Assembly: GCA_029862125.1 (NCBI GenBank)
Contig: JAOTXY010000001.1
Coordinates: 1-64,000, forward strand
Length of the DNA stretch: 64,000 nucleotides
Reading direction: 5' to 3'
Origin: Gammaproteobacteria bacterium
GTDB taxonomy: Bacteria > Pseudomonadota > Gammaproteobacteria > GCA-001735895
The notes below the pieces were generated by a model, which saw nothing but the letters and a program-made list of their open reading frames with translations, made no database searches and was not told where the DNA came from. Numbering within the stretch: the stretch's first letter is position 1; each line of letters starts with the position of its first letter. The translations under genes were made by a program, and so were the position numbers. This document shows, in pieces, positions 1 through 64,000 of the stretch.

Positions 1-717
1 TTGCAGCATTTCGGGATTATCGATGAACGATATATTGTATGGATGCTCGCAGATGATCTTGTCGTAATGATTGCTTGCAGGCATGGTTTCGACCAGCTTT
101 GCGATCTTGCCCCAGAGCAGCAGCGTAACGCGGCGCGATGAATTGTTGGCGATCAGGGCAAGCAGGCGCTCGAGAAACTGTAGCCAGTATCGTGCTTCAT
201 GTGCGGGTTTGCGCTCGGAATGCAGCACCGGGGTCGCGTTCAGCATTAAAAATCCAGCGTTTTCGAGATTCTGGAACAGTTCGGGCAGGGTCCGGATCAG
301 GCCATGCTTGTCGAGCCTTGCGATCGACTCCTGCGTTATTTTACCTGCGCTGTCCTTTTGCAGATGTCCCTCGGCGACCAGGGCTGTTTTGACGATGTTG
401 CGCAGCGAGGTGGCGCGGTTGACTGCCTTGCTCAAACCCTGTTCACTCCACAGGCTGCCAACCGCGGCGTCGTAGAATGCGATGCCGTTCGCCGATTCGC
501 GGCGCGGGTAGGGCGACTCACCGATCAGCAGGTAACGCACCCCGGACCGATTACGTCGAAACGCGGCCAGCAATCGCTCGACACCGGGCAGCCAGCTGTC
601 GTCTCGCAACAGGGATTCGAGGTAATCCGTCTCCAGGTTTAAAAGCGACTCCGCGAGTATTAGTCGCCAGTCATCGTGCACCCCTGAGCGTTCGATCAGG
701 GTATCGATACTACTCAT
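1..717 (-). CDS. Non-canonical uracil-DNA glycosylase family protein (C-terminus cut by window edge)
   Basis: An open frame runs from ATG at 717 to the window edge (239 codons, no stop). Family-1 UDG landmarks appear in order: GESPYP (about residue 67, where Ung has GQDPYH), SLRNIVK, LMLNATPVL, LLLWGKIAK and EHPYNIS near the end, where Ung has HPSPLS. The water-activating Asp of GQDPYH is replaced by Ser, while the late His is kept. Known Ung enzymes excise uracil from DNA; whether this one does is uncertain. Its start overlaps the uraD stop by 8 bp, so it is probably co-translated with the gntR-puuE-uraD genes. It may act on a modified base or be a binding protein. Confidence 0.75.
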   Translation of the reverse strand, partial: MSSIDTLIERSGVHDDWRLILAESLLNLETDYLESLLRDDSWLPGVERLLAAFRRNRSGVRYLLIGESPYPRRESANGIAFYDAAVGSLWSEQGLSKAVNRATSLRNIVKTALVAEGHLQKDSAGKITQESIARLDKHGLIRTLPELFQNLENAGFLMLNATPVLHSERKPAHEARYWLQFLERLLALIANNSSRRVTLLLWGKIAKLVETMPASNHYDKIICEHPYNISFIDNPEMLQ

Positions 718-1222
718 CTATAAGCGCGTCGATGCGAATGCGTGCAATCTTTTCGACCTCACCGATTGCGGTATCGAACTCAAGCTGTTCCGGGTTATCA
801 AGCCGGTTTTCCATCGACGCGATAATTTGATACTTGTCGAGCCCGGTCACCGCGATGATGAAAGGAAATCCGAACTTCGAATGATAAGCCTGGTTGAGCG
901 ACTTGATTTTCGCGAGTTCTTCGGCGCTGCACTGGTTCAGTCCAGCCCCGGCCTGTTCGCGTTTCGATTCATCGGTCAGGGTGCCTTCGCTGGCTTCCCT
1001 GCCGGCCAGTTCGGGATGGCTGCAGAGTAATTCCATGCGATGAACCTCCGGTGCGCGCCTGACCGCCGCGGCCATCGCCCGATGCAGTTTCGCGCCGGAT
1101 TCAAACGGACATTCCGGGTATACCAGCTCCGGGACCCACGGAGAACGTTCAAAAATTCCGCCCAGCAATTCGACGAAGCGCTCCACGCTGCTGCGGTTGA
1201 TTTCGTCGATGCTGATGCCCAT
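710..1222 (-). CDS. uraD: OHCU decarboxylase UraD
   Basis: A 170-residue protein of the usual length for 2-oxo-4-hydroxy-4-carboxy-5-ureidoimidazoline decarboxylase, which makes S-allantoin in the third step after urate oxidation. It has the family's CSHPELAG motif with the catalytic His (about residue 72), the following TDESKREQ segment and the C-terminal KFGFPFI and R-I-DALI elements. The frame is open further upstream, but family alignment favours the ATG at 1222, which leaves 8 bp after the puuE stop. It is translationally linked to puuE upstream and the UDG homologue downstream. Acts in the cytoplasm. Confidence 0.93.
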   Translation of the reverse strand: MGISIDEINRSSVERFVELLGGIFERSPWVPELVYPECPFESGAKLHRAMAAAVRRAPEVHRMELLCSHPELAGREASEGTLTDESKREQAGAGLNQCSAEELAKIKSLNQAYHSKFGFPFIIAVTGLDKYQIIASMENRLDNPEQLEFDTAIGEVEKIARIRIDALIDE

Positions 1223-1230
1223 AACGACAA

Positions 1231-2154
1231 TTATGCGGCTTGCGGCGGGTGCCTGTCTATCCAGTGCCTGGCGATGTCGATACGGCGACAAATCCATACC
1301 TGCTCGTACGCTTGGACGTAATCGAGAAACCGCTGCAGGGCGCGGAAGCGCCCCGGTCTGCCGACCAGCCGACAATGTAACCCGACCGACATCATTTTTG
1401 GCGTTTGCGCACCCTCGGCATAGAGCACATCGAAACTGTCGCGCAGGTAGTGGAAGAATTGCTCGCCACTGTTAAAGCCCTGCGCGGTAGCAAAGCGCAT
1501 ATCGTTGACATCGAGCGTGTAGGGGATGACCAGGTGCGTCTTGTCTTCGCCAGCGCTGGATTTGACCTGCATCCACAGCGGCAGGTCATCGCCGTAGTAG
1601 TCGGAGTCGTAAAGCAGGCCGCCCTGCTCGACCACGAGACGACGGGTATTGGGGCTATCGCGCCCGGTATACCAGCCCAGTGGTGTGCTCCCGGTGAGTT
1701 GGGTAATGATATCGAGTGCCTGTTGCATATGCTCACGCTCGACCGCCTCGTCAATATCCTGGTAGTGAATCCAGCGCAATCCATGACAGGCAATCTCATG
1801 CTTCAGCCGGGCCATTTCGGCCGCCAGTTCAGGGTGTCGCTGCAGCGCCATCGCCACGGCGAAAACGGTTAACGGCAGCCCGCGCGATTCAAACTCGCGC
1901 AATAGCCGCCAGACGCCGGCACGTGAACCATACTCGTATATCGATTCCATGCTCAGGTGACGATCAGGGTAACTAGGGGCACCAATTATTTCCGAGAGAA
2001 ACTGTTCCGAGCCAGCGTCGCCGTGCAATACATTGCTTTCACCGCCTTCCTCGTAATTGAGAACGAACTGTAGCGCGATGCGCGCATCGCCAGGCCATTG
2101 CGCCGGGGGCGGATTAGGCCCGTAGCCGATCATGTCACGTGGATAATCGCTCAT
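1231..2154 (-). CDS. puuE: Allantoinase PuuE (polysaccharide-deacetylase fold)
   Basis: A 307-residue cofactor-independent allantoinase of the NodB/polysaccharide deacetylase superfamily. It opens S-allantoin to allantoate. Recognisable features are the N-terminal YPRDMIGYG, QFVLNYEEGGE and the SMESIYEYGSRAG block, then EIACHGLRWIHY, which corresponds to the NodB motif 2 region, and the YTGRDSPNTRR segment. The ATG overlaps the stop of the upstream gntR gene by 4 bp (ATGA), indicating coupled translation. Its neighbours uraD, uraH, alc and allA provide the steps before and after it, so the assignment is robust. Confidence 0.95.
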   Translation of the reverse strand: MSDYPRDMIGYGPNPPPAQWPGDARIALQFVLNYEEGGESNVLHGDAGSEQFLSEIIGAPSYPDRHLSMESIYEYGSRAGVWRLLREFESRGLPLTVFAVAMALQRHPELAAEMARLKHEIACHGLRWIHYQDIDEAVEREHMQQALDIITQLTGSTPLGWYTGRDSPNTRRLVVEQGGLLYDSDYYGDDLPLWMQVKSSAGEDKTHLVIPYTLDVNDMRFATAQGFNSGEQFFHYLRDSFDVLYAEGAQTPKMMSVGLHCRLVGRPGRFRALQRFLDYVQAYEQVWICRRIDIARHWIDRHPPQAA

Positions 2155-2870
2155 GCCGGTTGCCCGACACTATGCGGGCGCAATAACTCGGCCAGGTCGG
2201 CGGGTGGCTTTTCCGGCTTATGCTTGATCTTGCTCTCGATATGCAGCAGGTGCTGATGCATCACTTTTTTCGCGGTTTTGACATCGCGCCGCGCTATTGC
2301 ATCAACAATCGCCTCGTGTTCCTGGTTGCGGCATCGATTATGCTCGTCGCCCCCGAGGTGGGTCAGAATCACCAACGGTGTGCGGCGAATAATATCGTTC
2401 AGGTATTCCTCGAGCACACTGTTGCCGGCCATGCGTGCCAGTTCGCGGTGGAAATCGACTGACAGACCAAGTGCGCGTTCGCTATCGCCGCGCAGGTAGG
2501 CCTTTTGCTCCCGGTCCAGCATTCTGCCGAGCTGCTGAACGTGTTTTTCTTCGGCGTGACCGATCAGGGTTTCGAGAATGGCCGATTCGATGACCCTGCG
2601 AGTGGCGAATAAATCCTGCCCTTCCTTGACCGATGGCTTTGCCACCGTGGCACCCCGATTGGGTGTCTGATCGACCAGCCGCGAATGCGCCAGGCGCGTC
2701 AATACCTTGCGAATAAGGCCGCGTTTGACACCGAACAGGTTGGCGAGCTGTACCTCTTTCAACTTGGTTCCCGGCACCAGACGGTGGTCAAGTACCGCCT
2801 GTTCGATCTGGCGTAGTACATCGTCTTCGCTGAATTTAGCTAGCCCGGGTTTGATGTTTTGCGTTGCCAT
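2151..2870 (-). CDS. GntR/FadR-family regulator of the purine catabolism genes
   Basis: A 239-residue regulator with an N-terminal winged helix (residues about 12-75, including LANLFGVKRGLIRKVL) and a C-terminal all-helical FCD ligand domain (about 90-215) with FHRELARMAGN and the later His residues (EHEAIVDAI, MHQHLLH) that usually bind a metal and a carboxylate effector. It is the first gene of the minus-strand operon with puuE and uraD, and faces uraH-xdhABC across a 135-bp region with three palindromes. I infer that it senses a pathway intermediate such as allantoate or urate and controls both directions. The effector cannot be read from sequence. Confidence 0.85.
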   Translation of the reverse strand: MATQNIKPGLAKFSEDDVLRQIEQAVLDHRLVPGTKLKEVQLANLFGVKRGLIRKVLTRLAHSRLVDQTPNRGATVAKPSVKEGQDLFATRRVIESAILETLIGHAEEKHVQQLGRMLDREQKAYLRGDSERALGLSVDFHRELARMAGNSVLEEYLNDIIRRTPLVILTHLGGDEHNRCRNQEHEAIVDAIARRDVKTAKKVMHQHLLHIESKIKHKPEKPPADLAELLRPHSVGQPA

Positions 2871-2890
2871 TTTGGTTCTGGTCGCTCAGC

Positions 2891-2956
2891 TCGTTAACGA
2901 TCGAGTGTAGCATGATAATAAAATTGTTAACAATATTTTATCAAAGTGTTGACAAT
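2891..2956. promoter_or_regulatory. Candidate GntR operator array between gntR and uraH
   Basis: Three related palindromes lie in the divergent region: TCGTTAACGA at 2891-2900, ATTGTTAACAAT at 2923-2934 and an imperfect GTGTTGACAATAT around 2946-2957. Their centres (2895.5, 2928.5, 2950.5) are 33 and 22 bp apart, about three and two helical turns. All contain GTTaAC or GTTgAC, the type of core bound by FadR-subfamily GntR proteins. The TTGACA in the third site could also serve as a -35 element for uraH, which would place the repressor over the promoter. No good -10 is evident at the expected spacing. Confidence 0.6.
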
Positions 2957-3005
2957 ATTAACGATTAATGCGACTTTAGCGCATCTGCTACTGAGGGTTG
3001 TAGAT

Positions 3006-3356
3006 ATGGGGAGGCTAACAACGCATGTTCTGGATACCGCGCACGGCTGTCCAGCAGCTGGCGTTGAAATCGTGCTTTACCAGGTGAATCCCGAGCGCCT
3101 GGAGCTCGGTCACGACAGCACCAATGCTGACGGTCGACTGGATAATCCGATCCTCGATGCCGACTCCTTTGTCCCCGGTGTTTACGAACTGGTTTTCCAG
3201 GCAGGCCGGTACTTTCGAAGCCTGAACCTCGACTTACCGGAGCCACTCTTCGTCGATGAAGTGGTATTGCGCTTCGGCATTGCCGATGCCGACCAGCACT
3301 ACCACGTCCCGTTACTGGTTTCGCCCTGGGCCTACTCGACTTACCGGGGATCCTAG
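3006..3356 (+). CDS. uraH: 5-hydroxyisourate hydrolase UraH (transthyretin-like)
   Basis: A 116-residue transthyretin-related protein that hydrolyses 5-hydroxyisourate, the product of urate oxidation, to OHCU. The active-site features are present: His in LTTHVLDTAHG near the N-terminus, HYHVPLLVSPW, and the diagnostic C-terminal tetrapeptide YRGS. I chose the ATG at 3006 because the mature family begins with a G-x-L-T-T-H-V strand. The frame also continues upstream to 2946 but adds a non-homologous stretch lying over the operator region. Its TAG stop overlaps the GTG of xdhA by one base. Confidence 0.95.
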   Translation: MGRLTTHVLDTAHGCPAAGVEIVLYQVNPERLELGHDSTNADGRLDNPILDADSFVPGVYELVFQAGRYFRSLNLDLPEPLFVDEVVLRFGIADADQHYHVPLLVSPWAYSTYRGS

Positions 3357-4810
3357 TGGATACGGTTCGCTTCATTCTCGATGGCAGGCTGGTCGAAATT
3401 GACGATGTCGAACCGACACGCACGGTGTTGCAATACCTGCGAGAAGACCTGCGCCGCACCGGCAGCAAGGAAGGCTGTGCCGAAGGCGATTGTGGCGCCT
3501 GTACCGTGGTAATTGCGGAACTGACCGGCGACGAGATTCGATATCGCGCGGTCAACGCCTGCATCCAGTTTCTGCCGACGCTTGACGGTAAAGCCCTGTT
3601 TACCGTCGAGTCGTTGAAGGCGGCCGATGGCAGCCTGCACCCGGTGCAGCAAAGCATGGTTGATTACCATGGTTCCCAGTGTGGCTTCTGTACCCCCGGC
3701 TTCATCATGTCGATGTATGCGCTGTACAAAAATAATTCTGCCCCGGGGCGTGGTGATATCGATGATGCCCTGTCCGGCAACCTGTGCCGATGCACCGGTT
3801 ATCGTCCAATCATCGAGGCCTGCCTGCATATGGTTGACTACCCGGCCCCGCAGGACAATGAGCAGGATTTGCGTAAGCAACTGCTTGGCTTGCGCCGCGC
3901 CGCAGGTCAGTCACTGGAGCTCGAACGCGGGAGATACTATGCCCCGGCCAGCGTTGATGAACTGGCGAGCCTGTACCAGCAACACCCATCGGCACAAATT
4001 CTCGCCGGTGGTACCGACGTCGGGCTTTGGGTTACCAAGCAGCTGCGTGAACTGCCGGTGATCATCTACCTCGGCAACGTGTCCGAGCTTGGTCAGATCA
4101 AGTCGAGCCGGGATAACATCGAGATTGGTGCTGCGGTAACGCTAAGCGATGCTGGTGACGCGATCTGCGCGCAGTATCCGGAATTCAGCGAAATGTTCCG
4201 TCGTTTCGCGTCGGTGCCGGTGCGCAATGCCGGTACCCTGGTCGGCAATATTGCCAACGGGTCGCCGATCGGTGACTCGATGCCAGTGCTGATTGCGATT
4301 AAAACCTGGGTCAGGCTGCGTCACGGCGACGACGTGCGTGAAATGGCGCTTGAAGACCTGTATCTCGATTACATGAAAAACGTCATGCAACCGGGCGAAT
4401 TTATCGAGGCAATCGAGATTCCCGCGCGGGACGAGCATCTCGAGTTGCGCTGTTACAAGCTCAGCAAGCGTTTTGACCAGGATATATCGGCGGTCTGCGC
4501 GGCTTTCGCGCTGCGACTCGATGGCGATACGGTCAGCGAAATTCGCATTGCGCTGGGTGGCATGGCAGCAATCCCGAAACGTGCGCTATTAACTGAGAAA
4601 CTGCTTACGGGCGGGAAATGGGATGAATCGTCGGTAACTGCCGCGATGGGCAAGCTGGCCAAGGATTTTACGCCGCTGTCCGATATGCGCGCGAGCGCGG
4701 ACTATCGAGGTCGGGCCACGGCCAATTTGTTGTACCGTTTTTACCTTGAAACCAGGTCGCAACAGCCGCTCGATTCGGAAGCGGTTAACGTCTTCGCGGT
4801 GCCGGGTTGA
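3356..4810 (+). CDS. xdhA: Xanthine dehydrogenase small subunit XdhA (2Fe-2S/FAD)
   Basis: A 484-residue subunit that passes electrons from the molybdenum site in XdhB to NAD. Domains in order are a plant-type ferredoxin domain (residues 1-85, Cys41, Cys46 and Cys49 in EGCAEGDCGACT), a helical 2Fe-2S domain with QCGFCTPGF and LCRCTGY (about 95-165), an FAD-binding domain with ILAGGTDVG and NAGTLVGNIANGSPIGD (about 200-370), and the CO-dehydrogenase flavoprotein C-terminal domain. It begins with GTG overlapping the uraH stop and its own TGA overlaps the xdhB start, so uraH-xdhA-xdhB form a tightly coupled unit. Confidence 0.95.
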   Translation: MDTVRFILDGRLVEIDDVEPTRTVLQYLREDLRRTGSKEGCAEGDCGACTVVIAELTGDEIRYRAVNACIQFLPTLDGKALFTVESLKAADGSLHPVQQSMVDYHGSQCGFCTPGFIMSMYALYKNNSAPGRGDIDDALSGNLCRCTGYRPIIEACLHMVDYPAPQDNEQDLRKQLLGLRRAAGQSLELERGRYYAPASVDELASLYQQHPSAQILAGGTDVGLWVTKQLRELPVIIYLGNVSELGQIKSSRDNIEIGAAVTLSDAGDAICAQYPEFSEMFRRFASVPVRNAGTLVGNIANGSPIGDSMPVLIAIKTWVRLRHGDDVREMALEDLYLDYMKNVMQPGEFIEAIEIPARDEHLELRCYKLSKRFDQDISAVCAAFALRLDGDTVSEIRIALGGMAAIPKRALLTEKLLTGGKWDESSVTAAMGKLAKDFTPLSDMRASADYRGRATANLLYRFYLETRSQQPLDSEAVNVFAVPG

Positions 4811-7131
4811 TGGAAGACCGGGTTAAACAACAGGCCAGGGAAACCGCAGCGGGTACCTCCGTGCCACACGAATCGGCCGCATTACATGTAGCCGGTGAAG
4901 CGACCTATGTCGATGATATTCCAGAACTTGCCGGTACCTGTCATATCGCACTGGGCCTGAGTACGCAGGCGCATGCAAGGATTAAATCGATCGACCTGGA
5001 CGCGGTACGCGCCGCACCCGGTGTGGTCGGGGTTATCGTCGCCGCCGACATTCCCGGGCACAATGACTGTGGCCCCATTATCCACGATGACCCGATTCTC
5101 GCCGATGACCTGGTGCAGTTTGTCGGGCAACCGGTTTTTGCCGCGGTCGCAACCTCGTTTACCGCGGCGCGCAAGGCGGTCGGCCTGGCCAGCATCGAAT
5201 ACGAATCACTGCCGGCAGTGCTTGATGTCGCTACCGGCAAAAGCCAGCAATCCTGGGTATTGCCGCCGATGCAATTACGACGCGGCGATGCCGAGCAGGC
5301 TTTGAAGTCGGCAGCGCGCAAGATGCAGGGCCACTTTTCGGTTGGCGGCCAGGAGCAGTTTTATCTCGAAGGGCAGATTTCCTACGTTGCACCGAAAGAA
5401 GACGGTTGTTTCCATTTATGGTGTTCAACCCAGCACCCGACCGAAATGCAGCAGGTGGTTGCGCACACGCTCGATATCGATTTCAATCAGGTGCTCGTCG
5501 AAATGCGACGCATGGGTGGTGGCTTTGGCGGCAAGGAATCGCAGTCGGCAATCTTCGCCTGTATCACCGCGGTTGCCGCTTATCGCCTGCGTTGCCCGGT
5601 AAAATTACGCCTCGATCGCGACGACGACATGTTGATTACCGGCAAACGTCACGGTTTCGAGTTCGAATACGAGGTGGGTTACGACGACACCGGGCTGATC
5701 CAGGGGGCCAAAATTGAGATGGCGGCACAGGCCGGGTTTTCGGCCGACCTGACCGGGCCGGTGGTAACCCGTGCTGTTTGTCATTTTGATAATGCCTATT
5801 ACCTCGGTGACGTTGCCATCGATGCTTACAGCGTCAAGACCAACACCCAGTCGAATACCGCGTTTCGCGGTTTTGGCGGCCCCCAGGGTGCGATCGCGAT
5901 TGAATACATCATCGATAATATCGCGCGCGAGCTGGGTAAGGACCCGCAGGAAGTGCGCAAGGTCAATTTCTACGGCCAGGATGAACGTAATACCACACCC
6001 TACGGGCAAACCGTCCGGGACAACGTTATCCACGAACTGGTGGCCGAACTCGAATCCAGCAGTGACTATTACGCGCGCCGTGAAGCGGCCGCCGTATTTA
6101 ACCAAACCAGTTCGGTGTTGCGTAAAGGTGTTGCGATAACCCCGGTTAAATTCGGCATTTCATTTAACGTGGTCCACTTCAATCAGGCCGGTGCGCTGGT
6201 TCATATCTATACCGACGGCACCGTGCTGGTTAACCATGGTGGTACCGAAATGGGGCAGGGTTTGCATACCAAGGTGTCGCAGGTGGTTGCGCTGGAACTG
6301 GGTATCGATATCGAGCGCGTGCGCGCCACTGCCAACGATACCAGCAAGGTCGCCAATACCTCGGCAACTGCAGCCTCGACCGGTAGCGATCTCAATGGCA
6401 AGGCGGCGCAGGATGCCGCGCGTCATATTCGCAATCGCCTGGCTGGTCTGGTGGCCGAACAGCACGGGGTTAACGTCGCCGATGTCGAGTTTACCGATAA
6501 CATGGTTAGCTGGGGCTCCGGGCAGATCCCGTTCCAGCAACTGGTGGTACAGGCCTACGAGAGCCGGGTACAGCTATGGTCCGACGGTTTTTACAAAACG
6601 CCCGGTCTTAACTGGGATCGCGATGCGATGCAGGGCAGCCCGTTTTACTATTTCGCCTATGGCGCCGCGGTTTCGGAAGTGGTGGTCGATACGCTGACCG
6701 GTGAATGGAAATTACTGCAGGCAGATATCCTGCACGACGCCGGTAACTCGATAAACCCGGCGATCGATATCGGTCAGATTGAAGGTGCTTACATCCAGGG
6801 CATGGGCTGGTTGACCAGCGAAGAACTTTGCTGGAACGAGCAGGGCAGGCTGACGACGCATGCGCCATCCACTTACAAGATTCCAACCATTACCGATTGC
6901 CCGCAAAAATTCACCACCCGGCTATATCGCAACCATAACGTCGAAGATACGATTTTACGTTCCAAGGCGGTCGGTGAGCCGCCCCTGTTGTTGCCCTTCT
7001 CGGTATTTTTCGCTATCCGAGATGCGATTGCGAGCCTTGCCGACAACCGCATCAATCCGCCCCTGCGCGCGCCGGCAACCCCGGAAGCAATACTCGATGC
7101 GATCGATGCGGTTCGCGCGGAGGCAAAATGA
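4810..7131 (+). CDS. xdhB: Xanthine dehydrogenase molybdopterin-binding subunit XdhB
   Basis: A 773-residue large subunit that hydroxylates hypoxanthine to xanthine and xanthine to urate. Molybdenum-cofactor motifs are intact: MGGGFGGKE, the substrate-positioning Arg in TAFRGFGGPQG, TEMGQGLHTK, and the catalytic Glu in KAVGEPPLLLPFSVF near the C-terminus. A TTG at 4807 could also initiate, but the adjoining ATG at 4810 forms a classical TGATG overlap with xdhA and is preferred. The stop overlaps xdhC by 4 bp. The protein is cytoplasmic and needs XdhC for cofactor sulfuration. Confidence 0.95.
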   Translation: MEDRVKQQARETAAGTSVPHESAALHVAGEATYVDDIPELAGTCHIALGLSTQAHARIKSIDLDAVRAAPGVVGVIVAADIPGHNDCGPIIHDDPILADDLVQFVGQPVFAAVATSFTAARKAVGLASIEYESLPAVLDVATGKSQQSWVLPPMQLRRGDAEQALKSAARKMQGHFSVGGQEQFYLEGQISYVAPKEDGCFHLWCSTQHPTEMQQVVAHTLDIDFNQVLVEMRRMGGGFGGKESQSAIFACITAVAAYRLRCPVKLRLDRDDDMLITGKRHGFEFEYEVGYDDTGLIQGAKIEMAAQAGFSADLTGPVVTRAVCHFDNAYYLGDVAIDAYSVKTNTQSNTAFRGFGGPQGAIAIEYIIDNIARELGKDPQEVRKVNFYGQDERNTTPYGQTVRDNVIHELVAELESSSDYYARREAAAVFNQTSSVLRKGVAITPVKFGISFNVVHFNQAGALVHIYTDGTVLVNHGGTEMGQGLHTKVSQVVALELGIDIERVRATANDTSKVANTSATAASTGSDLNGKAAQDAARHIRNRLAGLVAEQHGVNVADVEFTDNMVSWGSGQIPFQQLVVQAYESRVQLWSDGFYKTPGLNWDRDAMQGSPFYYFAYGAAVSEVVVDTLTGEWKLLQADILHDAGNSINPAIDIGQIEGAYIQGMGWLTSEELCWNEQGRLTTHAPSTYKIPTITDCPQKFTTRLYRNHNVEDTILRSKAVGEPPLLLPFSVFFAIRDAIASLADNRINPPLRAPATPEAILDAIDAVRAEAK

Positions 7132-7979
7132 CGCTCTGGCAGGAAACCGTGGCCGAACTGCGCCGCAATAAAACCCCGGCGGTGCTGGTAAGCGTCGATT
7201 CTATTGTTGGATCGACCCCGCGCGAAGCAGGCGCAAAAATGATTGTCACCGCTACACGGCTGCATGGCACCATCGGCGGCGGTAATCTCGAGTACCAGGC
7301 CTGTCAAATTGCGCGTAACCAACTCCAACAGGGATCTGATGACGGGGTTCAGCGCTTCCCGCTCGGCGCCGGCCTGGGACAGTGTTGCGGCGGCCTGGTG
7401 AACCTGATGTTCGAAAAGCTCACCGATAACAGTGACTGGGACAGCGTCGCCGGCGAGGACGATCATATCGAGCTCTACCTGTTCGGTGCGGGACACGTCG
7501 GCCAGGCGGTAGTGCGTGCGCTGCGGGATTTACCAGTAAACATCAACTGGATCGATACCCGTGACGATATTCTGCCGCAGGAACCACCGCCAGGGGTAAC
7601 GCCAATTTGTACCGACACGCCGGAAGTGGAAATCGATGCCGCCCCGGCCGGGTGCTATTTCCTGGTGATGACGCATGATCACGGGCTCGATCAGCGGCTG
7701 TGCGAGCAGATCTTCAAGCGGGATGATTTTGCTTACTTTGGATTGATCGGTTCGCGCTCAAAACGTCGCAACTTTGAAACTCGACTACAGCGCCGTGGCG
7801 TCGAGGTTGAAAAATTCGAACGCATGACCTGCCCAATTGGAATTGGCGGTATCGGCAGCAAGCAACCGGCCCAGATCGCGATTTCAGTTGCTGCCGAAAT
7901 CCTGCAGGTATACGATCGGGTGCATAACGATAAACAAACCAATAATAAAACAACTTACAAGGTGGGGGGGAGAGCATGA
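7128..7979 (+). CDS. xdhC: XdhC, molybdenum cofactor insertion/sulfuration factor
   Basis: A 283-residue accessory protein that binds molybdenum cofactor, protects its sulfurated form and delivers it to XdhB. The N-terminal part has the family's PAVLVSVDSIVGSTPRE and GTIGGGNLE, plus GLGQCCGG with paired cysteines. The C-terminal Rossmann domain carries LFGAGHVGQAV (about residue 121), MTHDHGLD and LIGSRSKRRNF, then CPIGIGG. The ATG overlaps the xdhB stop (ATGA), and its own stop overlaps the transporter ATPase, consistent with one long transcript. Confidence 0.95.
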   Translation: MTLWQETVAELRRNKTPAVLVSVDSIVGSTPREAGAKMIVTATRLHGTIGGGNLEYQACQIARNQLQQGSDDGVQRFPLGAGLGQCCGGLVNLMFEKLTDNSDWDSVAGEDDHIELYLFGAGHVGQAVVRALRDLPVNINWIDTRDDILPQEPPPGVTPICTDTPEVEIDAAPAGCYFLVMTHDHGLDQRLCEQIFKRDDFAYFGLIGSRSKRRNFETRLQRRGVEVEKFERMTCPIGIGGIGSKQPAQIAISVAAEILQVYDRVHNDKQTNNKTTYKVGGRA

Positions 7980-9532
7980 CATCCGATTCGGATGGCAACC
8001 AGGTGCCGAGGCTTGAGCTTCACGGTATTACCAAGATTTACCCGTCGGTAATCGCCAATGAAGACGTGTCCCTGTCGGTTAAGCGGGGCGAGATTCATGC
8101 GGTGCTGGGTGAAAACGGTGCGGGTAAATCGACGTTGATGAAAATGATTTACGGCGTCACCAGGCCCGATGCCGGCGAAATGAAATGGGAAGGCGAGGTC
8201 GTGCACGTCGAGAATCCGGCGCATGCCAGGAGTCTCGGTATCGGCATGGTGTTCCAGCATTTTTCGCTGTTCGAAACCCTGAACGTTGTCGAAAACGTTG
8301 CGCTGGGTTTGCCCGGTAATCCTGATTTGAACCAACTGGCCGAGCAGATCACCGAAGTCTCCAATCGCTATGGCCTGCCGGTCGATCCGGAACGCCTGGT
8401 GCATGCGCTGTCGGTCGGTGAGCGTCAGCGAGTAGAGATTGTTCGTTGCCTGCTGCAAAATCCGAAGCTGCTGATCATGGACGAGCCCACCTCGGTATTA
8501 ACCCCGCAGGCGGTACGCAAGCTGTTCGATACATTACGTCAGCTCGCCGATGAGGGCTGCAGTATTCTCTACATCAGCCACAAGCTCGATGAAATCCAGG
8601 AGTTGTGCCATGTCGCCACGGTACTGCGTGATGGCAAGGTGACCGGCGACTGCATTCCGTCCGAGGAAACCCCGAAATCGATGGCAAGCCTGATGATCGG
8701 CAAGGAACTGCCGGTGCCCGAGCACAACGCGCCGGTGGAACTGGGCGAAGCACGCTTACAATTGAAGCGGCTAAGCAAGAAATCGGACGATCCCTTCGGC
8801 ACCGAGTTGCAGGATATCGAACTTGAAGTTCGATCGGGCGAAATTCTCGGTATTGCCGGGGTATCGGGTAACGGTCAGCAGGAACTGCTATACGCGCTGT
8901 CGGGCGAGGAACCGGTCGACGATGCCGAGTCGATAGTCATCTGCGGCAAACCCTCGGGCCGCGATAATCCGCACCAGCGCCGTATCAGCGGCCTCGGTTT
9001 CGTGCCCGAGGAACGCCTCGGCCGTGGCGCGGTGCCGCGCATGTCGCTGACCGAGAATGCGTTGCTGACGGCGCATCACGCGGGCATGCTCAAAAATGGC
9101 ATGATCCAGTTCGACAAGATTGCCGATTTTGCGCGTAAATGCATCGACGGCTACAACGTCAAGTGCGGCGGTGAAGAACACGCCGCTAATTCACTCTCCG
9201 GCGGTAATCTGCAAAAGTTCATCATGGGACGCGAAATTCTGCTAACGCCGAAGATGCTGGTGGTGGCGCAGCCGACCTGGGGAGTGGACGTCGGTGCGGC
9301 CGCGTTCATTCGCCAGGAATTGATTGATTTGCGCAACGAGGGCACCGCGATCCTGGTGATTTCCGAGGAACTCGAAGAACTGTTCGAAATCTCCGACCGC
9401 ATTGCGGTCATCGCCAACGGACGCTTGTCGCCGGTAAAGAACCTGGCTGACACCAACATCGATGAAATCGGGGTCTGGATGAGCGGCATGTGGGATCAGG
9501 AAAGCGCAGCGGAGGTGACGTCACATGCTTAG
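7976..9532 (+). CDS. BMP-type purine/nucleoside ABC transporter ATP-binding protein (two NBDs)
   Basis: A 518-residue double ATPase of the RbsA/YufO type. NBD1 (about 10-245) has a full Walker A GENGAGKST, signature LSVGERQR and Walker B LLIMDEPTS. NBD2 (about 260-510) has the degenerate Walker A GVSGNGQQ and a signature LSGGNLQKF, but VAQPTWGVD in place of a catalytic Asp-Glu, as is normal for this family. It is followed by two permeases and a BMP lipoprotein-like binding protein, matching nucleoside importers such as NupOPQ/BmpA. Placement between xdhC and puuD points to uptake of purine bases, nucleosides or urate. Confidence 0.9.
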   Translation: MTSDSDGNQVPRLELHGITKIYPSVIANEDVSLSVKRGEIHAVLGENGAGKSTLMKMIYGVTRPDAGEMKWEGEVVHVENPAHARSLGIGMVFQHFSLFETLNVVENVALGLPGNPDLNQLAEQITEVSNRYGLPVDPERLVHALSVGERQRVEIVRCLLQNPKLLIMDEPTSVLTPQAVRKLFDTLRQLADEGCSILYISHKLDEIQELCHVATVLRDGKVTGDCIPSEETPKSMASLMIGKELPVPEHNAPVELGEARLQLKRLSKKSDDPFGTELQDIELEVRSGEILGIAGVSGNGQQELLYALSGEEPVDDAESIVICGKPSGRDNPHQRRISGLGFVPEERLGRGAVPRMSLTENALLTAHHAGMLKNGMIQFDKIADFARKCIDGYNVKCGGEEHAANSLSGGNLQKFIMGREILLTPKMLVVAQPTWGVDVGAAAFIRQELIDLRNEGTAILVISEELEELFEISDRIAVIANGRLSPVKNLADTNIDEIGVWMSGMWDQESAAEVTSHA

Positions 9533-10595
9533 ACTGGAACGGCGTCCCGAAGCCTCGCACTTGATGTCTTACGCATCGCCGGCGATCGCGATTGTATTGA
9601 TGCTGATCGGTGGCCTGTTGTTGTTTGCATTCCTCGGCAAGAATCCGATCGAGGGTTTCAAGGTATTTTTCATTAACCCGATCAGCGATCTCTGGGGCCT
9701 GTCGGAACTGTTGCTGAAGGCGACGCCGCTGATGCTGGTGGCGGTCGGGCTTGCAATCGGTTTTCGCGCCAACGTCTGGAATATCGGCGCCGAGGGACAG
9801 CTGGTTGTCGGTGGCATCGCCGCCAGCGCAGTCGCGCTGTACTTCCAGGATTCGGAAGGCGCGCATGTGCTGATCCTGATGATTATCGCCGGCTGTATCG
9901 GCGGCATGTCATGGGCGGCGATACCGGCGTTTTTGAAAACCCGCTTCAATACCAATGAAATCCTGGTGTCGCTGATGCTGGTTTACGTGTCGCAATTACT
10001 GGTGTCCTGGCTGGTGCACGGCCCGATGATGGATCCGGATGGCTTCAATTTTCCGCAATCGGCCATGTTCGCGGACTCCGCCCTGTTACCGTTATTGTTT
10101 GACGATGGCAGCCGGGTCAACGTCGCCTTCGTATTGGCTATCGGGGCGTTGCTGGCCGGTTACATATTCATGTTCCGCAGTTTTGCCGGCTTTCAGATGC
10201 AGGTAGCGGGATACGCCAAGGACGCCGCGCGCTACGCTGGTTTTTCGGCCAAAAAAATGATCTGGATCGGATTACTGAGCGGTGGGGGGATGGCAGGTCT
10301 TGCCGGCATGTCCGAAGTCGCAGGCCCGATGGGACAAATCACCGATCAAGTATCGAGTAACTACGGTTTCGCGGCGATCATCGTCGCCTTCGTCGCGCGC
10401 CTCAATCCGGTAGGTATATTCTTCGCCAGCCTGTTGATGGCGCTGCTTTACCTCGGCGGCGAACAGGCGCAGCAATACCTGAACCTGCCGTCGTCTATTT
10501 CCCTCGTGTTCCAGGGCATGCTATTGCTATTCCTGCTCGGTTCGGACGTATTTATCAATTATCGTCTGCGCTGGAACAGGGAGGTGACGGCCTGA
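9525..10595 (+). CDS. ABC transporter permease (nucleoside/purine type, first)
   Basis: A 356-residue inner-membrane protein of the BPD_transp_2 family with about nine to ten hydrophobic segments, starting with PAIAIVLMLIGGLLLF (residues about 17-35). The family signature NVWNIGAEGQL (about 85) and the FNTNEILVSLMLVY coupling-helix region are present. The start overlaps the ATPase gene by 8 bp and the TGATG stop/start joins it to the second permease. It forms the heterodimeric pore with the following gene product. Substrate assignment to purines rests on context only. Confidence 0.9.
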   Translation: MLRLERRPEASHLMSYASPAIAIVLMLIGGLLLFAFLGKNPIEGFKVFFINPISDLWGLSELLLKATPLMLVAVGLAIGFRANVWNIGAEGQLVVGGIAASAVALYFQDSEGAHVLILMIIAGCIGGMSWAAIPAFLKTRFNTNEILVSLMLVYVSQLLVSWLVHGPMMDPDGFNFPQSAMFADSALLPLLFDDGSRVNVAFVLAIGALLAGYIFMFRSFAGFQMQVAGYAKDAARYAGFSAKKMIWIGLLSGGGMAGLAGMSEVAGPMGQITDQVSSNYGFAAIIVAFVARLNPVGIFFASLLMALLYLGGEQAQQYLNLPSSISLVFQGMLLLFLLGSDVFINYRLRWNREVTA

Positions 10596-11527
10596 TGGAA
10601 AGCTCAATTTTAACTTCGATCCTGTTTGCGACTATCGTCGCCGGCACGCCGCTGATCATCGTCGCGCTGGGCCAGTTGGTCGCCGAAAAATCCGGGGTGT
10701 TGAACCTGGGTGCCGAGGGCATGATGTCGATGGGTGCCATCGCCGGCTTCGCGATAACCTTCGAAACCGGCAGTGTCTGGTTGGGCGTGCTCGGCGGCAT
10801 GGCCGCGGGTGCGCTGATGTCGTACCTGTTTGCCGTCGTGGTACTGACGCTGATGGGTAACCAGGTCGCCACCGGGCTGGCGCTGTCGATACTCGGCGTC
10901 GGGCTGTCGGCATTCATCGGCAAGTCTTACGAGTCCGAAATTTTGCCTACAATCGAAGCGATCCGTATTCCACTGCTGGCGGATATTCCGATTATCGGCG
11001 AGCCGCTGTTCGCGCAGCAATCGCTGGTCTATTTTTCATGGGCTCTGTTTGGCGCCATCGTCTGGTTCCTGTATCGCAGTCGCCCCGGCCTGGTATTGCG
11101 CGCGGTGGGTGAGTCGCCTTCGTCGGCGCATTCCATCGGCTACCCGGTGATTCGTATTCGCTACCTGGCGACGATATTCGGCGGCGCCATGGCGGGCATC
11201 GGCGGCGCCTTCCTGTCGGTGTTTTATACACCGCTGTGGGTCGAGGGCATGGTCGCCGGGCGCGGCTGGATCGCGATCGCGCTGGTGGTATTTGCAACCT
11301 GGCGCCCGTTCCGCGTCCTGGTCGGCGCCTATCTGTTCGGTGGTGTCATGGTGGCGCAGCTGTTCGTGCAGGGGTCGGGCCTCGAAATCAATATTCCGTC
11401 GCAATTCCTGTCGTCGCTGCCGTACCTCGCGACTATTATCGTGCTGGTTATTATTTCGCGCGACCAGAACACGGTGCGCCTGAACGCGCCGGTATCACTG
11501 GGGCAGCCCTACAGGCCAGACGCCTGA
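10595..11527 (+). CDS. ABC transporter permease (nucleoside/purine type, second)
   Basis: A 310-residue permease of the shorter YufQ/NupQ type. It carries GTPLIIVALGQLVAEKSGVLNLGAEG in its first part (residues about 13-46), the signature shared with nucleoside permeases, and about eight to nine membrane spans. Directly coupled to the preceding permease by a one-base overlap. A 98-bp gap follows before the binding-protein gene. That gap contains a short GGGTT/AACCC stem (11569-11582) that might help set different expression levels, but this is weak. Confidence 0.9.
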   Translation: MESSILTSILFATIVAGTPLIIVALGQLVAEKSGVLNLGAEGMMSMGAIAGFAITFETGSVWLGVLGGMAAGALMSYLFAVVVLTLMGNQVATGLALSILGVGLSAFIGKSYESEILPTIEAIRIPLLADIPIIGEPLFAQQSLVYFSWALFGAIVWFLYRSRPGLVLRAVGESPSSAHSIGYPVIRIRYLATIFGGAMAGIGGAFLSVFYTPLWVEGMVAGRGWIAIALVVFATWRPFRVLVGAYLFGGVMVAQLFVQGSGLEINIPSQFLSSLPYLATIIVLVIISRDQNTVRLNAPVSLGQPYRPDA

Positions 11528-11625
11528 TGTCTTAAGCATGCGTTAATCAATGAATGTATATAACCATGGGGTTGTAAAACCCGCAAACACTAACCTAAAT
11601 GAAAAAATCCCGGGAGGGTTGAGAA

Positions 11626-12693
11626 ATGACACTTAAAAAGATAATTAACAAACTGGCGCTGATAGCGCTGCTCGGTGCGATGACCGGCACCGGAATGGCG
11701 GCGGATAACGTCGGCTTCGTCTACGTGAGCCCGATCGGCGACGCCGGCTGGACCTACCAGCACGACCTGGGGCGTTTGCAGCTGGAAAAAGAAACCGGTG
11801 TCACCACCAGTTTCGTCGAAAACGTGCCCGAGGGTCCCGATGCCGAGCGCGTCATCCGTGAAATGGCGAAGCGCGGCGACAAGGTCGTCTTCGCCACCAG
11901 TTTCGGTTTCATGAACTATGCACTCAAGGTTTCCAAGACCTTTCGTAAAACCGCGTTCGTGCACGCCACCGGGTACAAGATGGGCAAGAACATGGGCCTG
12001 GTTAACGCGCGTTTTTACGAGGGCCGTTACCTGACCGGCGTAATCGCCGGTGAAATGACCAAGTCCAACGTGCTCGGATATGTCGCGGCTTTCCCGATTC
12101 CCGAAGTCATGCAGGGTATCAATGCCTTTATTAAGGGCGCGCGCAGCGTCAATCCGAAAGCCGAATTGCGCGTTATCTGGGTGAATTCCTGGTTTGACCC
12201 GGGCAAGGAGCGCCAGGCGGCGTTGACCCTGCTGTCGCAGGAAGCCGACGTGATCACGCACCATACCGATTCGACCGCGGTGGTACAGGCGGCCGAGGAT
12301 CAGGGTAAGTATGCGTTTGGCTATCACTCGGATATGGCCAAGTATGGGCCCAAGGCGCACCTGACCGCGACCACACACCTGTGGGGCGACTATTACGTCA
12401 AGACCGTCAAGGAAGTCCAGGCCGGAACCTGGAAGCCAGGCAGCGTCTGGGGTGGATACAAGGAAGGCATGATCGCGTTGGCACCGCTGAACGAGGCGAT
12501 TCCCGCCGACGTTCGCGCCAAGATCAAGGTGCTGGAGGCTGACCTGGTAGCCGGACGATTTCATCCGTTTGCAGGTCCCGTGATCGATCAAAGCGGCAAG
12601 ACCATCGTGCCGGCGGGGCAGGACATGACCGACGACCAGCTCAACCAGATGAATTACTACCTGCAGGGCGTGGTCAGCAAAGTTCCCAACTAG
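11626..12693 (+). CDS. BMP-family substrate-binding protein of the purine/nucleoside transporter
   Basis: A 355-residue periplasmic binding protein of the Bmp/PnrA-like family (PF02608). A clear signal peptide (KKIINKLALIALLGAMTG, cleavage after ...GMA around residue 25) lacks a lipobox Cys, so the protein is expected to be soluble in the periplasm. The conserved FVYVSPIGDAGWTYQH, GFMNYALKV, GLVNARFYEGRYLTG and GYHSDM blocks place it in the group often annotated as nucleoside-binding. A strong GGGAGG ribosome site precedes the ATG. It supplies substrate to the two permeases and ATPase immediately upstream. Confidence 0.9.
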   Translation: MTLKKIINKLALIALLGAMTGTGMAADNVGFVYVSPIGDAGWTYQHDLGRLQLEKETGVTTSFVENVPEGPDAERVIREMAKRGDKVVFATSFGFMNYALKVSKTFRKTAFVHATGYKMGKNMGLVNARFYEGRYLTGVIAGEMTKSNVLGYVAAFPIPEVMQGINAFIKGARSVNPKAELRVIWVNSWFDPGKERQAALTLLSQEADVITHHTDSTAVVQAAEDQGKYAFGYHSDMAKYGPKAHLTATTHLWGDYYVKTVKEVQAGTWKPGSVWGGYKEGMIALAPLNEAIPADVRAKIKVLEADLVAGRFHPFAGPVIDQSGKTIVPAGQDMTDDQLNQMNYYLQGVVSKVPN

Positions 12694-12702
12694 GGAACAG
12701 AT

Positions 12703-12781
12703 CATTGCGAACGCACTGGGAGCGGAGCGAAGCAATCTTTTCGATATGGAAGATTGCTTCGTCGCTTCGCTCCTCGCAATG
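12703..12781. repeat. REP-like interrupted palindrome between BMP gene and puuD
   Basis: An imperfect hairpin spans the gap. Outer arms CATTGCGA (12703-12710) and TCGCAATG (12774-12781) enclose a second stem, roughly GCGAAGCAATCTT against AAGATTGCTTCG. This belongs to the widespread 'CATTGCGAgcgaagcgaagCAATC' type of dispersed bacterial palindrome. It lies just downstream of the binding-protein stop and 14 bp before the puuD ATG, so it could attenuate transcription into puuD or stabilise the upstream mRNA. Confidence 0.7.
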
Positions 12782-12795
12782 ACCCAAAACTCGTT

Positions 12796-13986
12796 ATGGA
12801 AGCATATCTTCTCGATTGGGCTAACCTGCTGATACGCTGGCTGCACTTCATCGCCGGCGTCGCCTGGATTGGCGCCTCTTTCTACTTCGTCATGATCGAT
12901 AGCTCGCTGAGTAAACCGGCGCGCAAACAGGATGAGGAGCGCGGCGTTACCGGTGAGCTGTGGGCGGTACATGGTGGTGGTGTCTACCAGAGTCAAAAGT
13001 TCCTGCTCGGTCCTGTCGGCGAGCCGCTCGCGGAAAACCTGCACTGGTCCAAGTGGGAGGCCTATACCACCTGGCTGTCGGGGATGGGTTTACTGGCTGT
13101 GGTTTACTGGTTCGGGGCAAAAACCTACCTGATTGATCAACAGGTTATGGCATTGTCCGAGACTTCGGCAATCGCGATCAGTATCGGCTTTCTGGTCGGC
13201 GGCTGGATTGTTTACAACCTCCTGTGCAAGGCCTTGCGGGGCAAGGATTCGTTATTGGCAGGGATCATATTCGTACTGGTTTCGCTGTCGGCGTGGGTGC
13301 TGTTTCAACTGTTCAGCGCCAGGGGTGCCTTCCTGCACGTCGGCGCGATGATGGGCACCATCATGGCGGCCAATGTTTTCTTCCAGATTATTCCGGGACA
13401 AAAGAGGGTGGTTGCGCAAATGCGGGCAGGTGAAACTCCCGATGCAGAGCCCGGAATTATCGGCAAACAACGATCGGTGCATAACACTTATTTCACATTG
13501 CCGGTGTTATTCATCATGATCAGCAATCACTACCCGATGACATACAGCAACGAGCACGGCTGGTTGGTGCTGATCTTCATCATGCTGGCCGGTGTATTGA
13601 TCCGCCAGTATTTCGTGCTACGTCACAGCCACCGGGCAAGCCCGGCGTTGCCGGCCATCGCGGTGGTCCTGTTGCTGTCCATGGTCTGGTATTTAAGTCC
13701 TGCCACGATTGAAATTGACGATGCGAGCCGGGTCAGCGAGACGCAAATTGCACAGATTATGGAAACCCGATGCGTTGCCTGTCACGCCAGCCAGCCAACC
13801 CAGCCGGGTTTTGTGGAAGCCCCACTCGGGATCGTGCTGGAGTCGCCGCAGCAGATTCTTAAAGAAGCCCAGCGTATTGCCACCACGGTGCAGACCAAAT
13901 ACATGCCGATTGGAAATCTAACCGGAATGACTGACCAGGAACGTGCCACGGTAGCCCGGTGGTACGCGCAAATACAACAACCATGA
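12796..13986 (+). CDS. puuD: Membrane urate hydroxylase PuuD with C-terminal cytochrome c domain
   Basis: A 396-residue integral membrane urate oxidase (PF06181 type) that converts urate to 5-hydroxyisourate and passes electrons to the respiratory chain rather than making hydrogen peroxide. About eight membrane segments precede a C-terminal cytochrome c domain with one CVACH haem site at residues 326-330 and a distal Met in KYMPIGN. N-terminal WLHFIAGVAWIGASFYF is family-typical. The frame extends upstream to 12754, but that extension is encoded by the repeat hairpin, so I place the start at ATG 12796. It links XdhAB to UraH in the pathway. Confidence 0.94.
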   Translation: MEAYLLDWANLLIRWLHFIAGVAWIGASFYFVMIDSSLSKPARKQDEERGVTGELWAVHGGGVYQSQKFLLGPVGEPLAENLHWSKWEAYTTWLSGMGLLAVVYWFGAKTYLIDQQVMALSETSAIAISIGFLVGGWIVYNLLCKALRGKDSLLAGIIFVLVSLSAWVLFQLFSARGAFLHVGAMMGTIMAANVFFQIIPGQKRVVAQMRAGETPDAEPGIIGKQRSVHNTYFTLPVLFIMISNHYPMTYSNEHGWLVLIFIMLAGVLIRQYFVLRHSHRASPALPAIAVVLLLSMVWYLSPATIEIDDASRVSETQIAQIMETRCVACHASQPTQPGFVEAPLGIVLESPQQILKEAQRIATTVQTKYMPIGNLTGMTDQERATVARWYAQIQQP

Positions 13987-13993
13987 GCGGGGA

Positions 13994-15340
13994 GTGGCTG
14001 ACCATTTCATGACTATCGTTCCCTCGTCGCTGGACAATGACTCGTGCGATACTGCGATCCGCGCGAGTTTTCTGCATTTCAAATTCGACCCGGACAAGTC
14101 CAGTAATGCTCACGAGTACCTCGATGACGGCCTGCTGATCCTGAAACAGGGACGGGTACAAATGCTGGTCGATGCGGCAGGATGGATCGATCAATTACCC
14201 GATGGCACCGACTTCTACGACTACAGCGGTCGCCTCGTCATGCCCGGGTTTATCGATACCCATACCCACTATCCGCAAACCGAGATGATAGCAAGCTACG
14301 GATTGCAGCTACTCGACTGGCTCGAGCAATATACCTACCCGACCGAAGCAAAATTCACCAAGCGCGAATACGCCGATAAAGTTGCCGAATTTTTCTGCGA
14401 TGAAATGCTGCGCAATGGCACTACCACAAGCGCGGTATTCGCGACCGTTCACAGCGTATCCGTCGATGCCATTTTCGAGGCGGCACAATCCAGGGACCTG
14501 TGCCTGATTGCGGGCAAGGTGATGATGGATCGTAACGCCCCTGCAAACCTCTGTGACGACACGCAGGAGAGTTACCGGCAGAGTTCCGAGCTGATAAAAC
14601 GCTGGCATCTGAAAGGTCGGTCGCACTATGCCGTGACCCCGCGCTTTGCCCCCTGCTGCAGTCCACAACAACTGGAGTTGTGCGGGCAATTGTTGGATGA
14701 AAACCCCGATCTATACCTGCAATCTCATGTTGCCGAAAATCTCGACGAAGTGCGCTGGGTGAGTGAGTTGTTTCCTCAAAGCCGCAGTTACCTGGACGTC
14801 TATGACAGCTTCGGGCTGCTTGGGCCGCGCTCGATTTACGCGCACTGTATTCACCTCGATGAATGGGACCGGGAGCGTATGGCCGCAAGTGGGGCCGCGA
14901 TTGCGTTTTGCCCGACCTCTAACCTGTTTCTTGGCAGCGGTTCGTTCAGCCTCGACGCCACTCGCAGGCACGGCATACGGGTCGGAATCGCGACCGATGT
15001 CGGTGCAGGCACCAGTTTCAGCATGCTGCAAACTCTCAACGAAGCATACAAGCTCTGCCAGATGAGGCGCCAGAGTCTGACGCCGCTGAAGGCTTTCTAC
15101 CTGGTGACACTGGGTGCGGCCGAATCGCTTTATCTCGACCACAGCATTGGTAATTTTGATATCGGCAAGGAGGCTGATTTCGTGGTGATTGATTTGCAGG
15201 CGACCGTGTTGATGCAAAAACGCATGGAGTCGGCTTCCTCTCTGGAAGAGCGCCTGTTCGCATTGATGATGCTCGGTGATGATCGTTGCATTCAGGCCAC
15301 CCATGTCATGGGACGACGCCGGTACTTGCGGGATAGCTGA
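13994..15340 (+). CDS. guaD: Guanine deaminase GuaD
   Basis: A 448-residue amidohydrolase that deaminates guanine to xanthine. Zinc-site and substrate motifs of guanine deaminase are present: MPGFIDTHTHYPQTEM, TYPTEAKF, FATVHSVSV, RFAPCCS, LQSHVAEN and IATDVGAGTS with the terminal Asp ligand. The start is uncertain: GTG at 13994 keeps more of the N-terminus, while an ATG at 14009 is also possible. Neither has ideal spacing from GGGGAG at 13989-13994. Its TGA overlaps the next amidohydrolase gene (TGATG), so the two deaminases are co-translated. Confidence 0.93.
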   Translation: MADHFMTIVPSSLDNDSCDTAIRASFLHFKFDPDKSSNAHEYLDDGLLILKQGRVQMLVDAAGWIDQLPDGTDFYDYSGRLVMPGFIDTHTHYPQTEMIASYGLQLLDWLEQYTYPTEAKFTKREYADKVAEFFCDEMLRNGTTTSAVFATVHSVSVDAIFEAAQSRDLCLIAGKVMMDRNAPANLCDDTQESYRQSSELIKRWHLKGRSHYAVTPRFAPCCSPQQLELCGQLLDENPDLYLQSHVAENLDEVRWVSELFPQSRSYLDVYDSFGLLGPRSIYAHCIHLDEWDRERMAASGAAIAFCPTSNLFLGSGSFSLDATRRHGIRVGIATDVGAGTSFSMLQTLNEAYKLCQMRRQSLTPLKAFYLVTLGAAESLYLDHSIGNFDIGKEADFVVIDLQATVLMQKRMESASSLEERLFALMMLGDDRCIQATHVMGRRRYLRDS

Positions 15341-16746
15341 TGTCCCTGGTATTAATCAATAACGCCGAAGTCCTGGTGACCATGGATGATGAGCGCCGTG
15401 AAATCAAAAATGGGGCCATAGTCATTCGCGATAACGTTATTGAGGTGCTGGGTAGCAGCGACCAGGTCCAGCGTGAATTGAGCGCGCAAGCCTTGCAACC
15501 ACAACAAACACTCGACGCCAGCGGCTGCATACTAATGCCGGGGCTGGTTAACTGTCATCATCACCTTTTCCAGACACTGACGCGCAGTATTGGAACAGCG
15601 GAGGGTAAATCGCTATTCAACTGGTTACAGACGCTATACCCGATCTGGGGGCAGATGGATGCCGAGGCGGTTTATATCAGCGCCAAGCTGGGCCTGGCCG
15701 AGCTCATGCTTTCGGGCGCGACAACGGTTGCAGACCACCTTTATCTATTTCCCAATGGTGCCCGCCTTGATGACGAGATTCGTGCCGCGCGCGAACTCGG
15801 GGTACGTTTTCATCCCACCCGCGGCAGCATGAGCCTGGGCCAAAACCAGGGCGGACTGCCACCGGATGACGTTTGCGAAGACGAGGCCGATATTCTTGCC
15901 GATTGCGAGCGCGTTATCAGTGAATTCCACGACCCCGAACGCTACTCGATGCTGCGCATCGGGCTCGCACCCTGTTCGCCGTTCAGCGTTACTCCTGAAC
16001 TGTTGCGTAAGACCGCCGACCTGGCCCGCTGTCACCAGGGAGTTCATCTGCATACGCATCTCGCCGAAACCATCGATGAGAATCGTTTTTGCGAACAGCA
16101 ATTCGGTATGCGCCCCGTGGCTTACATGCAGAGCCTCGGCTGGAGCGGCGACGATGTCTGGTTTGCCCACATGGTGCATCCTGATAACGCGGAAATTGCT
16201 ATGCTTGCTGAAACCCGCAGCGGCGTCTGCCACTGCCCGAGCAGCAACATGATCCTGGCTTCGGGTATCGCGCCGGTACGTGACATGTGCGATGCCGGGG
16301 TGCGGGTTGGTATTGGCGTCGATGGTTCGGCGAGTAACGATGGCAACCAGTTGCTCGGCGAGGCGCGCCAGGCGATGTTGTTGCAGCGGGTCGGCTGGCC
16401 TGGATTCGAATCCAGTGCCGATCGTTTTTCAGCCCGTGAAGCCCTTGAGCTTGCCACCCGGGGCGGTGCAGCGGTATTGGGACGCGACGATATCGGTAGC
16501 CTCGAAGTGGGCAAGGCAGCTGACCTGGCGGCCTACCGGGTCGATGGCATCCGGCATGCCGGTTCAGGTGGTGACCTGGTTGCAGGCCTGCTGACCTGCG
16601 CCCCGGTGAGTGCATGGCTGGTCGTAATCAACGGTCGGGTCGTACTGGAGCGGGGTCAAATTACCGGTCTTGATCTGGAATCCCTGGTAACACAACATAA
16701 CGCACAGGCCGAACGCTTATTGCAAAAAGCCGGCGCCACAGGATAA
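15340..16746 (+). CDS. 8-oxoguanine deaminase-type amidohydrolase
   Basis: A 468-residue amidohydrolase distinct from GuaD. It carries MPGLVNCHHHLFQTLTR, SGATTVADHLY, HLHTHLAET, CHCPSSNMILASG and GIGVDGSASND, the combination known from Pseudomonas 8-oxoguanine deaminase (also annotated hydroxydechloroatrazine ethylaminohydrolase-like). The expected reaction is 8-oxoguanine to urate plus ammonia, feeding straight into PuuD. Co-operonic position with guaD and alc supports a purine substrate over a triazine or cytosine-type one, though isoxanthopterin deamination is an alternative. Confidence 0.85.
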   Translation: MSLVLINNAEVLVTMDDERREIKNGAIVIRDNVIEVLGSSDQVQRELSAQALQPQQTLDASGCILMPGLVNCHHHLFQTLTRSIGTAEGKSLFNWLQTLYPIWGQMDAEAVYISAKLGLAELMLSGATTVADHLYLFPNGARLDDEIRAARELGVRFHPTRGSMSLGQNQGGLPPDDVCEDEADILADCERVISEFHDPERYSMLRIGLAPCSPFSVTPELLRKTADLARCHQGVHLHTHLAETIDENRFCEQQFGMRPVAYMQSLGWSGDDVWFAHMVHPDNAEIAMLAETRSGVCHCPSSNMILASGIAPVRDMCDAGVRVGIGVDGSASNDGNQLLGEARQAMLLQRVGWPGFESSADRFSAREALELATRGGAAVLGRDDIGSLEVGKAADLAAYRVDGIRHAGSGGDLVAGLLTCAPVSAWLVVINGRVVLERGQITGLDLESLVTQHNAQAERLLQKAGATG

Positions 16747-16751
16747 ATTGA

Positions 16752-17747
16752 ATGTCTGAAAAAACACCCGGGTTTATTAGCCAGTGGATCAACCTGGCAC
16801 AGCCGCGGCTAGGGGCCGAGATTGTTTCCTGCAGCGACGATTTTTTCGCCGAATGCAGCCGCATGCTGAGTCCCGATGCGCCGGTATTCATCGAGGGCAA
16901 GTTCGATGATAACGGCAAGTGGATGGATGGCTGGGAATCCCGACGTCGCCGCGACGGTGGTTATGATAACGCTATCGTCAAGCTTGGGCTCGCCGGTGAA
17001 ATCAAGGGTGTCGATATCGACACCACGCATTTCACTGGAAATTACCCGCCTGAGGCCTCGCTGGAGGCATGCTTCAGCGATACCGCCCCGGATAACAATA
17101 CTAACTGGACGATGCTAATTCCACCGACCGGTCTGGATGGCGACAGTCACCACTACTTTGAAATTAGCGATAATGAGTGTTTCACCCACGTACGTCTAAA
17201 TATATTTCCCGACGGTGGCGTGGCCCGGTTGCGGGTACATGGCAGGGTCGTCAGCGATCTGACTGCCCTCGATAAATCTGCTACTCATAACCTGGCGGCG
17301 GTGGAACTCGGCGCGCGCGCCATCGCCTGCAACGACGCGCATTTCGGCGTCGTCGAAAACCTGCTCAATCCGGGACCGGGAATCAACATGGGCGATGGCT
17401 GGGAAACCCGTCGTCGTCGTGAACCCGGCAATGACTGGTGTATTATCGAACTCGGTCAGCCCGGCAGCGTGGAACAGGTCATCATCGATACCGCGTTTTT
17501 CAAGGGCAATTATCCCGATCGCTGCTCGATTCAGGCCGCCATGGTTGAGGACGGAGCCGCCAACTCTATTGTTACCCAGAGCCAGTCATGGTCGGAGTTA
17601 CTGCCGCCACAGAAACTGGAAATGGACAAGGTGCATGAATTCTCCGGGGAATTGCTGGCAATCGGGCCGGTCAGCCATGTCCGCATCAATATTTTTCCGG
17701 ACGGTGGTCTCAGCCGGGTCAGGATAATCGGCAAGATTGATGGTTGA
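16752..17747 (+). CDS. alc: Allantoicase
   Basis: A 331-residue protein made of two homologous jelly-roll halves (about 1-165 and 175-331), each with an NMGDGWETRRRRxPGND-like block (DGWESRRRRDGG about residue 60 and DGWETRRRREPG about 217), an IDTxxFxGNYP block and a VRxNIFPDGG block. This is the allantoicase family, which splits allantoate into ureidoglycolate and urea. It starts 5 bp after the 8-oxoguanine deaminase stop and overlaps allA by 8 bp. An allantoate amidohydrolase route is not seen here, so urea rather than ammonia is released at this step. Confidence 0.95.
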   Translation: MSEKTPGFISQWINLAQPRLGAEIVSCSDDFFAECSRMLSPDAPVFIEGKFDDNGKWMDGWESRRRRDGGYDNAIVKLGLAGEIKGVDIDTTHFTGNYPPEASLEACFSDTAPDNNTNWTMLIPPTGLDGDSHHYFEISDNECFTHVRLNIFPDGGVARLRVHGRVVSDLTALDKSATHNLAAVELGARAIACNDAHFGVVENLLNPGPGINMGDGWETRRRREPGNDWCIIELGQPGSVEQVIIDTAFFKGNYPDRCSIQAAMVEDGAANSIVTQSQSWSELLPPQKLEMDKVHEFSGELLAIGPVSHVRINIFPDGGLSRVRIIGKIDG

Positions 17748-18243
17748 CGCACTCAGGATACAGCCACTGACCAGTTCCGGGTTTGCGCCTTTCGGCGACG
17801 TTGTCGAGTTCGAGGGGCACGATTCCTTCCCGATCAACAAGGGCATGGCCGATCGTTATCATGCGCTTGCCGATGTCGAACTCGTTGGTGAGCAGGCGCG
17901 CGCGATCATCAGCCTGGTGGATAGCCGCGAGTTCGATATGCCGCGCAAGGTCGATCACCTCGAATATCATCCGCTCGGTAGCCAGGCCTTCCTGCCGCTT
18001 GATGCGAATTCTTTTATTGTCGTGGTAGCGCCAGCGGCTAACGAACCAGACCTCGGCAAGCTCGCCGCGTTTGTGACTAACGGCCGCCAGGGTATTAACT
18101 ATCGCCTGGGTACCTGGCACCACGTATTACTGACTCCCTATGCAGCGATGCGCTTTATCTGCGTCGATCGCACCGGCCCCGGCGACAACTGCATCGATTT
18201 CTTCATTCCTGAATCCGACCAGCTCCTTCTCGAACTTCCCTGA
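17740..18243 (+). CDS. allA: Ureidoglycolate lyase AllA
   Basis: A 167-residue cupin-like enzyme that releases glyoxylate and urea from ureidoglycolate, the end of the pathway encoded upstream. Family blocks are LTSSGFAPFGDVVE near the N-terminus, HxxSFPIN, LEYHPLGSQAFLPL, YRLGTWHHVLL and DCI-like NCIDFFIPE at the end. TTG at 17737 and ATG at 17740 are adjacent; I take ATG. It is the last gene of the plus-strand purine run. No convincing terminator follows in the 136 bp before the convergent gene. Confidence 0.93.
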   Translation: MVDALRIQPLTSSGFAPFGDVVEFEGHDSFPINKGMADRYHALADVELVGEQARAIISLVDSREFDMPRKVDHLEYHPLGSQAFLPLDANSFIVVVAPAANEPDLGKLAAFVTNGRQGINYRLGTWHHVLLTPYAAMRFICVDRTGPGDNCIDFFIPESDQLLLELP

Positions 18244-18379
18244 ATATCTCCAACAGAAGCATCGCTCCCGAAAATTCTTTCTACGGGTTGTGCTCGTGGG
18301 ATTTTGACCGAATTGCCGCTTAAAATTGGTGGTACGGTTTTTTTACGTGTTGGCGACCTGCTCTTGCGAGGTCAATTAC

Positions 18380-18796
18380 CTAGAACAGCTTTTTGGCAAA
18401 ACCAGCCATTCCTTCGGCACCCCCCAGCGAGTCGAGAAGCGATCCTCCGCTACTATTCTTGTTGATAAGCTCGGGGATCATGCCGGCCAGTCCTGAAGAG
18501 GCCTTGTCGGAGTCAATACCCAATTCGGAAGCAAACGAAGAAACCTTATCCGCGCCCAGGACATCAGTGATATTGGCACCACCGATCTCATCGTTAGCGC
18601 CATCGCCCAGCCATGATCCAACCATCGATGTCAGATCACCCGAACCAAATTGTGAAATCAGCGCTCCGATATTCAGGTCATTACCGTCACCGGGCAACAG
18701 GTTTTTTAGTGCATTGGCAACTGAACCGACGTCGAGGCCGGTGTTACCGCCACTCTTGTCCAGGAAAAGTTGTGCAGCCATTTGTAACATACTCAT
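18380..18796 (-). CDS. DUF937/YidB-like protein
   Basis: A 138-residue acidic, Gly/Ser-rich protein without signal peptide. The repeated short helices (SVANALKNLLPG, ALISQFGSGDLTSMVGSWLGDG, LGADKVSSFASELGID, ASSGLAGMIPELINK) match the DUF937/YidB family, whose molecular role is poorly known. It is monocistronic here, separated from the DUF4332 gene by a strong terminator. A moderate ribosome site (AGGAAGGATGACTC-like) precedes the ATG. I cannot assign a reaction or partner. Confidence 0.75.
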   Translation of the reverse strand: MSMLQMAAQLFLDKSGGNTGLDVGSVANALKNLLPGDGNDLNIGALISQFGSGDLTSMVGSWLGDGANDEIGGANITDVLGADKVSSFASELGIDSDKASSGLAGMIPELINKNSSGGSLLDSLGGAEGMAGFAKKLF

Positions 18797-18830
18797 GAGT
18801 CATCCTTCCTTAATTTACTTTCTATTGAAA

Positions 18831-18866
18831 ACCATTGCCCGCTGGCTCAAGCCAGCGGGCAATGGT
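18831..18866 (-). terminator. Perfect-stem terminator after the DUF4332 gene
   Basis: A perfect 17-bp inverted repeat (18831-18847 and 18850-18866) with a two-base centre lies 25 bp downstream of the minus-strand DUF4332 stop. Read on the minus strand it is followed by TTTTCAATAG, a short U tract. On the plus strand it is followed by an A-rich run. It separates the two small minus-strand genes. Confidence 0.7.
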
Positions 18867-18891
18867 TAAAAAAACAGCGTTATGCGTCTTG

Positions 18892-19299
18892 CTAGTGACT
18901 CACCATTGGAGGTAACTTACTTGCTTGTTTGATCCAATCTGACAGCATTTTTTGGCTGGGTACGGTTCTTGTAAGCTTCTTCGCTTTGTTGACTTCTTGC
19001 ATTTTTGCAGCAAGATTCGCCGCATTACGATTTTTTAATTCTTTGACTGTATCCACGCCTGATGCTTCGAGTAGCTCGGCATATTGACTAGCCACTCCTT
19101 TAATGCGGAACAAATCGGCCATGTTGACGCAGCGCAATATAATTGAACTGCTGATACCTGTTTCCTTGGCGATCCTATTTCTGCCTTGTTTTGTACCACC
19201 GTCTTTGAGTAGTCGCGCAGGGCTTGCGCAGCCAGCGGCGCGTAACTTTTTACCATATGCGGGTCCAATACCTTCAATCGCTTCAATAGATGTGCTCAC
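18892..19299 (-). CDS. DUF4332 helix-hairpin-helix protein
   Basis: A 135-residue basic protein with two helix-hairpin-helix-like modules: IEGIGPAYGKKLRAAG at residues about 7-24 and RIKGVASQYAELLEASG around 65-82, followed by TVKELKNRNAANLAAKM. This arrangement is DUF4332 (PF14229), thought to bind nucleic acid through HhH folds. The function is unknown. An FNR-type box lies 135 bp upstream with a matching -10, suggesting induction at low oxygen. A perfect hairpin terminator follows the gene. Confidence 0.75.
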   Translation of the reverse strand: MSTSIEAIEGIGPAYGKKLRAAGCASPARLLKDGGTKQGRNRIAKETGISSSIILRCVNMADLFRIKGVASQYAELLEASGVDTVKELKNRNAANLAAKMQEVNKAKKLTRTVPSQKMLSDWIKQASKLPPMVSH

Positions 19300-19746
19300 T
19301 TTTTTCTCCTATTTTGGTTTTGTTGTCGATAAACATTGCATGGCCAGATCTCTGCGATATCTCGCTTTTTAGATCGGCGGACAATATAACGAACCATACC
19401 ATAAAATAGTACTCGATTTGCACTTCCTGGTGCTTGATAAAAATCAAAAATCGTCAGGGTTTATGTCGAAACAGTAGACGGTTATCTAGTACCGATAACC
19501 AGGAAACAAGCGCTTAGTGACTCGTCCAGTAGTGATAAGAAGTGTAATGAATCGAATTAGTACCACAAGGTTAAATGCTTCGGCATAAACAGGATACCCG
19601 CCGGACCAGGATTGATTACTGGCGTTTATAAACATTTTATATTTCAATAGCTTATATTCTTTCCTTGTCCTTTGAGGACTGGCTAGAGAGCAGCATGGAC
19701 TATTTTGAACTATCTTTAAGGAGTTAGTTTTAGTGGGTATAGAACG
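19300..19746. other. 447-bp intergenic region with FNR box and a small hairpin
   Basis: No gene is supported here. Besides the FNR box described separately, GGTTATC and GATAACC (19480-19500) form a perfect 7-bp stem. AAGGAG at 19718-19723 stands 9 bp before a GTG at 19733 that opens a 19-codon frame ending in TAA, a possible leader peptide overlapping the start of the 51-residue ORF in another frame. The remainder is AT-rich with nothing else recognisable. Confidence 0.4.
19406..19447 (-). promoter_or_regulatory. FNR/Anr box and class II promoter for the DUF4332 gene
   Basis: TTGATAAAAATCAA at 19434-19447 matches the FNR/Anr consensus TTGAT-N4-ATCAA exactly. In a class II promoter the box is centred at -41.5, which predicts a minus-strand start at 19399 and a -10 hexamer at 19411-19406. 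The minus-strand sequence there is TACTAT, four of six consensus bases. The equivalent position for plus-strand transcription reads AACAGT and is poorer. Oxygen-responsive control of the DUF4332 gene is therefore inferred. Confidence 0.6.
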
Positions 19747-19902
19747 ATGGATAAACGGCCTGAATCCGTGGTGCAGGCACGGAAAATTATAAATCAGATG
19801 CAGCGCGAAATAGAGCAGCTTGAAAAAGATCTTACAGGCTGCATAAAGTTAATTGCGAGCCAGGAGACCGAGATAAACCGGCTTTCAAGAGAGCGGGATT
19901 GA
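19747..19902 (+). CDS. Small coiled-coil protein, 51 residues
   Basis: ATG at 19747 opens a 51-codon frame ending in TGA at 19902. The product is strongly charged and almost entirely predicted helix/coiled coil (INQMQREIEQLEKDL, then ETEINRLSRERD), with one Cys. No convincing ribosome site lies at the ideal distance: the AAGGAG at 19718-19723 is better placed for a GTG at 19733 in another frame. The product resembles no family I can name. It is 90 bp upstream of the phosphoribosyltransferase gene and may be in the same transcript. Confidence 0.45.
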   Translation: MDKRPESVVQARKIINQMQREIEQLEKDLTGCIKLIASQETEINRLSRERD

Positions 19903-19992
19903 CGGTTAACCTTTGAACGAGGTGAAAACCAACTGGATGCTGGTTGTGTTCGAGGGGTTGTGACAGAATTACGGCTTGATCGGGGGATCGTT

Positions 19993-20550
19993 GTGAACAA
20001 GGTTTATATAACGGCTCAGGAGTTGCTCGAAGACTCGTTTCGACTGGCTCACCAGATTTACGAGGATGGATTTCATCCACAATTTATTGTGGGTATCTGG
20101 CGCGGGGGCACCCCGGTTGGTATCGCGGTGCAAGAGTACTTCGAGTTCAAGGAAATCGAAACTGATCACATCTCCGTGCGCACCTCTTCTTATTACGGCA
20201 TTAACAAGCAAGCCAAGAAAATCCGGGTACACGGCCTGCACTACCTGATCGAAAACGCCAATGCCGATGATCGACTTTTGATTGTCGATGACGTATTTGA
20301 CTCCGGGCGCAGTGTCGATGCATTGATCAAAGCGATCAGGAAACAATCCCGTCTCAATGCCCCGGCCGAAATCCGGGTTGCCTGCCCGTGGTACAAGCCG
20401 TCAAAAAACAGTGTCAAGTTCGAACCGGACTACTACCTGCACGAAAGTGCGGAATGGCTGGTGTTTCCACACGAACTGGCAGGGCTCGATGTTGCCGAGA
20501 TAGGCGAGGGCAAAAAAGACCTCGGCAATATTCTCGAGTTATTTGAATAG
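19993..20550 (+). CDS. Phosphoribosyltransferase (hypoxanthine/xanthine type)
   Basis: A 185-residue type I phosphoribosyltransferase. The PRPP-binding motif LLIVDDVFDSGRSV lies near residue 92, and IVGIWRGGTPVG near residue 34 forms the PPi loop. The family, often annotated hypoxanthine phosphoribosyltransferase, starts with KVYITAQELLEDSFRLA, so I prefer GTG at 19993 with GGGGG at 19982-19986 as ribosome site over GTG at 19960. It may salvage purine bases, fitting the catabolic island upstream, but substrate specificity cannot be read and a non-nucleobase substrate is possible. Confidence 0.8.
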   Translation: MNKVYITAQELLEDSFRLAHQIYEDGFHPQFIVGIWRGGTPVGIAVQEYFEFKEIETDHISVRTSSYYGINKQAKKIRVHGLHYLIENANADDRLLIVDDVFDSGRSVDALIKAIRKQSRLNAPAEIRVACPWYKPSKNSVKFEPDYYLHESAEWLVFPHELAGLDVAEIGEGKKDLGNILELFE

Positions 20551-20586
20551 CCCGATTTCCCCCGCTTCGATATTGACCGCGATAAG

Positions 20587-22041
20587 CTAGTGCTGCAATA
20601 GCGCCATCATTTGCGTGACACCTGTATTCTCGAAGGTCTGCTGATTGGCACAAATGGACAATATCTGCTCCGCCTTTTTGGCATTGATGTGACCACGCAG
20701 GTAACGTTCGAACTTGGCCTTTAGCAGGGGTATGCCTTCGTCACGGCGGCGGCGATGGCCAACCGGGTAGTCGACCATGACTTCCTCGCTCGAGCTGCCG
20801 TCGTTGTAGAAAACCTGTAACGAATTGCCGATCGCGCGCTTGTCCGGCTCGAGGTATTCGCGCGTAAAACGCTCCTCTTCGCTGACTTCCATTTTCTCGC
20901 GCAATGCATCGACCCGCGGATCGCTGGCCACGTTGTCTTCGTAATGCTCAGCCTGTAAATCGCCCTTCAGCAATCCGATCGCAACCATGTACTGAAGGCA
21001 GTGATCTCGATCCGCTGGATTATCGAGTGGCCCCGTCTTGTTGATAATCCGGTCGCCCGATTCCTGGGTCTTGAGAACGATGCGATCAATATCGTCAAGC
21101 CGATTGGCGACTTCCGAGTGCAGTATCACCGCGGCTTCGACCGCGGTCTGGGCATGGAACTCTGCCGGGAACGATATCTTGAACAGGATGTTTTCCATGG
21201 TGTAGGTGCCGTAGCCCTGGGTGAACTCGAGCGGTTTCTTGCCAAAGGCAACATCCTGGAAGCCCCAGGTCGGTGCCGTGATCGCGGACGGATAGCCCAT
21301 TTCGCCGCGCTGTGCGGTAAACGCCAGGAACAATCCGCGCGACGAGGCATCGCCGGCAGCCCAGGACTTGCGTGATCCGGTATTTGGTGCGTGTCGATAG
21401 GTGCGCAGCGACGATCCGTCGAGCCAGGCATGCGAAACCGCGTTCAGGCACTCTTCCCGATTGCAGCCGAGCATCTGTGCCGCAACCGCGGTCGAGGCAA
21501 TGCGCACCAGCATAACGTGGCACAGGCCGACGCGATTAAACGAATTCTCCAGCGCTAGCACACCCTGGATTTCGTGCGCCTTGATCATCGCGATCATAAC
21601 GTCACGCATCGATAGTGACGTCCCGCCTTCGCTGACACGCTTGCGCGACAGGTAATCAGCGAGTGCCAGTATGGCGCCGAGGTTGTCAGAGGGATGCCCC
21701 CACTCGGCAGCGAGCCAGGTGTCGTTGTAATCCAGCCAACGCACCATAGCGCCGATATTCCACGCCGCGCGCACCGGGTCGAGCTCGTAAGCGGTGCCTG
21801 GAACCCGCGCCCCTTGACCCGGCATGTCGGCACCGGGAACAATCGGTCCCAGTAACTTGGTACAGGCTGGGTACTTTAACGCCAACAGGGCGCATCCCAT
21901 GCTGTCCATCCAGTCGTAACGTGCGGTTTGCATCGCTTCGTCGGATTGGGTCACGTCGTAGTCGAGCACGTAGTCGACGATATCCTGGATCACTTCATCA
22001 AATTCTGGGCGACTCGCGTCCAATACAGCAGCTTTACTCAT
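20587..22041 (-). CDS. prpD: 2-methylcitrate dehydratase PrpD
   Basis: A 484-residue MmgE/PrpD-family enzyme, the usual length, which dehydrates 2-methylcitrate to 2-methyl-cis-aconitate. Conserved blocks include [14 protein letters not shown] near residue 40, [21 protein letters not shown] around 137, [29 protein letters not shown]-like sequence near 225 and the [15 protein letters not shown] block. It lies 2 bp after prpC and ends the gntR-prpB-prpC-prpD operon. The isomerase prpF and acnD are absent; AcnB (26448-29027) can perform the rehydration to 2-methylisocitrate. Confidence 0.95.
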
Positions 22042-22043
22042 AT

Positions 22044-23192
22044 CTATTTCCTTTCATTAATCGGCACAAAGTCCAGGTCTTCCGGACCGGTGTAATTGGC
22101 GGAGGGGCGGATAATTTTGCCATCGATGCGTTGTTCGACCACGTGTGCGCCCCAGCCGGAAGTGCGGGAAATGACGAACAGCGGTGTGAACATGTCGGTC
22201 GGGACACCCATCTGGTAATAAGACACCGCGGAAAACCAGTCCAGGTTCGGGAACATGTTCTTCAGATCCCACATCACTGTCTCGAGGCGATCAGCCACCT
22301 CGAACATCAGCATATCGTCGTTTTCCTCGGACAGGTTCTTGGCGACACGCTTGATGACTTCGTTACGCGGATCACTGACGGTATAGACCGGATGCCCGAA
22401 ACCGATCACGATCTCCTTGTTGGCGACACGCTCGCGGATATCGGTCTCGGCCTCATCGGCCGAGCTATAACGCGATTGAATTTCAAACGCCGCTTCGTTG
22501 GCGCCGCCGTGCTTGGGGCCGCGCAGCGCGCCGATCGCGGCGGTGATGCAGGAGAACAGGTCGGAACCGGTGCCGGCGACCACGCGCCCGGTAAAGGTGG
22601 ATGCGTTGAACTCGTGCTCGGCATAGAGAATCAGTGAGATATGCATCGCCCTGACCCAGGACTCGCGGGGCGGCTCGCCGTGCAGCAGGTGCAGAAAATG
22701 GCCGCCGATGGAATCGTCTTCGGTAACGAGTTCGATGCGCTTGCCGTGGTGGCTGTAGTGATACCAGTAAACCAGCATCGAGCCGAAGCAGGCCATCAGG
22801 CGATCGATGATAGTGCGCGCCGCGTCGACGTCGTGATTGTCTTCCTCCGGTATCTGGCATCCCAGCGCGGAGCAACCAGTGCGCATGACATCCATCGGGT
22901 GCGTACTAGTCGGCAGTTGTTCGAGCACGGTTTTAACCGTGTTGGGAAGATCGCGCATCGCTTTCAGCCGTGCCTTGTAAGCATCCAGCTCATCCTGGGT
23001 CGGCAGTTTTTCATGCACGATCAGGTAGGCGATTTCCTCGAATTCGCAGGTTTCCGCGATATCGAGAATATCGTAACCACGGTAATGCAAATCATTGCCG
23101 GTTCTACCGACGGTGCAGATTGCGGTGTTGCCGGCCGCGGTGCCGGACAACGCAACTGATTTCTTGGGCGCTAACCCGGGCGCTTCACTCAT
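22044..23192 (-). CDS. prpC: 2-methylcitrate synthase PrpC
   Basis: A 382-residue citrate-synthase-family protein that condenses propionyl-CoA with oxaloacetate. Residues typical of this branch are [18 protein letters not shown] near the N-terminus, [28 protein letters not shown] with the first catalytic His region, GPKHGGANE and [14 protein letters not shown]. It shares the operon with prpB, overlapping by 4 bp at 23189-23192, and differs clearly from the longer citrate synthase at 25095-26402, so the two have separate jobs. Confidence 0.95.
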
Positions 23193-24076
23193 GATGTTTC
23201 CTCGCTAAATAGTTTGTCCAGTTTTTGTTCGTAATCGTGGTAATCGAGAAAGTCATACAACTCCATGCGAGTCTGCATGCCATCGACCACGTTTTGTTGG
23301 GTGCCGTCGCTTAAAATATGCTGGTAAACGTTCAGCGCTGCCAGGCTGGCAGCACGAAATGCGCTCAATGGATAAAGCGCGAGCTTGACCCCGACCGAGG
23401 CTAGCTGCTCGGTGCTGAATAACGGGGTGGCACCGAACTCGGTGATGTTTGCCAGCACCGGTACCTGCACCGCTTCAACAAACTGCCGGTATTGATCCAG
23501 TTCGGTCATGGCTTCCGGGAAAATCATATCGGCACCGGCGGCGACACAGGCCTGGGCGCGCTCGATGGCAGCCTCCATGCCTTCCACCGCGAGCGCATCG
23601 GTGCGCGCCATGATGACGAAATCGGCATCGCTGCGCGCGTCGACCGCGGCTTTAACACGATCAACCATTTCTGCGCTGGAGACAATTGCCTTGTTGGGTC
23701 GATGACCACAACGTTTCTGCATCACCTGGTCCTCGATATGGATGCCGGCGACGTTGGCGCGGATCATTTCACGGATACAGCGAGCGATGTTGAAAGCGCC
23801 ACCCCAGCCCACATCGACATCGACCAGCAGCGGCAGGCTGCTGGCATCGGTAATGCGGCGGGCGTCTTCGAGCACGTCGTTGAGCGTGCTAATGCCAAGG
23901 TCCGGGATGCCAAGGGAACAGGCCGCAACGCCACCGCCCGACAGGTATAGCGCCTGGTGCCCGCATTTCTGCGCCATGATTGCGCTGTAGGCGTTTACGG
24001 CACCGACGACCTGTAGTGGATTGTTTGCGGCTACGGCCTGTCGCAGTTTCTTCCCAGGTGAAGTGGTTTCAGTCAT
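23189..24076 (-). CDS. prpB: 2-methylisocitrate lyase PrpB
   Basis: A 295-residue isocitrate-lyase-superfamily enzyme that cleaves 2-methylisocitrate to pyruvate and succinate. It shows [32 protein letters not shown] with the Mg-binding Asp residues, [17 protein letters not shown] with the catalytic KRCGH motif, and [12 protein letters not shown]. The open frame continues to 24118, but homology begins at the ATG at 24076, which overlaps the end of the regulator gene by 8 bp. Confidence 0.95.
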
Positions 24077-24767
24077 TTTGATCCTCGAGAATAGTTTTAA
24101 CGATTTCCCAGGCGCCACTGATATGTCGGCGCATCAGTAGTTCGGCCAGTTCTTCGTCGCGCCGTGCGATTGCCGCGGCAATCTGGCGATGCTGTTCGAG
24201 CGCGGTTTGTGCGCGCGACGGAAATTGCCCCGATTGATGGCGACACATGCGTATTAGCTGGTACAGCTCGCCGTTTAATTTTTCCAGTATCCACTGGTTC
24301 TGACTGGCGACTGCGACGCGGTAATGAAAATCGATATCGCCCTCGCGCTGGAAGTAAGCCTTACCGTCGGTTTCACTGATAGCCGCCGCATGCTGGTCCA
24401 GCAATGCCGACAGCGACTCGATTTCAGCATCGGACATCAGGCGTGCCGCGAGTCGTGCGGCCATGCCTTCGAGGGATTCACGCGCGTTGTAGATATCTTC
24501 CATCATCCTGGTATCAAGCGTTATCACGCGTGAACCGGCATGCGGAATTCGAACAATCAGTTTGATTCGCTCGAGGCGATGAATGGCCTCGCGCAAGGGC
24601 CCACGGCTTATGCCGTATTTCAGCGCCAGGTCGGATTCGACGATTTTCGAGCCCTGCGCAAGCTCGCCGTTGATGATGTCGGACTTGATGCTGTCAAAAG
24701 TGCGCAGCGCCAGTGTCGGCGATTCATGCACCTCTTCTGCATTAACGATTGAGGGCGTTCCAGTCAT
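24069..24767 (-). CDS. GntR-family regulator of the methylcitrate operon
   Basis: A 232-residue FadR-subfamily GntR protein. The N-terminal winged helix contains [22 protein letters not shown] (residues about 48-69). The FCD domain follows, with [17 protein letters not shown] and the C-terminal [13 protein letters not shown]. It heads the prpBCD genes and most likely represses them until 2-methylcitrate or propionyl-CoA appears, a role known for GntR-type PrpR proteins in other gammaproteobacteria. This differs from the sigma54-dependent PrpR of enterics. Two identical operators lie directly upstream. Confidence 0.88.
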
Positions 24768-24769
24768 AA

Positions 24770-24843
24770 ATTGTCAACAATTTAAGCGTTAATTTGCAAT
24801 AATTGATGAAAATATGCATATTTTAATCAACATTGTCAACAAT
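24770..24843. promoter_or_regulatory. Paired ATTGTCAACAAT operators flanking a 28-bp palindrome
   Basis: Identical 12-mers ATTGTCAACAAT lie at 24770-24781 and 24832-24843, the first touching the gntR start codon. Between them a 28-bp palindrome (24803-24830, 13 of 14 pairs, core ATATGCATAT) occupies the AT-rich middle. Centres are 41 and 21 bp apart, near whole helical turns. The 12-mers share the GTnAAC core with those upstream of the other GntR gene at 2870, so they are good candidates for GntR binding and control of both prpBCD and gltA-acnB. Confidence 0.65.
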
Positions 24844-25094
24844 AGTTTCGATAGAAATTGAATTTTTTAAATCGGAAATGGCGCAAAACCAGGTTTAATG
24901 CGAGCAACAAGAATTAATTTTCAAAATAAATAAACTTAATAATGATCAACAGGGTTAGCGGGATAATTCAATAATAGGTATATTGAGTGCTTGCCGTTGT
25001 CCAAGCGTTCCGGTCGCAAGGCCGGGATGGTGCCCGTCGACATCCAATTATTACAACAGTTGAACGGGTTCTGCTGACTATTGAGGAAAAACTT

Positions 25095-26402
25095 ATGAGC
25101 ACCGAAGAAACCGTAACTATTATCGATGATACCACCGGTAAAGAAGTCAAATTGCCGCTATACACGCCCACCGCCGGTCCCAAGGTGATTGATATCGGTA
25201 AGCTCTACAAGGAGCTGGGTTATTTCACCTATGATCCCGGTTTTATGTCCACCGCCAGTTGCTCGAGCGCGATTACCTTCCTCGATGGTGACAAGGGCGT
25301 ATTGCAATACCGCGGTTACCCGATCGATCAACTCGCCGAGCTGAGCTCCTACCTCGAAGTCTGCTTTTTATTGCTGACCAACCGCTTGCCTAAAAAAGAA
25401 GAACTTGAGGAATTCGAATCTACCGTCACCAATCACACCATGCTGCACGAGGCGATGATACGGTTTTTTAGTGGCTTCAGACGTGACGCCCACCCGATGG
25501 CCATCATGGTTGGAGTAGTTGGCGCGCTCGCGGCGTTCTACCACGATCACATGGATATTCATAACGAAGAGCATCGTATGATCACGGCCTATCGCTTGGT
25601 TGCGAAGATGCCGACCATTGCCGCGATGAGCTATCGCTATGCCAACGGCAAGCCCTTCGTTTATCCGAAAAATCATCTCAGCTACACCGAGAATTTTCTC
25701 TACATGATGTTCTCGATGCCGTCCGAAGACTATACGCCCGACCCGTTGCTGGCCAAGGCGCTCGACCTGATCATGATCTTACATGCCGATCACGAGCAAA
25801 ACGCGTCAACCTCGACGGTACGCCTGGCCGGTAGTTCGGACGCAAATCCCTTTGCCGCAGTCGCGTCCGGAATTGCCGCATTGTGGGGCCCCGCGCACGG
25901 CGGCGCTAACGAAGCAGTAGTGCGCATGCTGATCAATATCAACGATTCGGGCAAACCGTTGCAGGCGTTCGTTGATCGCGCCAAGGACAAGAATGACCCG
26001 TTCCGCCTGATGGGCTTCGGCCACCGGGTTTACAAGAGTTACGATCCACGCGCCAAGTTGATTCGCGAAATCTGTCATGAATTACTGAATGACATGGATG
26101 CCACCGATGAGCAGCAGAAATTGCTCGACACCGCGATGGCGCTGGAAAAGGTCGCGCTCGAAGACGAGTACTTCGTGCAGCGCAACCTGTACCCGAACGT
26201 CGATTTTTACTCGGGTATTATTTTCCTTGCAATGGGCATCCCGATGAACATGTTCACCGTTATATTCGCGATGGCACGCACCATCGGCTGGATTTCGCAA
26301 TGGAATGAAATGATGACGGACTCCGAGGCGAAAATAGGGCGTCCGCGCCAGCTCTACAACGGTGCGATCGACCTGGATTACGTACCGATTGATAAACGCT
26401 GA
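25095..26402 (+). CDS. gltA: Citrate synthase
   Basis: A 435-residue type-II (hexameric, NADH-sensitive type) citrate synthase. It has the N-terminal small beta domain ([13 protein letters not shown]), [32 protein letters not shown]-type sequence, [15 protein letters not shown] with a catalytic His, [11 protein letters not shown] and [20 protein letters not shown] ribosome site precedes ATG 25095; an upstream extension of the frame to 24987 lies in the untranslated leader. Divergent from prp genes with shared palindromes between, followed 45 bp later by acnB, suggesting coordinated TCA and methylcitrate fluxes. Confidence 0.95.
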
Positions 26403-26447
26403 AACGATGCCACTTATTAGTATCTATTGACCAAAGAGAATACCGAA

Positions 26448-29027
26448 ATGCTACAGGCATACCGCGAACACGTTGATGAACGCGCCAAACTGGGGATCCC
26501 TCCCGAGCCGCTGGATGCGCAGCAAACCGCCGCACTGGTAGAATTGATCAAGAATCCTCCCGCCGGCGAAGAAAATTACCTGCTCGAATTGCTGACTCAG
26601 CATGTACCGGCCGGCGTCGATGAAGCGGCTTATGTCAAGGCAGGATTTCTCGCGGCGATTACCCGCGGTGAGGCATCGACCTCGTTAATCGATAAGGTCA
26701 GGGCGGTCGAAATTCTCGGTACCATGCTTGGCGGCTATAACATCGAACCGTTGATAACCTGTCTCGACGATGACGAGACCGCGCCCGCTGCGGTCAAGGC
26801 GTTGGCGCATACTCTGCTGGTGTTCGATGCCTTCCATGATGTTGTTGACAAATCCGAGGCGGGAAATGCCTATGCCAAACAGGTGCTCGAATCCTGGGCC
26901 AACGCCGAATGGTTTACCTCGAGACCTGGGCTCGCCGACAAGATCACCGTCTCGGTGTTCAAGGTTCCCGGCGAAACCAACACCGACGATTTGTCCCCGG
27001 CGCAGGACGCCTGGTCGCGGCCCGATATTCCGTTGCATGCCAACGCCATGCTGAAAAATCCGCGTGAAGGTCTGACCGACAAGCCGCTCGAAAAAATTGC
27101 CGAGCTCAAAGCCCTGGGTCATCCGATCGCCTATGTCGGCGATGTCGTCGGTACTGGCTCGTCGCGTAAATCGGCAACCAACTCGGTGCTATGGCACATG
27201 GGTGATGACATTCCGTTCATCCCGAACAAGCGCAATGGCGGTTATTGCTTCGGTAGCAAGATCGCGCCGATTTTCTTCAACACCATGGAAGATGCCGGTG
27301 CGTTACCGATCGAAATGGATGTCAGCCTGATGGAAATGGGCGATGTTATCGATATCTATCCGTTCGCGGGCAAGGTCACGCGTCACGACAGCGACGAAGT
27401 AGTTGCAGAGTTTGAGCTCAGTACCAACGTGCTCCAGGATGAAGTGCAGGCCGGTGGCCGAATTCCGCTGATTATCGGACGCGGTTTGACCGAGCGTGCG
27501 CGCAAGGCGCTGGGTCTTGGCGAAACCGATTTGTTTGAAAAACCGCAGGTTCCCGAAGACAGTGGCAAGGGCTACACGCTGGCGCAGAAGATGGTTGGCA
27601 AGGCCTGTGGCTTGCCCGGGGTACGCGCGGGCATGTACTGCGAACCGAAGATGACCACGGTCGGCTCGCAGGACACCACCGGGCCGATGACGCGCGATGA
27701 ATTAAAAGATCTGGCCTGCCTCGGCTTCTCCGCCGACCTGGTGATGCAGTCTTTCTGCCATACCGCGCCCTACCCAAAGCCGGTGGACGTGGTAACCCAT
27801 CACACCCTGCCTGACTTCATGCAAAATCGTGGCGGTATTTCGTTGCGCCCGGGTGATGGCGTTATCCATTCGTGGATGAACCGTATGCTGCTGCCCGATA
27901 CCGTCGGTACCGGCGGCGACTCGCATACCCGTTTTCCGATCGGCATTTCGTTTCCGGCGGGTTCCGGACTGGTTGCCTTTGCGGCTGCAACCGGCGTGAT
28001 GCCACTCGACATGCCGGAATCGGTGCTGGTACGCTTTAAAGGCGAGATGCAACCGGGTATCACCTTGCGTGACCTGGTCAACGCGATTCCTTATGCCGCG
28101 ATTCAGCGTGGCTTGTTGACGGTCGAGAAAAAAGGCAAGAAGAATGTCTTTTCAGGTCGTGTACTGGAGATCGAAGGCCTGCCGCAGCTCAAGGTCGAAC
28201 AGGCCTTCGAATTGTCCGACGCCTCGGCCGAACGTTCCGCCTCGGGTTGCACTGTCAAGCTCGACAAGGAACCGATCATCGAGTACATGAATTCCAACAT
28301 TACGATGTTCAAATGGATGGTCAACGAGGGCTACGGCGACGTGCGTACGATTACGCGGCGCATCGAAGAAATGGAAGCATGGCTCGCCAATCCAGAATTA
28401 CTGGAAGCTGATGCCGATGCCGAGTATGCCGAGATTATCGAAATCGATCTCGCCGAAATCACCGAACCGCTACTGGCCTGCCCCAACGACCCGGATGACA
28501 TCAAGCCGTTGGCGGATGTCGCAGGCAGAAAAATCGACGAAGTCTTCATCGGTTCCTGCATGACCAACATCGGCCATTTTCGCGCCGCCGGCAAGCTGCT
28601 CGATAAACTCACCGATCCCGTTGTCACCCGCCTGTGGATTGCACCACCAACCAAGATGGACGAAGCGCAGTTAACCGCCGAGGGTTACTACAATATTTTT
28701 GGTCGCTCGGGCGCGCGTACCGAAATGCCAGGCTGTTCGCTGTGCATGGGTAACCAGGCCAGGGTTGCGGAAAATTCGACCGTGGTTTCGACCTCGACGC
28801 GTAATTTCCCGAATCGTCTCGGTAAAGACGCCGATGTTTTCCTGGCTTCCGCGGAGCTTGCCGCAGTTTCCTCGATCCTCGGCAAGATCCCGACCATGGA
28901 CGAGTACATGCAGTATGCCAACGATATCAATACCATGGCCGAGGATGTCTACCGTTACCTCAACTTCAACGAAATGGAAAACTACACCGCAGCGGCCAAC
29001 ACCGCCTTCCCGGTCAAAGTCGCCTAA
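26448..29027 (+). CDS. acnB: Bifunctional aconitate hydratase 2 / 2-methylisocitrate dehydratase AcnB
   Basis: An 859-residue AcnB-type aconitase: N-terminal HEAT-like domain (1-160, beginning [19 protein letters not shown]), swivel domain (about 170-375), then the iron-sulfur domains with [26 protein letters not shown], and the 4Fe-4S cysteines in IGSCMTN and [14 protein letters not shown] at 26427 is open upstream, but the ATG at 26448 aligns with the family N-terminus. With prpD it completes the methylcitrate cycle since no prpF/acnD pair is present. Confidence 0.95.
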
Positions 29028-29067
29028 TCATTTATACCAGCTTTAGGCCGACACTTACTGCATCCAA

Positions 29068-29262
29068 GGCAGCCGTTGAAACCCCTTGTGACTGACCGGG
29101 TGGCCTGCGGCTTCCTGAAAAAGCTTTGTTTTTCAAGGGCAAGGCGAGACTCGGCGTCCCTGCCTCGACTCGCCACAGGCCGCATCCCTGCGGCCTGACC
29201 CTCAAAAAACAAAGCTTTTTCAGCCCCCGGTCTTTACGTCACAAGGGGTTTCAACGGCTGCC
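29068..29262. repeat. 195-bp nested palindrome with perfect 25-bp outer arms
   Basis: Outer arms at 29068-29092 and 29238-29262 are perfect 25-bp inverted repeats. Inner arms at 29115-29133 and 29205-29223 (core AAAAAGCTTTGTTTTT) are perfect over 19 bp. A third hairpin near the centre pairs AGGCCGCA with TGCGGCCT (about 29177-29196). The whole can fold into a long branched structure. It has no ORF and no recognisable transposase, so it could be a miniature inverted-repeat element or a dispersed intergenic unit. Confidence 0.75.
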
Positions 29263-29335
29263 TCTATAGCATTCGTTTAATTGGAAATGTGAGGCCTCGA
29301 TATCGAGGTCCAGAATTACTTGAAGGTGTGGGCGC

Positions 29336-29424
29336 TGGGCTTTGTTTGCAGGACGCTGCGCAACAGGGATGTTGCGCGCGAGCCTACATGGATGTATTCA
29401 CGGCGTTCCTGCAAACAAAGCCCA
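29336..29424. repeat. 89-bp palindrome with nested GCGCAACA hairpin
   Basis: Perfect 18-bp arms lie at 29336-29353 and 29407-29424 (TGGGCTTTGTTTGCAGGA and its complement). Inside is a second perfect hairpin, GCGCAACA-GGGA-TGTTGCGC (29358-29377). The interior also contains ACATGGATGTATTCACGG, a phrase I recognise from intergenic repeats in other gammaproteobacterial genomes, although that is from memory only. Confidence 0.7.
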
Positions 29425-29461
29425 ATGACCACGCCGTTCGCAGGAATGTCGAGAATTGTTT

Positions 29462-30892
29462 TTACCAGGGCAGGGAGAAGGTTTTGACGTTGGTGTAGGA
29501 GTTCATCGCTTCGATGACGCCTTCCTTGTAGCCAAGACCGGAATCCTTGATGCCACCGAACGGTGACATTTCGATACGGTAGCCAGGCACTTCCCAGATA
29601 TTGACGGTACCGGTTTCGAGCTCATTGATGAAACGGATAATGTCGTCCATGCGATTGGTGCAGACCCCTGACGATAATCCGAATGCAGTCGAGTTGGCGA
29701 CTTCGATGGCGTGGTCGATATCGCGCACGCGGATGATCGGAATCGGCGGGCCGAAGGTTTCTTCGCGCACCAGCTCGCAGTCAAAGGGCACGTGATCGAG
29801 CACGGTCGGTGAATAAACCGCGCCCTTGCGGTCATTGCCGTAAAGTAGCGTGGCGCCTTTTTCGATTGCGTCGTTGACGCGGTTCTGGAACAGGATTGCG
29901 GCGTCCTCGTTGATTACGGTACCGACATCGGTCTCCGGATCCATCGGGTCGCCGTATTTCAATTTCGCCGCTTTCTCCGCCACCAGCGCGGCGAATTCGT
30001 CGGCGACCGAATCGATGCACAACACGCGTTTGACTGCGGTGCAGCGCTGCCCGGAATTCTTGGTGCCACCGGCGACGGCGAGTTCTGCTGCCTTGTCGAG
30101 ATCGGCATCGTCCATGACGATCAGCGGTGCATTGCCGCCCAGCTCGAGTATGGTGCGGCGGTAACCGGCGGTCTCTGCAATGTATTTGCCGACCGGTACA
30201 CTGCCGGTGAATGAAATCAGGTCGATATTCTTATTGGTCAGCATCTCGTCGCCCATGTCTTCGGGCAAACCGGTGACGATCGATAGCATTTCCGGCGGCA
30301 ACCCGGCCTCGTAACAAATGTCCGCCAGCACCAGTGCGGTCAGAGGGGTTTGCTCGGTCGGTTTACCGACCATGCAGTTATTGGTCGCGATCGACGGTGC
30401 GATCTTGTGCGAAATCATGTTGAGCGGGTGGTTGAACGGCGTGATTGCCGAAATCGCACCCAGCAATGGATCGCGCTGGGTAAAAATCTTGCGCTGCTTG
30501 CCATGCGGCGTCAGGTCGCAGGAAAATACCTGGCTGTCATCGTTGATACACAGCTGCCCCGCCAGGCTGTACACGTCGAAGGCGCGTCCGGCTTCGTAGA
30601 GACTGTCTTTTTTACTAAGGCCGCATTCGGCGGTAATCAAATCGGAAAGCTCATGCTTACGTTCGACGATGATTTCGGCGATCCGCATCAGGATCTGCTG
30701 TCGCTCGTAACGGGTCAATTTGGGCCTGTAATTAGCGGCGATTTCGAAAGCACCGGCAATCTGTGCGCGACTGGCGCGCGGCACGGTGCCGACGACTTCG
30801 CCATTGTAGGGATTGAGAACCTCGATATTTTTACCGGTGTCGCCATCGACCAGTTCACCGGCGATGCGCATTTTTTCGTGTCTGACAGTCAT
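29462..30892 (-). CDS. phnY: Phosphonoacetaldehyde dehydrogenase PhnY
   Basis: A 476-residue NAD-dependent aldehyde dehydrogenase. Catalytic Cys lies in [12 protein letters not shown] (about residue 291), the general-base Glu in [11 protein letters not shown], with the ITPFNHPLN cofactor segment and [10 protein letters not shown] near the C-terminus. Its position 27 bp after phnA and opposite phnW identifies it as the enzyme converting phosphonoacetaldehyde to phosphonoacetate rather than a generic lactaldehyde or succinate-semialdehyde dehydrogenase. It is the second gene of the phnA-phnY minus-strand unit. Confidence 0.9.
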
Positions 30893-30919
30893 AACTGATT
30901 TCCGAGTTAGTTGGCTGGC

Positions 30920-32173
30920 TCAGTGGCGAGCGTAATTGAGTGCGACGTTGAAGGCGTCGTAGTTGTGCAATTGGCGTCCCTGGTCGAGCCCGCTCACCGG
31001 CTGGCTGATGATCAGTGGAACCACCTGCTCGGTAACGCCACCATGCGAGCGCAGCGGTACGTCGAGTCCCGACAGGTCGTGACGCTCGGCAGTGGTACCG
31101 ATGACAATATGCTTGCCCGAGACCAGGATCAGGTCACCCATGCGGTCGGGCGCCAGCTCGAAGCGCTCGCAACCCTCGCGGTTGCCGTAGACGGCATCGA
31201 TACCGTCGAGGTCAGCAAGCTGCATTTTCAACTGGTCGACATCGGCGCCATCGGGCAGGTACACCGTTGCATAGGAACCCAGCGCGCCGTGATGCACGAC
31301 GTATGGGTCGGTAATCGGCAGGATAACGCGTGCCGCGCCCGGTGATAGCAGGCGGTCCATTTCATCCTGCAGGTAAATGATATTGGGCTCGCCGGCGGCA
31401 TCGTGCTTGGCGTTCATGCCGTGATCGGCGGTTAACGCAATCACTGCGCCGAGTGCGTCGAGCTCGGCCCAGTACTTGTCCATCATCGCGTAAAACGAGT
31501 TGGCGCCATCGCTGCCCGGGGCAAACTTGTGCTGGATATAGTCGGTGGTCGACAGGTACATCAGGTCGGGGCGTTGCGTTTCCATCAGCTTGACGCCAGC
31601 GGCGAAGATGAACTCGGAAAGCTCGGCGCTGTACACTGAAGGCACTTCCATGCCGACCATGTCGAGCACGTTGTCGATACCGTTTTCCTCGAGGCTGACC
31701 TGGTCCGATTTTTCCGATGAAAAGCAGATCGCGCCAGCCTCGCCGAAGCTGAGTTCGTTGCCGAGCAGGCGGCGTAGCTTGTCCTTGGCGGTAATGATCG
31801 CTATTTTCGCACCGGCGTCCTGGAATGCCTTGAAAATTGTCGGTGTACGCAACAGTTCGGGTTCGTTCATCATGACTTCGCGGTCGTTAGCCTTGTCATA
31901 ATAAAAATTTCCGCAGATTCCGTGCACTACCGGCGGCACACCGGTGACGATCGAAATATTGTTCGGGTTGGTGAAACTCGGCACCACGCAGTTGGCGCGC
32001 AGGTCGCTGCCCTGGTTGGAGACCACTTTTTGCATCCACGGCATCACCCCTGCCGCAATCGCCTGCTCGATGTAATCCGGTTCCGATCCATCGATGCAAA
32101 CCACTACGACGGGTTTGCTGGGCCATTGATAGTCGCGTCCATTGACGCTAACACTGGTTTTTTGCGAGTTCAT
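30920..32173 (-). CDS. phnA: Phosphonoacetate hydrolase PhnA
   Basis: A 417-residue alkaline-phosphatase-superfamily zinc enzyme that cleaves the C-P bond of phosphonoacetate to acetate and phosphate. Metal and nucleophile motifs are visible: VVVCIDGSEPDY (metal Asp), VPSFTNPNNISIVTG (catalytic Thr), TTDYIQHKFAPG, TADHGMNAKHD and VVHHGALGSY. A TTG at 32179 would add two residues; I take the ATG at 32173. A conserved element shared with the phnW promoter lies 43-65 bp upstream. This is the terminal step of the PhnW-PhnY-PhnA route. Confidence 0.92.
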   Translation of the reverse strand: MNSQKTSVSVNGRDYQWPSKPVVVVCIDGSEPDYIEQAIAAGVMPWMQKVVSNQGSDLRANCVVPSFTNPNNISIVTGVPPVVHGICGNFYYDKANDREVMMNEPELLRTPTIFKAFQDAGAKIAIITAKDKLRRLLGNELSFGEAGAICFSSEKSDQVSLEENGIDNVLDMVGMEVPSVYSAELSEFIFAAGVKLMETQRPDLMYLSTTDYIQHKFAPGSDGANSFYAMMDKYWAELDALGAVIALTADHGMNAKHDAAGEPNIIYLQDEMDRLLSPGAARVILPITDPYVVHHGALGSYATVYLPDGADVDQLKMQLADLDGIDAVYGNREGCERFELAPDRMGDLILVSGKHIVIGTTAERHDLSGLDVPLRSHGGVTEQVVPLIISQPVSGLDQGRQLHNYDAFNVALNYARH

Positions 32174-32215
32174 ATTCAATCCATCATGTTTGATTCAGGA
32201 TGCACAATAACCAGT

Positions 32216-32238
32216 TTGTTGCATCAGGTTAAATCGAT
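32216..32238. promoter_or_regulatory. Candidate LysR-regulator site upstream of phnA
   Basis: This 23-bp stretch reads TTGTTGCATCAGG followed by TTAAATCGAT. A near copy, TTGAAGCATCAG followed by TTATATCGAT, stands between the LysR gene and phnW at 33178-33199. They agree at 18 or more positions with one single-base gap. The position relative to phnA (43-65 bp upstream of the start) suits an activator site. Confidence 0.5.
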
Positions 32239-32285
32239 ATTACATATGCTATCTATCGATCTAGCCTATAGATCTGGGGAGGCTA

Positions 32286-33170
32286 CTAGCTAGAATCTTT
32301 CTGGCTGGCGTTAACCATCTCGAGAAACGCATCGTTGACGCGCAGACTGCGCATTTCCTGCAGGCAGACGACATACTCGGCATGCGCCAGTTCGGCGTTG
32401 CTAACCGGTAACGCGCGCAGCCTGGAGTCAGCGACCAGTTCGTTCTCGGCAACAATACCGACTCCAAAACCGGCCGCGACCGCTTCACGCACGCCCTCTC
32501 GCCCGCTAATCTCCATGACATCGGGTAACAGCTGTCCAGCCTGCGCAACCGCCTCTTCGAATATCGAGCGTGTAAGCGAGCCTTTCTCGCGCAGCACGAT
32601 GCGTTGCATGACCAGTTCCTCGATCGTCACCGAGCGCCGTTCGGCCCAGTCGTGGTCCTGGTTGACGAACACCACCAGCCTGCCGGGCGGCAATGGTATC
32701 GAGTAGAGGCGTTCATCTTCCTGCGGGATGTTAGGCATAAAAGCCACGTCGCAGCTGCGTGATACGATCCAGGACATCAGTTGTTGCGAGTTGCCGTACT
32801 GGATCGAAATCTGGATGCCGGGATACAGCCGCTGAAACTGCGCCAATAGCGGGGTTGCGATATAGGGCGAATCGGCGCCGACGCGCAGCAATCCCGAAGT
32901 CAGCGCGCGTGCCGATTGCAGTAAATGTTCGACTTCTTCTTCGTGCCGAAATATGAGCCGCGTAATACTGAATGCGGATTTGCCGATATCGGTCAGCTCG
33001 ATGCGTCGACCGTGGCGTATGAACAGCCTGGTACCGTAACGTTCCTCGAGTTCCTTGACCTGGCCGGATAGTGTTGGCTGGGTAATATTCAGCATTTCCG
33101 AGGCGCGCGTGAAGCTGCCGTGCGTGGCAACCGCGTGGAACGAGCGTAGGTGGGCGTGTGATATTGGCAT
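32286..33170 (-). CDS. LysR-family regulator of aminoethylphosphonate use
   Basis: A 294-residue LysR-type activator. The N-terminal winged helix-turn-helix spans residues about 1-60 (GSFTRASEMLNITQPTLSGQ, then ERYGTRLFIRHGRR), and the effector domain follows (GLLRVGADSPYIATPLLAQF, REGVREAVAAGFGVGIV). It is transcribed toward phnA and divergent from phnW, the normal arrangement for AEP-responsive LysR regulators. The likely inducer is AEP or a related phosphonate, by inference from context. Confidence 0.88.
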   Translation of the reverse strand: MPISHAHLRSFHAVATHGSFTRASEMLNITQPTLSGQVKELEERYGTRLFIRHGRRIELTDIGKSAFSITRLIFRHEEEVEHLLQSARALTSGLLRVGADSPYIATPLLAQFQRLYPGIQISIQYGNSQQLMSWIVSRSCDVAFMPNIPQEDERLYSIPLPPGRLVVFVNQDHDWAERRSVTIEELVMQRIVLREKGSLTRSIFEEAVAQAGQLLPDVMEISGREGVREAVAAGFGVGIVAENELVADSRLRALPVSNAELAHAEYVVCLQEMRSLRVNDAFLEMVNASQKDSS

Positions 33171-33177
33171 AACCTAT

Positions 33178-33199
33178 TTGAAGCATCAGTTATATCGAT
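33178..33199. promoter_or_regulatory. Candidate LysR-regulator site upstream of phnW
   Basis: Near copy of the element at 32216-32238 with the shared parts GCATCAG and ATCGAT. It lies 64-85 bp before the phnW ATG and 8-29 bp before the lysR start, so it could serve both activation of phnW and autorepression, the usual logic of LysR divergent pairs. A TGATGAATAGTATTCATCG palindrome immediately follows (33201-33219) and may belong to the site. Confidence 0.5.
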
Positions 33200-33262
33200 T
33201 TGATGAATAGTATTCATCGGCGGTATAAATGGCAACCACTCAACCGCTGAACAGGCTAACCC

Positions 33263-34405
33263 ATGACCGACAAACCCAACGATATTTCCAGCACGCCGAG
33301 TGGCGACCCCTGGTTGCTAACCCCGGGCCCGCTGACCACATCGCTCAGCGTCAAGCAGGCGATGCTGCATGATTATGGCTCGCGCGACGCGACTTTCATC
33401 GATTTGAACGCACGTATTCTCGAACGCCTGGTGGACATCGTCCACGGGCAGGGCACCCATGTCAGCGTACCGCTGCAGGGCAGTGGCACTTTTGTCGTCG
33501 AAGCAATGATCGGTAATTTCGTGCCCGCCGATGGTAAGCTGCTGGTGTTAATCAATGGCGCCTACGGCAAACGGATTGCGAAGATCTGTGATTACTACCA
33601 GCGTGACTACCTGGTGCAAGAGTCAGCCGAAGACGTGCCGGTCGATACCGATCAGCTCGACGCGACCCTCGACGCAAACCCGGATATCGGTCACGTGGTC
33701 GTGGTGCATTGCGAAACCACGTCGGGAATCCTGAACCCGATTGCCGAGGTTGCGCAAATCGTCGCTCGCCACGGGCGCAGCCTGCTGATCGATTCGATGA
33801 GCGCCTTCGGCGCGTTGCCGCTCGATGCGCGGGAAATCGAGTTCGACGCAGTGGTGGCATCGAGTAACAAGTGCCTCGAGGGCGCGCCGGGCATGGGTTT
33901 TTGTGTCGCGCGTGAAACTGCACTCGAGCGCACCGAGGGCAATTCACCATCATTAGTTCTCGATCTTTACGATCAATGGCGTGCAATGCAGAAAAACCGG
34001 CAATGGCGATTCACGCCGCCGACTCACGTACTGCTCGCCTTCGACCAGGCGCTCAGCGAGTACGAGGCCGAAGGCGGCGTCGCGGGCCGGGGTGGACGTT
34101 ACCGCGCCAATTGCGATCTACTGGTTGACGGCATGCGTGCAATGGGATTCAAAACCCTGCTGCCCGATGAACTGCAGGCGCCGATCATCATCACTTTTCA
34201 TATGCCGACCAATCCTGAATTCGACTTTGATGCATTTTATGATGGCCTCAAGGATCGCGGCTATGTTATATATCCGGGCAAGTTAACCGTGGCCGACAGT
34301 TTCCGCATGGGTTGTATCGGTCGCCTCGGTGCCGAACAGATAGAAGGCGCGCTCGATGCGGTGGCGCAACTGTTATCGCAGTTTGGGATCGACAAGATTA
34401 AATAG
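33263..34405 (+). CDS. phnW: 2-aminoethylphosphonate-pyruvate transaminase PhnW
   Basis: A 380-residue class-V PLP aminotransferase that converts AEP and pyruvate to phosphonoacetaldehyde and alanine. Motifs are WLLTPGPLTTS at the start, LQGSGTFVVEAMI, HCETTSGILNP, LLIDSMSAFGALP, and the PLP lysine in ASSNKCLEGAPGMGF (about residue 205). Product goes to PhnY and PhnA encoded on the other side of the regulator. No phnX phosphonatase is seen in the window. The next gene starts 16 bp later. Confidence 0.95.
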   Translation: MTDKPNDISSTPSGDPWLLTPGPLTTSLSVKQAMLHDYGSRDATFIDLNARILERLVDIVHGQGTHVSVPLQGSGTFVVEAMIGNFVPADGKLLVLINGAYGKRIAKICDYYQRDYLVQESAEDVPVDTDQLDATLDANPDIGHVVVVHCETTSGILNPIAEVAQIVARHGRSLLIDSMSAFGALPLDAREIEFDAVVASSNKCLEGAPGMGFCVARETALERTEGNSPSLVLDLYDQWRAMQKNRQWRFTPPTHVLLAFDQALSEYEAEGGVAGRGGRYRANCDLLVDGMRAMGFKTLLPDELQAPIIITFHMPTNPEFDFDAFYDGLKDRGYVIYPGKLTVADSFRMGCIGRLGAEQIEGALDAVAQLLSQFGIDKIK

Positions 34406-34421
34406 CCAGGAGAGGTCTTTC

Positions 34422-36881
34422 ATGTCTGCGCAAATTCCAGAACGTGCCAGTGCAGTTGTCATCGGCGGCGGCGTTATCGGTTCCAGCGTCACCTACCATT
34501 TAGCCAAACTGGGCTGGACCGACGTGGTGCAGATCGAGCGCAACCAGTTCAGCTGCGGCACCACCTGGCACGCGGCCGGACTGGTCGGCACCATGCGTGC
34601 CAACGAATCGCAGGCGCGGTTATGCGAGTACTCGATGGCGGTGTTGACCGAGCTCGAGGCTGAAACCGGCCAGTCAACCGGATTCAAGCAGGTTGGTTCG
34701 TTGTCGATTGCGCACAGCGAGGCGCGTTTCGAGGAATTGAAACGCGTCGCGGCGATGAACAACGCGTTCGGCGTGACCCGGGTCGATATGATTACCCCGG
34801 AGGAAGTAAAGGCGCTTTACCCCTACCTCGAGACCGGTGATTTGCTGGGCGCCAGCTGGGTCCCACAGGATGGTACCGCGAGCCCGGTTGATGTCACCCA
34901 GGCTTTTGTCAAGGGTGCGCGCGGGCGTGGTGCACTATGCCTGGAAGGTGTGCGCGCCATCGGAATAAGCAAGGACAATGGACGCGTTACCGGTGTCATT
35001 ACCGACCAGGGTGAAATCAAGGCCGATTACGTGGTCAACTGCGGTGGCCTGTGGGGGCGCGAAATCGGACGTATGGCCGGGGTCAATGTACCGCTGCACG
35101 CCTGCGAACATTATTACGCACATACCGAAAAGCTTGACGATTTGCCGGGCGATCTGCCGGTGATGCGCGATCACGATAAGTGCGCTTACTACCGCGAAGA
35201 TGCCGGCAGCCTGCTGATCGGCGCGTTTGAGCCGAACGCGGTTCCATGGGGACAAAACGGTATTCCACTCGATTTTGCCTTCGAAGAGTTGGAAGGCCAC
35301 CTCGATGAACAATTCATGCCGGTGCTCGAAAACGCGATGTACCGCGTGCCGATGCTGCAGGATGTCGGCTGGCGCAGTTTTTTCTGCGGCCCGGAAAGTT
35401 TTACCCCGGACGACCAGTTTCACATGGGTGAGGCGCCCGAGTTAAAGAACTTTTACGTCGCCTGCGGGCTCAACTCGGTCGGTGTTCAGACCTCCGGCGG
35501 TCTCGGCCGTGCGCTTGCCGACTGGATGCACCTTGGACACGCACCGATGGATTTATGGGGCAACGATATTCGTCGCATGTTCCCGTTCCAGTCGACACAG
35601 AAATATATCCAGCATCGTGTCACCGAAACCCTGGGACTGCTTTATGACAACCATTACCCTTACAAGCAAATGGAAACTTCACGCGACCTGCGTCATTCGC
35701 CGCTGCATGAAAGGCTGGTCGAGCATAATGCCTGCTTCGGCGAGGCGGCCGGCTGGGAGCGCCCCAACTGGTTTGCTCCCGACGGTGTCGAGCCCAAATA
35801 CGAGTATAGTTTCGGCAAGCAAAACTGGTTCGAACACAGCGCCGCTGAGCACAAGGCAGCGCGGGAAAAGGTTGTGTTGTTCGATCAAAGCTCCTTTTCC
35901 AAGTACCTGGTGCAGGGACGCGACGCGGTAAGGGTATTGCAGCGAGTTTCGAGCGCCAATGTCGACGTGGCGCCCGGACGCATGGTTTACACGCACTGGT
36001 TGAACGAACGCGGCGGGATCGAGGCTGACCTGACCGTAACACGCATCGCCGAGGATCAGTTCTGGGTCATCAGCGGGGCGGCGCAAACCATCAAGGACTT
36101 GCACTGGTTGCAATCGCATATCGGGGAAGACGAATTCTGCTGCGTCAGCGATATCACCAACACCTGGGCGATGCTCGGCGTAATGGGTCCCGGCAGCCGC
36201 GAGCTACTGACCGAAACTCTGAATCACGACATGACCACCGAATCCTTTCCGTTCGGTTCGTTCCAGGCGGTTGAGCTTGGCATGGCCCGCGCTTATGCTG
36301 GCCGTGTCTCCTATGTCGGTGAGCTCGGTTGGGAGCTTTATGTGCCGGTCGACCAGGCACGCCATGGTTTCGACTTCCTGTGGCAAAAGGGCGAGAACCA
36401 CGGCTTGAAACTCGCCGGCATGCACGCGCTGAATTCCTGTCGTATCGAAAAGAAATTCATCCACTACGGGCATGATATCGCCGAGGTGGACACGCCACTC
36501 GAGTGCGGCATGGGCTTTGTTTGCGCGTTTGACAAGGATATCCCGTTCATCGGTCGCGACGCGATCCTGAAACAGAAAGAAACCAACGGTTTCATGTACA
36601 AGCGCCTGGTTCAATTCCTGCTACAGGATCCCGAGGCAATGCTGTATCACCACGAACCGATTTTGCGTGATGGCGTTATCGTCGGGCACTTGACCTCGGG
36701 TGACTACGGTCATACGCTCGGTGGTGCGGTTGGCCTCGGTTACATCGAGGTCGAGGAAGAAATCACCAAGGATTATATCGACTCGGGACATTTTGAAATT
36801 GATGTCGGCGGTTATCACGTCACCGCGAAGGCTTCCCTAAGTGCGATGTATGATCCCAAAGCCGAGCGCATGAGAGGCTGA
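34422..36881 (+). CDS. FAD-dependent amine oxidoreductase with C-terminal GcvT domain (sarcosine/dimethylglycine dehydrogenase-like)
   Basis: An 819-residue fusion: an FAD-binding DAO domain (1 to about 400; AVVIGGGVIGSSVTYHL, then CGTTWHAAGLVG, the motif whose His carries covalent FAD in dimethylglycine dehydrogenase) followed by GcvT/aminomethyltransferase folate domains (about 430-819; LGVMGPGSRELL, VSYVGELGWELYVP, LNSCRIEKKF). Such enzymes oxidatively demethylate N-methyl amines and pass the methylene to tetrahydrofolate. AGGAGAGG precedes ATG 34422; the longer frame from 34356 lies inside phnW. Between phnW and a pbfA-like gene, N-methylated AEP is a plausible substrate, which is inference. 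Confidence 0.85.
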   Translation: MSAQIPERASAVVIGGGVIGSSVTYHLAKLGWTDVVQIERNQFSCGTTWHAAGLVGTMRANESQARLCEYSMAVLTELEAETGQSTGFKQVGSLSIAHSEARFEELKRVAAMNNAFGVTRVDMITPEEVKALYPYLETGDLLGASWVPQDGTASPVDVTQAFVKGARGRGALCLEGVRAIGISKDNGRVTGVITDQGEIKADYVVNCGGLWGREIGRMAGVNVPLHACEHYYAHTEKLDDLPGDLPVMRDHDKCAYYREDAGSLLIGAFEPNAVPWGQNGIPLDFAFEELEGHLDEQFMPVLENAMYRVPMLQDVGWRSFFCGPESFTPDDQFHMGEAPELKNFYVACGLNSVGVQTSGGLGRALADWMHLGHAPMDLWGNDIRRMFPFQSTQKYIQHRVTETLGLLYDNHYPYKQMETSRDLRHSPLHERLVEHNACFGEAAGWERPNWFAPDGVEPKYEYSFGKQNWFEHSAAEHKAAREKVVLFDQSSFSKYLVQGRDAVRVLQRVSSANVDVAPGRMVYTHWLNERGGIEADLTVTRIAEDQFWVISGAAQTIKDLHWLQSHIGEDEFCCVSDITNTWAMLGVMGPGSRELLTETLNHDMTTESFPFGSFQAVELGMARAYAGRVSYVGELGWELYVPVDQARHGFDFLWQKGENHGLKLAGMHALNSCRIEKKFIHYGHDIAEVDTPLECGMGFVCAFDKDIPFIGRDAILKQKETNGFMYKRLVQFLLQDPEAMLYHHEPILRDGVIVGHLTSGDYGHTLGGAVGLGYIEVEEEITKDYIDSGHFEIDVGGYHVTAKASLSAMYDPKAERMRG

Positions 36882-37043
36882 GCCCAGTCCACGAAGTTTC
36901 AAATCAGGAGGGATTGAACTGCACTCCAGATATTTTTGGTTGCGCTACGGTATGCAAATCGAAACCGTTGTGGAGCGAATTAGGGTGACATAAATTGGAA
37001 AAGTGCCAGGCGGCTGCCATACACCAAAATCCGAGAACAGAAA

Positions 37044-38396
37044 ATGTCCATAACCGATAAACAATCACCCGAACGCTCCGAAGGCGACGTCAACCTGTCG
37101 CCACGCCGATCGGCATGGGCGCAGAGCCACCTGGACGAAAAAACCGAGGCAATGCTTGCCGAGGACGCCAAATTTTTTCTGCACCAGTCGCTATCGACGC
37201 CCTGTCTGAATGCAATCCAGGCTAGCGAGGGGATTTACCTCGAAGATGTCCAGGGCAGAAAAATCATGGACTTTCACGGTAACAGCGTACACCAGGTCGG
37301 CCATGGCCACCCGCGTGTAATAGCGGCGATCAAGGCACAGCTCGATACCATGCCCTTTTGTCCGCGACGCTATACCAATCAGGTCGCCATCGACCTGGCG
37401 CGACGCCTGGTCGAACTGGCGCCTGGTAAACTCAGCAAGGTACTGTTCGCACCCGGTGGTACCTCGGCAATCGGCATGGCCCTGAAACTGGCACGATACG
37501 CCACCGGGCGGCACAAGACCGTATCCATGTGGGACAGTTTTCACGGCGCCTCGCTGGATGCAATTTCGATTGGTGGCGAGGCCCTGTTTCGAAAGGACGT
37601 CGGCCCGTTATTGCCGGGTACCGAACATATTCCGCCGCCGACCCGCGGTAAATGCCTGTTTAACTGTGAAGACGAACAGCACAGTGGCTGCCTCGAATAC
37701 CTCGAATACCTGTTCGATATGCAGGGTGACGTCGCCGCGCTGATCGCCGAGCCGATGCGCTGGACCACGGTCGAACCACCACCGCCCGGTTACTGGAAAA
37801 AAGTCCGCGAAATCTGTGATCGTCATGGCGTCTTGCTGATTTTCGATGAAATTCCGTCGGCGTTGGGGCGCACCGGAAAAATGTTCGTTTGCGAACACTT
37901 CGACGTTGTGCCCGATATGCTGGTAATCGGCAAGGGCTTCGGCGGTGGAGTGTTTCCGATGGCTGCCTTGATCACGACCGCGGCGCTCGACATCGTCGGC
38001 GACCGTGCACTCGGGCATTATACCCATGAAAAAAGCTCGGTCGGTTGCGCCGCCGCCCTCGCGACACTGGACTGTCTGCAACAAGATGGTTTGATCGAAA
38101 ATTCAATCGAACTGGGCAGGCATGCACTCGCAAGACTGCAGTCGATGCAAAATAAACTGCCGATTATTCACGAGGTGCGTGGCCTGGGACTGCATCTGGG
38201 AGTTGAGTTACGCCGCAATGGCAAAGCCGCCAGCGATGAGGCCGATACTGTGCTCTACCATTCGCTGTCGCAGGGTCTCAGTTACAAGGTTGGTGGCGGT
38301 TGCGTGTTGACATTGTGCCCGCCGATGACGATTACGAAGCAGGCACTGGATCAGGCGTTGGACATCGTCGAAGCCGGCATCAAATCACTTGCTTGA
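37044..38396 (+). CDS. pbfA: PbfA-like (R)-1-hydroxy-2-aminoethylphosphonate ammonia-lyase
   Basis: A 450-residue class-III PLP enzyme usually labelled aspartate aminotransferase family. It has IMDFHGNSVHQVGHGHPRV, LFAPGGTSAIGMALKLAR, SFHGASLDAISIGGE, LIAEPMRWTTVEPPPPGYW, FDEIPSALGRTG and the PLP lysine in VIGKGFGGGVFPMA (about residue 298). This pattern fits PbfA, which eliminates ammonia from (R)-1-hydroxy-AEP to give phosphonoacetaldehyde. The phnW-phnY-phnA neighbourhood is the setting in which PbfA was defined. An ordinary omega-aminotransferase cannot be excluded by sequence alone. Confidence 0.75.
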   Translation: MSITDKQSPERSEGDVNLSPRRSAWAQSHLDEKTEAMLAEDAKFFLHQSLSTPCLNAIQASEGIYLEDVQGRKIMDFHGNSVHQVGHGHPRVIAAIKAQLDTMPFCPRRYTNQVAIDLARRLVELAPGKLSKVLFAPGGTSAIGMALKLARYATGRHKTVSMWDSFHGASLDAISIGGEALFRKDVGPLLPGTEHIPPPTRGKCLFNCEDEQHSGCLEYLEYLFDMQGDVAALIAEPMRWTTVEPPPPGYWKKVREICDRHGVLLIFDEIPSALGRTGKMFVCEHFDVVPDMLVIGKGFGGGVFPMAALITTAALDIVGDRALGHYTHEKSSVGCAAALATLDCLQQDGLIENSIELGRHALARLQSMQNKLPIIHEVRGLGLHLGVELRRNGKAASDEADTVLYHSLSQGLSYKVGGGCVLTLCPPMTITKQALDQALDIVEAGIKSLA

Positions 38397-38435
38397 TACA
38401 GTGAAATCTACTTTGAAAAGGATTTAATTAATCAA

Positions 38436-40043
38436 TCACCTTACCCTTAGTTGAGCAGTGGGCCGACGACGAGTAGTTTTCAGATGTCGTTCGTAGGCCT
38501 GCACCTCGATATCGATGCGCGCTTTGGACCATCCCAGGTCGTGGGCTGCAGCCTCGGCAACGGGACGCGCCAGCCCCAGCCCCTGATCGCTGGACCAGCC
38601 GGCACCGAGCCGGCGCATCAGCAAATCGGCCAGGCTACCCGGTTGTTCGTCGCGCGCACAGCGCTTGACCGCTGCCGTGCTGACGCTGAAAGCATCGCTC
38701 TCGATCCGGGGGGCGTTTTGCTCGCCGCTGGTATCAACCCGATGATAATTTAGATCCTGTGCTGAACCCGACGGAGCGATATGGCTCAAAACCGCTCGCA
38801 GCAGCCGTTTTCCCACGCGCCGATGGGTTATGATCGGTCCGCCAGTCAGCGCCAGCATGCCGGGCAAACCGTCGTCGGCCAGGTCATGAATCTTGATTTC
38901 ACGGCTCCCCAGCGGCTCTTCGGGTTCTCGCGTCAGCGGATTGACCCCGGCCCAGCTGAACAGGATATCGTCACGCGTGATCGCCAGTTGCGGCAAGCAG
39001 CGATTTGTTTCAGCAATCATCCAGTCAATTTCCCGATCTGTGGCCGATACATCCGCGGCATTCCTATACGTTGGATCGTCATTAACAGGTGTGCGCGTGA
39101 GGCCGATGTAATGCATGCCGTTCGATGGCAGGCAATAAAGCGGCTGGTCGAGACTGTTAAAGGCGAACACGCCCCAGTCAGCGAATTCATCCGGCAAGCG
39201 AACGGCAATGTGAATGCCCTTGATGCCGGCGCATTTGGGCTCGACCGTAATTCCTGTACTGCCAATAATATCGTCGACCCAGGCGCCAGCGAGATTAAGC
39301 ACCAGGTCGGCCGTCACCTGAGCCTTTTCACCGTTGATCGATGCCCCTGATGGCCCATTATGTGGCGTCGAACACAGCGACAACCGCCAATGGCTTTTCG
39401 ACTCTAATCGTTCCAGGCCCTCGACCCGCGTGTAATTATTAATCTGCGCCCCCAGGCAACGCGCGTCGAACAGCGCATCGAGTGCGATTCTTTCCGGCCA
39501 GTCGAACAGGTACTCGTGAAACACCGCAACGTTCTTCAGCCGGTCGGGATCACGCAGCCAGGGAGCGATGGGAACCTGGTCTAACTGTTTACGATTATAA
39601 CGCCGATAATCGAGCGGCACGCCGGTCGGGCTCATCATGCGCAACACCGCAAACGCCGCATCCAGTTGCCACGGTGCATAAGCGTCGTCCGTATAAATCG
39701 GCAGACAAAAATTAATCGACCTCAGCTGGTCGGGGATAGTGCGAACGATCTCATCGCGCGCCTGCATATCGGCACGAACCGTGCCCAGCGTGCGAGCCAG
39801 GCGATCGGGCCGCAGCAATGTCGCCCACAAATTCGAGCCGGTCGCCAGGTGGCGCAGCCCGCAATGCAACAGGCGGCTCGAGCGGCTGGTCGCGCCATTG
39901 GCGAAATCCCCCTGGTCTACGACCAGCACCTTGTAACCGGCGGCGCTCAAATGTTGCGCCGCGCTGGCGCCGTTGATACCTGCACCGATAATCGCCACGT
40001 CAAAATGTAGCCCATCAAGCATGCCGACGGAAGCTGTGGTCAT
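38436..40043 (-). CDS. GlpD-like FAD-dependent oxidoreductase in the phosphonate cluster
   Basis: A 535-residue flavoprotein with the glycerol-3-phosphate dehydrogenase layout: FDVAIIGAGINGASAAQHL, GDFANGATSRSSRLLHCGLRHL (GlpD counterpart SSASSKLIHGGLRYLE), NLAGAWVDDI in the middle, and a C-terminal helical DAO_C part. It is convergent with pbfA and is the last gene of the minus-strand transporter run, 118 bp beyond the permease. Because it is embedded among phosphonate genes and lacks glpF or glpK neighbours, a phosphonate such as a glycerol-3-phosphate analogue or hydroxylated AEP derivative may be its substrate. Otherwise it is an ordinary GlpD. Confidence 0.75.
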   Translation of the reverse strand: MTTASVGMLDGLHFDVAIIGAGINGASAAQHLSAAGYKVLVVDQGDFANGATSRSSRLLHCGLRHLATGSNLWATLLRPDRLARTLGTVRADMQARDEIVRTIPDQLRSINFCLPIYTDDAYAPWQLDAAFAVLRMMSPTGVPLDYRRYNRKQLDQVPIAPWLRDPDRLKNVAVFHEYLFDWPERIALDALFDARCLGAQINNYTRVEGLERLESKSHWRLSLCSTPHNGPSGASINGEKAQVTADLVLNLAGAWVDDIIGSTGITVEPKCAGIKGIHIAVRLPDEFADWGVFAFNSLDQPLYCLPSNGMHYIGLTRTPVNDDPTYRNAADVSATDREIDWMIAETNRCLPQLAITRDDILFSWAGVNPLTREPEEPLGSREIKIHDLADDGLPGMLALTGGPIITHRRVGKRLLRAVLSHIAPSGSAQDLNYHRVDTSGEQNAPRIESDAFSVSTAAVKRCARDEQPGSLADLLMRRLGAGWSSDQGLGLARPVAEAAAHDLGWSKARIDIEVQAYERHLKTTRRRPTAQLRVR

Positions 40044-40059
40044 TTTCCTGGAATCTATT

Positions 40060-40133
40060 TAGTCATCCCCGCGAAAGCGGGGATCTTACAATGAGCCATA
40101 TTTACAAGATCCCCGCTTTCGCGGGGATGACTA
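40060..40133. repeat. IPAFAGMT-type palindrome, perfect 28-bp arms
   Basis: Arms at 40060-40087 and 40106-40133 are perfectly complementary over 28 bp around an 18-bp centre. Each arm is itself a hairpin: ATCCCCGC-GAAA-GCGGGGAT with a GNRA tetraloop. Translated, the element gives the familiar IPAFAGMT string of dispersed proteobacterial repeats. A truncated third copy (AAAGCGGGAATGACG) follows at 40136-40150. It lies between the transporter permease and the GlpD-like gene and could terminate or attenuate transcription. Confidence 0.8.
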
Positions 40134-40160
40134 GCAAAGCGGGAATGACGTCCATATATT

Positions 40161-42170
40161 TTAAGTCCCGCGCCAGGCCTGGGTTCGGCGCACCAGATTG
40201 CGCGAGACGAACTGGTGAATCAGGCGCGCACCGACATTGGTATAGAAAATCATCATGCCCATCGCCGCGGCCGGGGCAACGTCGCCGGCATCATCCATGT
40301 TGAGTACCGCGACCGAGGCCAGCGTGGTGTCCGGTGAATACAGGAAAATGACAGCCGACACCGTCGTCATCGCGTTGACGAACAGGTAGATCGATATATC
40401 CAGGATCGACGGCAGGCATACCGGGACCGTCACTTTCGAAAGCACCTTGTGGAATGGCTGTTTCAGCGAAGCGGCCACCGACTCGAATTCCCGGTCCATC
40501 TGTTTCAGCGCGGTCACTGCGGTCAGGTGCGATACCGTATAAAAGTGAGTGACGGTGCAGATCACCATGATCGCCAGCGTTCCGTAAATTCCGTTTAACG
40601 GGTTATCCGGATTGTTGAAGAAAAAGATGTACGCGAGGCCGAGCACCATGCCGGGGATCGCCATCGGCATCATCGCGAGAAACTGGAAGGACGAGCGCGT
40701 GGCAAAAAATCCGTTGGTTTTTTCGACCATGTAGGCGCCGACGAATACCACTATGGTGCCGGCCAGCGCAGTGTACAGGCCGAGTTGAATCGAGTTGATG
40801 TAGGAATCCCAGCCACCGCCGTCCATGACTTTGAAATTATAGTTGACCAGGCTCAGACTCAGATTGTAAGGCCAGAACTTGATCAGTGCGGCGTACTGGC
40901 AGACGGCGATCAGGCCGACGATAAAAATCGCAACCAGTGTGCAGTAGCCGAGACATATGCGGTCAAATTGTTTGTGCGGTTTGGGCGAGAAGGGTACCGA
41001 GCGTGCCGACAATTGAGCGACCTGTTTCTTTTGCACGTAGCGGTCGATGCTGAAAGCAAGCAACGCCGGGATCAGCAACACAACCGATACCACTGCGCCC
41101 ATCTCGAAGTTTTGCTGGCCGATGACCTGCTTGTAAATATCGACCGCGAGCATGTTGTATTGCCCGCCGATGACCTTGGGCAGGCCAAAATCGGTAATCA
41201 CCAGGTTGAATACGACGAACGCAGCCGATATCAGGCCGTAGCGTGCGCCCGGAATGGTTACGGTCCAGAAAGTTCTCCAGCGTGAAGTACGCAGTGCGGT
41301 CGCTGCTTCGTACAGGCGCCCGTCGGATATAGCGAGCGCGGTGGTGATGATGATCAAGGCGTGCGGAAAGGTGAAAAACACTGACCCGATGACAATACCG
41401 ATGGGCCCGTAAATCGACTCGCCGAACAACAAGCCCTTGATCATGCCCTGGTTGCCGAATAAGTAAACCAGCGCAATTCCGGGTAGTAGCGAAGGTACCA
41501 GGATCGGAATCATCGCGATCAGTCTGAACAGTCCCTTGAAACGCATCGTGCTACGGTTGATCGCATAGGCGAAACCAAACGCGAGACTGACTGTAATGAT
41601 GGTACTCAAAAACGCTATAAATAACGAGTTTTCGATCGAGCGAAACAGCGCCGGTGTCGAGAAATAGGTGCGAAAATTGTCGAGCCCGGTGTCGGCCGAG
41701 GCACGTATCACGATACGTCTGAAGTCGTTGGAATTGTACTCATGCCAGTCGGTGTCATCGATGCGATCGGTTTTGAACAGAAAAGAAGTATCACCCCGGA
41801 CCTGCCTGAGCTTGTACAGCGTCGGGCTGCGAAAACTGAAATCGGGGAATAAATCCGTCGGTGCGAGACGGCCGTCAGAACTGGTAACCAGGTCTTCGGG
41901 TTTGAACTTCTGAATCTTTTCATTTTGCGCTGCGGCGCTGAATGGTTCACTCCAGCCGTCGCCGGTATTGACCTGAAACTCGAAGTTGGTGAGGTCAAAT
42001 GCATAAGTGGAAAACGACTTCGATAGCATCGCGTAAAGCGGAAACGCGAGGGTTACTAACAGGTACAGGCTGATGACCAGAATGAAACCGGCCATGATAC
42101 GGTCGTCCTTGCTGGTTTTGGGTTTGATCAGAGGTGCAGCAGGTGCTGTAGTGGCTGCCGATTGCGTCAT
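40161..42170 (-). CDS. 2-aminoethylphosphonate ABC transporter permease (fused two-domain)
   Basis: A 669-residue fused permease with two BPD_transp_1 halves, about 12 membrane spans, each half with an EAA-type loop (YEAATALRTSRWRTFWTVTIP around residue 287 and FESVAASLKQPFHKVLSKVTVP around 580). It matches the type described as putative AEP ABC transporter permease (TIGR03262). An unusual roughly 100-residue hydrophilic insert follows the first membrane helix (about 55-160) and should face the periplasm. One base separates its start from the ATPase gene stop. Confidence 0.88.
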   Translation of the reverse strand: MTQSAATTAPAAPLIKPKTSKDDRIMAGFILVISLYLLVTLAFPLYAMLSKSFSTYAFDLTNFEFQVNTGDGWSEPFSAAAQNEKIQKFKPEDLVTSSDGRLAPTDLFPDFSFRSPTLYKLRQVRGDTSFLFKTDRIDDTDWHEYNSNDFRRIVIRASADTGLDNFRTYFSTPALFRSIENSLFIAFLSTIITVSLAFGFAYAINRSTMRFKGLFRLIAMIPILVPSLLPGIALVYLFGNQGMIKGLLFGESIYGPIGIVIGSVFFTFPHALIIITTALAISDGRLYEAATALRTSRWRTFWTVTIPGARYGLISAAFVVFNLVITDFGLPKVIGGQYNMLAVDIYKQVIGQQNFEMGAVVSVVLLIPALLAFSIDRYVQKKQVAQLSARSVPFSPKPHKQFDRICLGYCTLVAIFIVGLIAVCQYAALIKFWPYNLSLSLVNYNFKVMDGGGWDSYINSIQLGLYTALAGTIVVFVGAYMVEKTNGFFATRSSFQFLAMMPMAIPGMVLGLAYIFFFNNPDNPLNGIYGTLAIMVICTVTHFYTVSHLTAVTALKQMDREFESVAASLKQPFHKVLSKVTVPVCLPSILDISIYLFVNAMTTVSAVIFLYSPDTTLASVAVLNMDDAGDVAPAAAMGMMIFYTNVGARLIHQFVSRNLVRRTQAWRGT

Positions 42171-42171
42171 G

Positions 42172-43308
42172 TTAGTCGGCCTTTATGCCTGCTGCAGACG
42201 GGAACACCCATAGTCGTTCCGATGGCAGTTTCACCCGGATGGTTGAACCTGCATCGATCTCATGTCTGCGTGCAGCGTTGATCGACATATCCGCTATCAA
42301 TGAAGCGCCCCCGAGAGCGCTGTTGTTCAACGAAACTCGCCAGAAAGAGCCAAGGAATTCCATCGACTCGACTTCCATTTCAAGGCTGTTTTCCACGTTC
42401 GATGTGTCGTTGGAAAAATCCTCGGTTCCCTGAGGTACGATATCTTCCGGGCGAATTGCTGCCACAATCTCGGATTCGGATGCAAGCCCGTGAGCGCGCG
42501 ATTTGAAGTTCAATTCGCCAATGGTAATGCTGTTCTCGTCGTTGGTGCGACCGCTTACCTGGTTCATTGCACCGATGAAGTCTGCGACGAACAGGGTATC
42601 GGGTTCGCGATAGATTTCGGTCGGTGTACCGACCTGTTCGATCACGCCGTGATTCATAACGACGATGCGATCTGCCATGGTCAGCGCTTCTTCCTGGTCA
42701 TGCGTCACCATGACTGTGGTGACACCGAGCCGCCGTTGCAGGGCCTTCATTTCCTGGCGCAGATGACCACGTACCTTGGCATCGAGTGCGGACAGCGGTT
42801 CATCCAGCAACAGCAGCCCGGGGGAGGTTGCCAGCGCGCGTGCCAGGGCGATGCGTTGTTGTTGCCCGCCCGATAATTGCGCCGGGTACTTGGGACCCTG
42901 ATCGGGAAGCCCAACGAGTTCCAGCAGCTCGGTAACGCGTTTCCCGATGGCCGATTTTTCAAGCCCCTGGTTCTCCAGCCCGAAAGCGATATTGCGTTCG
43001 GCGGTCAGATTCGGAAACAGTGCGTAGGACTGAAACACGATGCCGAAATCCCGCTCGTATGGTGGCAGTGCTGAAATGTCGACATCAGCCTGGCGGACGG
43101 TACCCGAGGTTTGTATATCGAGACCAGCAATCGCACGCAATAATGTTGTTTTGCCACAGCCCGAGGGACCGAGAAAGCAGACGAACTCGCCCTCATAAAC
43201 CTCGAGCGATACGCTGTCGAGTGCAACGAAATTGCCGAATTTTTTGGTGAGCCGGTCTATCTGGAGATAGGCGTTCGATCCGGATTTATGCGTGAGCTGG
43301 TCTGCCAT
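42172..43308 (-). CDS. 2-aminoethylphosphonate ABC transporter ATP-binding protein
   Basis: A 378-residue ATPase of the spermidine/putrescine-iron type, matching the TIGR03258 AEP set. It has Walker A GPSGCGKTTLL (about residue 47), the Q-loop FQSYALFPN, signature LSGGQQQRIALARAL, Walker B LLLLDEPLSALD and H-loop MVTHDQEEAL, with a C-terminal TOBE-like regulatory domain from about 245. It energises the fused permease encoded just downstream and the binding protein encoded upstream. Confidence 0.9.
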   Translation of the reverse strand: MADQLTHKSGSNAYLQIDRLTKKFGNFVALDSVSLEVYEGEFVCFLGPSGCGKTTLLRAIAGLDIQTSGTVRQADVDISALPPYERDFGIVFQSYALFPNLTAERNIAFGLENQGLEKSAIGKRVTELLELVGLPDQGPKYPAQLSGGQQQRIALARALATSPGLLLLDEPLSALDAKVRGHLRQEMKALQRRLGVTTVMVTHDQEEALTMADRIVVMNHGVIEQVGTPTEIYREPDTLFVADFIGAMNQVSGRTNDENSITIGELNFKSRAHGLASESEIVAAIRPEDIVPQGTEDFSNDTSNVENSLEMEVESMEFLGSFWRVSLNNSALGGASLIADMSINAARRHEIDAGSTIRVKLPSERLWVFPSAAGIKAD

Positions 43309-43411
43309 GATCCTTTACCTGCTGCATCAGTTTCAGCATCTTGATATTAAGTGCCAATATGAGAAACGGCCTGATCTCTTTCGAGACCAGACCGTATTCC
43401 AATACCGATAC

Positions 43412-44449
43412 TTACTTGGCGTCAGATTTTGAATCGTAACGCTTCAGCCACTCTGTCAGAATCTTCTTGCGGTTATTGGCAGCCCATTCGAAGTCGTTGT
43501 CGATCATCTTGTCCAGCAGGTTTGGCGGAAAGTGCTCCACCGGCTTGGCCACGCCTGGCATGGCGACCACTGCATAACCGGTGTTATACATTTCGTTGGC
43601 CTTGCGTGTAATTGACCAGTCAACCAGGGTTTGAGCGGCTTTCTGATTGCTGGTGCCGGCTATGATCGCGGTTGCTTCCATATCCCAGCCCACACCCTCG
43701 GCTGGCACGATTATTTCAAGTGGGGCGCCCTGGGCCTTGGACTTGGCGCCGCGGAAGGCGAAGGAAATACCGATCGGAATCTCACCGGCAGCAGCCAGTT
43801 TACAGGGCTTGGAGCCGGAATGGGTGTAGCGTGCGATATTCTTGTGCAGGCGGTCCATGAAATCCCAGCCACCCTGCTCCTTACCGAACATCTGCAACCA
43901 ACTGGAGACGTCTAGGAAGCCGGTGCCTGAGGAGTTCGGATTCGGCATGATCAGGTGACCTTTATACATCGGCTTGAGCAGGTCGGTCCAGGTCTTGGGA
44001 GGCTTGAGACCATGCTTGGCGGCTTCGACAGTGTTATAGCAAACCGAGGCAACCCAGGCGTCCATGCCAACCCAGGACGGTACGGCGCCGCTGTCGACGA
44101 ACTTCTTGTCCAGTTTTTCGACACCTTTGGGCTTATAGGGCTCGAGCATGCCTTCGCTCTTCATCAGTAGCAGCGAAGTCGCCGCCAGGCCCCAGACCAC
44201 ATCAGCCTGCGGGTTGTTTTTCTCCGCGAGTAACTTGGCGGTGACGATACCGGTTGAATCCCGAACCCATTTAATATTAATATCAGGATGGTCTTTGTTA
44301 AAAGTTTCGGCATAGCGCGCGAGATCTTCTGCTTCTACAGCGGTGTAAACGGTCAGGTCAACCGCAAGTGTCGACTGACTCATCGCCAGCATCGAGACAC
44401 CTGCTACACAGGCAGCGAGCGAACTTTTCTTGATCAATTTCTTTAGCAT
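43412..44449 (-). CDS. 2-aminoethylphosphonate ABC transporter substrate-binding protein
   Basis: A 345-residue periplasmic protein of the iron/AEP binding family (TIGR03261 type). A signal peptide spans residues 1 to about 29 (LIKKSSLAACVAGVSMLAMS, cleavage near STLA-VD). The mature part starts DLTVYTAVEAEDL and has ARYTHSGSKPCKLAAAGEIPIG in the binding region. I choose ATG 44449, with GGAGATATAAC as ribosome site, over the 66-bp longer frame. It is first in the order binding protein, ATPase, permease, GlpD-like flavoprotein. Confidence 0.9.
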   Translation of the reverse strand: MLKKLIKKSSLAACVAGVSMLAMSQSTLAVDLTVYTAVEAEDLARYAETFNKDHPDINIKWVRDSTGIVTAKLLAEKNNPQADVVWGLAATSLLLMKSEGMLEPYKPKGVEKLDKKFVDSGAVPSWVGMDAWVASVCYNTVEAAKHGLKPPKTWTDLLKPMYKGHLIMPNPNSSGTGFLDVSSWLQMFGKEQGGWDFMDRLHKNIARYTHSGSKPCKLAAAGEIPIGISFAFRGAKSKAQGAPLEIIVPAEGVGWDMEATAIIAGTSNQKAAQTLVDWSITRKANEMYNTGYAVVAMPGVAKPVEHFPPNLLDKMIDNDFEWAANNRKKILTEWLKRYDSKSDAK

Positions 44450-44754
44450 GTTATATCTCCTTCGATTGTTATTGTCGGGACCAGGGAGTCCCCGAATTGA
44501 TTTTTTATTTTGCAACTACTCCGGTGAAGCCGGGTTTATACCCGGTTGCTCCATCCGGAGACATCGAATGCACACTTTACCCTAATCCGCGCCGGTTAAA
44601 AACAGGTTAATTTTTATACAAAATATAGATTGCTTCGATATCTGGATAGCCCTGATTTACAGCCTATACATCGGATTGGTATATTGGTGACCATGAAACC
44701 GGCTATCCTGGCGAGCAGGTTAATCCGTAAAATAAACTAAGGAGCGGCTTTTCA
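44450..44754. other. 305-bp divergent region between the AEP transporter and the MetE-like gene
   Basis: No gene is supported. It holds a CCGGGT-TTAT-ACCCGG palindrome (44529-44544), CAGGTTAA at 44603-44610 that weakly resembles part of the LysR-site repeat, and the promoter for the MetE-like gene described separately. The transporter promoter must also lie here but I could not define it. Confidence 0.4.
44656..44685 (+). promoter_or_regulatory. Sigma70-like promoter for the MetE-like gene
   Basis: TTTACA (44656-44661) and TATATT (44680-44685) are separated by 18 bp, and TGG immediately before the second hexamer gives an extended -10. The predicted start near 44692 leaves a leader of about 60 nt before AAGGAG and the ATG at 44755. 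Confidence 0.5.
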
Positions 44755-45807
44755 ATGGCGATAAAAACCACCTGCATTGGTGCTTACCCCAAACCCGAAT
44801 TCGTCAAACTTCCGGACTGGTTCAATCACCCTGAGGGACCGGATACCGCCGATCCGACCGCGCTCTGGGAAAAGGCGATGACCGATCTTGGACCCGATGC
44901 GCCGGATATTATTGCGCGCGGCGTAGCGCAGGCGATCGACGATCAAATCGAATGTGGCATCGATATCCCGACCGACGGTGAAATCTCGCGCGAGAATTAC
45001 ATCCACTACCATTGCCGACACCTGCTCGGCTTCGATTTCGTGCAGCTGACGCGCAAGGAAGTGCGCGGCGGTACTTACGAGGCAAGCCTGCCGACCATCA
45101 ATGGTCCGGTCTCGGTACGTGACCAGTTCCTGGTGGCGGACTGGCAGCGCGCGCAGGCCAACTGCAAGCGCGCAGTCAAGATCACGATGCCGGGCCCGAT
45201 GACGATCTCGGACACCAATCACGATGCCTTTTACCATGATCCTCAAAGGCTCGGTCGGGATATTGCCGAGGCCCTGAATGTCGAAGTTCTGGCGCTCGCC
45301 GAGGCCGGCTGTGTACATATCCAGATCGACGAACCGCTATTCGCGCGCAAGCCGGCAGCCGCGCTCGATTACGGCTTCGAAAATCTCGAACGTGCGTTTC
45401 ACGGTTGCCCGAACAACGTACAGCGCACCGTGCACATGTGCTGTGGCTACCCGGACAAGCTCGACCGTGATGATTATCCCAAGGCGGATCCCGATTCGTA
45501 CCTGCAGATCGCCGATGCGATCGAGTATTCGAGTATCGACGCGGTTTCGTTCGAAGACGCGCATCGCCACAACGATTTATCGCTGCTTGAGCGTTTGCCG
45601 ACGACCAAGGTTATTTTCGGCGTCGTCGCGATTGCCAAAAGCGAAGTCGAATCGGTCGACGATATCCGCGAACGCCTGGGCCAGGCGCTGCATCACATCG
45701 ATGCCGATCGCCTGATTGCCGCCCCTGATTGCGGTCTTGGCCTGCTGGGCCGAGATCTCGCCATGGCCAAGCTCAAAAACATGTGCGCCGCCGCCCACTC
45801 CTTTTAA
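44755..45807 (+). CDS. Stand-alone MetE C-terminal-like (methionine synthase II family) methyltransferase
   Basis: A 350-residue TIM-barrel protein corresponding to the catalytic C-terminal half of cobalamin-independent methionine synthase; the N-terminal folate-binding half is absent. Zinc ligands are visible: HMCCGYP (His and Cys, about residue 228), a Glu in SFEDAH and Cys in APDCGLG near the end. GAYPKPEF, DIPTDGEI, ITMPGPMTI and IQIDEPLF are family blocks. The known relatives include folate-independent core methionine synthases. Its place beside N-methylamine and phosphonate genes makes transfer of a methyl group from a catabolic substrate to homocysteine possible, but this is inference. 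Confidence 0.82.
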   Translation: MAIKTTCIGAYPKPEFVKLPDWFNHPEGPDTADPTALWEKAMTDLGPDAPDIIARGVAQAIDDQIECGIDIPTDGEISRENYIHYHCRHLLGFDFVQLTRKEVRGGTYEASLPTINGPVSVRDQFLVADWQRAQANCKRAVKITMPGPMTISDTNHDAFYHDPQRLGRDIAEALNVEVLALAEAGCVHIQIDEPLFARKPAAALDYGFENLERAFHGCPNNVQRTVHMCCGYPDKLDRDDYPKADPDSYLQIADAIEYSSIDAVSFEDAHRHNDLSLLERLPTTKVIFGVVAIAKSEVESVDDIRERLGQALHHIDADRLIAAPDCGLGLLGRDLAMAKLKNMCAAAHSF

Positions 45808-45865
45808 TCCCGCGGCTCCCAAAGTAGTCCGATACACCCCCCTGCTCGTCCCACAATTCCCTGCT

Positions 45866-45946
45866 GTCATCCCGCGGCTCGACCGCGGGATCCAGTCAAA
45901 TGTGGGCGATTGCAACCTGGATACCGCGGTCGAGCCGCGGTATGAC
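45866..45946. repeat. GTCATCCCGCGG-type paired hairpin repeat
   Basis: Two 30-bp arms, 45866-45895 and 45917-45946, are inverted copies with two differences. Each arm is also its own hairpin around CCGCGG, and the differences are compensatory: the left hairpin has C-G where the right one has A-T (ATCCCGCGG...CCGCGGGAT against ATACCGCGG...CCGCGGTAT). This implies selection for the small hairpins. It lies just after the MetE-like gene and is related to the element at 40060. Confidence 0.75.
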
Positions 45947-45974
45947 ACTGAGAGGGACCAGGATCCCGATACTC

Positions 45975-46009
45975 CCGACCGCCGCTAAGTGGGCCGCATG
46001 CGGTCGGGG
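45975..46009. repeat. CCCGACCGC/GCGGTCGGG hairpin
   Basis: A perfect 9-bp stem (45975-45983 and 46001-46009) follows the previous repeat and leads into GGATGAC, the hallmark end of the same repeat family. It looks like a third, diverged unit. Confidence 0.55.
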
Positions 46010-46224
46010 ATGACGGAACTTGCTGGCGCCCTGGCAGCGTGTGTCGAGCGGGTCACATAACACCGGCTGTTTGATTGAATTCGGGTGAATCTAAACTAAT
46101 CTTAATTGTGACCGATAACTATATATAGAGTTATTGCGGCATATTGGATTTTCGCAACAGGCAGAGGCGCACGGGCCAAATCAATAACCAATAGCGTCAT
46201 TCTATTGATAAACCGATTTAAATT

Positions 46225-48069
46225 ATGCATCTGAATCAACGTTTTGGCTTGACCATGATTATCGCGACCCTGCTGGTCATGGTTGCGACTGTCTATCTCC
46301 TGTTCGACTTTCAGCGTAACAATCGCGAGGATATGGCACGCGCCCAGGGCCTTGAATTAGCACGCCTTTTGAGCGGCATGTCATGGAGTGAGCTGGTACC
46401 GCAAGCAGGCAGAAAGGGGCTACTCGCAGTGCTTAAGCAAGGACAAAGCAACCCCGACTTTGCTTATGGCGCGGTGGTTGACATCGATGGCAAGGTCGCA
46501 ACCGAGGTCACTCGTTCGGACGTCATCGTGCCTGTCGGTGATATTATCAACGAACCAACCGGCTGGTTAGGACAACGTGTTCTCTCCGCGAATGACGCCG
46601 CTAGCCAGGTTAAATTTATCGAAACACATGCCCCGGTATTTGACCAGGGTGTGCATATGGGTTTTGTACGGCTTGGATATTTCCGACCCGGTTTCAGTTT
46701 CAGCTACTACGAAATGCCATTTCTGGCGTCTGTGATGCTGCCGATATTCCTGCTGGTACCTTTCTTTTACTTCATGCTACGCCGCGAAATCAAACCGCTT
46801 AAAGACATCAGCGAGCGATTTGAAAATATAGCCGAGCAGGGAGGTTTAACCCAGATCGAAATGCCTCCAAGCCAGGCATTGAACGATTTCATGGAGCAGG
46901 TCAGCGACTACATCGATGCTACCCAAACCCGGATCGAAGTGTTAAACCAGGAACACGAAGATCTGACGATGTCGAGCAAGTTGCTGACCTATAAAAATAA
47001 TCGCGTCGACGCCATCCTGCAGAATTTTCCCGACGCCATCATGGTGATCGACGAAGCCGGCGAAGTCAGTTACGCCAACGCTAAAGTTGAACGTTTGCTC
47101 GGGATTGATGCCGAAGCAATGCTCGGCAAGAAAACCCGCGAGTGGTGCAAAGATCCGCAGATTATCCCGCTACTGACTTTCGGTGACGTCAAATCGAACC
47201 TGCAGGCCAACCAGGATACGGTTCAGGTCAGGCTGGATGATAACAGTGAAAAATCTCTACAGTTCAGTGTCTACCCGTTGTTCACGCCAAACAATGAGAG
47301 CAAAATCCTGGGCCGCCTGGTAGTTATCTGCGACGTATCCGAGAGCCACGAGATGCGCCAGCGCCAGAACGAATTTATCTCGCATATCTCGCATGAACTA
47401 AAAACACCGCTCAGCGTGCTGTCGATGTACAGCGAATCGCTTTTGACCGAGGGCTCCGACGATGAAGCCTACCGCATCGAGGCGGTGAACGTGATTCATG
47501 ACGAGGTCGAACGGCTGTCGACCCTGATCAATAACCTGCTCGCAATCAACCAATACGAACTCGGTGGGGTCATCGCGCAGCGTAATCATGTGCGCTTACA
47601 CGAGTTTCTCGAGGATGCGTTTGAAAATATCACCAAGGCCAGGGGTATCAAAGATCTTGAGTTCGACCTCGATATTCCGCGTGAAATGAGCATGGTTTAT
47701 ATCGATAAGGATTTATTCCGAATAGCAGTAAATAACCTGCTGACCAATGCGATCAAGTACAGCAAACCTGGTGGCAAAGTCAGCATGAGCGCCAGTGAAA
47801 ACGAAGACAGCATCGAAATCGTGGTCAGCGATGAGGGTTATGGCATCGCCGAGACCGATATAAAGCAGATATTTAATAAATTTTTCCGCTCAACGGACAA
47901 AAACATCAGAAATCAGACCGGGCATGGCCTGGGCCTGTCGTTGGCGCGCCAGATCGTGTTAATGCACCACGGCGACCTGACCTGTAGCAGTGAACTCGGC
48001 AAGGGTAGTCGCTTTGTTATTCAACTGGAGAAGGTTTCGACACAGATTATGGATGCCGCCGCGTCATGA
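46225..48069 (+). CDS. PAS-containing membrane sensor histidine kinase
   Basis: A 614-residue kinase. TM1 lies at about residues 8-27 (MIIATLLVMVATVYLLF), an extracytoplasmic domain at 28-165, TM2 at about 166-188, and a HAMP-like linker at 189-235. A PAS domain follows (about 265-375, with DAIMVIDEAGEVSYANAK), then HisKA with the phosphorylated His390 in FISHISHELKTPL, and HATPase_c with NNLLTNAIKYS, DEGYGI and GHGLGLSLA. Its stop overlaps the response regulator by 4 bp. It is the first gene of the secretion/pilus run, so its input likely gates that system. Confidence 0.92.
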   Translation: MHLNQRFGLTMIIATLLVMVATVYLLFDFQRNNREDMARAQGLELARLLSGMSWSELVPQAGRKGLLAVLKQGQSNPDFAYGAVVDIDGKVATEVTRSDVIVPVGDIINEPTGWLGQRVLSANDAASQVKFIETHAPVFDQGVHMGFVRLGYFRPGFSFSYYEMPFLASVMLPIFLLVPFFYFMLRREIKPLKDISERFENIAEQGGLTQIEMPPSQALNDFMEQVSDYIDATQTRIEVLNQEHEDLTMSSKLLTYKNNRVDAILQNFPDAIMVIDEAGEVSYANAKVERLLGIDAEAMLGKKTREWCKDPQIIPLLTFGDVKSNLQANQDTVQVRLDDNSEKSLQFSVYPLFTPNNESKILGRLVVICDVSESHEMRQRQNEFISHISHELKTPLSVLSMYSESLLTEGSDDEAYRIEAVNVIHDEVERLSTLINNLLAINQYELGGVIAQRNHVRLHEFLEDAFENITKARGIKDLEFDLDIPREMSMVYIDKDLFRIAVNNLLTNAIKYSKPGGKVSMSASENEDSIEIVVSDEGYGIAETDIKQIFNKFFRSTDKNIRNQTGHGLGLSLARQIVLMHHGDLTCSSELGKGSRFVIQLEKVSTQIMDAAAS

Positions 48070-48455
48070 ATAAAATTTTAATCGCAGACGATGAACCGCA
48101 TGTACTGCGGGTACTGAAACTCTCGCTCGAGAAAGAGGGCTACGCGGTGGAAACCTGTGCCAACGGCAAGGAGGCCCTCACCCAGCTCGAACAGCAACAT
48201 CCCGATATCCTGATTACCGATATCCAGATGCCGCAGATGACCGGCGAGGAATTGTGTCGGCATATCAAGCAGCATATGCCCGAGCGCAAATTCCTGATTT
48301 TCGTACTCACCTCGCGCACCGAAATCGAACACCGCGAGTGGTCACGCGATATCAACAATTTACTGTTTCTCGAAAAACCGGTCAGCATCCGCAACCTGTT
48401 GGAAAAGATCGAGGGTTACTTTTCTGGAGCATCCGATAGTTGGAGGGCATCCTGA
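48066..48455 (+). CDS. Stand-alone CheY-like response regulator
   Basis: A 129-residue receiver domain with the acidic pair in IADDEPHVL, phosphoacceptor Asp52 in ITDIQMPQMTG, the switch Thr/Ser region VLTSRTE and the invariant Lys in FLEKPVS. There is no output domain, so phosphorylated regulator must act by protein contact, perhaps with the GGDEF-EAL protein or the STAS-ATPase encoded directly downstream. It shares its last base with the start of the next gene. Confidence 0.92.
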   Translation: MNKILIADDEPHVLRVLKLSLEKEGYAVETCANGKEALTQLEQQHPDILITDIQMPQMTGEELCRHIKQHMPERKFLIFVLTSRTEIEHREWSRDINNLLFLEKPVSIRNLLEKIEGYFSGASDSWRAS

Positions 48456-50653
48456 TGGCTACCGTGCCTGACAGCAGCGTTCATTTTGATCATTATCTTA
48501 CCCTGCTGAAGGGTTTTTGCCCGGATGTGCGGGCGATGGTCGTGTTCGATCACGAGCAAAGTTGCATCTGGCAGGGCGACGCCAGTCCCCTTGATCTGGA
48601 TCAGGTGGTACCCCAGCTGAAGTCATTCCGTGCAGGTGACAGCGATGACGTACGGGTAACACTTGGCGACAACGCTAGCCTCGAGCTGATCAACCTGAGA
48701 AACACACACGGGGAAATAGCGCTAACCCTGGGTATCGAGGCCGTGGACAAGACTGTACAAGCGGTGGCGGCGAACCAAAATATTGGCTTGCTGAATGAAT
48801 TTTTACTGGCTGACTACGAACAAAGCCTGGCGCTCGCGACCAAGGAAGACGAGCTCAACCATATGACCGACGAGCTCACCCGACGTTACGAAGAACTCAA
48901 CCTGATCTACAAGGCCGAGGACCAGGCGCTCAATATTTACCATGGACGCGAACTGTTGCGACAGCTGGTGATGAATACATCGCGTTTCCTTAACGTCGAT
49001 ATTATTTTTCTCTACATCGCGGGCAAAAATATCGCGATGCATAAATACAAAAACGATAATCCGTTGTTCGAATCGGACAAACTGTTTGACTATCTGCGTG
49101 ACTCGGTTTACCCGTTACTCGAAACCGATCCGCAGTCCCTCGTCATCAACCATATCGAAGACGCCAGAATGCATAATTTCACCCAGAATACGCCGTACAA
49201 ACATGTCGTCAGCCCGGTCGTCAACGCCGAAAATCAGGTTATCGGACTGCTCGCGATTGCGAGCCAGAATTTCAGTGTTGATTTCTCCAATAGCGATCGA
49301 AACCTGCTCGACGTGATGTCGAAAAAGGCCTCCAAGATCGCCCAGTCCCATTTCGATCCCTTAACTGGGCTTGAAAATAGCAACAGTTTTGAACTCATCA
49401 TCAAGGATTTGTTAAAACAATCTTCGGGTACAGATGTTAACCACGCCATCGCTAATGTTGACATTGATCGTATGGCGGTGGTGAACGATATCAGCGGACG
49501 CGATGTGGGTGATCTGTTGATTAAGAAGGTTGGGCAGAAACTCGCCAGCATGGTGCGCTCGCGCGATGTGGTGGCGCGCATCGGTAGCGACAAGTTCGGA
49601 GTGTTACTGGAAAATTGCGATTTGCCGACAGCACAAATCGTCATGAAAAAAATTTCCCATGCGGTCTCTGCCATAGATTTTAAATGGGAGGGCGAGTCAC
49701 ACGAAATCAGCGTCAGTATCGGTATCGCCCCGATCACCGCCGAAACGCAGTCGGTGACCAGCCTCATGAATGCTGCCGAAACTGCGCGTAACGTGAGCAA
49801 GGAACGTGGTCGTAACAGCATCCATGTGCTCGATCTGGAAGACAGCAATTTACTGGAGCGCAAGGACCAGATTCGCTGGGTTGGGCTAATTCAGGCAGCG
49901 TTGCGCGAAGACCAGTTCATGCTGTATGCGCAATTGATCAAGCCTTTAAAGACAAAAACGGCTAAACCACATTACGAACTACTGTTACGTATGCGGGGTA
50001 ATGATGGCAGTGTAATTCCACCTGGGAAGTTTCTGCCCGCCGCAGAAAACTTTTACCTGATGTCGAGCATTGATTACTGGGTGATCGGCCAGGCTTTCAG
50101 CGAGCTAGCCAAGCATAACCGGGAATCCGGACAGGGATGTGAGGTCTCGATCAACCTGTCGGGACAGTCGCTGAGCGACCCGGTCGGTTTTGCCGCTTAT
50201 ATTGGTAATAAACTCGAGCAACATCAGTTGGACCCTAGTGATATCTGTTTCGAAATTACCGAGTCATCTGCGATCGAAAATATTGATGATGCCCGCTTTT
50301 TTATCGATCAGGTAGGAGCTTACGGTTGTCAGTTTTCACTCGACGATTTTGGCACCGGCCTCAGTTCCTTTGCCTACCTCAAAAACCTTAAAGTCAGTTA
50401 CCTGAAGATCGATGGCAGCTTCGTTACCGACATCGTCACAGACCCGGTCAGCGAGAGCATGGTCTCGGCGATCAACCAGGTGGGGCATGCAATGCAGTTG
50501 CAAACGATTGCCGAATTCGTCGAAAACGATGCGATTGCGCAAAAGCTTGTCGACATCGGTGTCGATTATGGACAGGGTTATGGTTTCGGCAAGCCCGTAC
50601 CATTCGATGAAATCCTATCCTCGCTGCCGAGCTCGAAATCGAAGTCGGCGTAG
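48455..50653 (+). CDS. GAF-GGDEF-EAL protein (degenerate GGDEF, intact-looking EAL)
   Basis: A 732-residue cytosolic signalling protein. After an N-terminal domain of unknown type (1-115) and a coiled stretch (about 125-160), a GAF-like domain spans about 165-305. The GGDEF domain (about 305-465) has GSDKF at the signature and no RxxD inhibitory site, so cyclase activity is doubtful. The EAL domain (about 485-725) has ELLLR for EALLR, and DDFGTGLSSF and DYGQGYGFGKP are well kept, so c-di-GMP hydrolysis or binding is plausible. GGAGGG precedes ATG 48455; a longer TTG start is unnecessary. Confidence 0.88.
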   Translation: MATVPDSSVHFDHYLTLLKGFCPDVRAMVVFDHEQSCIWQGDASPLDLDQVVPQLKSFRAGDSDDVRVTLGDNASLELINLRNTHGEIALTLGIEAVDKTVQAVAANQNIGLLNEFLLADYEQSLALATKEDELNHMTDELTRRYEELNLIYKAEDQALNIYHGRELLRQLVMNTSRFLNVDIIFLYIAGKNIAMHKYKNDNPLFESDKLFDYLRDSVYPLLETDPQSLVINHIEDARMHNFTQNTPYKHVVSPVVNAENQVIGLLAIASQNFSVDFSNSDRNLLDVMSKKASKIAQSHFDPLTGLENSNSFELIIKDLLKQSSGTDVNHAIANVDIDRMAVVNDISGRDVGDLLIKKVGQKLASMVRSRDVVARIGSDKFGVLLENCDLPTAQIVMKKISHAVSAIDFKWEGESHEISVSIGIAPITAETQSVTSLMNAAETARNVSKERGRNSIHVLDLEDSNLLERKDQIRWVGLIQAALREDQFMLYAQLIKPLKTKTAKPHYELLLRMRGNDGSVIPPGKFLPAAENFYLMSSIDYWVIGQAFSELAKHNRESGQGCEVSINLSGQSLSDPVGFAAYIGNKLEQHQLDPSDICFEITESSAIENIDDARFFIDQVGAYGCQFSLDDFGTGLSSFAYLKNLKVSYLKIDGSFVTDIVTDPVSESMVSAINQVGHAMQLQTIAEFVENDAIAQKLVDIGVDYGQGYGFGKPVPFDEILSSLPSSKSKSA

Positions 50654-50659
50654 ATAATC

Positions 50660-52741
50660 GTGTCCGACGCGAATATAGTCAGTATTGAAGAAGGCTTAAG
50701 CCCGGGAACGGTCACTAAAAACCGGGTCGGGGCAATGACCCATCTGTTCCCGCGTGGAAATCTGACCGACCCCGAATTGCTGGACGCGTTAAGTGCGGCG
50801 GTCGACGAAAGCATTGCCAGCCAGGAAGTACAGTTGATCATCGACATGGTGAGCGTATCCCTGATCGACAGCAAAGCCCTCGAATCCCTGTTTGACCTGC
50901 GCCAGGACCTTGCCAGGGCCGGTGGCTGGTTGAAAGTCACCAATGCCAAGCCGCTGATCCGTGACATATTCCTGGTAACCGGCCTGGACCAGGTCATCGA
51001 TATCGTCAACAGTTTTAATATCGATAAACCCGAGGTGGTCAGGCCTGACACGACCAGCAGCGAGGGTATTCGCATAGGTGATCTGCTGGTTAACAAGGGA
51101 CTGCTATCCAAGGAAAAAGTCGAAGAGGCGATCGTACTGCAGAAAAAGAGCGGTAAGCGTCTGGGGCAGATTATCGTCAGCAAGGGCTGGGTCAGCGAAG
51201 ACGTTTTCCTGACCGCACTCGGTGAACAGTTGGGGATTCCCCACATTGTTATGCGCCAGGGACTGGTTGATCACGACGTTTTTACCCAGCTAGAGTTAGA
51301 GGTGTCACAAAGACTCAAGGTGGTACCGATGTTCCTGGTGCACGGTGAGCTTACATTGGCGACGTCGGATCCACAGGCCATTGCCAGTTTCAGCGAAATC
51401 GAAGAGCGGCTGGACTGCAAGATCCGCCCGGTACTGGTTCGCAAAAGCGACATCGTCAAGAGCCTGAACGAAGCTGGTTCCGGCAGTATCTACGATGCCG
51501 AGAATCTCGAGGATCTCGACGACGATTTCGAGTTTATCGACAACACGCCTCCGGATGATTATACCGGAATCGATGAAATGGCAGCGGGTAGCCCGGTCAT
51601 CAACATGGTGAATTCGATTATTCAACGCGCGGTGCACGACAAGGTCAGCGATATCCACATCGAGCCCTCGCAAAAAAAGTGTCGCGTGCGGTTCCGCATC
51701 GACGGTTTGCTGTACGAAGTCATGACGCCGCGTATCGAGCTGCACCCGGCCCTGGTGTCTCGCCTCAAGGTTATGGCCAACCTCGATATCGCCGAACGCC
51801 GCATGCCACAGGATGGTCGCATCCAGGTGCATACCCAGGGACGCTCGGTAGACCTGCGCTTCAGCTCCCTGCCCGGGTTACACGGGGAAAAAGTGGTGCT
51901 GCGCGTACTCGACAAGAACCAGTCAATTCTCGATATCGAAAAACTCGGTATGCAGGAACCCAATGTCATTACCTACAAGCGCCTGCTGGATCGCAGTTAC
52001 GGCTTGATCCTCGTCACCGGGCCCACCGGTAGTGGTAAAACCACGAGCCTGTACTCGGCGATTAACTATCTCAACAGCCTCGAAAAAAACATCGTCACCA
52101 TCGAGGACCCGGTCGAATACCAGCTCGATATCGTCAACCAGAACCCGGTGCGCGAAAATATCGGCCTGAGCTTTGCCAAGATGCTCAAGCACGTACTGCG
52201 CCAGGACCCCGACGTGGTCATGGTCGGTGAAATACGTGAACGTGAAACCGCGGAAATCGCGGTGCAGGCGGCCCTGACCGGGCACCTGGTGTTGTCCACG
52301 CTGCACACCAACGACAGCATCGGCGCGGTCACGCGCATGATCGACATGGGGGTCGAACCTTACCTGCTGTCCTCGGCCCTGATAGGTGTGGTCGCGCAGC
52401 GCCTGGTGCGCTCGATCTGCCCCAATTGCAAGACCGAGTTTCTGGCGAGCCCCGAGATGATCGAGAAATACGGCTGGCAGGACCAGGGCAAGGTGCGCCT
52501 GTCCAAGGGCCGCGGCTGTGCCGAATGCTACGATGCCGGCTATCGCGGGCGTATGGGTATCCACGAAATTATCGAAACCAATCCCGAGCTGCAGCGCCTG
52601 ATCATCGCCAACGCGTCGCGCGATGAACTCACCGATTATCTGAACCAGCACGAGATCAAGCTGTTGTTCGATGATGGTATCGATCGCGTGCGCGAAGGCC
52701 AGACCACGATTGAAGAAATCTGGCGCGCGGTCAACAGCTAG
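50660..52741 (+). CDS. GspE/PilB-type secretion ATPase with N-terminal STAS domain
   Basis: A 693-residue fusion. Residues about 20-120 form a STAS domain (LIIDMVSVSLIDSKAL with Ser71 at the phosphorylatable position, then GGWLKVTNAKPLIRDIFLVTGLD). Residues about 130-280 are a T2SSE/MshE N-terminal domain (IGDLLVNKGLLS, LGEQLGIP). The rest is the AAA-like motor with Walker A GPTGSGKTT (454-462), VMVGEIRERETAEIA, and a four-Cys zinc site in CPNC and CAEC. It begins with GTG 6 bp after the EAL gene. The motor powers pseudopilus assembly through the GspF protein 15 bp downstream. Confidence 0.93.
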   Translation: MSDANIVSIEEGLSPGTVTKNRVGAMTHLFPRGNLTDPELLDALSAAVDESIASQEVQLIIDMVSVSLIDSKALESLFDLRQDLARAGGWLKVTNAKPLIRDIFLVTGLDQVIDIVNSFNIDKPEVVRPDTTSSEGIRIGDLLVNKGLLSKEKVEEAIVLQKKSGKRLGQIIVSKGWVSEDVFLTALGEQLGIPHIVMRQGLVDHDVFTQLELEVSQRLKVVPMFLVHGELTLATSDPQAIASFSEIEERLDCKIRPVLVRKSDIVKSLNEAGSGSIYDAENLEDLDDDFEFIDNTPPDDYTGIDEMAAGSPVINMVNSIIQRAVHDKVSDIHIEPSQKKCRVRFRIDGLLYEVMTPRIELHPALVSRLKVMANLDIAERRMPQDGRIQVHTQGRSVDLRFSSLPGLHGEKVVLRVLDKNQSILDIEKLGMQEPNVITYKRLLDRSYGLILVTGPTGSGKTTSLYSAINYLNSLEKNIVTIEDPVEYQLDIVNQNPVRENIGLSFAKMLKHVLRQDPDVVMVGEIRERETAEIAVQAALTGHLVLSTLHTNDSIGAVTRMIDMGVEPYLLSSALIGVVAQRLVRSICPNCKTEFLASPEMIEKYGWQDQGKVRLSKGRGCAECYDAGYRGRMGIHEIIETNPELQRLIIANASRDELTDYLNQHEIKLLFDDGIDRVREGQTTIEEIWRAVNS

Positions 52742-52756
52742 GAACCGGGATAAAGC

Positions 52757-53878
52757 ATGGCGATTAACACCAGACAGCACGCGCTCGTGGCACAGGCATC
52801 AACCTCGTTGCCCGTGTCAAAACCAAAATTTCAGCTCAAGCAGGCCGTCGGTGACAAGGAACGCCGCTTCTTCACCGAGCAAATGTCTTTACTGCTGGAG
52901 ACCGGCACCCCGCTACAGCAGAGCCTGCAGGCAATGAAAAAGCAGATTGAAAACCCGGCGATGCTCGAGCTGCTCGATCAACTCATCGACGATATCGCCC
53001 AGGGCGTACAGTTTTCGACCGCGCTGGCCAAGCATCCCACGGTTTTCTCCACCACCTATACCAACCTGGTTGCGGCGAGCGAGGAAGGTGGTTTCATGCA
53101 CGAAGTACTGCAACAGCTGCTGGCCCTGGACGAGAAACGCGAAGAGTTGCGCAAGACCATGGTTTCGGCGCTGTCATACCCGGTATTCCTGCTGGTGTTT
53201 GCGTTGGCCGTAGTGGTGTTCGTGCTGGTGGTGGTGTTTCCGAAGTTTGCCGACCTGTTTTCGCAAATCCAGGACCAGTTACCCGTGACCACCAAATTCC
53301 TGATGGCCACCAGCAATGTTTTGAAAGATCACTGGATCGAGTTGACCGTTGGGCTGGTGGTGTCGATCGGCGGTTTCAAGTTCTGGTCCGCGACCGAAAA
53401 CGGCATCCGCAAGCTCGACTGGGCCAAATTGAATTTCCCGCTGCTGCGGCACATTTTCGTCCAACTTTACCTGGTCAATACGATGCGGGTGTTGAGCATG
53501 TCGCTCGGCAACGGTGTGGGCATGATGGATTCGCTGCATGCCTGCAAGTTTGTCGTTAAAAACAGCCTGTTCCAGGAATTTATCGGGCAGGTCGAAAACC
53601 AGGTCGAAACCGGCAACGGTATCGCCGCGGGCTTTCAGAATACCAGTTTCATTCCGCCGATCGTCGAACAGATGATCAGTACCGGCGAAGAAACCGGAAA
53701 TTTACCTAAAGTTATGAGCCGCCTGGCCGATTATTTTGAAGGCGAGCTTTCCAGCAAGCTGCAAACCCTGTCGCGACTCGCAGAACCGGTCATGTTGCTG
53801 ATTATGGGGGGTGTCGTGGGATTGATCGTAAGTTCGCTGATATTGCCGATTTTCAAACTAACCCGGGTCGTTGGGTGA
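52757..53878 (+). CDS. GspF/PilC-type inner-membrane platform protein
   Basis: A 373-residue T2SS_F protein with two homologous cytoplasmic domains (about 35-155 and 240-345) and three membrane segments (YPVFLLVFALAVVVFVLVVVFP, a second at about 195-215 and MLLIMGGVVGLIVSSLILPIF at the end). Family residues include FFTEQMSLLLETGTPL, AASEEGGFM, GMMDSLHAC and STGEETGNLP. It is the partner of the STAS-ATPase and anchors the growing pseudopilus. A 119-bp gap before the next gene is the only sizeable break in the operon core. Confidence 0.93.
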   Translation: MAINTRQHALVAQASTSLPVSKPKFQLKQAVGDKERRFFTEQMSLLLETGTPLQQSLQAMKKQIENPAMLELLDQLIDDIAQGVQFSTALAKHPTVFSTTYTNLVAASEEGGFMHEVLQQLLALDEKREELRKTMVSALSYPVFLLVFALAVVVFVLVVVFPKFADLFSQIQDQLPVTTKFLMATSNVLKDHWIELTVGLVVSIGGFKFWSATENGIRKLDWAKLNFPLLRHIFVQLYLVNTMRVLSMSLGNGVGMMDSLHACKFVVKNSLFQEFIGQVENQVETGNGIAAGFQNTSFIPPIVEQMISTGEETGNLPKVMSRLADYFEGELSSKLQTLSRLAEPVMLLIMGGVVGLIVSSLILPIFKLTRVVG

Positions 53879-53997
53879 GGAAAATCAATAGTTTATGTTA
53901 ATTGAATCACGGTTTTCAGCGATGCAGGCAAAAATTTGAAATATCGTGACTATACTCAAAAAAGCTAGATTTACTTGAATTTTAAAGGGTGAGAAAA

Positions 53998-54570
53998 ATG
54001 CAACCAATCCGCAACGCAATCCAGAAGGGATTTACCCTCGTCGAACTGTTGATCGTGGTTATCATACTGGCGCTGCTGGCTGCCATCGTGGTGCCGCAGT
54101 TTGCGTCTTCCACCGATGACGCCAAGCTCGCATCGCTGGATACCACGCTAGGTAACGTGCGTTCCTCGATCGACCTGTACTTTCAGCAACACGGTGAATA
54201 CCCGGGTGCGCTGACCGCGGTAGACGCGGCCTGTGCTGACACCACTGGTACCGGCACCGGTGGTGCGGGTGCACAAGGCGTGCAGGCCTTTGCCGACCAG
54301 ATGAGTCTGTATACCGACGCCGATGGTGGCGCCTGCAGCGTCAAGGATGCCAACTTCAAATTCGGGCCCTATCTCAAGAAGGCAACGCTGCCTGCCAATC
54401 CGATCACCACAGTGGCCACGCTCGAAGTGATCAATACCGGCGACCTGGTGATGGCCGGAAGCGGTGCCAACCTCGGCTGGAAGTACGATATCGTGGTCGG
54501 CAAGTTTATTGCCAACGATACCACCGACCCGGATGGCGCTGGTCCCGAAGTTTCCTACGACCAACGCTAG
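53998..54570 (+). CDS. Major pseudopilin GspG-like
   Basis: A 190-residue prepilin with a short basic leader and class-III cleavage site QKG-FTLVELLIV, including the Glu at +5, then the hydrophobic helix IILALLAAIVVPQF. The globular part has HGEYPGALTAVD, two cysteines (about 79 and 108) that may pair, and a C-terminal NDTTDPDGAGPE segment compatible with the calcium site of GspG. ATG 53998 with AAAGGGTGAG as ribosome site is preferred over GTG 53989. It is longer than classical GspG (about 140 residues) because of a Gly/Thr-rich loop. Confidence 0.9.
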   Translation: MQPIRNAIQKGFTLVELLIVVIILALLAAIVVPQFASSTDDAKLASLDTTLGNVRSSIDLYFQQHGEYPGALTAVDAACADTTGTGTGGAGAQGVQAFADQMSLYTDADGGACSVKDANFKFGPYLKKATLPANPITTVATLEVINTGDLVMAGSGANLGWKYDIVVGKFIANDTTDPDGAGPEVSYDQR

Positions 54571-54581
54571 ATTGAAACAGT

Positions 54582-55166
54582 GTGTGTCTCGGGCGTTACC
54601 CCCAGGTTATAAAACGTAACACGCAGGCTGGCTTCAGCCTGCTGGAAATCTCTATCGTAGTACTCATCCTGGGGATCATGGCCATCGTCGTGATCCCCGA
54701 TTCCGCTCCCGGCAACCAGCAAAAACTCGATCTCGCCGCAAGCCAGATTGCGCAGGCGCTGCGCTTTGCGCACCGCGAGGCTTTGCGCACCGGCGAACAT
54801 CATGGCGTCACCATCAGCCAGGTCACGCAAACCATCACGGTCAAAAAATGGGACATGACGACCGACCCGGTCAGCACCGAGCTGATACCTTACCACCCGG
54901 TCAACAAGCAGAGTTTCGTCTTCGATGCCGATACCATGAGTCTTGCCCCGGGCGTGTCGATCATCAACAGCAGTGATATTTTCAACTACATCAGCATCGG
55001 GCGTCGGCGTAGCCTGATCTTCGACCCGCAAGGCGTGCCGGTGTGGGTGCTCGGTTCCGACGACAGCGTTTACCGTCTGCTCGACGGGATCGTACAACTC
55101 AGCGATGGCCAGAACCGGCGCGACATCGCGGTCGCACCGCTGACTGGCAGGGTGATGGTTAAATGA
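54582..55166 (+). CDS. Minor pseudopilin GspH/FimT-like
   Basis: A 194-residue protein with prepilin signal TQAG-FSLLEISIVVLIL (Glu at +5) and a beta-rich C-terminal part with AQALRFAHREALRTGE, typical of GspH. No ATG is available near the start; GTG 54582 gives an 18-residue leader. It is 11 bp after gspG and overlaps the next gene by 4 bp. It probably joins the pseudopilus below the tip complex. Confidence 0.85.
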   Translation: MCLGRYPQVIKRNTQAGFSLLEISIVVLILGIMAIVVIPDSAPGNQQKLDLAASQIAQALRFAHREALRTGEHHGVTISQVTQTITVKKWDMTTDPVSTELIPYHPVNKQSFVFDADTMSLAPGVSIINSSDIFNYISIGRRRSLIFDPQGVPVWVLGSDDSVYRLLDGIVQLSDGQNRRDIAVAPLTGRVMVK

Positions 55167-55585
55167 AACAACGGCAAGCGGGTTTCTCCTACCTGGAACT
55201 GCTGATCGCGACCCTGCTGATCGTGATCATGCTGGTGCCGGCGCTCGACGCTATGCAAAGCGGTATCCAGGGCAGTGGCATCCATACGCAACTGGCGCAG
55301 AACCAGTATCGAATGATCTCGAAGATGGAAGAGACCCTGGCGCTGCCGTTTGCGCAGTTACTGGAACAGGCTGACCTGGTCGCCGACCCGACCGTGTTGA
55401 TACCCGCACCCTTTTCTGATCCCGCAGGTACCGAATCCCGCCGCCTTGTGTTTCTGGCGCGTTACGATGGCGACAACGCCGATGGTAACGACAATCCGTT
55501 TAATGGTACCGATGAGGGTTTGCTGTGGGTACGGATTACGATCGAAAACAGCCCGCGTGCGCTGGAGACCGTGATCGTTGAATAG
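55163..55585 (+). CDS. Minor pseudopilin GspI-like
   Basis: A 140-residue protein with signal RQAG-FSYLELLIATLL and Glu at +5. The remaining sequence is short and acidic, with an unusual DGDNADGNDNPFNG stretch (about residues 100-113) before the last strand, comparable to the Asp-rich insert in the next gene. GspI proteins form the tip trimer with GspJ and GspK. Order H-I-J-K and 4- and 8-bp overlaps identify it. There is little else to recognise. Confidence 0.8.
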   Translation: MKQRQAGFSYLELLIATLLIVIMLVPALDAMQSGIQGSGIHTQLAQNQYRMISKMEETLALPFAQLLEQADLVADPTVLIPAPFSDPAGTESRRLVFLARYDGDNADGNDNPFNGTDEGLLWVRITIENSPRALETVIVE

Positions 55586-56597
55586 CGTCCCACCAACCCG
55601 GTCGTCGCCGCGACTTCTCGCTGGTAAGCACGGTTTCACCTACGTCGAACTGATGATAACGCTCGCGATCGCGTCGCTGATCATTCTCGGCCTCACCGGT
55701 GTGGTCGGACAGGCACTGCAGTCGCAGGATACGGTCTCGGCGACCAATCAGTTGACGCGTGATGCGCGCTTTGCGATGCAACGCATGCTGCGCACGATTA
55801 CCCATTCGCGTCGTTTACTGCTTCCATTCAGGGATAAACCGGCATCCAACTGGCCGGAAAATATACGTGAGCAAACCGTGCCGCCCTCCGCACCGATCGG
55901 AGATAGCACCTTCGCCACCGCGGTGCTCGCGGTGACGCTGCCGGCTTATGTTGACCTGGACAACGACGGCTTCCCGGATGCCGACGACGACAGGGATGGC
56001 CTGATCGACGAAGATTTACCGAATGATAACAACCACGATTTCTTTCCCGGCATCATGCTCATCGACGACGACGGCGATGGTCAGATCGATGAGAACCCTT
56101 CCTACTGGTGGGACGATGACGAAACCAACGCGGTTTACAACGAGGATCCGCTCAACGGTATTGACGACGACGATGATAATAACGTCGATGAAGACACGGC
56201 CAGCGACCAGAATGGTGACGGTTGCCCGGGAGTCTGTGGTGTCGACGATGATGGCGACGGATCGATCGATGAAGGCAACGACGATGACGATGACGAGGAT
56301 GGAAATACTTTCGACGATCCTTATGACCCAGTTGTCTTTTACCTGAACAGTGGGTCCCTGGTCGAACGCATGCCAGCGCCCTGGGACACCGACGGTATCA
56401 GCGTGCCCGATGGGCCGGTCGATGGGCGAGATTTTATCGAATCGGTGATTGCCGACAACGTCACCCGGTTTCGCGTCGAGCGCCTCGATAACGGTAGTGT
56501 GTTCGAAGTCATTGATCTCACGCTCGAACTCACCAGTCCGCTCACCGGCGAAACCGTGAGCCTGCAAGCCCAGGTCCGGGTCGGGGGTGCGTTGTGA
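55578..56597 (+). CDS. Minor pseudopilin GspJ-like with Asp-rich calcium-loop insert
   Basis: A 339-residue GspJ-like protein starting at TTG 55578 (no ATG available), with signal GKHG-FTYVELMITLA and Glu at +5. Residues about 126-250 form an insert of repeated acidic loops: DLDNDGFPD, DDDGDGQIDE, DDDDDNNVDE, DQNGDGCPG and DDDGDGSIDE. These DxDxDG loops resemble EF-hand or thrombospondin type 3 calcium sites, with two Cys that may close one loop. The following GspJ fold resumes with VFYLNSGSLVER and VTRFRVERLDNG. Usual GspJ length is about 200-240, so the insert accounts for the excess. Confidence 0.88.
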   Translation: MNSVPPTRSSPRLLAGKHGFTYVELMITLAIASLIILGLTGVVGQALQSQDTVSATNQLTRDARFAMQRMLRTITHSRRLLLPFRDKPASNWPENIREQTVPPSAPIGDSTFATAVLAVTLPAYVDLDNDGFPDADDDRDGLIDEDLPNDNNHDFFPGIMLIDDDGDGQIDENPSYWWDDDETNAVYNEDPLNGIDDDDDNNVDEDTASDQNGDGCPGVCGVDDDGDGSIDEGNDDDDDEDGNTFDDPYDPVVFYLNSGSLVERMPAPWDTDGISVPDGPVDGRDFIESVIADNVTRFRVERLDNGSVFEVIDLTLELTSPLTGETVSLQAQVRVGGAL

Positions 56598-59500
56598 TCC
56601 GCTCGGTAAAACAAACCGGCTATATCCTGCTGCCGGTGATCGTCGTGATCACGGTGGTGGCGGCGATCGCGTTGCTGATGAATACCGAAAGCGCGCTTGA
56701 AAGCAATACCGCCGGCAGCGAACTCGACGCGCAGCAGGCACAATACGTTGCCGAGGCGGGATTGAATCATGCCCTGTGGCTGGCGCAACAGCAGGGCTGT
56801 GGCCCGTATAGCAATCTGACCGACGAGCCGCTGGATAACGATAAATACACCTCCAACCTGACCACCGACCTCGGCAGCACCACCAGCTATTCGAGTACCG
56901 TGGACCAAGATACGTGGATCACAAGCAACCAACCGGACGACAATAAAGGCAGCGATGGCGTCCTGCATGTCGGTTTCAATAGCGGTGATAGCGAACGCCC
57001 GTTACTGCGCTTCGATCTGTCTTCAATTCCGGTGAAGGCCGCGATTCTGTCAGCCACGGCCTGGTTTTATGTCGACCAGTCCCATCCCGAAGGGGCGGTC
57101 GACATCCATCGCATCACTGCCGACTGGATCGAGACTGACGCTACCTGGAACACGATGAACGCCAACATGGATAGCGCCGTGATCACCAGCATTCCGCCTC
57201 AGCCAACCAGCGATGTATGGGTTGCGGTCAATCTCACCAGCCAGGTGCAGGCCTGGATTAACGACCAGCCCAACTATGGCATTACGCTGAACTCGACCAG
57301 CGAGGGCGTCGATGGCAGATACGATAGCCGCGAGTCTGCCAACGCGCCCTACCTCGAAGTTATCGTCGGTACACCGCCGACGTCACCGGCGCTGCTGAAA
57401 GCGGTCGGTATGCTCGCCAACGGCGTCACGCGAGACATCACTCGCAACGATGTGGTGTTGTATCAACATCCACCGGGAATGCTCCAGCTGCAGCCTGGTG
57501 CGGCGGATGGGGAAGACGCCGAAATCTGGGATCAGGCACCCAACAATAACTACGGCGCCGCTGATGAAACCTGGGTTTCATCAGCGGTCAGTGATACCAC
57601 GCGTTCACTGTTGCGCTTCAACCTGGGTGCGATACCGGCCGGTGCGAGAATTATGCGTGCAGACCTGTCCCTGGAGCGGGAGAGCGGTTCCGGGGCGGAC
57701 CAGCCGGTGTCGGCACATCGCATCGTGAACCCGTGGAGCGAAGCCTCGGTGACCTGGAACCAACGGGAATCCGGCACCAACTGGGACACCGCTGGTGCCG
57801 ATTTCGATAACATGGCGATTACGACGACTCCGGTCGGTCCGGTAAACCAGCGCTATGCCTGGAACATTACGTCGCTGGTGCAAGGCTGGGTTGACGGCAG
57901 TTACCCGAACTACGGCGTTGCACTGGTCGCCGCGATCGCGGGAATGCCGGGTGAGCGATTCTATACCAGCGACGAAACAGATGAGACGCGGCGTCCGCGC
58001 CTGATGATTAACTATACCTGCGCCTGCGACGAAATTTGCGCGAGGCCACAGGGCGGCGGCAACCTGCTGATGGTGGTGATCAATCCAACCACGCTGGTGG
58101 CCGAGGATCAAAAGGCGAAAGACCTGTTCGAATCCTGGGGCTACACGGTTTCCGTCATCAGCGAAAGCGCCAACCAGTCCACCTATGATTCCCTAATCGC
58201 GCTTAACGATGTTGTGTTTATCTCGGAAACCGTGAATTCGAACTCGGTCGGTACCAAGTTGGTCAACGCCCCGATCGGCGTCGTCAGCCAGGATGGCGAT
58301 TACAATCCCGATCTCGGACTGGCCCCGGGTGCGTCGCTCAAAATCGGCGGCGATATCGATATCGTCAGTACCGATCACTACATTACACAGCCGTTCGCCG
58401 TCGGAACCCACCGGATCTATACCGCCGACATGGAACAGGCCATCGTCAGCGGCAGCCTGACCGCCGATCAGCAGACGCTCGCCGAGAACGCCGGCGATGG
58501 TTCGCTCGTGGTGCTCGACAGGGGCGACGCAATGGAGGGTGGTGGCACTGCCGCAGGGCGCCGCGTGATCCTACCGCTTGGCACCCGTTACCGCTTCGAC
58601 TGGGATTACCTCAACGCCAACGGCCGGCTGCTGGTGCAGCGTGCGCTCGCCTGGGGTATGTCCAAGGACAAGTTCAGCAAGGGTAATGTCTTGCTAGTGG
58701 TACCGGACCCGGCGAGCCTGAACTCGCGTGACAGCTCCAAGCAGGCACTGATCGAATCCTGGGGTTACACGGTCAACCTGATCGACGACAGCGATAGCCA
58801 GGCCAACATCGATGCGGCGGCGGCGGCGAACGATGTCATTTACGTTTCCGGGTCGATCTCCGGCGGCGCGTTGGCCGACAAGCTGACCGGTTCGCCGACG
58901 CCGATCGTCAACGAGTTCAACGGCAAGCTCGACAACTTCGGTTTTTCCAGCTCGACTGGCAATACGGTATCGGCCGATACATTTACGTCAACCAATGCGG
59001 CGCATTATATTTCTGAAACCTTCGCCGGCGCCGCGACGACTGTATTCTCGTCCAGCCTGACGATGCCGGTACCGGGCGGCACGCTGGCGCCGGATTTGGA
59101 GACCGTTGGCGAAACTGCTGGTGCGGTAGCGGCGCTGGTGACTCTCGATACCGGCGCGCAGCGCTGGGACGGAAATCCGGCACCGGCGCGGCGGGTACAC
59201 CTGCCGTTCGGCAGCGCTGAGACCAGCCAGCTGACCGCCGACGGTGAAAACCTGATGCGGCGCGCGCTCGAATGGGCCGGCGGCGCCGGATGCGTTGACA
59301 TGCAACCGCTGCTGCTGGTCGTCGGTGATGCGGCGACGCTATCCAGCAAGGACGATGGCATGAAGACCCTGATACGGTCCTGGTGTTACAGCGTTACTGT
59401 CATCGATGACGGCGACAGCCAGGCTAATTTCGATGCCGCAGCCGCGGCGGTGGACGTGGTCTACGTGTCGGGAACTACATCGGGTCCGTCACTACAGGAC

Positions 59501-61537
59501 AAATTGACCGGTTCACCGACACCGATCGTGAACGAGATCAACGGTAAGCTGGATAATTTTGGTTTTTCCAGTTCGACTGCCTCGAGCGTGAGCGCAAGTG
59601 CTTTTAGTGCAACCGATGCGTCGCATTATATTTCCGAACCCTTCACCGGTAATCCGGTCACTGTATTTACGACCGACCTGGCGATGCCGGTACCCGGCGG
59701 TACGCTGGCGCCGGACCTGCAGATCGTCGGCGAAACCACCGGTGCGATACCGGCGCTGGTGACTCTCGATACCGGCGCGCAGCGCTGGGACGGAAATCCG
59801 GCACCTGCGCGGCGGGTACACCTGCCGTTCACCAATGCGGAACCGAGCCAGTTGACCGCAGATGGGGAAATCCTAATGCGGCGATCAATCGAGTGGGCCG
59901 GGTCCCCCTTACCCGGCCCGATCGCGCACTGGAAACTCGACGATGCGGTTGGGATGACAGCAATCGACTCGGTCGGCGGTAACGACGCGACGCTGAACGG
60001 TAATCCCGCCTGGACCACGGGGGTTGCGGACGGTGCACTCGAGTTTGACGGCAGTGGTGACTATGCAACGACCGATAATCCCTTTACCCCGCCGCCAGTG
60101 GGTACCGTTTCGTTCTGGATGAAAGTGCCCGGGTCACCGGCATCGCACGGTCGCATACTCGGGCTCGACGACACCTGGGAAATCCGCCATGTCACGACCG
60201 GCACCCCCGACGGTATTGCTTACGGGCTGGTGTTCGACCTCGGTGTTACCGGCGTCAATACCGAATTTGTCACCACCGTCACTGTCGATACACCGGACCA
60301 ATGGTATTTCGTGGCCGCGACCTACGATACCAACACCGATGCCTACCAGGTCTACCTGGACGGCGTGCTGCACAAGAGTGGAACCTATCCTTCCGCATTA
60401 GCGGTGCCGGCTGCCAACCCGCTATCGCTGGGTACCAGAACCGGTTCCAGCAATTACTTTACCGGTACTCTGGATGACGTGCAGATTTACGATCGCATCC
60501 TGAGCGCGGGCGAGATTGCCGAATTCTATTCCGCCGGTGCACCCGCTGTAGCCGCTTACACCGAACTTTACGAACCCTGGACCGCGGCCACGCCGGACAA
60601 CTGGGAAACGGTTTCGCTGGTAACTTTCGGCGTGCCGGCCAACGCGGTGGTCGAAGTTGCCGTAATCAACGAGGCGACCAGCGCACAACGCTGGGGCGGA
60701 GTGCGTGCGGTCGGATCGACGCTGGATCGGCGTTTGCAATTGCAGGAAGCCGAGGCCGGCGGCATCGATGTCGTCACCATGCACGTGCAGGCCGATGTCA
60801 GCAGCCAGATTGAACATTATTCCGATAACACCAGCCAGATCAGTTTCATCCTGCTCGGTTACTGGACCGGCGCGGTTTATGTCGAATTGATGGATCCTTT
60901 CACTGCCAATGCCAGCAATAGTTGGGTCGAGGAAAGCCTCGCCGATGATGGCCTCGGACCTAACCAGGTGGCCGAAATCGCGATCGTCAATACAAATACC
61001 GGAGCCGAACGACTGGCCGGGGTTCGCCCCTCGGGCGCCACTTATCAACGGCGATTTATGCTGCACGAAGCCGAATCGGGTGGCGTCGATGCTTTGTCGA
61101 TGATGGTCACCACCGATGCGTCATCGATCGCCGAGGTCTTCGCTTCGAGCAGCGCGGATGTCGATTTCTACGTGCTCGGCTATTGGGACACGTCGCCGGG
61201 AACCTACACCGCGACCGGGGGCGCCCACGGTCAGGTATCGTCGCCGATGAGCTGGGAGACGATCGATCTGAGCAGCTACGGTGTTCCGGTGGATTCGGTC
61301 GCACAGTTCGTACTCGCCAACGAAAACCAGGGCACCGAAAACAGCATGCGCGTGCGTGAAGTCGGTTCGACGATCAATAACAGGGCCCTGCTGCTGCACG
61401 AAGCCGAGGCCGGCGGTTCCGATCTCGGCAGCCTGCACGCCAACGTCGATGCCAGCCAGCAGGTGCAGTGGGCCGCGGCACAGGGCCCAGCGGGTGGTTT
61501 CTTTTACCCGGTCGGCTGGTGGGTGTTGTCGCCTTAA
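56594..61537 (+). CDS. Giant GspK/PilX-like minor pseudopilin with adhesin-type mosaic
   Basis: A 1647-residue protein starting at GTG 56594, overlapping gspJ by 4 bp. The N-terminus KQTG-YILLPVIVVITVV is a prepilin signal lacking Glu+5, as in GspK, followed by a short GspK/PilX-like AQYVAEAGLNHALW. Then come two DNRLRE-like domains (about 99-265 and 298-475), three roughly 207-residue ThuA/amidotransferase-like repeats (about 485, 695 and 902 onward; LLVVxDxxxL, GYTVxxIDD, VVYVSG), a LamG/concanavalin domain (about 1107-1315; IAHWKLDD, GALEFDGSGDY) and three ~107-residue repeats (from 1321, 1428, 1536). It is probably the surface tip. GspK is normally about 300 residues. Confidence 0.88.
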   Translation: MIRSVKQTGYILLPVIVVITVVAAIALLMNTESALESNTAGSELDAQQAQYVAEAGLNHALWLAQQQGCGPYSNLTDEPLDNDKYTSNLTTDLGSTTSYSSTVDQDTWITSNQPDDNKGSDGVLHVGFNSGDSERPLLRFDLSSIPVKAAILSATAWFYVDQSHPEGAVDIHRITADWIETDATWNTMNANMDSAVITSIPPQPTSDVWVAVNLTSQVQAWINDQPNYGITLNSTSEGVDGRYDSRESANAPYLEVIVGTPPTSPALLKAVGMLANGVTRDITRNDVVLYQHPPGMLQLQPGAADGEDAEIWDQAPNNNYGAADETWVSSAVSDTTRSLLRFNLGAIPAGARIMRADLSLERESGSGADQPVSAHRIVNPWSEASVTWNQRESGTNWDTAGADFDNMAITTTPVGPVNQRYAWNITSLVQGWVDGSYPNYGVALVAAIAGMPGERFYTSDETDETRRPRLMINYTCACDEICARPQGGGNLLMVVINPTTLVAEDQKAKDLFESWGYTVSVISESANQSTYDSLIALNDVVFISETVNSNSVGTKLVNAPIGVVSQDGDYNPDLGLAPGASLKIGGDIDIVSTDHYITQPFAVGTHRIYTADMEQAIVSGSLTADQQTLAENAGDGSLVVLDRGDAMEGGGTAAGRRVILPLGTRYRFDWDYLNANGRLLVQRALAWGMSKDKFSKGNVLLVVPDPASLNSRDSSKQALIESWGYTVNLIDDSDSQANIDAAAAANDVIYVSGSISGGALADKLTGSPTPIVNEFNGKLDNFGFSSSTGNTVSADTFTSTNAAHYISETFAGAATTVFSSSLTMPVPGGTLAPDLETVGETAGAVAALVTLDTGAQRWDGNPAPARRVHLPFGSAETSQLTADGENLMRRALEWAGGAGCVDMQPLLLVVGDAATLSSKDDGMKTLIRSWCYSVTVIDDGDSQANFDAAAAAVDVVYVSGTTSGPSLQDKLTGSPTPIVNEINGKLDNFGFSSSTASSVSASAFSATDASHYISEPFTGNPVTVFTTDLAMPVPGGTLAPDLQIVGETTGAIPALVTLDTGAQRWDGNPAPARRVHLPFTNAEPSQLTADGEILMRRSIEWAGSPLPGPIAHWKLDDAVGMTAIDSVGGNDATLNGNPAWTTGVADGALEFDGSGDYATTDNPFTPPPVGTVSFWMKVPGSPASHGRILGLDDTWEIRHVTTGTPDGIAYGLVFDLGVTGVNTEFVTTVTVDTPDQWYFVAATYDTNTDAYQVYLDGVLHKSGTYPSALAVPAANPLSLGTRTGSSNYFTGTLDDVQIYDRILSAGEIAEFYSAGAPAVAAYTELYEPWTAATPDNWETVSLVTFGVPANAVVEVAVINEATSAQRWGGVRAVGSTLDRRLQLQEAEAGGIDVVTMHVQADVSSQIEHYSDNTSQISFILLGYWTGAVYVELMDPFTANASNSWVEESLADDGLGPNQVAEIAIVNTNTGAERLAGVRPSGATYQRRFMLHEAESGGVDALSMMVTTDASSIAEVFASSSADVDFYVLGYWDTSPGTYTATGGAHGQVSSPMSWETIDLSSYGVPVDSVAQFVLANENQGTENSMRVREVGSTINNRALLLHEAEAGGSDLGSLHANVDASQQVQWAAAQGPAGGFFYPVGWWVLSP
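59131..59209 (+). repeat. 79-bp direct repeat within the giant gspK gene, copy 1
   Basis: This stretch is repeated at 59752-59830 with a single mismatch in 79 bp, 621 bp (207 codons) apart. It encodes the ALVTLDTGAQRWDGNP region of ThuA-like repeats 2 and 3. Flanking parts of these repeats are less similar in DNA, suggesting a recent local conversion. Confidence 0.85.
59752..59830 (+). repeat. 79-bp direct repeat within the giant gspK gene, copy 2
   Basis: Second copy of the element at 59131-59209; it reads cacctgcg where copy 1 has caccggcg. Confidence 0.85.
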
Positions 61538-61605
61538 AGGGCGATTGAATTGTCAATTTGCCGGGTTATGAACTATATAAATAGCGAATTTGGTTAAAAT
61601 TAAAA

Positions 61606-62832
61606 ATGAAAATAAATATTCCCAAACAAATACGTTCGGTATGGTCGAGTACGCACTATGATTCGCCCGAGCTGACGCGCTTTGCCCGACGCAAAGCGGT
61701 TGCGGAGGCGCGCAAGGGGCTGGCGGCGATGAGTATATTGACCATGGGGATTTTACTGATCGAAGGCACGCTCTATGTCAAGTTTGCGCTCGACCCGATG
61801 TACCTCTACACCTGCGCGATCCTGGTGTTGTTGTCGCTCAATATGGTGTTTGCCTCGCGCACCGTCGGCGATCCCCAGGCATTGCATTTACTCGGTGTCA
61901 CGCTGCTGGCGGTCTCCGGTAGCGCTTTTATATTACTGGCGCACTACCAGCATGTTTTTCACCCGATGTTGTTTGCCAGTGTCGCGATGCTGTTCATTGT
62001 GATACCGATGATGTCCTGGGGCCTCGGCGAAGCGCTCGCGGTGACGCTGCTGATCTATACCATGTTTACCCTGTCGACGCTGGAGGCCAATTATAATTTT
62101 GCCGATCAAAGCCTGTGGACCTTGCAATTCATTATGCTCGGCGCGAGCACGGTCAGCTTGTCGCTGGTGGTGCGCAACGTCAGGCTACGCAAGCACGACG
62201 TCAAAGCCCAACACGACCTGGTGGTCGCGCATGCGCAGATCACGGATTTGTCAAATCGAGATCCGTTAACGAGTGCCTGGAATCGACGCTATTTTGACCT
62301 CGAATTCGAGCAATACCTGAAGCAGTGTCGTGAAAATCAAAATCAATTCCATTTCATGCTGCTCGATGTCGACGATTTCAAGCTGATCAACGATGATTGC
62401 GGGCACGAAAGCGGCGACCAGGTGCTCAAGAATATCGGTCAGGCGTTTAGTAGTGTAATCGACGACCATGGCAGCCTGGTACGCATGGGGGGTGATGAAT
62501 TCGCAGTGATTTTCGCCGACCTCGATCCCAAGGTTATTGCGATTCGGGGATTGAAAATATTCTGTGATTTAAATGCTGCGAGTAAATATGACCTGATAAA
62601 GCAGGCAAGCCTCAGCATCGGAGTCGCTAGTGTGCCGCCTGATATCGAAGTCAGCTATCGCCAGCTTTACAAACAGGCAGACCTCGCGCTTTACCGGGCA
62701 AAAGCGCTAAAAGATAATAATCCTGCACCACCGAATATTGTCATCAGTATTTTGCACGACCCCGATGATGTTCTCAGCAGTACTCGAAGTTTGTGGAAAA
62801 TGCCGGAAAGCGTTAGCAAGGCCGCCAACTAG
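61606..62832 (+). CDS. Membrane diguanylate cyclase (GGDEF)
   Basis: A 408-residue protein with about six membrane segments (residues 40-200), a coiled linker (VRLRKHDVKAQHDLVVAHAQ) and a complete GGDEF domain (about 225-385: DLSNRDPLTSAWNRRYFD, LLDVDDFKLINDDCGHESGD, RMGGDEFA). No RxxD inhibitory site precedes the signature. It should make c-di-GMP, opposing the EAL protein at the other end of the operon. It starts 68 bp after the giant gspK gene in the same direction. Confidence 0.92.
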   Translation: MKINIPKQIRSVWSSTHYDSPELTRFARRKAVAEARKGLAAMSILTMGILLIEGTLYVKFALDPMYLYTCAILVLLSLNMVFASRTVGDPQALHLLGVTLLAVSGSAFILLAHYQHVFHPMLFASVAMLFIVIPMMSWGLGEALAVTLLIYTMFTLSTLEANYNFADQSLWTLQFIMLGASTVSLSLVVRNVRLRKHDVKAQHDLVVAHAQITDLSNRDPLTSAWNRRYFDLEFEQYLKQCRENQNQFHFMLLDVDDFKLINDDCGHESGDQVLKNIGQAFSSVIDDHGSLVRMGGDEFAVIFADLDPKVIAIRGLKIFCDLNAASKYDLIKQASLSIGVASVPPDIEVSYRQLYKQADLALYRAKALKDNNPAPPNIVISILHDPDDVLSSTRSLWKMPESVSKAAN

Positions 62833-62916
62833 GCGCGTCTGTTTTATCACCTGATTGTTAATGAATCGGCGCTTGCTGCCGATCTATTGACTAATTACCG
62901 ATTCGGATGCCTCCGT

Positions 62917-63780
62917 ATGAGCAATCAATGGGAAAAGGTCACCATCCAGGCCAACCTGGTGACGTTGCCGGATATCTACTGGCAACTCAAGGAAATTCTC
63001 GATAGCCACGACTACTCGATGCAGGACGTGGCGCAATTAATCGTCTACGACCCGGGATTGACGGCGCGCATGTTGCGCATCGTCAATAGTGCTTATTTCG
63101 GCTTCGCCGCTAAGATTGATACTGTCACTCATGCGGTTTCGATTCTCGGAGTGCAACAAATCCGTGACCTGGTGTTAGCGACAGCGATTGCCGATGCGCT
63201 CGGCGACTACGAATGCGAACATCTTGACGTCAAGCAATTCTGGCTGCGCAGTGTTTATCGCGCGATTGCCGCGCGTAACCTGGCGGGCGTCTGCAGCCTG
63301 ATGGACGGTGAGCGCATGTTTGTGGCGGGCCTGTTGAGCGGCGTCGGTCACCTGATCATGTACCAGTCGATACCGGTACTGGCGCAGCAGGCACAGCGCG
63401 AGGCCGAGGCCAACGGAAAACCGCTGCATCGGGTCGAGCGCGAAGTGATTGGTTTCGATCATGCCAGGGTGGCGAGCGGGTTGATGAAGAACTGGCAGCT
63501 GCCTGACAGCCTGGTTGCGGTGATCGAGCATCACCTGGAACCGGACCCGGCGGCAGATTACCTGCTCGATACCGCGATTGTGCATATCGCCGCTTTGATT
63601 GGTGAGGCGTTTGCGCAAAATCGGCCACTGGACGAGGTTTTGGTGAATGTAGATGGCCATGCCTGGGATGCCACCGGGCTCGATATCGGCCGCTGCGAAG
63701 CCGTCGATGTCGAGGTTTCCGAGCAGTTAAACAGCGTCGTCAACATGTTATTTCCGAAACTGCAACGTGCAGCGGGATAA
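62917..63780 (+). CDS. HDOD-domain protein
   Basis: A 287-residue HDOD protein (domain about 15-215) with LPDIYWQLKEIL, IVYDPGLTARMLRIVNSAYFG, VSILGVQQIRDLVL and the FVAGLLSGVGHLIMY segment. HDOD domains are degenerate HD relatives found in signalling proteins, generally without proven catalysis. The longer frame from TTG 62887 is not needed; ATG 62917 fits the family start. It is last in the co-directional run, 84 bp after the diguanylate cyclase, and probably integrates with the same c-di-GMP circuit. Confidence 0.88.
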   Translation: MSNQWEKVTIQANLVTLPDIYWQLKEILDSHDYSMQDVAQLIVYDPGLTARMLRIVNSAYFGFAAKIDTVTHAVSILGVQQIRDLVLATAIADALGDYECEHLDVKQFWLRSVYRAIAARNLAGVCSLMDGERMFVAGLLSGVGHLIMYQSIPVLAQQAQREAEANGKPLHRVEREVIGFDHARVASGLMKNWQLPDSLVAVIEHHLEPDPAADYLLDTAIVHIAALIGEAFAQNRPLDEVLVNVDGHAWDATGLDIGRCEAVDVEVSEQLNSVVNMLFPKLQRAAG

Positions 63781-64000
63781 GTTCTAATAGTCGCTAGATC
63801 AACCGAGTTAAATAATGCTTTGTGACCTGGTGTCAACGCAGCCGCAACGGGCCTGCCGTGGGCGAATAATTTATATCCCGTCTGCTAGTCGGACCTGGCG
63901 GGCTGGACACCCATCACAAAAGGCGGAAATACCTTTCAATATAACTGGTTTTTAGCCGATAAAGGACTATAAACGGTGTAATGTCCCGCATATAAGTCCA

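What the first reader, a model, noticed from the sequence alone, without database searches (positions are those of the whole stretch)
29068..29262. Nested 195-bp palindrome between acnB and phnY
Perfect 25-bp and 19-bp arms with a third hairpin inside are far more than a terminator requires. The structure resembles a miniature inverted-repeat element or a structured RNA. If dispersed, it could be a mobile unit of this lineage.
Basis: seen in the sequence. Interest (0 to 1): 0.5.

Follow-up and report, generated by a model that had tools for sequence, protein, structure and literature searches.

The report
Dispersed hairpin RNAs with CsrA-like loops
The palindrome is one copy of a repeated RNA-forming element that sits at gene ends in this group of bacteria, and its two tips look like docking sites for the regulator protein CsrA; if that is right, the copies together form a scattered RNA control layer.

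Summary
The palindrome is real (29067-29263; minus-strand fold z = -14) and not single-copy: 14 copies lie in this genome, and 17 of 31 genomes of the genus carry it. It does not look like a decaying transposon: copies sit at matching places in different species, show no target-site duplication, and change both arms together (97% of 4691 base-pair cells paired over 58 copies). Wobble mismatches point to the folded strand: on the minus strand G-U outnumbers A-C 77 to 25, so the working molecule is probably an RNA antisense to acnB. Its two tips are hexaloops A-N-G-G-A-N, the CsrA/RsmA type of binding loop; 55 of 58 copies form both. Two further families, one at 29325-29435 next door, have the same loops and the same wobble bias on their GGA strand. 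In the own genome 50 of 57 listed elements stand in 25 back-to-back pairs, mostly between convergent genes. One family occurs in 51 of 271 sampled genera of the class. The Rfam motif TwoAYGGAY (function unknown, proposed to bind CsrA) matches sibling copies but not the window copy. Most likely: dispersed CsrA-type RNA elements, acting as local 3'-end control or a distributed sponge. CsrA binding, promoter and expression are untested.

The parts
29067..29263 (-). element A: nested palindrome; the minus strand is taken as the folded RNA
   Evidence: 14 copies in own genome; 58 distinct full copies aligned; wobble asymmetry favours the minus strand
29067..29092 (.). outer arm, left: conserved outer end, variable middle, conserved inner end
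29238..29263 (.). outer arm, right, complementary to 29067-29092
29233..29237 (-). conserved one-sided bulge (GUAAA on the minus strand) between outer and middle stems; an NUAAA segment in the same place is kept in 13 of 14 short or odd variants looked at
29102..29115 (-). conserved bulged mini-hairpin segment (minus strand GGAAGCCGCAGGCC)
29115..29132 (.). inner arm, left (perfect 18 nt)
29206..29223 (.). inner arm, right (perfect 18 nt)
29184..29189 (-). hexaloop AGGGAU, CsrA-type ANGGAN, on an 8-bp hairpin
   Evidence: A-GGA of this loop intact in 56 of 58 copies
29156..29161 (-). hexaloop AGGGAC, CsrA-type ANGGAN, on a short hairpin
   Evidence: A-GGA of this loop intact in 58 of 58 copies
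29325..29435 (+). element B2: second family, partner of A in opposite orientation
   Evidence: model R2 119.6 bits (this copy is one of the five the model was built from)
29365..29370 (+). hexaloop AGGGAU of B2
29388..29393 (+). hexaloop AUGGAU of B2
26427..29027 (+). acnB, ends 39 bp before element A
29462..30892 (-). aldehyde dehydrogenase (phnY-like), convergent, ends 26 bp after B2

Best explanation
The palindrome is DNA for a structured RNA read from the minus strand, one member of a dispersed and vertically kept set of elements (families A, B1 and B2 here). Each is a long stem whose sequence is largely free but whose pairing is kept, ending in two hairpins with the hexaloop ANGGAN, the recognition loop of CsrA/RsmA. 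Inferred mechanism: when the region is transcribed, the two loops hold a CsrA dimer on a very stable stem. This either marks the 3' region of the transcript for CsrA control or, summed over many copies, titrates CsrA. Shown here: dispersal, structure conservation, strand asymmetry, loop conservation, back-to-back pairing mostly at convergent gene ends. Inferred: transcription, CsrA binding, the regulatory outcome.
For: Copies: 14 in own genome, 17 of 31 genomes of the genus. Structure: 97.0% of 4691 pair cells standard, 56 of 81 pairs with two-sided change, covariation 0.360 against 0.112 shuffled; B1 99.0%, 0.427 against 0.129; B2 95.6%, 0.784 against 0.196 (which includes 7 wrong-strand rows). 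In-place co-change of both arms at orthologous loci. Strand: GU:AC on the GGA strand is 77:25 for A (31 copies with more GU, 8 with more AC), 98:13 for B2 (46 and 1), 45:6 for B2 in other genera only (20 and 1), 31:2 for B1 (20 and 1). For A the collecting model was built on the other strand, so its bias works against this result. Loops: A,G,G,A intact in 58 of 58 (loop 1) and 56 of 58 (loop 2) while loop positions 2 and 6 vary. Elements that form at least two ANGGAN hexaloop hairpins with a stem of 3 bp or more: 55 of 58 A, 62 of 68 B2 (28 of 33 in other genera), 30 of 35 B1; on the opposite strand none forms two (0 of 58, 68, 35). In the window, pairs of hairpins with an A-N-x-y-z-N hexaloop occur 2 times for GGA (these two elements), mean 0.125 over the 64 words. 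CsrA is encoded in the genome. Rfam TwoAYGGAY matches 36 places over its cut-off in 12 of 31 genomes, all on the GGA strand of an A copy when compared row by row, and a published motif screen matched TwoAYGGAY to the CsrA site (passages read, PMC4333381).
Against: No expression or binding data. No sigma-70-like promoter found between 28950 and 29550, and no terminator-like site at the element. GGA strands run antisense to the adjacent gene, and in the 11 of 25 own-genome pairs that are only 10-13 bp apart no promoter fits between, so how the GGA strand is transcribed is unexplained. Of 14 short or odd A variants folded, from G015, G017, G022, G023 and G045, none shows a pair of ANGGAN hairpins (one is only partly readable), though 13 keep the bulge, so the basal part may have a function of its own. 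Single GGA hexaloop hairpins are not enriched in the window (8, mean over words 10.3), nor is AYANGGAYG (11 against 8.4 expected). The window copy itself does not match TwoAYGGAY even at E 10. 14 of 31 genomes of the genus lack A at E 0.01. For B1 and B2 the search model favours GU on the strand searched and favours the loops it was built from. Many cells are shared by descent, so the sign counts are not independent.
Confidence: 0.58

Rival explanations
1. A structured RNA element as described, but read by a protein other than CsrA (or mainly through the basal bulge module); the GGA loops resemble CsrA sites by coincidence or are bound secondarily.
For: The basal part (bulge, long stem) survives in 13 of 14 short or odd variants, none of which shows a pair of GGA hairpins; CsrA binding is not tested.
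Against: The loops keep A-N-G-G-A-N with free second and sixth positions in A and recur in B1 and B2, also in B2 of other genera whose hairpin stems differ.
Confidence: 0.22
2. A 3'-end protector or terminator: the plus-strand hairpin ends or protects the acnB mRNA, and the palindrome serves both convergent genes.
For: By a longest-open-frame rule A lies 8-101 bp after a sense frame's stop in 13 of 14 own copies, and the unit lies between convergent frames in 13 of 14; very stable hairpin.
Against: No terminator-like site at the element; the mismatch pattern shows that pairing on the mRNA strand is the less protected one; neither role needs two conserved hexaloops or a conserved bulge.
Confidence: 0.1
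3. A miniature mobile element (MITE or REP type) without host function.
For: Dispersed, intergenic, palindromic; inverted pairs recall BIMEs; one Y1 transposase gene in the genome.
Against: No target-site duplication; no near-identical copies among the 14 (at most 88% to the window copy; alignment); orthologous positions; no ANGGAN hairpin with a stem of 4 bp or more in the 3,333-base locus of the only Y1 transposase found; no match to 29067-29435 in the plasmid and phage collections or to the core pattern in viral contigs. Other transposase families were not searched, and no empty site was compared.
Confidence: 0.06
4. Palindromes kept perfect by template switching during replication, without selection.
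For: At some loci several neighbouring arm positions differ together between species with hardly any intermediate mismatches.
Against: Would be symmetric between strands, but GU and AC differ 3- to 15-fold; would not spare the loops and the one-sided bulge.
Confidence: 0.04

Closest known systems
TwoAYGGAY RNA (Rfam RF01731, clan CL00106)
   Same: Two adjacent hairpins with conserved GGA loops on a basal stem; sibling copies score over the family cut-off (36 places; 61 bits for L002), on the GGA strand.
   Different: Window copy not matched; loops are ANGGAN, not strictly AYGGAY; here 14 copies in one genome, with a long variable basal stem, conserved bulge and mini-hairpin, and back-to-back pairing with other families.
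CsrB/CsrC and RsmX/Y/Z sponge RNAs
   Same: Hairpins with GGA in the loop; proposed action on CsrA.
   Different: Those are a few dedicated sRNAs with many sites, own promoter and terminator (recalled); here two sites per element, many loci, no promoter or terminator seen.
REP/BIME elements with RAYT transposases
   Same: Intergenic, palindromic, multi-copy, inverted pairs.
   Different: Much larger (REP size recalled), ANGGAN loops, in-place co-variation, no transposase link found.
Ysr224 (Rfam RF02770)
   Same: Weak match (32.1 bits, cut-off 70) to the minus strand around B2, which may mean a B2-like repeat in Yersinia on the non-GGA strand.
   Different: Below the cut-off; not pursued.

Membership tests
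TwoAYGGAY RNA (RF01731) | score over the gathering cut-off of the covariance model | tested here: not met
   window copy: no match at gathering or at E up to 10; met by 36 places in 12 of 31 genomes, 5 of them in own genome
TwoAYGGAY RNA (RF01731) | two terminal loops AYGGAY | tested here: not met
   window loops AGGGAU and AGGGAC; many siblings have AUGGAY
CsrA/RsmA binding RNA | GGA in a hairpin hexaloop ANGGAN (consensus recalled) | tested here: met
   loop 1 in 58 of 58, loop 2 in 56 of 58 copies; both as hairpins in 55 of 58
CsrA/RsmA binding RNA | binding of CsrA | not testable with these tools
   only the presence of CsrA genes was tested
CsrB/RsmZ-type sponge sRNA | own promoter and intrinsic terminator | tested here: inconclusive
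   consensus scan of 28950-29550 finds no promoter and no terminator at the element; other promoter types are not covered
MITE | target-site duplication | tested here: not met
   9 of 58 with a direct repeat of 4 or more, 9.19 expected from re-dealt flanks
MITE | terminal inverted repeats alike between copies | tested here: not met
   outermost 8 bases mostly alike, middle of the arms variable
REP/RAYT | RAYT gene flanked by the repeats | tested here: not met
   one Y1_Tnp gene found; no ANGGAN hairpin (stem of 4 bp or more) in its 3,333-base locus
intrinsic terminator | stem followed by a T-run | tested here: not met

The most novel reading that the evidence does not exclude
Gammaproteobacteria carry a scattered CsrA-binding RNA system: many two-site hairpin elements placed back to back at the ends of convergent genes, transcribed antisense to those ends, that together act as a distributed CsrA sponge and couple the 3' ends of gene pairs to CsrA activity.
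Probability: 0.3. Interest if true: 0.82.

Novelty: new variant of a known kind. Interest (0 to 1): 0.62.

Why it matters
CsrA sponges are known as a few dedicated small RNAs. If tens of dispersed elements per genome carry paired CsrA-type loops, the supply of CsrA sites in these bacteria is spread over the chromosome and tied to gene ends, and a Rfam motif of unknown function gains a context, a strand and a testable partner. The wobble asymmetry is also a simple way to assign the folded strand of a palindromic repeat.

Tried and rejected
Integron attC site: considered because of the fixed orientation after stop codons and the free but paired arms; the outer box GGCAACC does not fit the attC consensus as I recall it (no call). 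Intrinsic terminator: no terminator-like site at the element. MITE: no target-site duplication. REP/RAYT: no link. Phage or plasmid origin: no match. Literature: in the listings (titles and starts of abstracts) I saw no paper on dispersed CsrA-type repeats; that library lacks most subscription papers and holds no bioRxiv preprints. Passages of PMC4333381, PMC2864571, PMC11701678 and PMC9788540 were read; the last describes two CsrA-related sRNAs of Alcanivorax, not dispersed repeats. Loop-loop pairing between A and its B partner was considered (the loops are complementary in the plus transcript) but not tested.

Full report
Observation. The palindrome is there and slightly larger than stated: outer arms 29067-29092 and 29238-29263 are perfectly complementary over 26 nt, inner arms 29115-29145 and 29193-29223 pair at 87% with 18 perfect pairs, and two small hairpins lie inside. 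Both strands fold far better than shuffles (z -13.8 for 29060-29270 plus, -14.3 for 29067-29263 minus). It lies between acnB and a convergent aldehyde dehydrogenase gene. A second nested hairpin, 29325-29435, lies between it and that gene.

Dispersal. A search of the window's own genome (3.7 Mb, 188 contigs) finds 14 copies with E below 1e-24, the other 13 being 71-88% identical to the window copy over the matched part. A covariance model of these 14 (R1) finds the element in 17 of 31 genomes of the genus, the own one included, at E 0.01. In the class it is rare: 7 of 369 sampled genomes at E 1e-5, own included; of the other six, five match in part only and one weakly over the full length. Named records with the core are uncultured gammaproteobacterial MAGs (21 stretches). 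There was no match in viral contigs for the core pattern or in plasmid and phage records for 29067-29435.

Anatomy and evolution. Aligned copies share fixed blocks (outer end GGCAACCG, the block around GCGACTGACCGGGTGGCCTGCGGCTTCC, GAAAAAG, the two inner hairpins) separated by stretches that differ from copy to copy but are complementary within each copy. Over 58 distinct full copies 97.0% of 4691 cells are standard pairs and 56 of 81 pairs show changes on both sides; covariation 0.360 against 0.112 in shuffles and at most 0.067 when the partner is slid. Clustering by the sequence upstream gives 16 groups of copies, short variants included, at matching places in different genomes. At one place both arms change together, for example L006 against L119, L008 against L133, L002 against L138. 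Flanking direct repeats are no more common than chance (9 of 58 against 9.19). This is not how a decaying transposon behaves. Optional 15-base inserts with the core GGTCCGACGCATCGG recur at several positions.

Which strand. A G-U pair on one strand is an A-C mismatch on the other. On the minus (GGA) strand of A the counts are GU 77, AC 25, other 53; 31 copies have more GU, 8 more AC. The collecting model was built on the plus strand, so its bias works against this. The related families give 98:13 for B2, 45:6 for B2 in other genera only, and 31:2 for B1, each on its own GGA strand; there the model bias is in favour. I read this as selection on an RNA of the GGA strand. From general knowledge, transcription- or replication-linked C-to-T bias on the coding strand would give the opposite sign for A. 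Cells shared by descent are not independent.

The loops. On the minus strand both apical loops read A-N-G-G-A-N, nearly always closed by C-G. Loop 1 keeps A, G, G, A in 58 of 58 copies and loop 2 in 56 of 58, while the second and sixth loop positions and several stem pairs vary. Counted as hairpins with a stem of at least 3 bp, 55 of 58 copies of A have two or more, and none on the opposite strand. This is the hexaloop recognised by CsrA/RsmA (consensus recalled; that such motifs generally come in pairs because CsrA is a dimer is stated in PMC4333381, passages read). In the window, pairs of hairpins with an A-N-x-y-z-N hexaloop on one strand occur twice for GGA, both being these two elements, and 0.125 times on average over the 64 words; single GGA hexaloop hairpins are not enriched (8, mean 10.3), nor is the word AYANGGAYG (11 against 8.4). 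The genome encodes CsrA (PF02599: 4 matches over the cut-off, two of them adjoining pieces of one locus).

Other families and arrangement. Models R2 (B2) and R3 (B1) find B2 in 19 of 31 and B1 in 14 of 31 genomes of the genus. For the own genome 17 B2 and 26 B1 places are listed (counted by hand, opposite-strand and cross-family rows and one weak row left out; the lists are cut short). B2 occurs in 58 of 369 genomes and 51 of 271 genera of the class sample, own included. At least two ANGGAN hairpins are formed by 62 of 68 B2 elements (28 of 33 in other genera) and 30 of 35 B1 elements. Of these 57 own-genome elements (14 A, 17 B2, 26 B1), 50 stand in 25 pairs with GGA strands pointing outwards, 10 to 133 bp apart (rows; spacings); two A copies and five B1 have no partner found by the models. 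In other species inverted A-A pairs stand up to about 260 bp apart. By a longest-open-frame rule the unit has convergent frames on both sides in 13 of 14 A units and 9 of 13 B-B pairs. Read by eye, L004 seems to have rplU downstream in the other direction, against the rule's call. In other genera the frame facing the GGA 3' end is convergent in 25 of 33 B2 elements, but the upstream frame is as often antisense as sense, so a convergent pair is not the rule there.

Known relatives. Rfam finds nothing in the window at the gathering score, and at E 10 no TwoAYGGAY at the element, but TwoAYGGAY (RF01731) matches sibling copies: 36 places over the cut-off in 12 of 31 genomes, 5 of them in the own genome. 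Comparing rows, all 36 lie on the GGA strand of an A copy. Weinberg and others list TwoAYGGAY as probably an RNA, not a riboswitch (table row read, PMC2864571). The motif screen of PMC4333381 proposes it as a CsrA-binding RNA (passages read). I therefore do not file the window copy as a TwoAYGGAY member, but it works like one by anatomy, and several of its siblings are members by score.

Against. Of 14 short or odd variants of A folded, none shows a pair of GGA hairpins (one is only partly readable), though 13 keep the one-sided bulge, so the basal module has its own constraint. No promoter was found and no terminator at the element. The GGA strand is antisense to the adjacent gene, 11 of 25 pairs are only 10-13 bp apart, and its transcription is unexplained. 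Nothing here measures RNA or binding.

Verdict. A dispersed, structure-conserved RNA element with paired CsrA-type loops; new variant of a known kind. CsrA binding is the best-supported but untested step.

Noticed in passing
window 40060-40133: A second, unrelated palindromic repeat (TCATCCCCGCGAAAGCGGGGATC type) with 62 matches in the own genome at E 0.001, counting both strands. Another strong palindrome lies at 45865-45947.
   Followed up: partly
L005, L008, L009, L010, L013, L014 (inside the elements): A 15-base micro-insert GGTCCGACGCATCGG (or relatives and its complement CCGATGYGTCGGACC) sits at different positions of A, B1 and B2 and could form a small hairpin of its own.
   Followed up: no
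L113, L114 (G015 C42, G017 C336): Variants that keep the basal stem and the AUAAA bulge, with a quite different long apical part.
   Followed up: partly
L116:707-872 (G023 C154): A hybrid element: the left half looks like one A copy and the right half like an inverted partner, as if the region between an inverted pair had been lost; it lies between the same gene pair that carries element pairs in sister species.
   Followed up: partly
G000:C52:55289-55442: A CsrA paralogue appears in two adjoining pieces, possibly a frameshift or an assembly error.
   Followed up: no
window 29352-29462, minus strand: Weak match (32.1 bits, cut-off 70) of the non-GGA strand around B2 to Yersinia sRNA Ysr224.
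   Followed up: no

What the first reader, a model, noticed from the sequence alone, without database searches (positions are those of the whole stretch)
46225..63780. Signal-gated pseudopilus: two-component, c-di-GMP and STAS modules in one run with a type II-like assembly set and giant tip protein
Twelve co-directional genes, most with overlaps or gaps under 20 bp, combine a sensor kinase, receiver, GAF-GGDEF-EAL protein, STAS-fused GspE, GspF, pseudopilins G-K, a diguanylate cyclase and an HDOD protein. GspC, D, L, M, N and the prepilin peptidase are missing. The tip protein is five times normal GspK size. Established: pseudopilins G-K with E and F form an extendable fibre in type II secretion and MSHA-like pili. 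Inference: this is a dedicated, environmentally gated fibre that displays one large adhesin or glycan-binding tip instead of secreting free enzymes.
Basis: partly seen in the sequence, partly recalled or inferred. Interest (0 to 1): 0.85.

Follow-up and report, generated by a model that had tools for sequence, protein, structure and literature searches.

The report
Complete signal-gated pilus with lectin tip

Summary
The co-directional run at 46225-63780 is real, but the headline 'missing secretin and L/M genes' is a window-edge artefact. The contig continues, and 219 bp after the last reported gene come PilM, PilN, PilO, a PilP-like protein and a secretin. The full unit is 17 genes: HK, REC, GGDEF-EAL, STAS-MshEN-ATPase, platform F, pilins G-K, diguanylate cyclase, HDOD, M-N-O-P-Q. 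The gene order recurs widely: 16 of 369 sampled genomes of the class (12 families) have the STAS-ATPase, including symbionts of marine worms and clams. Signalling genes travel with the machine: 13 of 14 relatives with the STAS-ATPase carry the same GGDEF-EAL protein, against 0 of 43 without. The ATPase has both published c-di-GMP motifs, so MshE-like c-di-GMP gating is the best reading. 'GspK' is a modular tip pilin (CBM96, GATase-like, LamG, jelly-roll domains); giant size is common, not universal (311 to about 1,680 aa). By the tests run it is not T2SS, MSHA or T4aP. I rate it a new variant of type IV filament: c-di-GMP gating and lectin-tipped pilins are known; the STAS-motor fusion and self-contained circuit are not described in papers I could search.

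The parts
46225..48069 (+). Sensor histidine kinase: N-terminal membrane-bound sensor region, PAS, HisKA, HATPase_c; phospho-accepting His kept in homologues
   Evidence: sensor part is locus-specific in 369 class genomes
48066..48455 (+). Stand-alone receiver (REC); phospho-accepting Asp (ITDIQMP) kept in homologues
48455..50653 (+). GGDEF-EAL protein; GGDEF degenerate here (GSDKF) though canonical in some homologues; EAL catalytic motifs (ExLxR, DDFGTG, K, QG) intact, so a predicted c-di-GMP phosphodiesterase
   Evidence: co-occurrence
50660..52741 (+). Extension ATPase: STAS - MshEN - T2SSE
   Evidence: clade of its own with 100/99 support
51071..51229 (+). c-di-GMP-binding 53-residue motif pair (24+5+24) of the MshEN domain, aa 138-190
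   Evidence: NF053729 62.4 bits over cut-off 38; published motif PMC5013675; conserved in relatives
52757..53878 (+). Inner-membrane platform protein (GspF/PilC family)
   Evidence: PF00482
53989..54570 (+). Pilin G, probable major pilin (GFTLVE)
54582..55166 (+). Minor pilin H
55163..55585 (+). Minor pilin I
   Evidence: weak pilin-type hits at the N terminus; position and GFSYLE signature
55578..56597 (+). Minor pilin J, 339 aa, with an acidic insert (about 55950-56330) holding four DxDxDGxxD calcium-binding-type motifs
   Evidence: motif present in 33 of 33 homologues
56594..61537 (+). Giant tip pilin K, 1647 aa, no Glu at +5
56894..57985 (+). Two CBM96/DNRLRE-type beta-sandwich domains of K
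   Evidence: PF24517 112.9 bits, 2 stretches; at least one found in every K protein compared
58058..59899 (+). Three repeats of a GATase1/ThuA-like fold in K
   Evidence: model pLDDT 95; anthranilate synthase GATase subunit Z 15.8; repeats
60047..60520 (+). Laminin_G_3 / concanavalin A-like lectin domain of K
   Evidence: PF13385 85.2 bits
60554..61522 (+). Three C-terminal jelly-roll repeats of K, seen so far only in this genus
   Evidence: model pLDDT 95; Bdellovibrio Bd2133 fibre tip Z 8.4
61606..62832 (+). Membrane diguanylate cyclase, intact GGDEF site, no RxxD inhibition site in front of it
62917..63780 (+). HDOD protein (ORF open from 62887)
   Evidence: PF08668 198.1 bits
64000..64000 (+). 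First base of the off-window continuation on the same contig: PilM 64000-65133, PilN 65126-65782, PilO 65782-66354, PilP-like 66344-66709, secretin 66706-68208 (contig numbering equals window numbering)

Best explanation
The locus encodes a complete, self-regulated type IV filament of its own subfamily. F, M-N-O-P and the secretin Q form an envelope-spanning assembly machine. The STAS-MshEN ATPase drives polymerisation of pilin G behind a tip complex of H, I, J and K, with K at the distal end displaying tandem glycan-binding-type domains outside the cell. The ATPase is active only (or mainly) with c-di-GMP bound to its MshEN domain. A membrane sensor kinase and receiver, through the EAL phosphodiesterase and the diguanylate cyclase encoded beside it, set local c-di-GMP and so switch fibre extension on or off. 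Function: controlled attachment to polysaccharide-rich surfaces. Pilins are cleaved by the genome's single shared PilD, and retraction, if any, is by the shared PilT-type ATPases. Shown here: gene content, order, conservation, co-inheritance, intact motifs, predicted folds. Inferred: c-di-GMP binding, extension control, tip position, glycan binding, what the kinase senses, and what the STAS domain does.
For: Complete machine past the window edge. Conserved 17-gene order in the genus and, with small changes, across 12 families. STAS-ATPases form one clade (100/99); secretins group together with weaker support (89/98). GGDEF-EAL protein present in 13 of 14 relatives with the STAS-ATPase and 0 of 43 without; within the patchy genus 10 of 10 against 0 of 21. 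HK sensor hits in the class fall in this locus, or on contigs that break off inside the same HK-REC-GGDEF order, except one weak hit. MshEN motif pair intact; in V. cholerae MshE c-di-GMP binding promotes extension (PMC7096442). EAL motifs intact in the homologues examined. K lacks Glu5, the mark of the capping tip pilin (PMC10191384). K carries CBM96, LamG and jelly-roll domains. K is far less conserved than the motor (56% against 96% identity between this genome and relative G020), as expected of a surface-exposed tip.
Against: No expression, binding or imaging data. One complete relative (G045) keeps the machine but lacks HK, REC and GGDEF-EAL, and G071 lacks GGDEF-EAL, so the local circuit is not obligatory. 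DGC and HDOD genes are accessory. Gaps of 110, 84 and 219 bp allow internal promoters, so one transcript is not shown. A 1647-aa tip passing a secretin is demanding. Most genomes compared are metagenome assemblies. The co-occurrence P value ignores kinship.
Confidence: 0.68

Rival explanations
1. It is a type II-like secretion system: short periplasmic pseudopilus, G-K as piston, K as substrate-handling tip, exporting enzymes whose genes lie elsewhere.
For: Five-pilin G-H-I-J-K order as in E. coli gspG-K; ATPase scores highest against the GspE model (575 bits) and F against GspF.
Against: Inner-membrane set is PilM/N/O type, with no GspC, GspL or GspK family hit; ATPase and secretin miss the GspE and GspD cut-offs while E. 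coli controls pass; K carries large lectin-type domains; no substrate genes conserved in the locus.
Confidence: 0.13
2. It is simply a divergent MSHA pilus whose K replaces MshP/MshQ; the signalling genes are incidental neighbours.
For: c-di-GMP-binding MshE-like motor, large putative adhesin in the cluster as MshQ (PMC7096442), PilMNOP-type genes as in MSHA (PMC6668835).
Against: No mshM or mshN; the same genome holds a separate canonical MSHA set whose secretin passes the MshL model (276 against 250 bits) while this one scores 142; ATPase clades separate; signalling genes co-inherited.
Confidence: 0.12
3. The fibre's main job is capture of polysaccharide or another ligand by retraction for uptake, not attachment.
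For: The CBM96 founding member binds alginate chains (PMC9971899); PilT-type ATPases in the genome.
Against: No transporter or polysaccharide-degrading gene conserved next to the locus; no dedicated PilT in it.
Confidence: 0.07

Closest known systems
Vibrio cholerae MSHA pilus with MshE (c-di-GMP-gated extension ATPase)
   Same: MshEN c-di-GMP motif pair on the extension ATPase; PilM/N/O/P-like set and secretin; several minor pilins; a large putative adhesin (MshQ) in the cluster
   Different: No MshM or MshN; STAS domain in front of MshEN; adhesin-type domains are fused to the tip pilin itself; kinase, receiver, phosphodiesterase and cyclase in the same run; the genome has a true MSHA set besides
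Type IVa pilus (PilB, PilC, PilMNOPQ, PilHIJK, PilC/PilY1)
   Same: Core parts and the HIJK-type tip complex with a capping subunit lacking Glu5
   Different: All genes in one cluster, no PilT, PilD or PilY1 in it; ATPase and secretin miss the PilB and PilQ models that the genome's own T4aP passes
Modular tip pilins PilB and PilC of Streptococcus sanguinis T4P
   Same: Adhesive, glycan-binding-type domains grafted onto a minor pilin (PMC9934059, PMC8179133)
   Different: Here a Gram-negative machine, one very large pilin with about nine domains, and a calcium-motif pilin J beside it
Type II secretion system gspC-O
   Same: Gene order E-F-G-H-I-J-K
   Different: No GspC, L, M or O in the cluster; PilM/N/O/P instead; giant K
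Bdellovibrio MAT fibre tips (Bd2133)
   Same: C-terminal beta-sandwich fold of K's last repeats resembles the Bd2133 tip (Z 8.4, 14% identity)
   Different: No evidence of a trimeric fibre; resemblance of fold only, near the level common for jelly-rolls

Membership tests
Type II secretion system | GspE equivalog ATPase | tested here: not met
   TIGR02533 575 bits, cut-off 630; E. coli GspE control 657
Type II secretion system | GspC and GspL/GspM inner-membrane set | tested here: not met
   The genes hit PilM_2, PilN, PilO in Pfam; one sub-cut-off XpsM-type GspM hit for the O protein (21.9 against 60); no GspC or GspL hit
Type II secretion system | GspD secretin | tested here: not met
   TIGR02517 186 bits, cut-off 351; E. 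coli GspD control 649
MSHA (MSH) pilus | mshM present (mandatory with mshA, E, G, L in the published model, PMC6668835) | tested here: not met
   No mshM-like gene in the loci mapped; mandatory list
MSHA (MSH) pilus | MshL secretin | tested here: not met
   TIGR02519 142 bits, cut-off 250; own canonical MSHA set scores 276
MSHA (MSH) pilus | c-di-GMP-binding MshEN on the extension ATPase | tested here: met
   NF053729 62.4 bits over 38; full 24+5+24 motif
Type IVa pilus | PilB equivalog and PilQ secretin | tested here: not met
   571 against 676 and 211 against 284 bits; own T4aP passes both with 850 and 527
Type IVa pilus | PilM, PilN, PilO inner-membrane set | tested here: met
   PF11104, PF05137, PF04350 over cut-offs
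Type IV filament superfamily | ATPase, platform, class III signal pilins, secretin and a prepilin peptidase in the genome | tested here: met
Type IV filament superfamily | A filament is actually assembled | not testable with these tools
   needs microscopy
MshEN c-di-GMP receptors | Measured c-di-GMP binding | not testable with these tools
   motif only
Tip-capping pilin (GspK/PilK type) | Class III signal with hydrophobic helix and no Glu at +5 | tested here: met
   P/S/T/A in 25 of 25 readable homologues
CBM96 | Family profile match | tested here: met
   PF24517 112.9 bits over 26; the lysine/arginine alginate-binding groove of the founding member was not checked

The most novel reading that the evidence does not exclude
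A separate, unnamed subfamily of type IV filaments in which the extension motor integrates two inputs, c-di-GMP through MshEN and a partner-switching or phosphorylation signal through a fused STAS domain fed by the kinase and receiver of the same locus, so that sensing, second-messenger supply, motor and glycan-binding tip form one co-inherited module.
Probability: 0.35. Interest if true: 0.75.

Novelty: new variant of a known kind. Interest (0 to 1): 0.55.

Why it matters
Control of pilus motors by c-di-GMP is known, but where the c-di-GMP comes from and how one motor is told apart from another in the same cell is an open question. Here the enzymes, the sensor and the c-di-GMP-binding motor are inherited as one block, in a genome that also holds a T4aP and an MSHA set, which makes local c-di-GMP signalling directly testable. 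The locus is also found in symbionts of marine worms and clams, where a glycan-binding fibre under signal control would be a candidate host or sediment attachment organelle (inference).

Tried and rejected
Secretin-less machine: rejected, the genes are just past the window edge. Giant K as assembly error: rejected, large K recurs in independent genomes including a 1.4 Mb scaffold. Signalling genes as chance neighbours: rejected for HK, REC and GGDEF-EAL; DGC and HDOD are accessory. Filing under T2SS, MSHA or T4aP: each failed at least one tested feature with working controls. Catalytic role for the GATase-like repeats of K: no catalytic cysteine in the repeat consensus, so taken as structural or binding. 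Promoter and terminator scan of the downstream part: no more sites than in shuffled sequence, uninformative. Literature searches for STAS-fused pilus ATPases found nothing relevant in the held library; absence there is not proof of novelty. The ATPase tree could not place the clade relative to MshE, PilB and GspE with confidence because of long branches.

Full report
Observation. The twelve co-directional genes are present as described, and Pfam confirms their families. The window is bases 1-64000 of a 110,113-base contig. The HDOD gene ends at 63780, and 219 bp later the same run goes on with PilM, PilN, PilO, a PilP-like gene and a secretin, overlapping one another by 1 to 11 bp, to 68208. 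The claimed absence of secretin and L/M functions is therefore an artefact of the window edge. The genome has one prepilin peptidase match, next to pilB on another contig, and PilT-type ATPase matches elsewhere.

Conservation. I mapped the neighbourhood of the STAS-ATPase in relatives. In the same genus the order is HK, REC, GGDEF-EAL, STAS-ATPase, F, G, H, I, J, K, DGC, HDOD, M, N, O, P, Q without change wherever the contig is long enough, and other genera of the family differ only in DGC and HDOD. In a sample of 369 genomes of the class, 16 genomes in 12 families have the STAS-ATPase (four further hits in that table match MshEN only). Named carriers include the Olavius algarvensis Gamma 3 symbiont, Candidatus Thiodiazotropha, tubeworm symbionts and Woeseiaceae. 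Their loci keep the same plan: the secretin and M-N-O follow wherever the contig is long enough (N and O of G220 were too divergent to be recognised). DGC and HDOD come and go. In G176 and L109 minor pilins and K lie in front of the kinase. G045 lacks kinase, receiver and GGDEF-EAL, and G071 lacks GGDEF-EAL.

Co-inheritance. Among 57 relatives, the N-terminal part of the GGDEF-EAL protein is found in 13 of the 14 genomes with the STAS-ATPase and in none of the other 43. Within the genus, where the locus is patchy, it is 10 of 10 against 0 of 21 (Fisher P 6e-12 and 2e-8, both ignoring kinship). The kinase's sensor region, searched in the 369 class genomes, hits eight STAS-ATPase genomes at exactly this locus and two genomes whose contigs end inside the same HK-REC-GGDEF order, plus one weak hit.

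Motor. The ATPase has STAS (aa 46-118), a c-di-GMP motif pair (aa 138-190, NF053729 62.4 bits over a cut-off of 38) and a full T2SSE domain. The motif matches the published 24+5+24 pattern (PMC5013675), and its Arg, Gly and Gln positions are invariant in the alignment of nine. In V. cholerae MshE, c-di-GMP binding promotes extension (PMC7096442). The STAS-ATPases form one clade apart from the genome's own PilB, MshE-type and other ATPases and from E. coli GspE (100/99). STAS function is unknown; its serine at the usual phosphorylation position is kept in most members but not in G045.

Signalling enzymes. The EAL motifs are intact in nearly all homologues examined; the GGDEF of that protein is degenerate in this genus (GSDKF) but canonical in others. 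The separate diguanylate cyclase has an intact GGDEF and no RxxD site in front of it here. So the local set can plausibly make and break c-di-GMP (inference).

Tip. K lacks Glu at +5 in every homologue readable by the pattern, the mark of the capping subunit of tip complexes (PMC10191384). It holds two CBM96-type domains, three repeats with a GATase1/ThuA-like fold (model pLDDT 95, Z 15.8), a LamG domain and three C-terminal jelly-rolls (pLDDT 95; best match the Bdellovibrio Bd2133 fibre tip, Z 8.4, which is only just above the level common for such folds). LamG recurs in five of seven K proteins examined from other groups; the jelly-rolls were seen only in this genus. K lengths run from 311 to about 1,680 aa (the 1818-aa ORF of G002 starts too early). 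CBM96-type domains occur even in the shortest. J, next to K, has DxDxDGxxD motifs in all 33 homologues, a likely calcium-dependent part of the tip (inference).

Placement. With own-genome and E. coli controls passing their models, the ATPase and secretin of this locus pass none of the GspE/GspD, PilB/PilQ or MshL models. It lacks mshM, mandatory in the published MSH model, and GspC, mandatory in the final T2SS model (PMC6668835). That paper left 884 systems 'generic', so this one may be among them; I could not check.

Verdict. A complete type IV filament of an apparently unnamed subfamily, best read as a c-di-GMP-gated adhesive pilus with a modular lectin-type tip. Its working parts are known in kind; the STAS-motor fusion, the self-contained co-inherited circuit and the size of the tip pilin are the new aspects.

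Noticed in passing
window 55950-56330 (pilin J): Acidic insert with four DxDxDGxxD calcium-binding-type motifs; at least one motif in all 33 J homologues, mostly three to five.
   Followed up: partly
G000:C18:30000-58000 (L046, L047): The same genome holds a canonical MSHA set and, next to it, a second MSHA-like set with its own secretin (246.7 bits, just under the MshL cut-off of 250.2) and ATPase.
   Followed up: partly
G290: C102 and C34 (L074, L075): One genome carries two copies of the STAS-ATPase locus, each with its own signalling genes, pilins and K.
   Followed up: no
G157 (L072): about 16115-18900: Three HDOD genes in tandem between K and M in one relative.
   Followed up: no
window 44755-45807: A methionine-synthase-like (MetE-type) gene precedes the kinase in the genus members whose contig reaches it, but was not seen in other genera.
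   Followed up: no

What the first reader, a model, noticed from the sequence alone, without database searches (positions are those of the whole stretch)
50660..52741. STAS domain fused to a GspE/PilB secretion ATPase
Residues 20-120 read as a STAS domain with Ser71 in the phosphorylatable position, followed by the standard MshE-N and motor domains. Known GspE/PilB proteins start with the N1/MshE-N domains. STAS domains in anti-anti-sigma and stressosome proteins switch by Ser phosphorylation or bind small ligands. A STAS switch on a pilus motor would be a new way to gate extension.
Basis: partly seen in the sequence, partly recalled or inferred. Interest (0 to 1): 0.75.

Follow-up and report, generated by a model that had tools for sequence, protein, structure and literature searches.

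The report
Pilus extension motor with STAS domain
In a small group of environmental proteobacteria, the motor of an adhesive pilus carries an extra regulatory (STAS) domain ahead of its usual c-di-GMP sensor; the fusion is real, old and always kept, but the suggested serine-phosphorylation switch is not supported by the genomes.

Summary
The 693-aa ORF at 50660-52741 is STAS (18-120) + MshEN c-di-GMP domain (138-273) + T2SSE motor (310-689), by profile and by predicted structure. It is not a frame error: the same fusion occurs in 34 sequences from 33 genomes, forms one clade, and all 15 clade motors found in a 369-genome class sample carry STAS. STAS is under purifying selection.

It belongs to a conserved locus: histidine kinase, receiver, GGDEF-EAL, STAS-PilB, PilC, pilins, a minor pilin with carbohydrate-binding domains, then (with variable order) diguanylate cyclase, HDOD, PilM-N-O-P and secretin. 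This reads as a c-di-GMP-controlled adhesive type IV pilus, distinct from two other PilB/MshE-like systems in the genome.

The phospho-switch reading is weak. Ser71 is kept in 32/34, but no serine kinase or phosphatase sits in the operon. Three genomes keep Ser without a clear SpoIIE-type phosphatase, while one with a strong RsbW-like kinase has Gly. I favour an MlaB-like protein-docking or allosteric role layered on c-di-GMP control. The STAS partner is unidentified. New variant of a known kind.

The parts
46225..48069 (+). PAS histidine kinase (HisKA + HATPase_c), first gene of the operon
   Evidence: Pfam PF00512, PF02518, PF00989; phospho-acceptor His kept in 27/27 homologues
48066..48455 (+). 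Single-domain receiver (CheY-like)
   Evidence: PF00072 1.9e-26; acceptor Asp and Lys kept in 27/27
48440..50653 (+). GAF-like N-terminus + GGDEF (degenerate GSDKF here) + EAL with all motif residues checked
   Evidence: PF00990, PF00563; EAL motifs ExLxR, N, E, DD, K, E, Q in all or nearly all of 29 homologues
50660..52741 (+). STAS-MshEN-T2SSE pilus extension ATPase (STAS-PilB), 693 aa
   Evidence: conserved in 33 other sequences
50711..51019 (+). STAS domain, residues 18-120; Ser71 at 50870-50872
   Evidence: PF01740 1e-9; TM1442 Z 16.8
51071..51478 (+). MshEN c-di-GMP-binding domain, residues 138-273, both 24-residue motifs
   Evidence: NF053729 62.4 bits; 5HTL Z 17.2
51587..52726 (+). T2SSE motor, residues 310-689, with Walker A GPTGSGKTT
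   Evidence: PF00437 2.6e-137
52757..53878 (+). PilC/GspF platform protein
   Evidence: PF00482 1.1e-51
53989..54570 (+). Major-pilin-like (GspG position) prepilin
   Evidence: N_methyl PF07963
54582..55166 (+). GspH-like minor prepilin
   Evidence: PF07963, weak PF12019
55163..55585 (+). GspI-like minor prepilin
   Evidence: Weak N_methyl and syntenic homologues
55578..56597 (+). GspJ-like minor prepilin
   Evidence: Weak N_methyl and syntenic homologues
56594..61537 (+). 1647-aa protein at the GspK position with CBM96, ConA-like lectin and Disaggr_repeat domains; likely tip adhesin
   Evidence: syntenic homologues
61606..62832 (+). Diguanylate cyclase with intact GGDEF
   Evidence: PF00990 3.6e-37; motif at residue 295
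62887..63780 (+). HDOD protein
   Evidence: PF08668 1.4e-58
64000..64000 (+). First base of PilM; PilM, PilN, PilO, PilP-like and secretin follow beyond the window at contig C164:64000-68208

Best explanation
The protein is the extension ATPase of a dedicated, adhesin-bearing type IV pilus of the MSHA type. Shown by sequence or structure: an intact MshEN domain and an intact motor, with a STAS domain ahead of them on a variable linker. Inferred from known families: c-di-GMP binds MshEN and licenses pilus extension, as in MshE; the locus's diguanylate cyclase raises, and its EAL enzyme lowers, the local pool. Inferred and least sure: the STAS domain is a protein-docking and allosteric module on the hexamer's outer N-terminal ring. 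It would bind an operon partner, most likely the phosphorylated single-domain receiver or the EAL protein, so that the two-component signal and c-di-GMP are read on the same motor. Its conserved Ser-bearing alpha-2 face would act as the interface, as Thr52 does in MlaB on the ATPase MlaF, and not as a substrate of an RsbW-type kinase.
For: STAS and MshEN by profile and fold. Both MshEN motifs kept in most copies. Operon with HK, receiver, GGDEF-EAL and pilus genes in nearly all loci long enough to show it. Receiver acceptor residues kept in 27/27 and EAL motif residues in nearly all of 29. STAS present in all 15 clade motors, one clade, dN/dS 0.06-0.19. STAS-on-ATPase precedent MlaB-MlaF, where Thr52 lies at the interface and no phosphorylation is known (PMC7367683). 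c-di-GMP on MshE promotes extension (PMC7096442).
Against: No partner of the STAS domain is identified; the receiver and EAL protein are candidates by linkage only. Two loci keep STAS without the usual arrangement: L081 lacks HK, receiver and GGDEF-EAL beside it, and L082 has HK and receiver but no adjacent GGDEF-EAL. The full-length model is too weak (pLDDT 66.9, pTM 0.41) to place STAS on the motor.
Confidence: 0.5

Rival explanations
1. Partner-switch phospho-gate: an RsbW-type kinase phosphorylates Ser71 and a SpoIIE-type PP2C removes it, releasing or blocking the motor.
For: Ser71 kept in 32/34 at the SpoIIAA/RsbV position. The window's genome has one REC-SpoIIE-HATPase_c_2 protein on contig C86, and most fusion genomes have SpoIIE proteins.
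Against: No such kinase or phosphatase in the operon. Ser kept in G166, G185 and G229, which show no strong SpoIIE match (none in G229; 6.9e-5 and 3.6e-7 in short ORFs of G166 and G185) and no strong RsbW-like hit; Ser is Gly in G223, which has an 84-bit RsbW-like hit, and Asn in G050. Residue -1 is Asn in 23/34. The genome has a canonical stand-alone STAS (C32) that may be the C86 protein's own partner.
Confidence: 0.15
2. Structural role: STAS stabilises or orders the N-terminal ring, or ties the motor to PilM/PilN or PilC, without switching.
For: Always present in the clade, even where the regulators are not adjacent (L081); STAS diverges faster than the motor, as for a docking domain; MlaB stabilises MlaF (PMC7367683).
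Against: Strong conservation around the Ser-bearing helix (positions 62, 71, 77, 88, 89) fits a specific interface, though this alone does not exclude a static one.
Confidence: 0.25
3. STAS binds a small ligand (nucleotide, lipid or acyl carrier protein) that gates the motor.
For: Other STAS domains bind ligands or ACP (YchM-ACP, 3ny7, among the fold matches).
Against: No ligand pocket or motif was identified here.
Confidence: 0.08

Closest known systems
MshE (MSHA pilus extension ATPase, Vibrio cholerae)
   Same: MshEN c-di-GMP domain followed by T2SSE motor; locus with PilM/N/O/P-like proteins, secretin and prepilins
   Different: MshE starts with MshEN and has no STAS; this locus also carries HK, receiver, GGDEF-EAL and DGC
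PilB with PilZ/FimX (Xanthomonas, Pseudomonas)
   Same: Extension motor controlled at its N-terminal domain, with a degenerate GGDEF + EAL protein and two-component inputs around it
   Different: FimX-PilZ act in trans; here STAS is part of the motor and the EAL keeps its motif residues. FimX orthology was not tested
MlaB-MlaF (STAS protein on an ABC ATPase)
   Same: STAS domain associated with a transport ATPase; Ser/Thr at the same position
   Different: Separate chains, ABC ATPase, lipid transport
SpoIIAA / RsbV anti-sigma antagonists
   Same: STAS fold and Ser at the phosphorylation site
   Different: Stand-alone proteins with an RsbW/SpoIIAB-type kinase as partner; here fused to a motor without such a neighbour

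Membership tests
STAS domain (PF01740) | Profile score over the curated cut-off | tested here: met
   38.5 bits against 22.6
STAS domain (PF01740) | STAS fold | tested here: met
   TM1442 Z 16.8, rmsd 1.8 over 107
Partner-switch anti-sigma antagonist (SpoIIAA/RsbV) | Score over the NCBIfam ant_ant_sig cut-off | tested here: not met
   TIGR00377 38.2 bits against 53.45
Partner-switch anti-sigma antagonist (SpoIIAA/RsbV) | Phosphorylatable Ser/Thr conserved | tested here: inconclusive
   Ser in 32/34, Asn and Gly in the others
Partner-switch anti-sigma antagonist (SpoIIAA/RsbV) | Adjacent RsbW-type kinase or SpoIIE-type phosphatase | tested here: not met
   Neighbours are HisKA kinase, receiver, GGDEF-EAL and pilus genes
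Partner-switch anti-sigma antagonist (SpoIIAA/RsbV) | Ser71 is phosphorylated | not testable with these tools
   Needs biochemistry
MshEN c-di-GMP receptor | Two 24-residue RLGxx...Q motifs with 5-residue spacer | tested here: met
   NF053729 62.4 bits, residues 138-190; conserved positions
MshEN c-di-GMP receptor | Binds c-di-GMP | not testable with these tools
   Predicted from motif and from fold match to 5HTL
PilB (TIGR02538) equivalog | Score over the curated cut-off | tested here: not met
   570.7 against 675.65
GspE (TIGR02533) equivalog | Score over the curated cut-off | tested here: not met
   575.4 against 630.25
GspE/PilB motor superfamily (T2SSE, PF00437) | Motor domain with Walker A | tested here: met
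   2.6e-137, GPTGSGKTT present
Type IV pilus (MSHA-like) locus | PilC, prepilins, PilM/N/O, secretin in one locus | tested here: met
   PilP identified by weak similarity only

The most novel reading that the evidence does not exclude
A type IV pilus extension motor integrates two signals on one polypeptide: c-di-GMP through MshEN, and a two-component (phospho-receiver) signal through a fused STAS domain that acts as a docking switch outside any sigma-factor pathway.
Probability: 0.3. Interest if true: 0.75.

Novelty: new variant of a known kind. Interest (0 to 1): 0.5.

Why it matters
How the N-terminal domains of pilus extension motors read signals is an open question (PMC11656802). Here one motor carries a c-di-GMP sensor and a STAS domain in cis, next to its own kinase, receiver, cyclase and EAL enzyme, so the inputs can be separated by simple domain deletions. 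It would also extend STAS control of ATPases from MlaB-MlaF to secretion and pilus motors. No paper describing this fusion was found in the library searched.

Tried and rejected
Frame error or ordinary N1 at the N-terminus: rejected. Decaying passenger domain: rejected by purifying selection and by presence in 15/15 clade motors. GGDEF-EAL as an exclusive partner of STAS-PilB: rejected, because its N-terminal region also occurs in proteins not beside STAS-PilB (G062, G209, G206 C16). Placing STAS on the motor with the full-length model: model too weak. Literature searches for STAS with PilB, GspE, MshEN or pilus assembly gave nothing relevant. In the plasmid search with the whole protein, the five listed matches start at residue 115 or later, so none covers STAS; the search reached its 5000-record limit and the rest were not read. 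Promoter scan gave no more than chance.

Full report
The observation. The ORF at 50660-52741 reads through as 693 residues, starting 6 bases after the stop of the GGDEF-EAL gene. Pfam finds STAS, MshEN and T2SSE in that order; NCBIfam adds the c-di-GMP motif at 138-190. The STAS match improves to 1e-9 when residues 1-125 are searched alone. AlphaFold on 1-290 with 34 sequences gives mean pLDDT 84.3 and a STAS topology with Ser71 at the start of helix alpha-2. Foldseek and VIA-align put residues 14-124 on anti-sigma antagonists and 136-275 on MshE and PilF c-di-GMP domains.

How common it is. In the window's order 16 of 41 genomes carry the STAS signature. In a sample of 369 genomes of the class, 16 genomes in about a dozen families have it fused to a long ORF. 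In a phylum sample of 398 only the window's genome and one genome of another class had it in a long ORF. The public scan returned 16 loci, titled Gammaproteobacteria or, for L039, the Olavius algarvensis Gamma 3 endosymbiont. I assembled 34 sequences from 33 genomes. The motor alone, at E<=1e-130, found 15 copies in 14 genomes of the class sample, all at loci that carry STAS. With 12 non-STAS motors as comparison, the STAS motors lie on one side of one branch (99/99); closer non-STAS sisters outside this sample are not excluded. dN/dS between close relatives is 0.06-0.19 for STAS, 0.05-0.11 for MshEN and 0.006-0.06 for the motor.

The locus. Upstream are a PAS histidine kinase, a single receiver and a GGDEF-EAL protein; downstream PilC, four prepilins and a 1647-aa protein at the GspK position with CBM96, lectin-like and Disaggr_repeat domains, then a diguanylate cyclase, an HDOD protein, and, beyond the window, PilM, PilN, PilO, a PilP-like protein and a secretin. 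The order HK, receiver, GGDEF-EAL, STAS-PilB recurs in most homologous loci. Exceptions: L081 lacks the three upstream genes beside the motor and L082 lacks an adjacent GGDEF-EAL. Receiver and kinase acceptor residues are kept in all 27 copies examined of each, and the EAL motif residues in nearly all of 29, while GGDEF is degenerate in most. The genome has two other PilB/MshE-like loci on contig C18 and three PilT-family genes on C103, so retraction could be supplied in trans.

Is it a phospho-switch? Ser71 is kept in 32 of 34, Asn in L081 and Gly in L087; residue 70 is Asn in 23 and Asp in 6. No RsbW-type kinase or SpoIIE-type phosphatase lies in the operon. The genome has one REC-SpoIIE-HATPase_c_2 protein on C86, and a stand-alone STAS on C32 that could be its partner. 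Among fusion genomes, G229 has no SpoIIE match, and G166 and G185 only weak matches in short ORFs; all three keep Ser. Their best HATPase_c_2 hits are 32-37 bits (in G166 this is the operon's own histidine kinase) against 65-91 bits in G206, G223 and G398; yet G223 has lost the Ser. Because the C86-type protein itself scores only about 34-41 bits, absence of a kinase in these genomes is likely, not proven. A conserved Ser/Thr is also found in MlaB, where it lies at the interface with the ATPase and no phosphorylation is known (PMC7367683).

Mechanism. [quoted passage not shown] cholerae (PMC7096442), and the MshEN motif here is intact, so c-di-GMP gating is the firmest inference. The STAS domain's role is inferred: a docking or allosteric module, with the receiver or the EAL protein as the first candidates by linkage. 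The alternatives are a static structural role, a phospho-switch and ligand binding.

Relation to known systems. By NCBIfam thresholds the motor is neither a PilB nor a GspE equivalog. It works like MshE and belongs to the GspE/PilB superfamily; STAS membership is met; membership of the partner-switch antagonists is not. The architecture is a new variant of a known kind. A review of PilB control does not mention STAS, and the main text of the paper that defined MshEN does not either; the library searched lacks most subscription journals.

Noticed in passing
56594-61537: A 1647-aa protein at the GspK position of the pilin cluster carries CBM96, ConA-like lectin and Disaggr_repeat domains; its size varies widely among relatives. 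It looks like a pilus-tip adhesin for carbohydrates.
   Followed up: partly
L136:3880-5577 (G000 contig C86) and L140:8458-8760 (contig C32): A REC-SpoIIE-HATPase_c_2 protein and, elsewhere, a stand-alone STAS protein near a CheY-like and a GGDEF protein: a possible ordinary partner-switch pair in the same genome.
   Followed up: partly
L137 and L138 (G000 contig C18): Two further PilB/MshE-like ATPases with PilC and secretin genes about 13 kb apart in the window's genome.
   Followed up: no
L082:14767-16815: In G076 a protein joins the N-terminal region of the GGDEF-EAL protein to a histidine-kinase-like part, near a STAS-PilB locus that lacks an adjacent GGDEF-EAL.
   Followed up: no
L081:8828-10882: The STAS-PilB copy without adjacent HK, receiver and GGDEF-EAL is also the one with Asn in place of Ser71 (one case only).
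   Followed up: partly

What the first reader, a model, noticed from the sequence alone, without database searches (positions are those of the whole stretch)
56594..61537. A 1647-residue GspK-like protein with DNRLRE, ThuA-like, LamG and novel C-terminal repeats
The N-terminus is a prepilin signal without Glu+5, in gspK position. Instead of a roughly 300-residue tip subunit, it carries at least nine extra domains of types associated with carbohydrate or surface binding. The three C-terminal repeats (EPW/DPF-T-A..W, then VxE(V/I)A(V/I)xN..T..(E/Q)R, then LxExEAGG) do not match any family I can name.
Basis: partly seen in the sequence, partly recalled or inferred. Interest (0 to 1): 0.8.

Follow-up and report, generated by a model that had tools for sequence, protein, structure and literature searches.

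The report
Giant multi-domain pilus-tip adhesin
A bacterium carries a very large minor pilin, probably worn at the tip of a surface filament, whose added sugar-binding-type domains end in three tandem domains predicted to fold as one covalent C1q-like trimer of a kind also found beside a virus tail gene.

Summary
In detail: window 56594-61537 is one intact 1647-codon gene, last of the minor-pilin genes, with nine added domains. It is a modular minor pilin of the PilX/K type in a complete, c-di-GMP-linked type IV filament locus (the last five genes lie just past the window), not a GspK proper. The fusion is no accident: a syntenic gene directly after the preceding minor-pilin gene was found in 27 of 32 named loci; in the other 5 the contig begins there. 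New points: (1) the first CBM96 domain sits inside the pilin domain; relatives without it have an uninterrupted pilin; (2) the shortest relatives (311-331 aa) are pilin + one CBM96, most with a CxCxxxC motif at the end, and larger forms add cargo after that motif; (3) the ThuA-like fold is supported by modelling, and cargo is swapped between relatives; (4) the three "novel" C-terminal repeats have no Pfam match but are predicted with high confidence to fold as one single-chain pseudo-trimer like C1q/TNF heads, and nine copies (three triplets) occur in a phage gene next to a tape-measure gene. Function (tip adhesin) is inferred, untested. New variant of a known kind.

The parts
46225..48069 (+). 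PAS sensor histidine kinase, first gene of the filament locus
   Evidence: HisKA, HATPase_c, PAS
48066..48455 (+). response regulator receiver
   Evidence: Response_reg 1.9e-26; kept in relatives
48440..50653 (+). GGDEF-EAL protein
   Evidence: EAL 1.3e-60, GGDEF 3.3e-32
50660..52741 (+). extension ATPase (STAS + MshE-type c-di-GMP motif + T2SSE)
   Evidence: T2SSE 2.6e-137, MshEN 1.6e-11, STAS 1.4e-08; NF053729 62.4 bits, cut-off 38
52757..53878 (+). platform protein (GspF/PilC/MshG type)
   Evidence: T2SSF 1.1e-51
53989..54570 (+). candidate major pilin (GspG-like N-terminus)
   Evidence: N_methyl 1e-07; TIGR01710 9e-13, below cut-off
54582..55166 (+). minor pilin, GspH/MshC position
   Evidence: N_methyl 5.9e-05
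55163..55585 (+). minor pilin, GspI/MshD position
   Evidence: N_methyl 0.014, below cut-off; syntenic
55578..56597 (+). minor pilin, GspJ/MshO position, with Asp-rich repeats
   Evidence: N_methyl 0.0011, below cut-off; translation
56594..61537 (+). giant modular minor pilin (X), 1647 aa; mature form 1638 aa, 173 kDa if cut after Gly9
56594..56893 (+). pilin core, first half (residues 1-100: leader, long helix 12-67, first strands, Cys69)
   Evidence: model secondary structure; uninterrupted-pilin HMM 5.6e-33
56894..57367 (+). CBM96/DNRLRE domain 1 (residues 101-258), nested in the pilin core
   Evidence: CBM96; absent from several relatives
57377..57508 (+). pilin core, second half (residues 262-305)
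   Evidence: HMM of uninterrupted pilins matches 251-308, 5e-06
57509..58018 (+). CBM96/DNRLRE domain 2 (residues 306-475)
   Evidence: NF033679 best stretch 307-472; VIA Z 20.6 to 8wab, 18.5 to 7vbo
58019..58039 (+). CxCxxxC motif (Cys476, 478, 482), end of the base
   Evidence: 39 of 42 relatives; invariant in 25 of 25
58052..58693 (+). ThuA/GATase-like domain 1 (residues 487-700)
   Evidence: VIA Z 14-16 over 170-189 residues; no Cys
58736..59347 (+). ThuA-like domain 2 (residues 715-918)
   Evidence: 32% identical to domain 1
59357..59908 (+). ThuA-like domain 3 (residues 922-1105), likely recent copy of domain 2
   Evidence: 75% aa identity; 81% nt over 411 columns
59909..60544 (+). LamG domain (Pfam match residues 1152-1309)
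   Evidence: Laminin_G_3 6.6e-24
60554..60871 (+). C-terminal repeat 1 of the predicted pseudo-trimer
60872..61180 (+). C-terminal repeat 2 of the predicted pseudo-trimer
61184..61534 (+). C-terminal repeat 3 of the predicted pseudo-trimer; protein ends in VLSP
61606..62832 (+). diguanylate cyclase (GGDEF)
   Evidence: GGDEF 3.6e-37; syntenic
62887..63780 (+). HDOD signalling protein
   Evidence: HDOD 1.4e-58

Best explanation
X is a modular minor pilin that caps a c-di-GMP-controlled, MSHA/T4aP-like filament and acts as its adhesin. The prepilin peptidase (coded elsewhere in the genome) cuts after Gly9. The 56-residue helix enters the tip of the filament; lacking Glu+5 and carrying a bulky load, it most likely sits at the very tip. 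The pilin core with CBM96 domain 2 and four nearly invariant cysteines (69, 476, 478, 482) forms the base; a second CBM96 is inserted in a loop of the pilin sheet. Past the base follow ThuA-like spacer or binding domains without an amidotransferase cysteine, a LamG lectin-type domain, and a terminal head of three tandem jelly-roll repeats that fold against each other as one covalent C1q/TNF-like pseudo-trimer. Because only one X fits at a tip, a head that is normally a homotrimer must be coded three times in one chain. Shown: gene, synteny, domain content, nesting, cargo swapping. Predicted with good confidence: folds and pseudo-trimer. Inferred: processing, tip location, glycan or surface binding, disulfides, c-di-GMP control of extension.
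For: Synteny: 27 of 32 named loci with cargo have the O minor pilin directly before X, the other 5 begin in or just before X. Complete machine: ATPase with c-di-GMP motif, platform, pilins, then PilM/PilN/PilO/secretin just past the window. Pilin identity: the A6 profile finds L144 (1.6e-23), which passes PilX_N. Nested CBM96: an HMM of 7 uninterrupted pilins hits 22 of 25 CBM-inserted proteins in two separated halves. CxCxxxC in 39 of 42. CBM96 fold: Z 20.6 to a chondroitin-sulfate-binding and 18.5 to an alginate-binding module. Pseudo-trimer: pLDDT 91.5, pTM 0.91; Z 12.4-13.8 over 300-313 of 334 residues to five entries of TNF/C1q-type trimers, four of them titled single-chain, next row 6.2. 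Same triplets with the same linkers in a phage gene beside a tape-measure gene. Precedent: modular pilins and a lectin-module pilin bind host ligands (PMC8179133, PMC9934059; passages read).
Against: No experiment. In the window's own protein the prepilin families score below their cut-offs (PilX_N 13.9 of 25.5; GspK 13.3 of 130; N_methyl not hit). Tip position rests on analogy. Pairing of the pilin strands across the inserted CBM96 was not seen in coordinates. Foldseek alone gave rmsd 7.7-10.4 and TM below 0.5 to the PDB trimers; the inter-repeat packing is a prediction from 6 sequences. The tree does not show that phage and pilin triplets correspond position by position. Most same-genus genomes searched lack X.
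Confidence: 0.7

Rival explanations
1. The locus is a secretion system of T2SS type and X is an outsized pseudopilus tip that pushes or sorts an unknown exoprotein.
For: ATPase, platform and first pilin score best with GspE, GspF and GspG models, all below cut-off; gene order E-F-G-H-I-J-K; secretin in the locus.
Against: Inner-membrane partners match PilM, PilN and PilO; no T2SSK hit; no exoprotein gene recognised in the locus; two further ATPase-secretin pairs on contig C18 may already be the T2SS (inference); cargo is binding-type.
Confidence: 0.13
2. X is carried out through the filament machine and released or left on the cell surface as a matrix or adhesin protein, not held in the filament (as TcpF and CofJ are said to be exported by T4bP).
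For: Very large ectodomain; CBM96 and LamG domains are also found in non-pilus proteins.
Against: The long pilin helix with Gly9 and the pilin sheet are conserved in relatives that cover the N-terminus; secreted substrates of this kind keep no pilin module (recalled).
Confidence: 0.1
3. The C-terminal triplet is not a trimer-like head but three independent beads that lengthen the stalk or bind ions.
For: One repeat alone resembles the Bd2133 fibre tip only weakly (Z 4.8, 3.1 A over 104 residues); Foldseek TM to PDB trimers is below 0.5.
Against: Three copies in 8 of 9 carrier genomes (the ninth, G028, has two on a contig that begins there) and in three triplets of the phage gene; high pTM and whole-length match to trimer entries.
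Confidence: 0.12

Closest known systems
Modular pilins PilB and PilC of Streptococcus sanguinis (PMC8179133, PMC9934059; passages read)
   Same: A pilin module with a grafted binding module; PilC carries a concanavalin A-like lectin module; proposed tip location.
   Different: X is 1647 aa with nine added domains (the most extreme case named in that 2021 survey was 860 residues); its pilin is PilX-like without Glu+5; one module is nested inside the pilin domain; the locus has a secretin.
GspK of type II secretion
   Same: Last gene of the minor-pilin row, no Glu+5, an extra domain inserted in the pilin sheet (GspK as described in PMC8179133 and PMC9934059).
   Different: T2SSK family not hit; the insert is a CBM96, not an alpha-domain; PilM/N/O partners.
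MSHA pilus with putative adhesin MshQ (PMC7096442, PMC6668835; passages read)
   Same: MshE-type c-di-GMP motif, no prepilin peptidase in the locus; gene order E-G-A-C-D-O-P-Q as recalled.
   Different: Adhesin domains are fused to the last minor pilin; no mshM-type gene recognised among the locus proteins scanned.
Bdellovibrio mosaic adhesive trimer fibres (PMC10769870; passages read)
   Same: Interchangeable trimeric beta-sandwich or TNF-like tips, with glycan binding shown for one.
   Different: Those are homotrimeric fibres; here three protomers are in one chain on a pilin.
CBM96 modules (7vbo alginate-binding, 8wab chondroitin-sulfate-binding)
   Same: Fold and family of the two base domains.
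   Different: Not attached to an enzyme here.

Membership tests
Modular type IV pilin (Raynaud et al. 2021) | class III signal peptide: leader ending in Gly/Ala before about 21 hydrophobic residues | tested here: met
   Gly in 23 of 23 filled rows, helix 12-67; read from sequence, not by the IPR012902 signature
Modular type IV pilin (Raynaud et al. 2021) | IPR012902/N_methyl signature used to collect proteins in that survey | tested here: not met
   PF07963 not among hits at E<=1 for X; a survey by that signature would miss it. So I say 'works like' and 'is built like' a modular pilin rather than 'belongs to that collection'
Modular type IV pilin (Raynaud et al. 2021) | additional non-pilin functional module | tested here: met
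   CBM96, LamG
Modular type IV pilin (Raynaud et al. 2021) | assembled into a filament | not testable with these tools
   needs purified filaments
GspK | T2SSK domain | tested here: not met
   no PF03934 hit at E<=1; NF037980 13.3 bits vs 130
GspK | no Glu at +5, last of the minor pilin genes | tested here: met
PilX | PilX_N above gathering score | tested here: inconclusive
   X 13.9 bits vs 25.5; homologue L144 35.6 bits
MSHA pilus (Denise et al. 2019) | mshA, mshE, mshG, mshL, mshM | tested here: inconclusive
   ATPase, platform, pilin, secretin present; no mshM-like gene recognised in the scanned locus; that paper's own profiles not run
MSHA pilus (Denise et al. 2019) | no prepilin peptidase in the locus | tested here: met
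   the only Peptidase_A24 match of the assembly is on contig C71
C1q/TNF superfamily (C-terminal repeats) | sequence match to a family model | tested here: not met
   no C1q or TNF model at E<=1 in 18 repeats
C1q/TNF superfamily (C-terminal repeats) | jelly-roll protomers packed as a three-fold head | tested here: inconclusive
   on a predicted model only: VIA Z 12.4-13.8, rmsd 5.1-5.4 over 300-313 residues; Foldseek TM below 0.5
CBM96 | PF24517 above gathering score | tested here: met
   112.9 bits vs 26, two stretches
ThuA / class I GATase | family model match | tested here: not met
   no Pfam hit at E<=1; fold only: Z 14-16, ThuA-like and GATase rows close together
ThuA / class I GATase | GATase nucleophile Cys | tested here: not met
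   no Cys in domain 1; lone Cys900 and Cys931 in domains 2 and 3, neither in a GxCxG setting by eye

The most novel reading that the evidence does not exclude
A pilus solves the 'one subunit at the tip' problem by coding a trimeric C1q/TNF-like receptor-binding head three times in one chain; the head is a mobile cassette shared between pilus tips and phage tails, docked onto an ancestral PilX-CBM96 base whose CxCxxxC motif marks the fixed attachment point for swappable cargo.
Probability: 0.5. Interest if true: 0.8.

Novelty: new variant of a known kind. Interest (0 to 1): 0.64.

Why it matters
It gives a concrete architecture for how diderm T4-type filaments may carry many binding modules on one minor pilin: a conserved base (pilin + CBM96 + cysteine motif), a module nested in the pilin sheet, and swappable cargo that surveys based on the N_methyl signature would not see. 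The single-chain pseudo-trimer offers a testable answer to how a one-copy tip subunit presents a trimeric head, and the phage match points to exchange of receptor-binding heads between phage tails and pili. Carriers include records named as lucinid, tubeworm and gutless-worm symbionts (host groups by recall), so host colonisation is a testable role, though Oceanisphaera and Methylomonas carriers show that it need not be the only one.

Tried and rejected
Secreted hydrolase: no catalytic family in X; weak one-off hits (TGFb_propeptide, 'TafC', Toxin_R_bind_N in a relative) overlap CBM96 or LamG and were set aside as look-alikes. TadZ_N, DUF6027 and GP40 hits to single repeats are chance level. 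Profile search of the repeats against PDB sequences found nothing meaningful, so the tie to the Bdellovibrio Bd2133 tip is structural and weak only. Phage and plasmid record collections: C-terminal repeats no match; full X finds only partial matches, in the rows shown CBM96 or LamG parts, in 29 plasmid records. Position-by-position descent of phage and pilin repeats: not resolved; each position as one clade not rejected (AU p 0.078-0.169), pilins as one clade p 0.061. A second viral scan with the phage protein found only the same contig. Literature: 10 paper searches; only the passages cited were read; no paper joining DNRLRE or C1q-like heads to a pilin was seen in these listings, which cover open-licence PMC only.
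Full report
Observation. Window 56594-61537 (+) is one open gene of 1647 codons. Families: two CBM96/DNRLRE (CBM96 1.8e-32, DNRLRE 7.5e-58), LamG (6.6e-24), a sub-threshold PilX_N at residues 15-58 (0.054) and a sub-threshold GspK N-terminus (0.045). Internal repeats: CBM96 1-2 33% identical; ThuA-like 1-2 32%, 1-3 29%, 2-3 75%; C-terminal 1-2 and 1-3 40%, 2-3 33%. ThuA-like copies 2 and 3 are 81% identical at DNA level over 411 columns, which I read as a recent duplication.

Locus. Upstream are a PAS histidine kinase, a receiver, a GGDEF-EAL protein, an ATPase with STAS and MshE-type c-di-GMP motif, a platform protein and four small pilins; downstream a diguanylate cyclase and an HDOD protein. 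Past the window end, on the same contig, follow PilM, PilN, PilO, a small protein with weak CdsD_C/T2SSB hits, and a secretin. The only prepilin peptidase match of the assembly is on contig C71, and three shorter T2SSE matches on C103 look like the PilT/PilU kind (my reading). In the survey of Denise et al. (PMC6668835, passages read) MSHA loci likewise lack a peptidase but require mshM, which I did not recognise here; so I call the locus MSHA/T4aP-like and do not file it as MSHA.

Relatives. Searching 57 related genomes gave a match in 15; two of those (G024, G049) match over LamG only. X-type proteins are in 10 of the 31 same-genus genomes including the window's own (one, G028, as a C-terminal fragment). 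Orthologues of the ATPase at 83% identity or more are in 9 same-genus genomes at full length, all of them X carriers, plus G006 (88%, partial match, no X found, 62% complete assembly); G015 has X near a contig end without that ATPase. In the rest of the family six genomes have the ATPase (67-82%): X was found in G034 and G035, not in G032, and G781-G783 were not searched for X. So the locus comes and goes largely as a unit. In 27 of the 32 the O gene lies directly before X; the other 5 (L036, L051, L055, L057, L061) begin inside or within 261 bases of X. Record titles include Candidatus Thiodiazotropha, Escarpia and Lamellibrachia symbionts, Olavius algarvensis Gamma 3 symbiont, Woeseiaceae, Sedimenticola, Oceanisphaera, Methylomonas and a Desulfuromonadales MAG.

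How it is built. In L058 and in six further named relatives (L062-L067) the pilin reads straight through without CBM96 domain 1. An HMM of these seven matched 22 of 25 domain-1-bearing proteins in two separated halves (window 6-102 and 251-308); L037 gave the first half only, L051 and L057 the second only, the latter two because their contigs start inside the gene; second halves are weak in some (0.012 in L040, 0.0044 in L049). A class-wide search with the pilin profile found 23 of 369 genomes at E<=1e-6, 12 of them at about 1e-20 or better with open frames of 328 to 1693 aa. I read this as a CBM96 nested in the pilin sheet, as an alpha-domain is in GspK (PMC8179133). Insertion rather than loss is favoured because the shortest forms lack it, but no root was tested. 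A CxCxxxC motif follows a CBM96 in 39 of 42 proteins (missing in L135, L141, L145), and Cys69 is kept in 24 of 24 filled rows. The minimal forms L143, L144 and L066 (311-331 aa) end at or just after the motif; L145 (319 aa) is similar without it. L144 passes PilX_N.

Cargo. Relatives carry LamG once or twice, more CBM96, LDL-receptor B repeats (L060), Reelin/MAM-like parts below cut-off (L047). Between the window and G020, the filament proteins E to O are 85-96% identical while parts of X range from 47 to 88% and the LamG is not found in G020: mosaic, fast change of the exposed part.

Folds. Residues 1-705: pLDDT 87, pTM 0.82, 25 sequences; CBM96 rows Z 20.6 (8wab, chondroitin sulfate) and 18.5 (7vbo, alginate); ThuA-like domain 1 Z 14-16 to GATase and ThuA-like chains. 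Domain 1 lacks cysteine, so it cannot be a Cys-type amidotransferase. LamG and ThuA-like 2 and 3 were not modelled. Residues 1314-1647: pLDDT 91.5, pTM 0.91, 6 sequences. VIA-align: 4zch 13.8, 4dou 13.2, 5hkj 13.1, 5hzf 13.1, 5kca 12.4, each over 300-313 residues, the next row 6.2. The first four are titled single-chain TNF/C1q-type trimers; 5kca holds a Cbln1 C1q trimer, and that it is one chain is my inference from the aligned length. Foldseek alone ranks 4dou second at TM 0.47. The BFVD search's best row is a phage protein of 401 residues (TM 0.52) and its third a phage protein named C1q domain-containing (TM 0.51).

Distribution of the C-terminal repeat. 9 of 41 genomes of the family, all in the window's genus; 1 of 398 in a phylum sample (own); 2 of 369 in a class sample (own, and one weak partial hit). 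One IMG/VR contig of 160 kb has it: the gene after a tape-measure gene (tape-measure PHROGs 1e-30) has nine repeats (1.6e-11 to 2.7e-33) in three groups of three, each group with the same two linkers as the pilin (G-Y/F-W-x-G and GYWxxxPGxY, read). A tree of 24 repeats (15 pilin repeats from 5 of the 6 aligned proteins, L037 left out as near L036; 9 phage) keeps pilin third repeats together (96/92) but does not resolve phage-pilin correspondence.

Reading. The parts fit a modular tip pilin (PMC8179133 and PMC9934059, passages read), here with a secretin, far larger than the 860-residue extreme of the 2021 survey, and ending in a predicted covalent trimer. Bdellovibrio fibres (PMC10769870, passages read) show TNF-like and other trimeric tips, with glycan binding for one; such homotrimers need three chains, which a one-copy pilin tip could not supply. 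That last argument is mine and untested. MshE-type control by c-di-GMP is known in Vibrio (PMC7096442, passages read).

Noticed in passing
L108:4935-10283 (IMGVR_UViG_3300014914_000003): Phage gene next to a tape-measure gene with nine C1q-like repeats in three triplets; no PHROG family matched it.
   Followed up: partly
window:55578-56597: The O minor pilin carries Asp-rich repeats that look calcium-binding.
   Followed up: no
L050:3359-5590: A relative has an extra diguanylate-cyclase-like gene inserted between the A and C pilin genes.
   Followed up: no
L065:9980-12932: In Oceanisphaera psychrotolerans the X gene is split into two ORFs of 230 and 702 aa; pseudogene, sequencing error or real split not tested.
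   Followed up: no
L139 and L140 (G298): One genome has two X-type loci on different contigs.
   Followed up: no
window:3356-17747: Purine/urate/allantoin breakdown cluster (xanthine dehydrogenase-type parts, urate oxidase, allantoicase).
   Followed up: no
window:50660-52741: The extension ATPase has an N-terminal STAS domain before the MshE-type c-di-GMP motif, an unusual addition as far as I recall.
   Followed up: no
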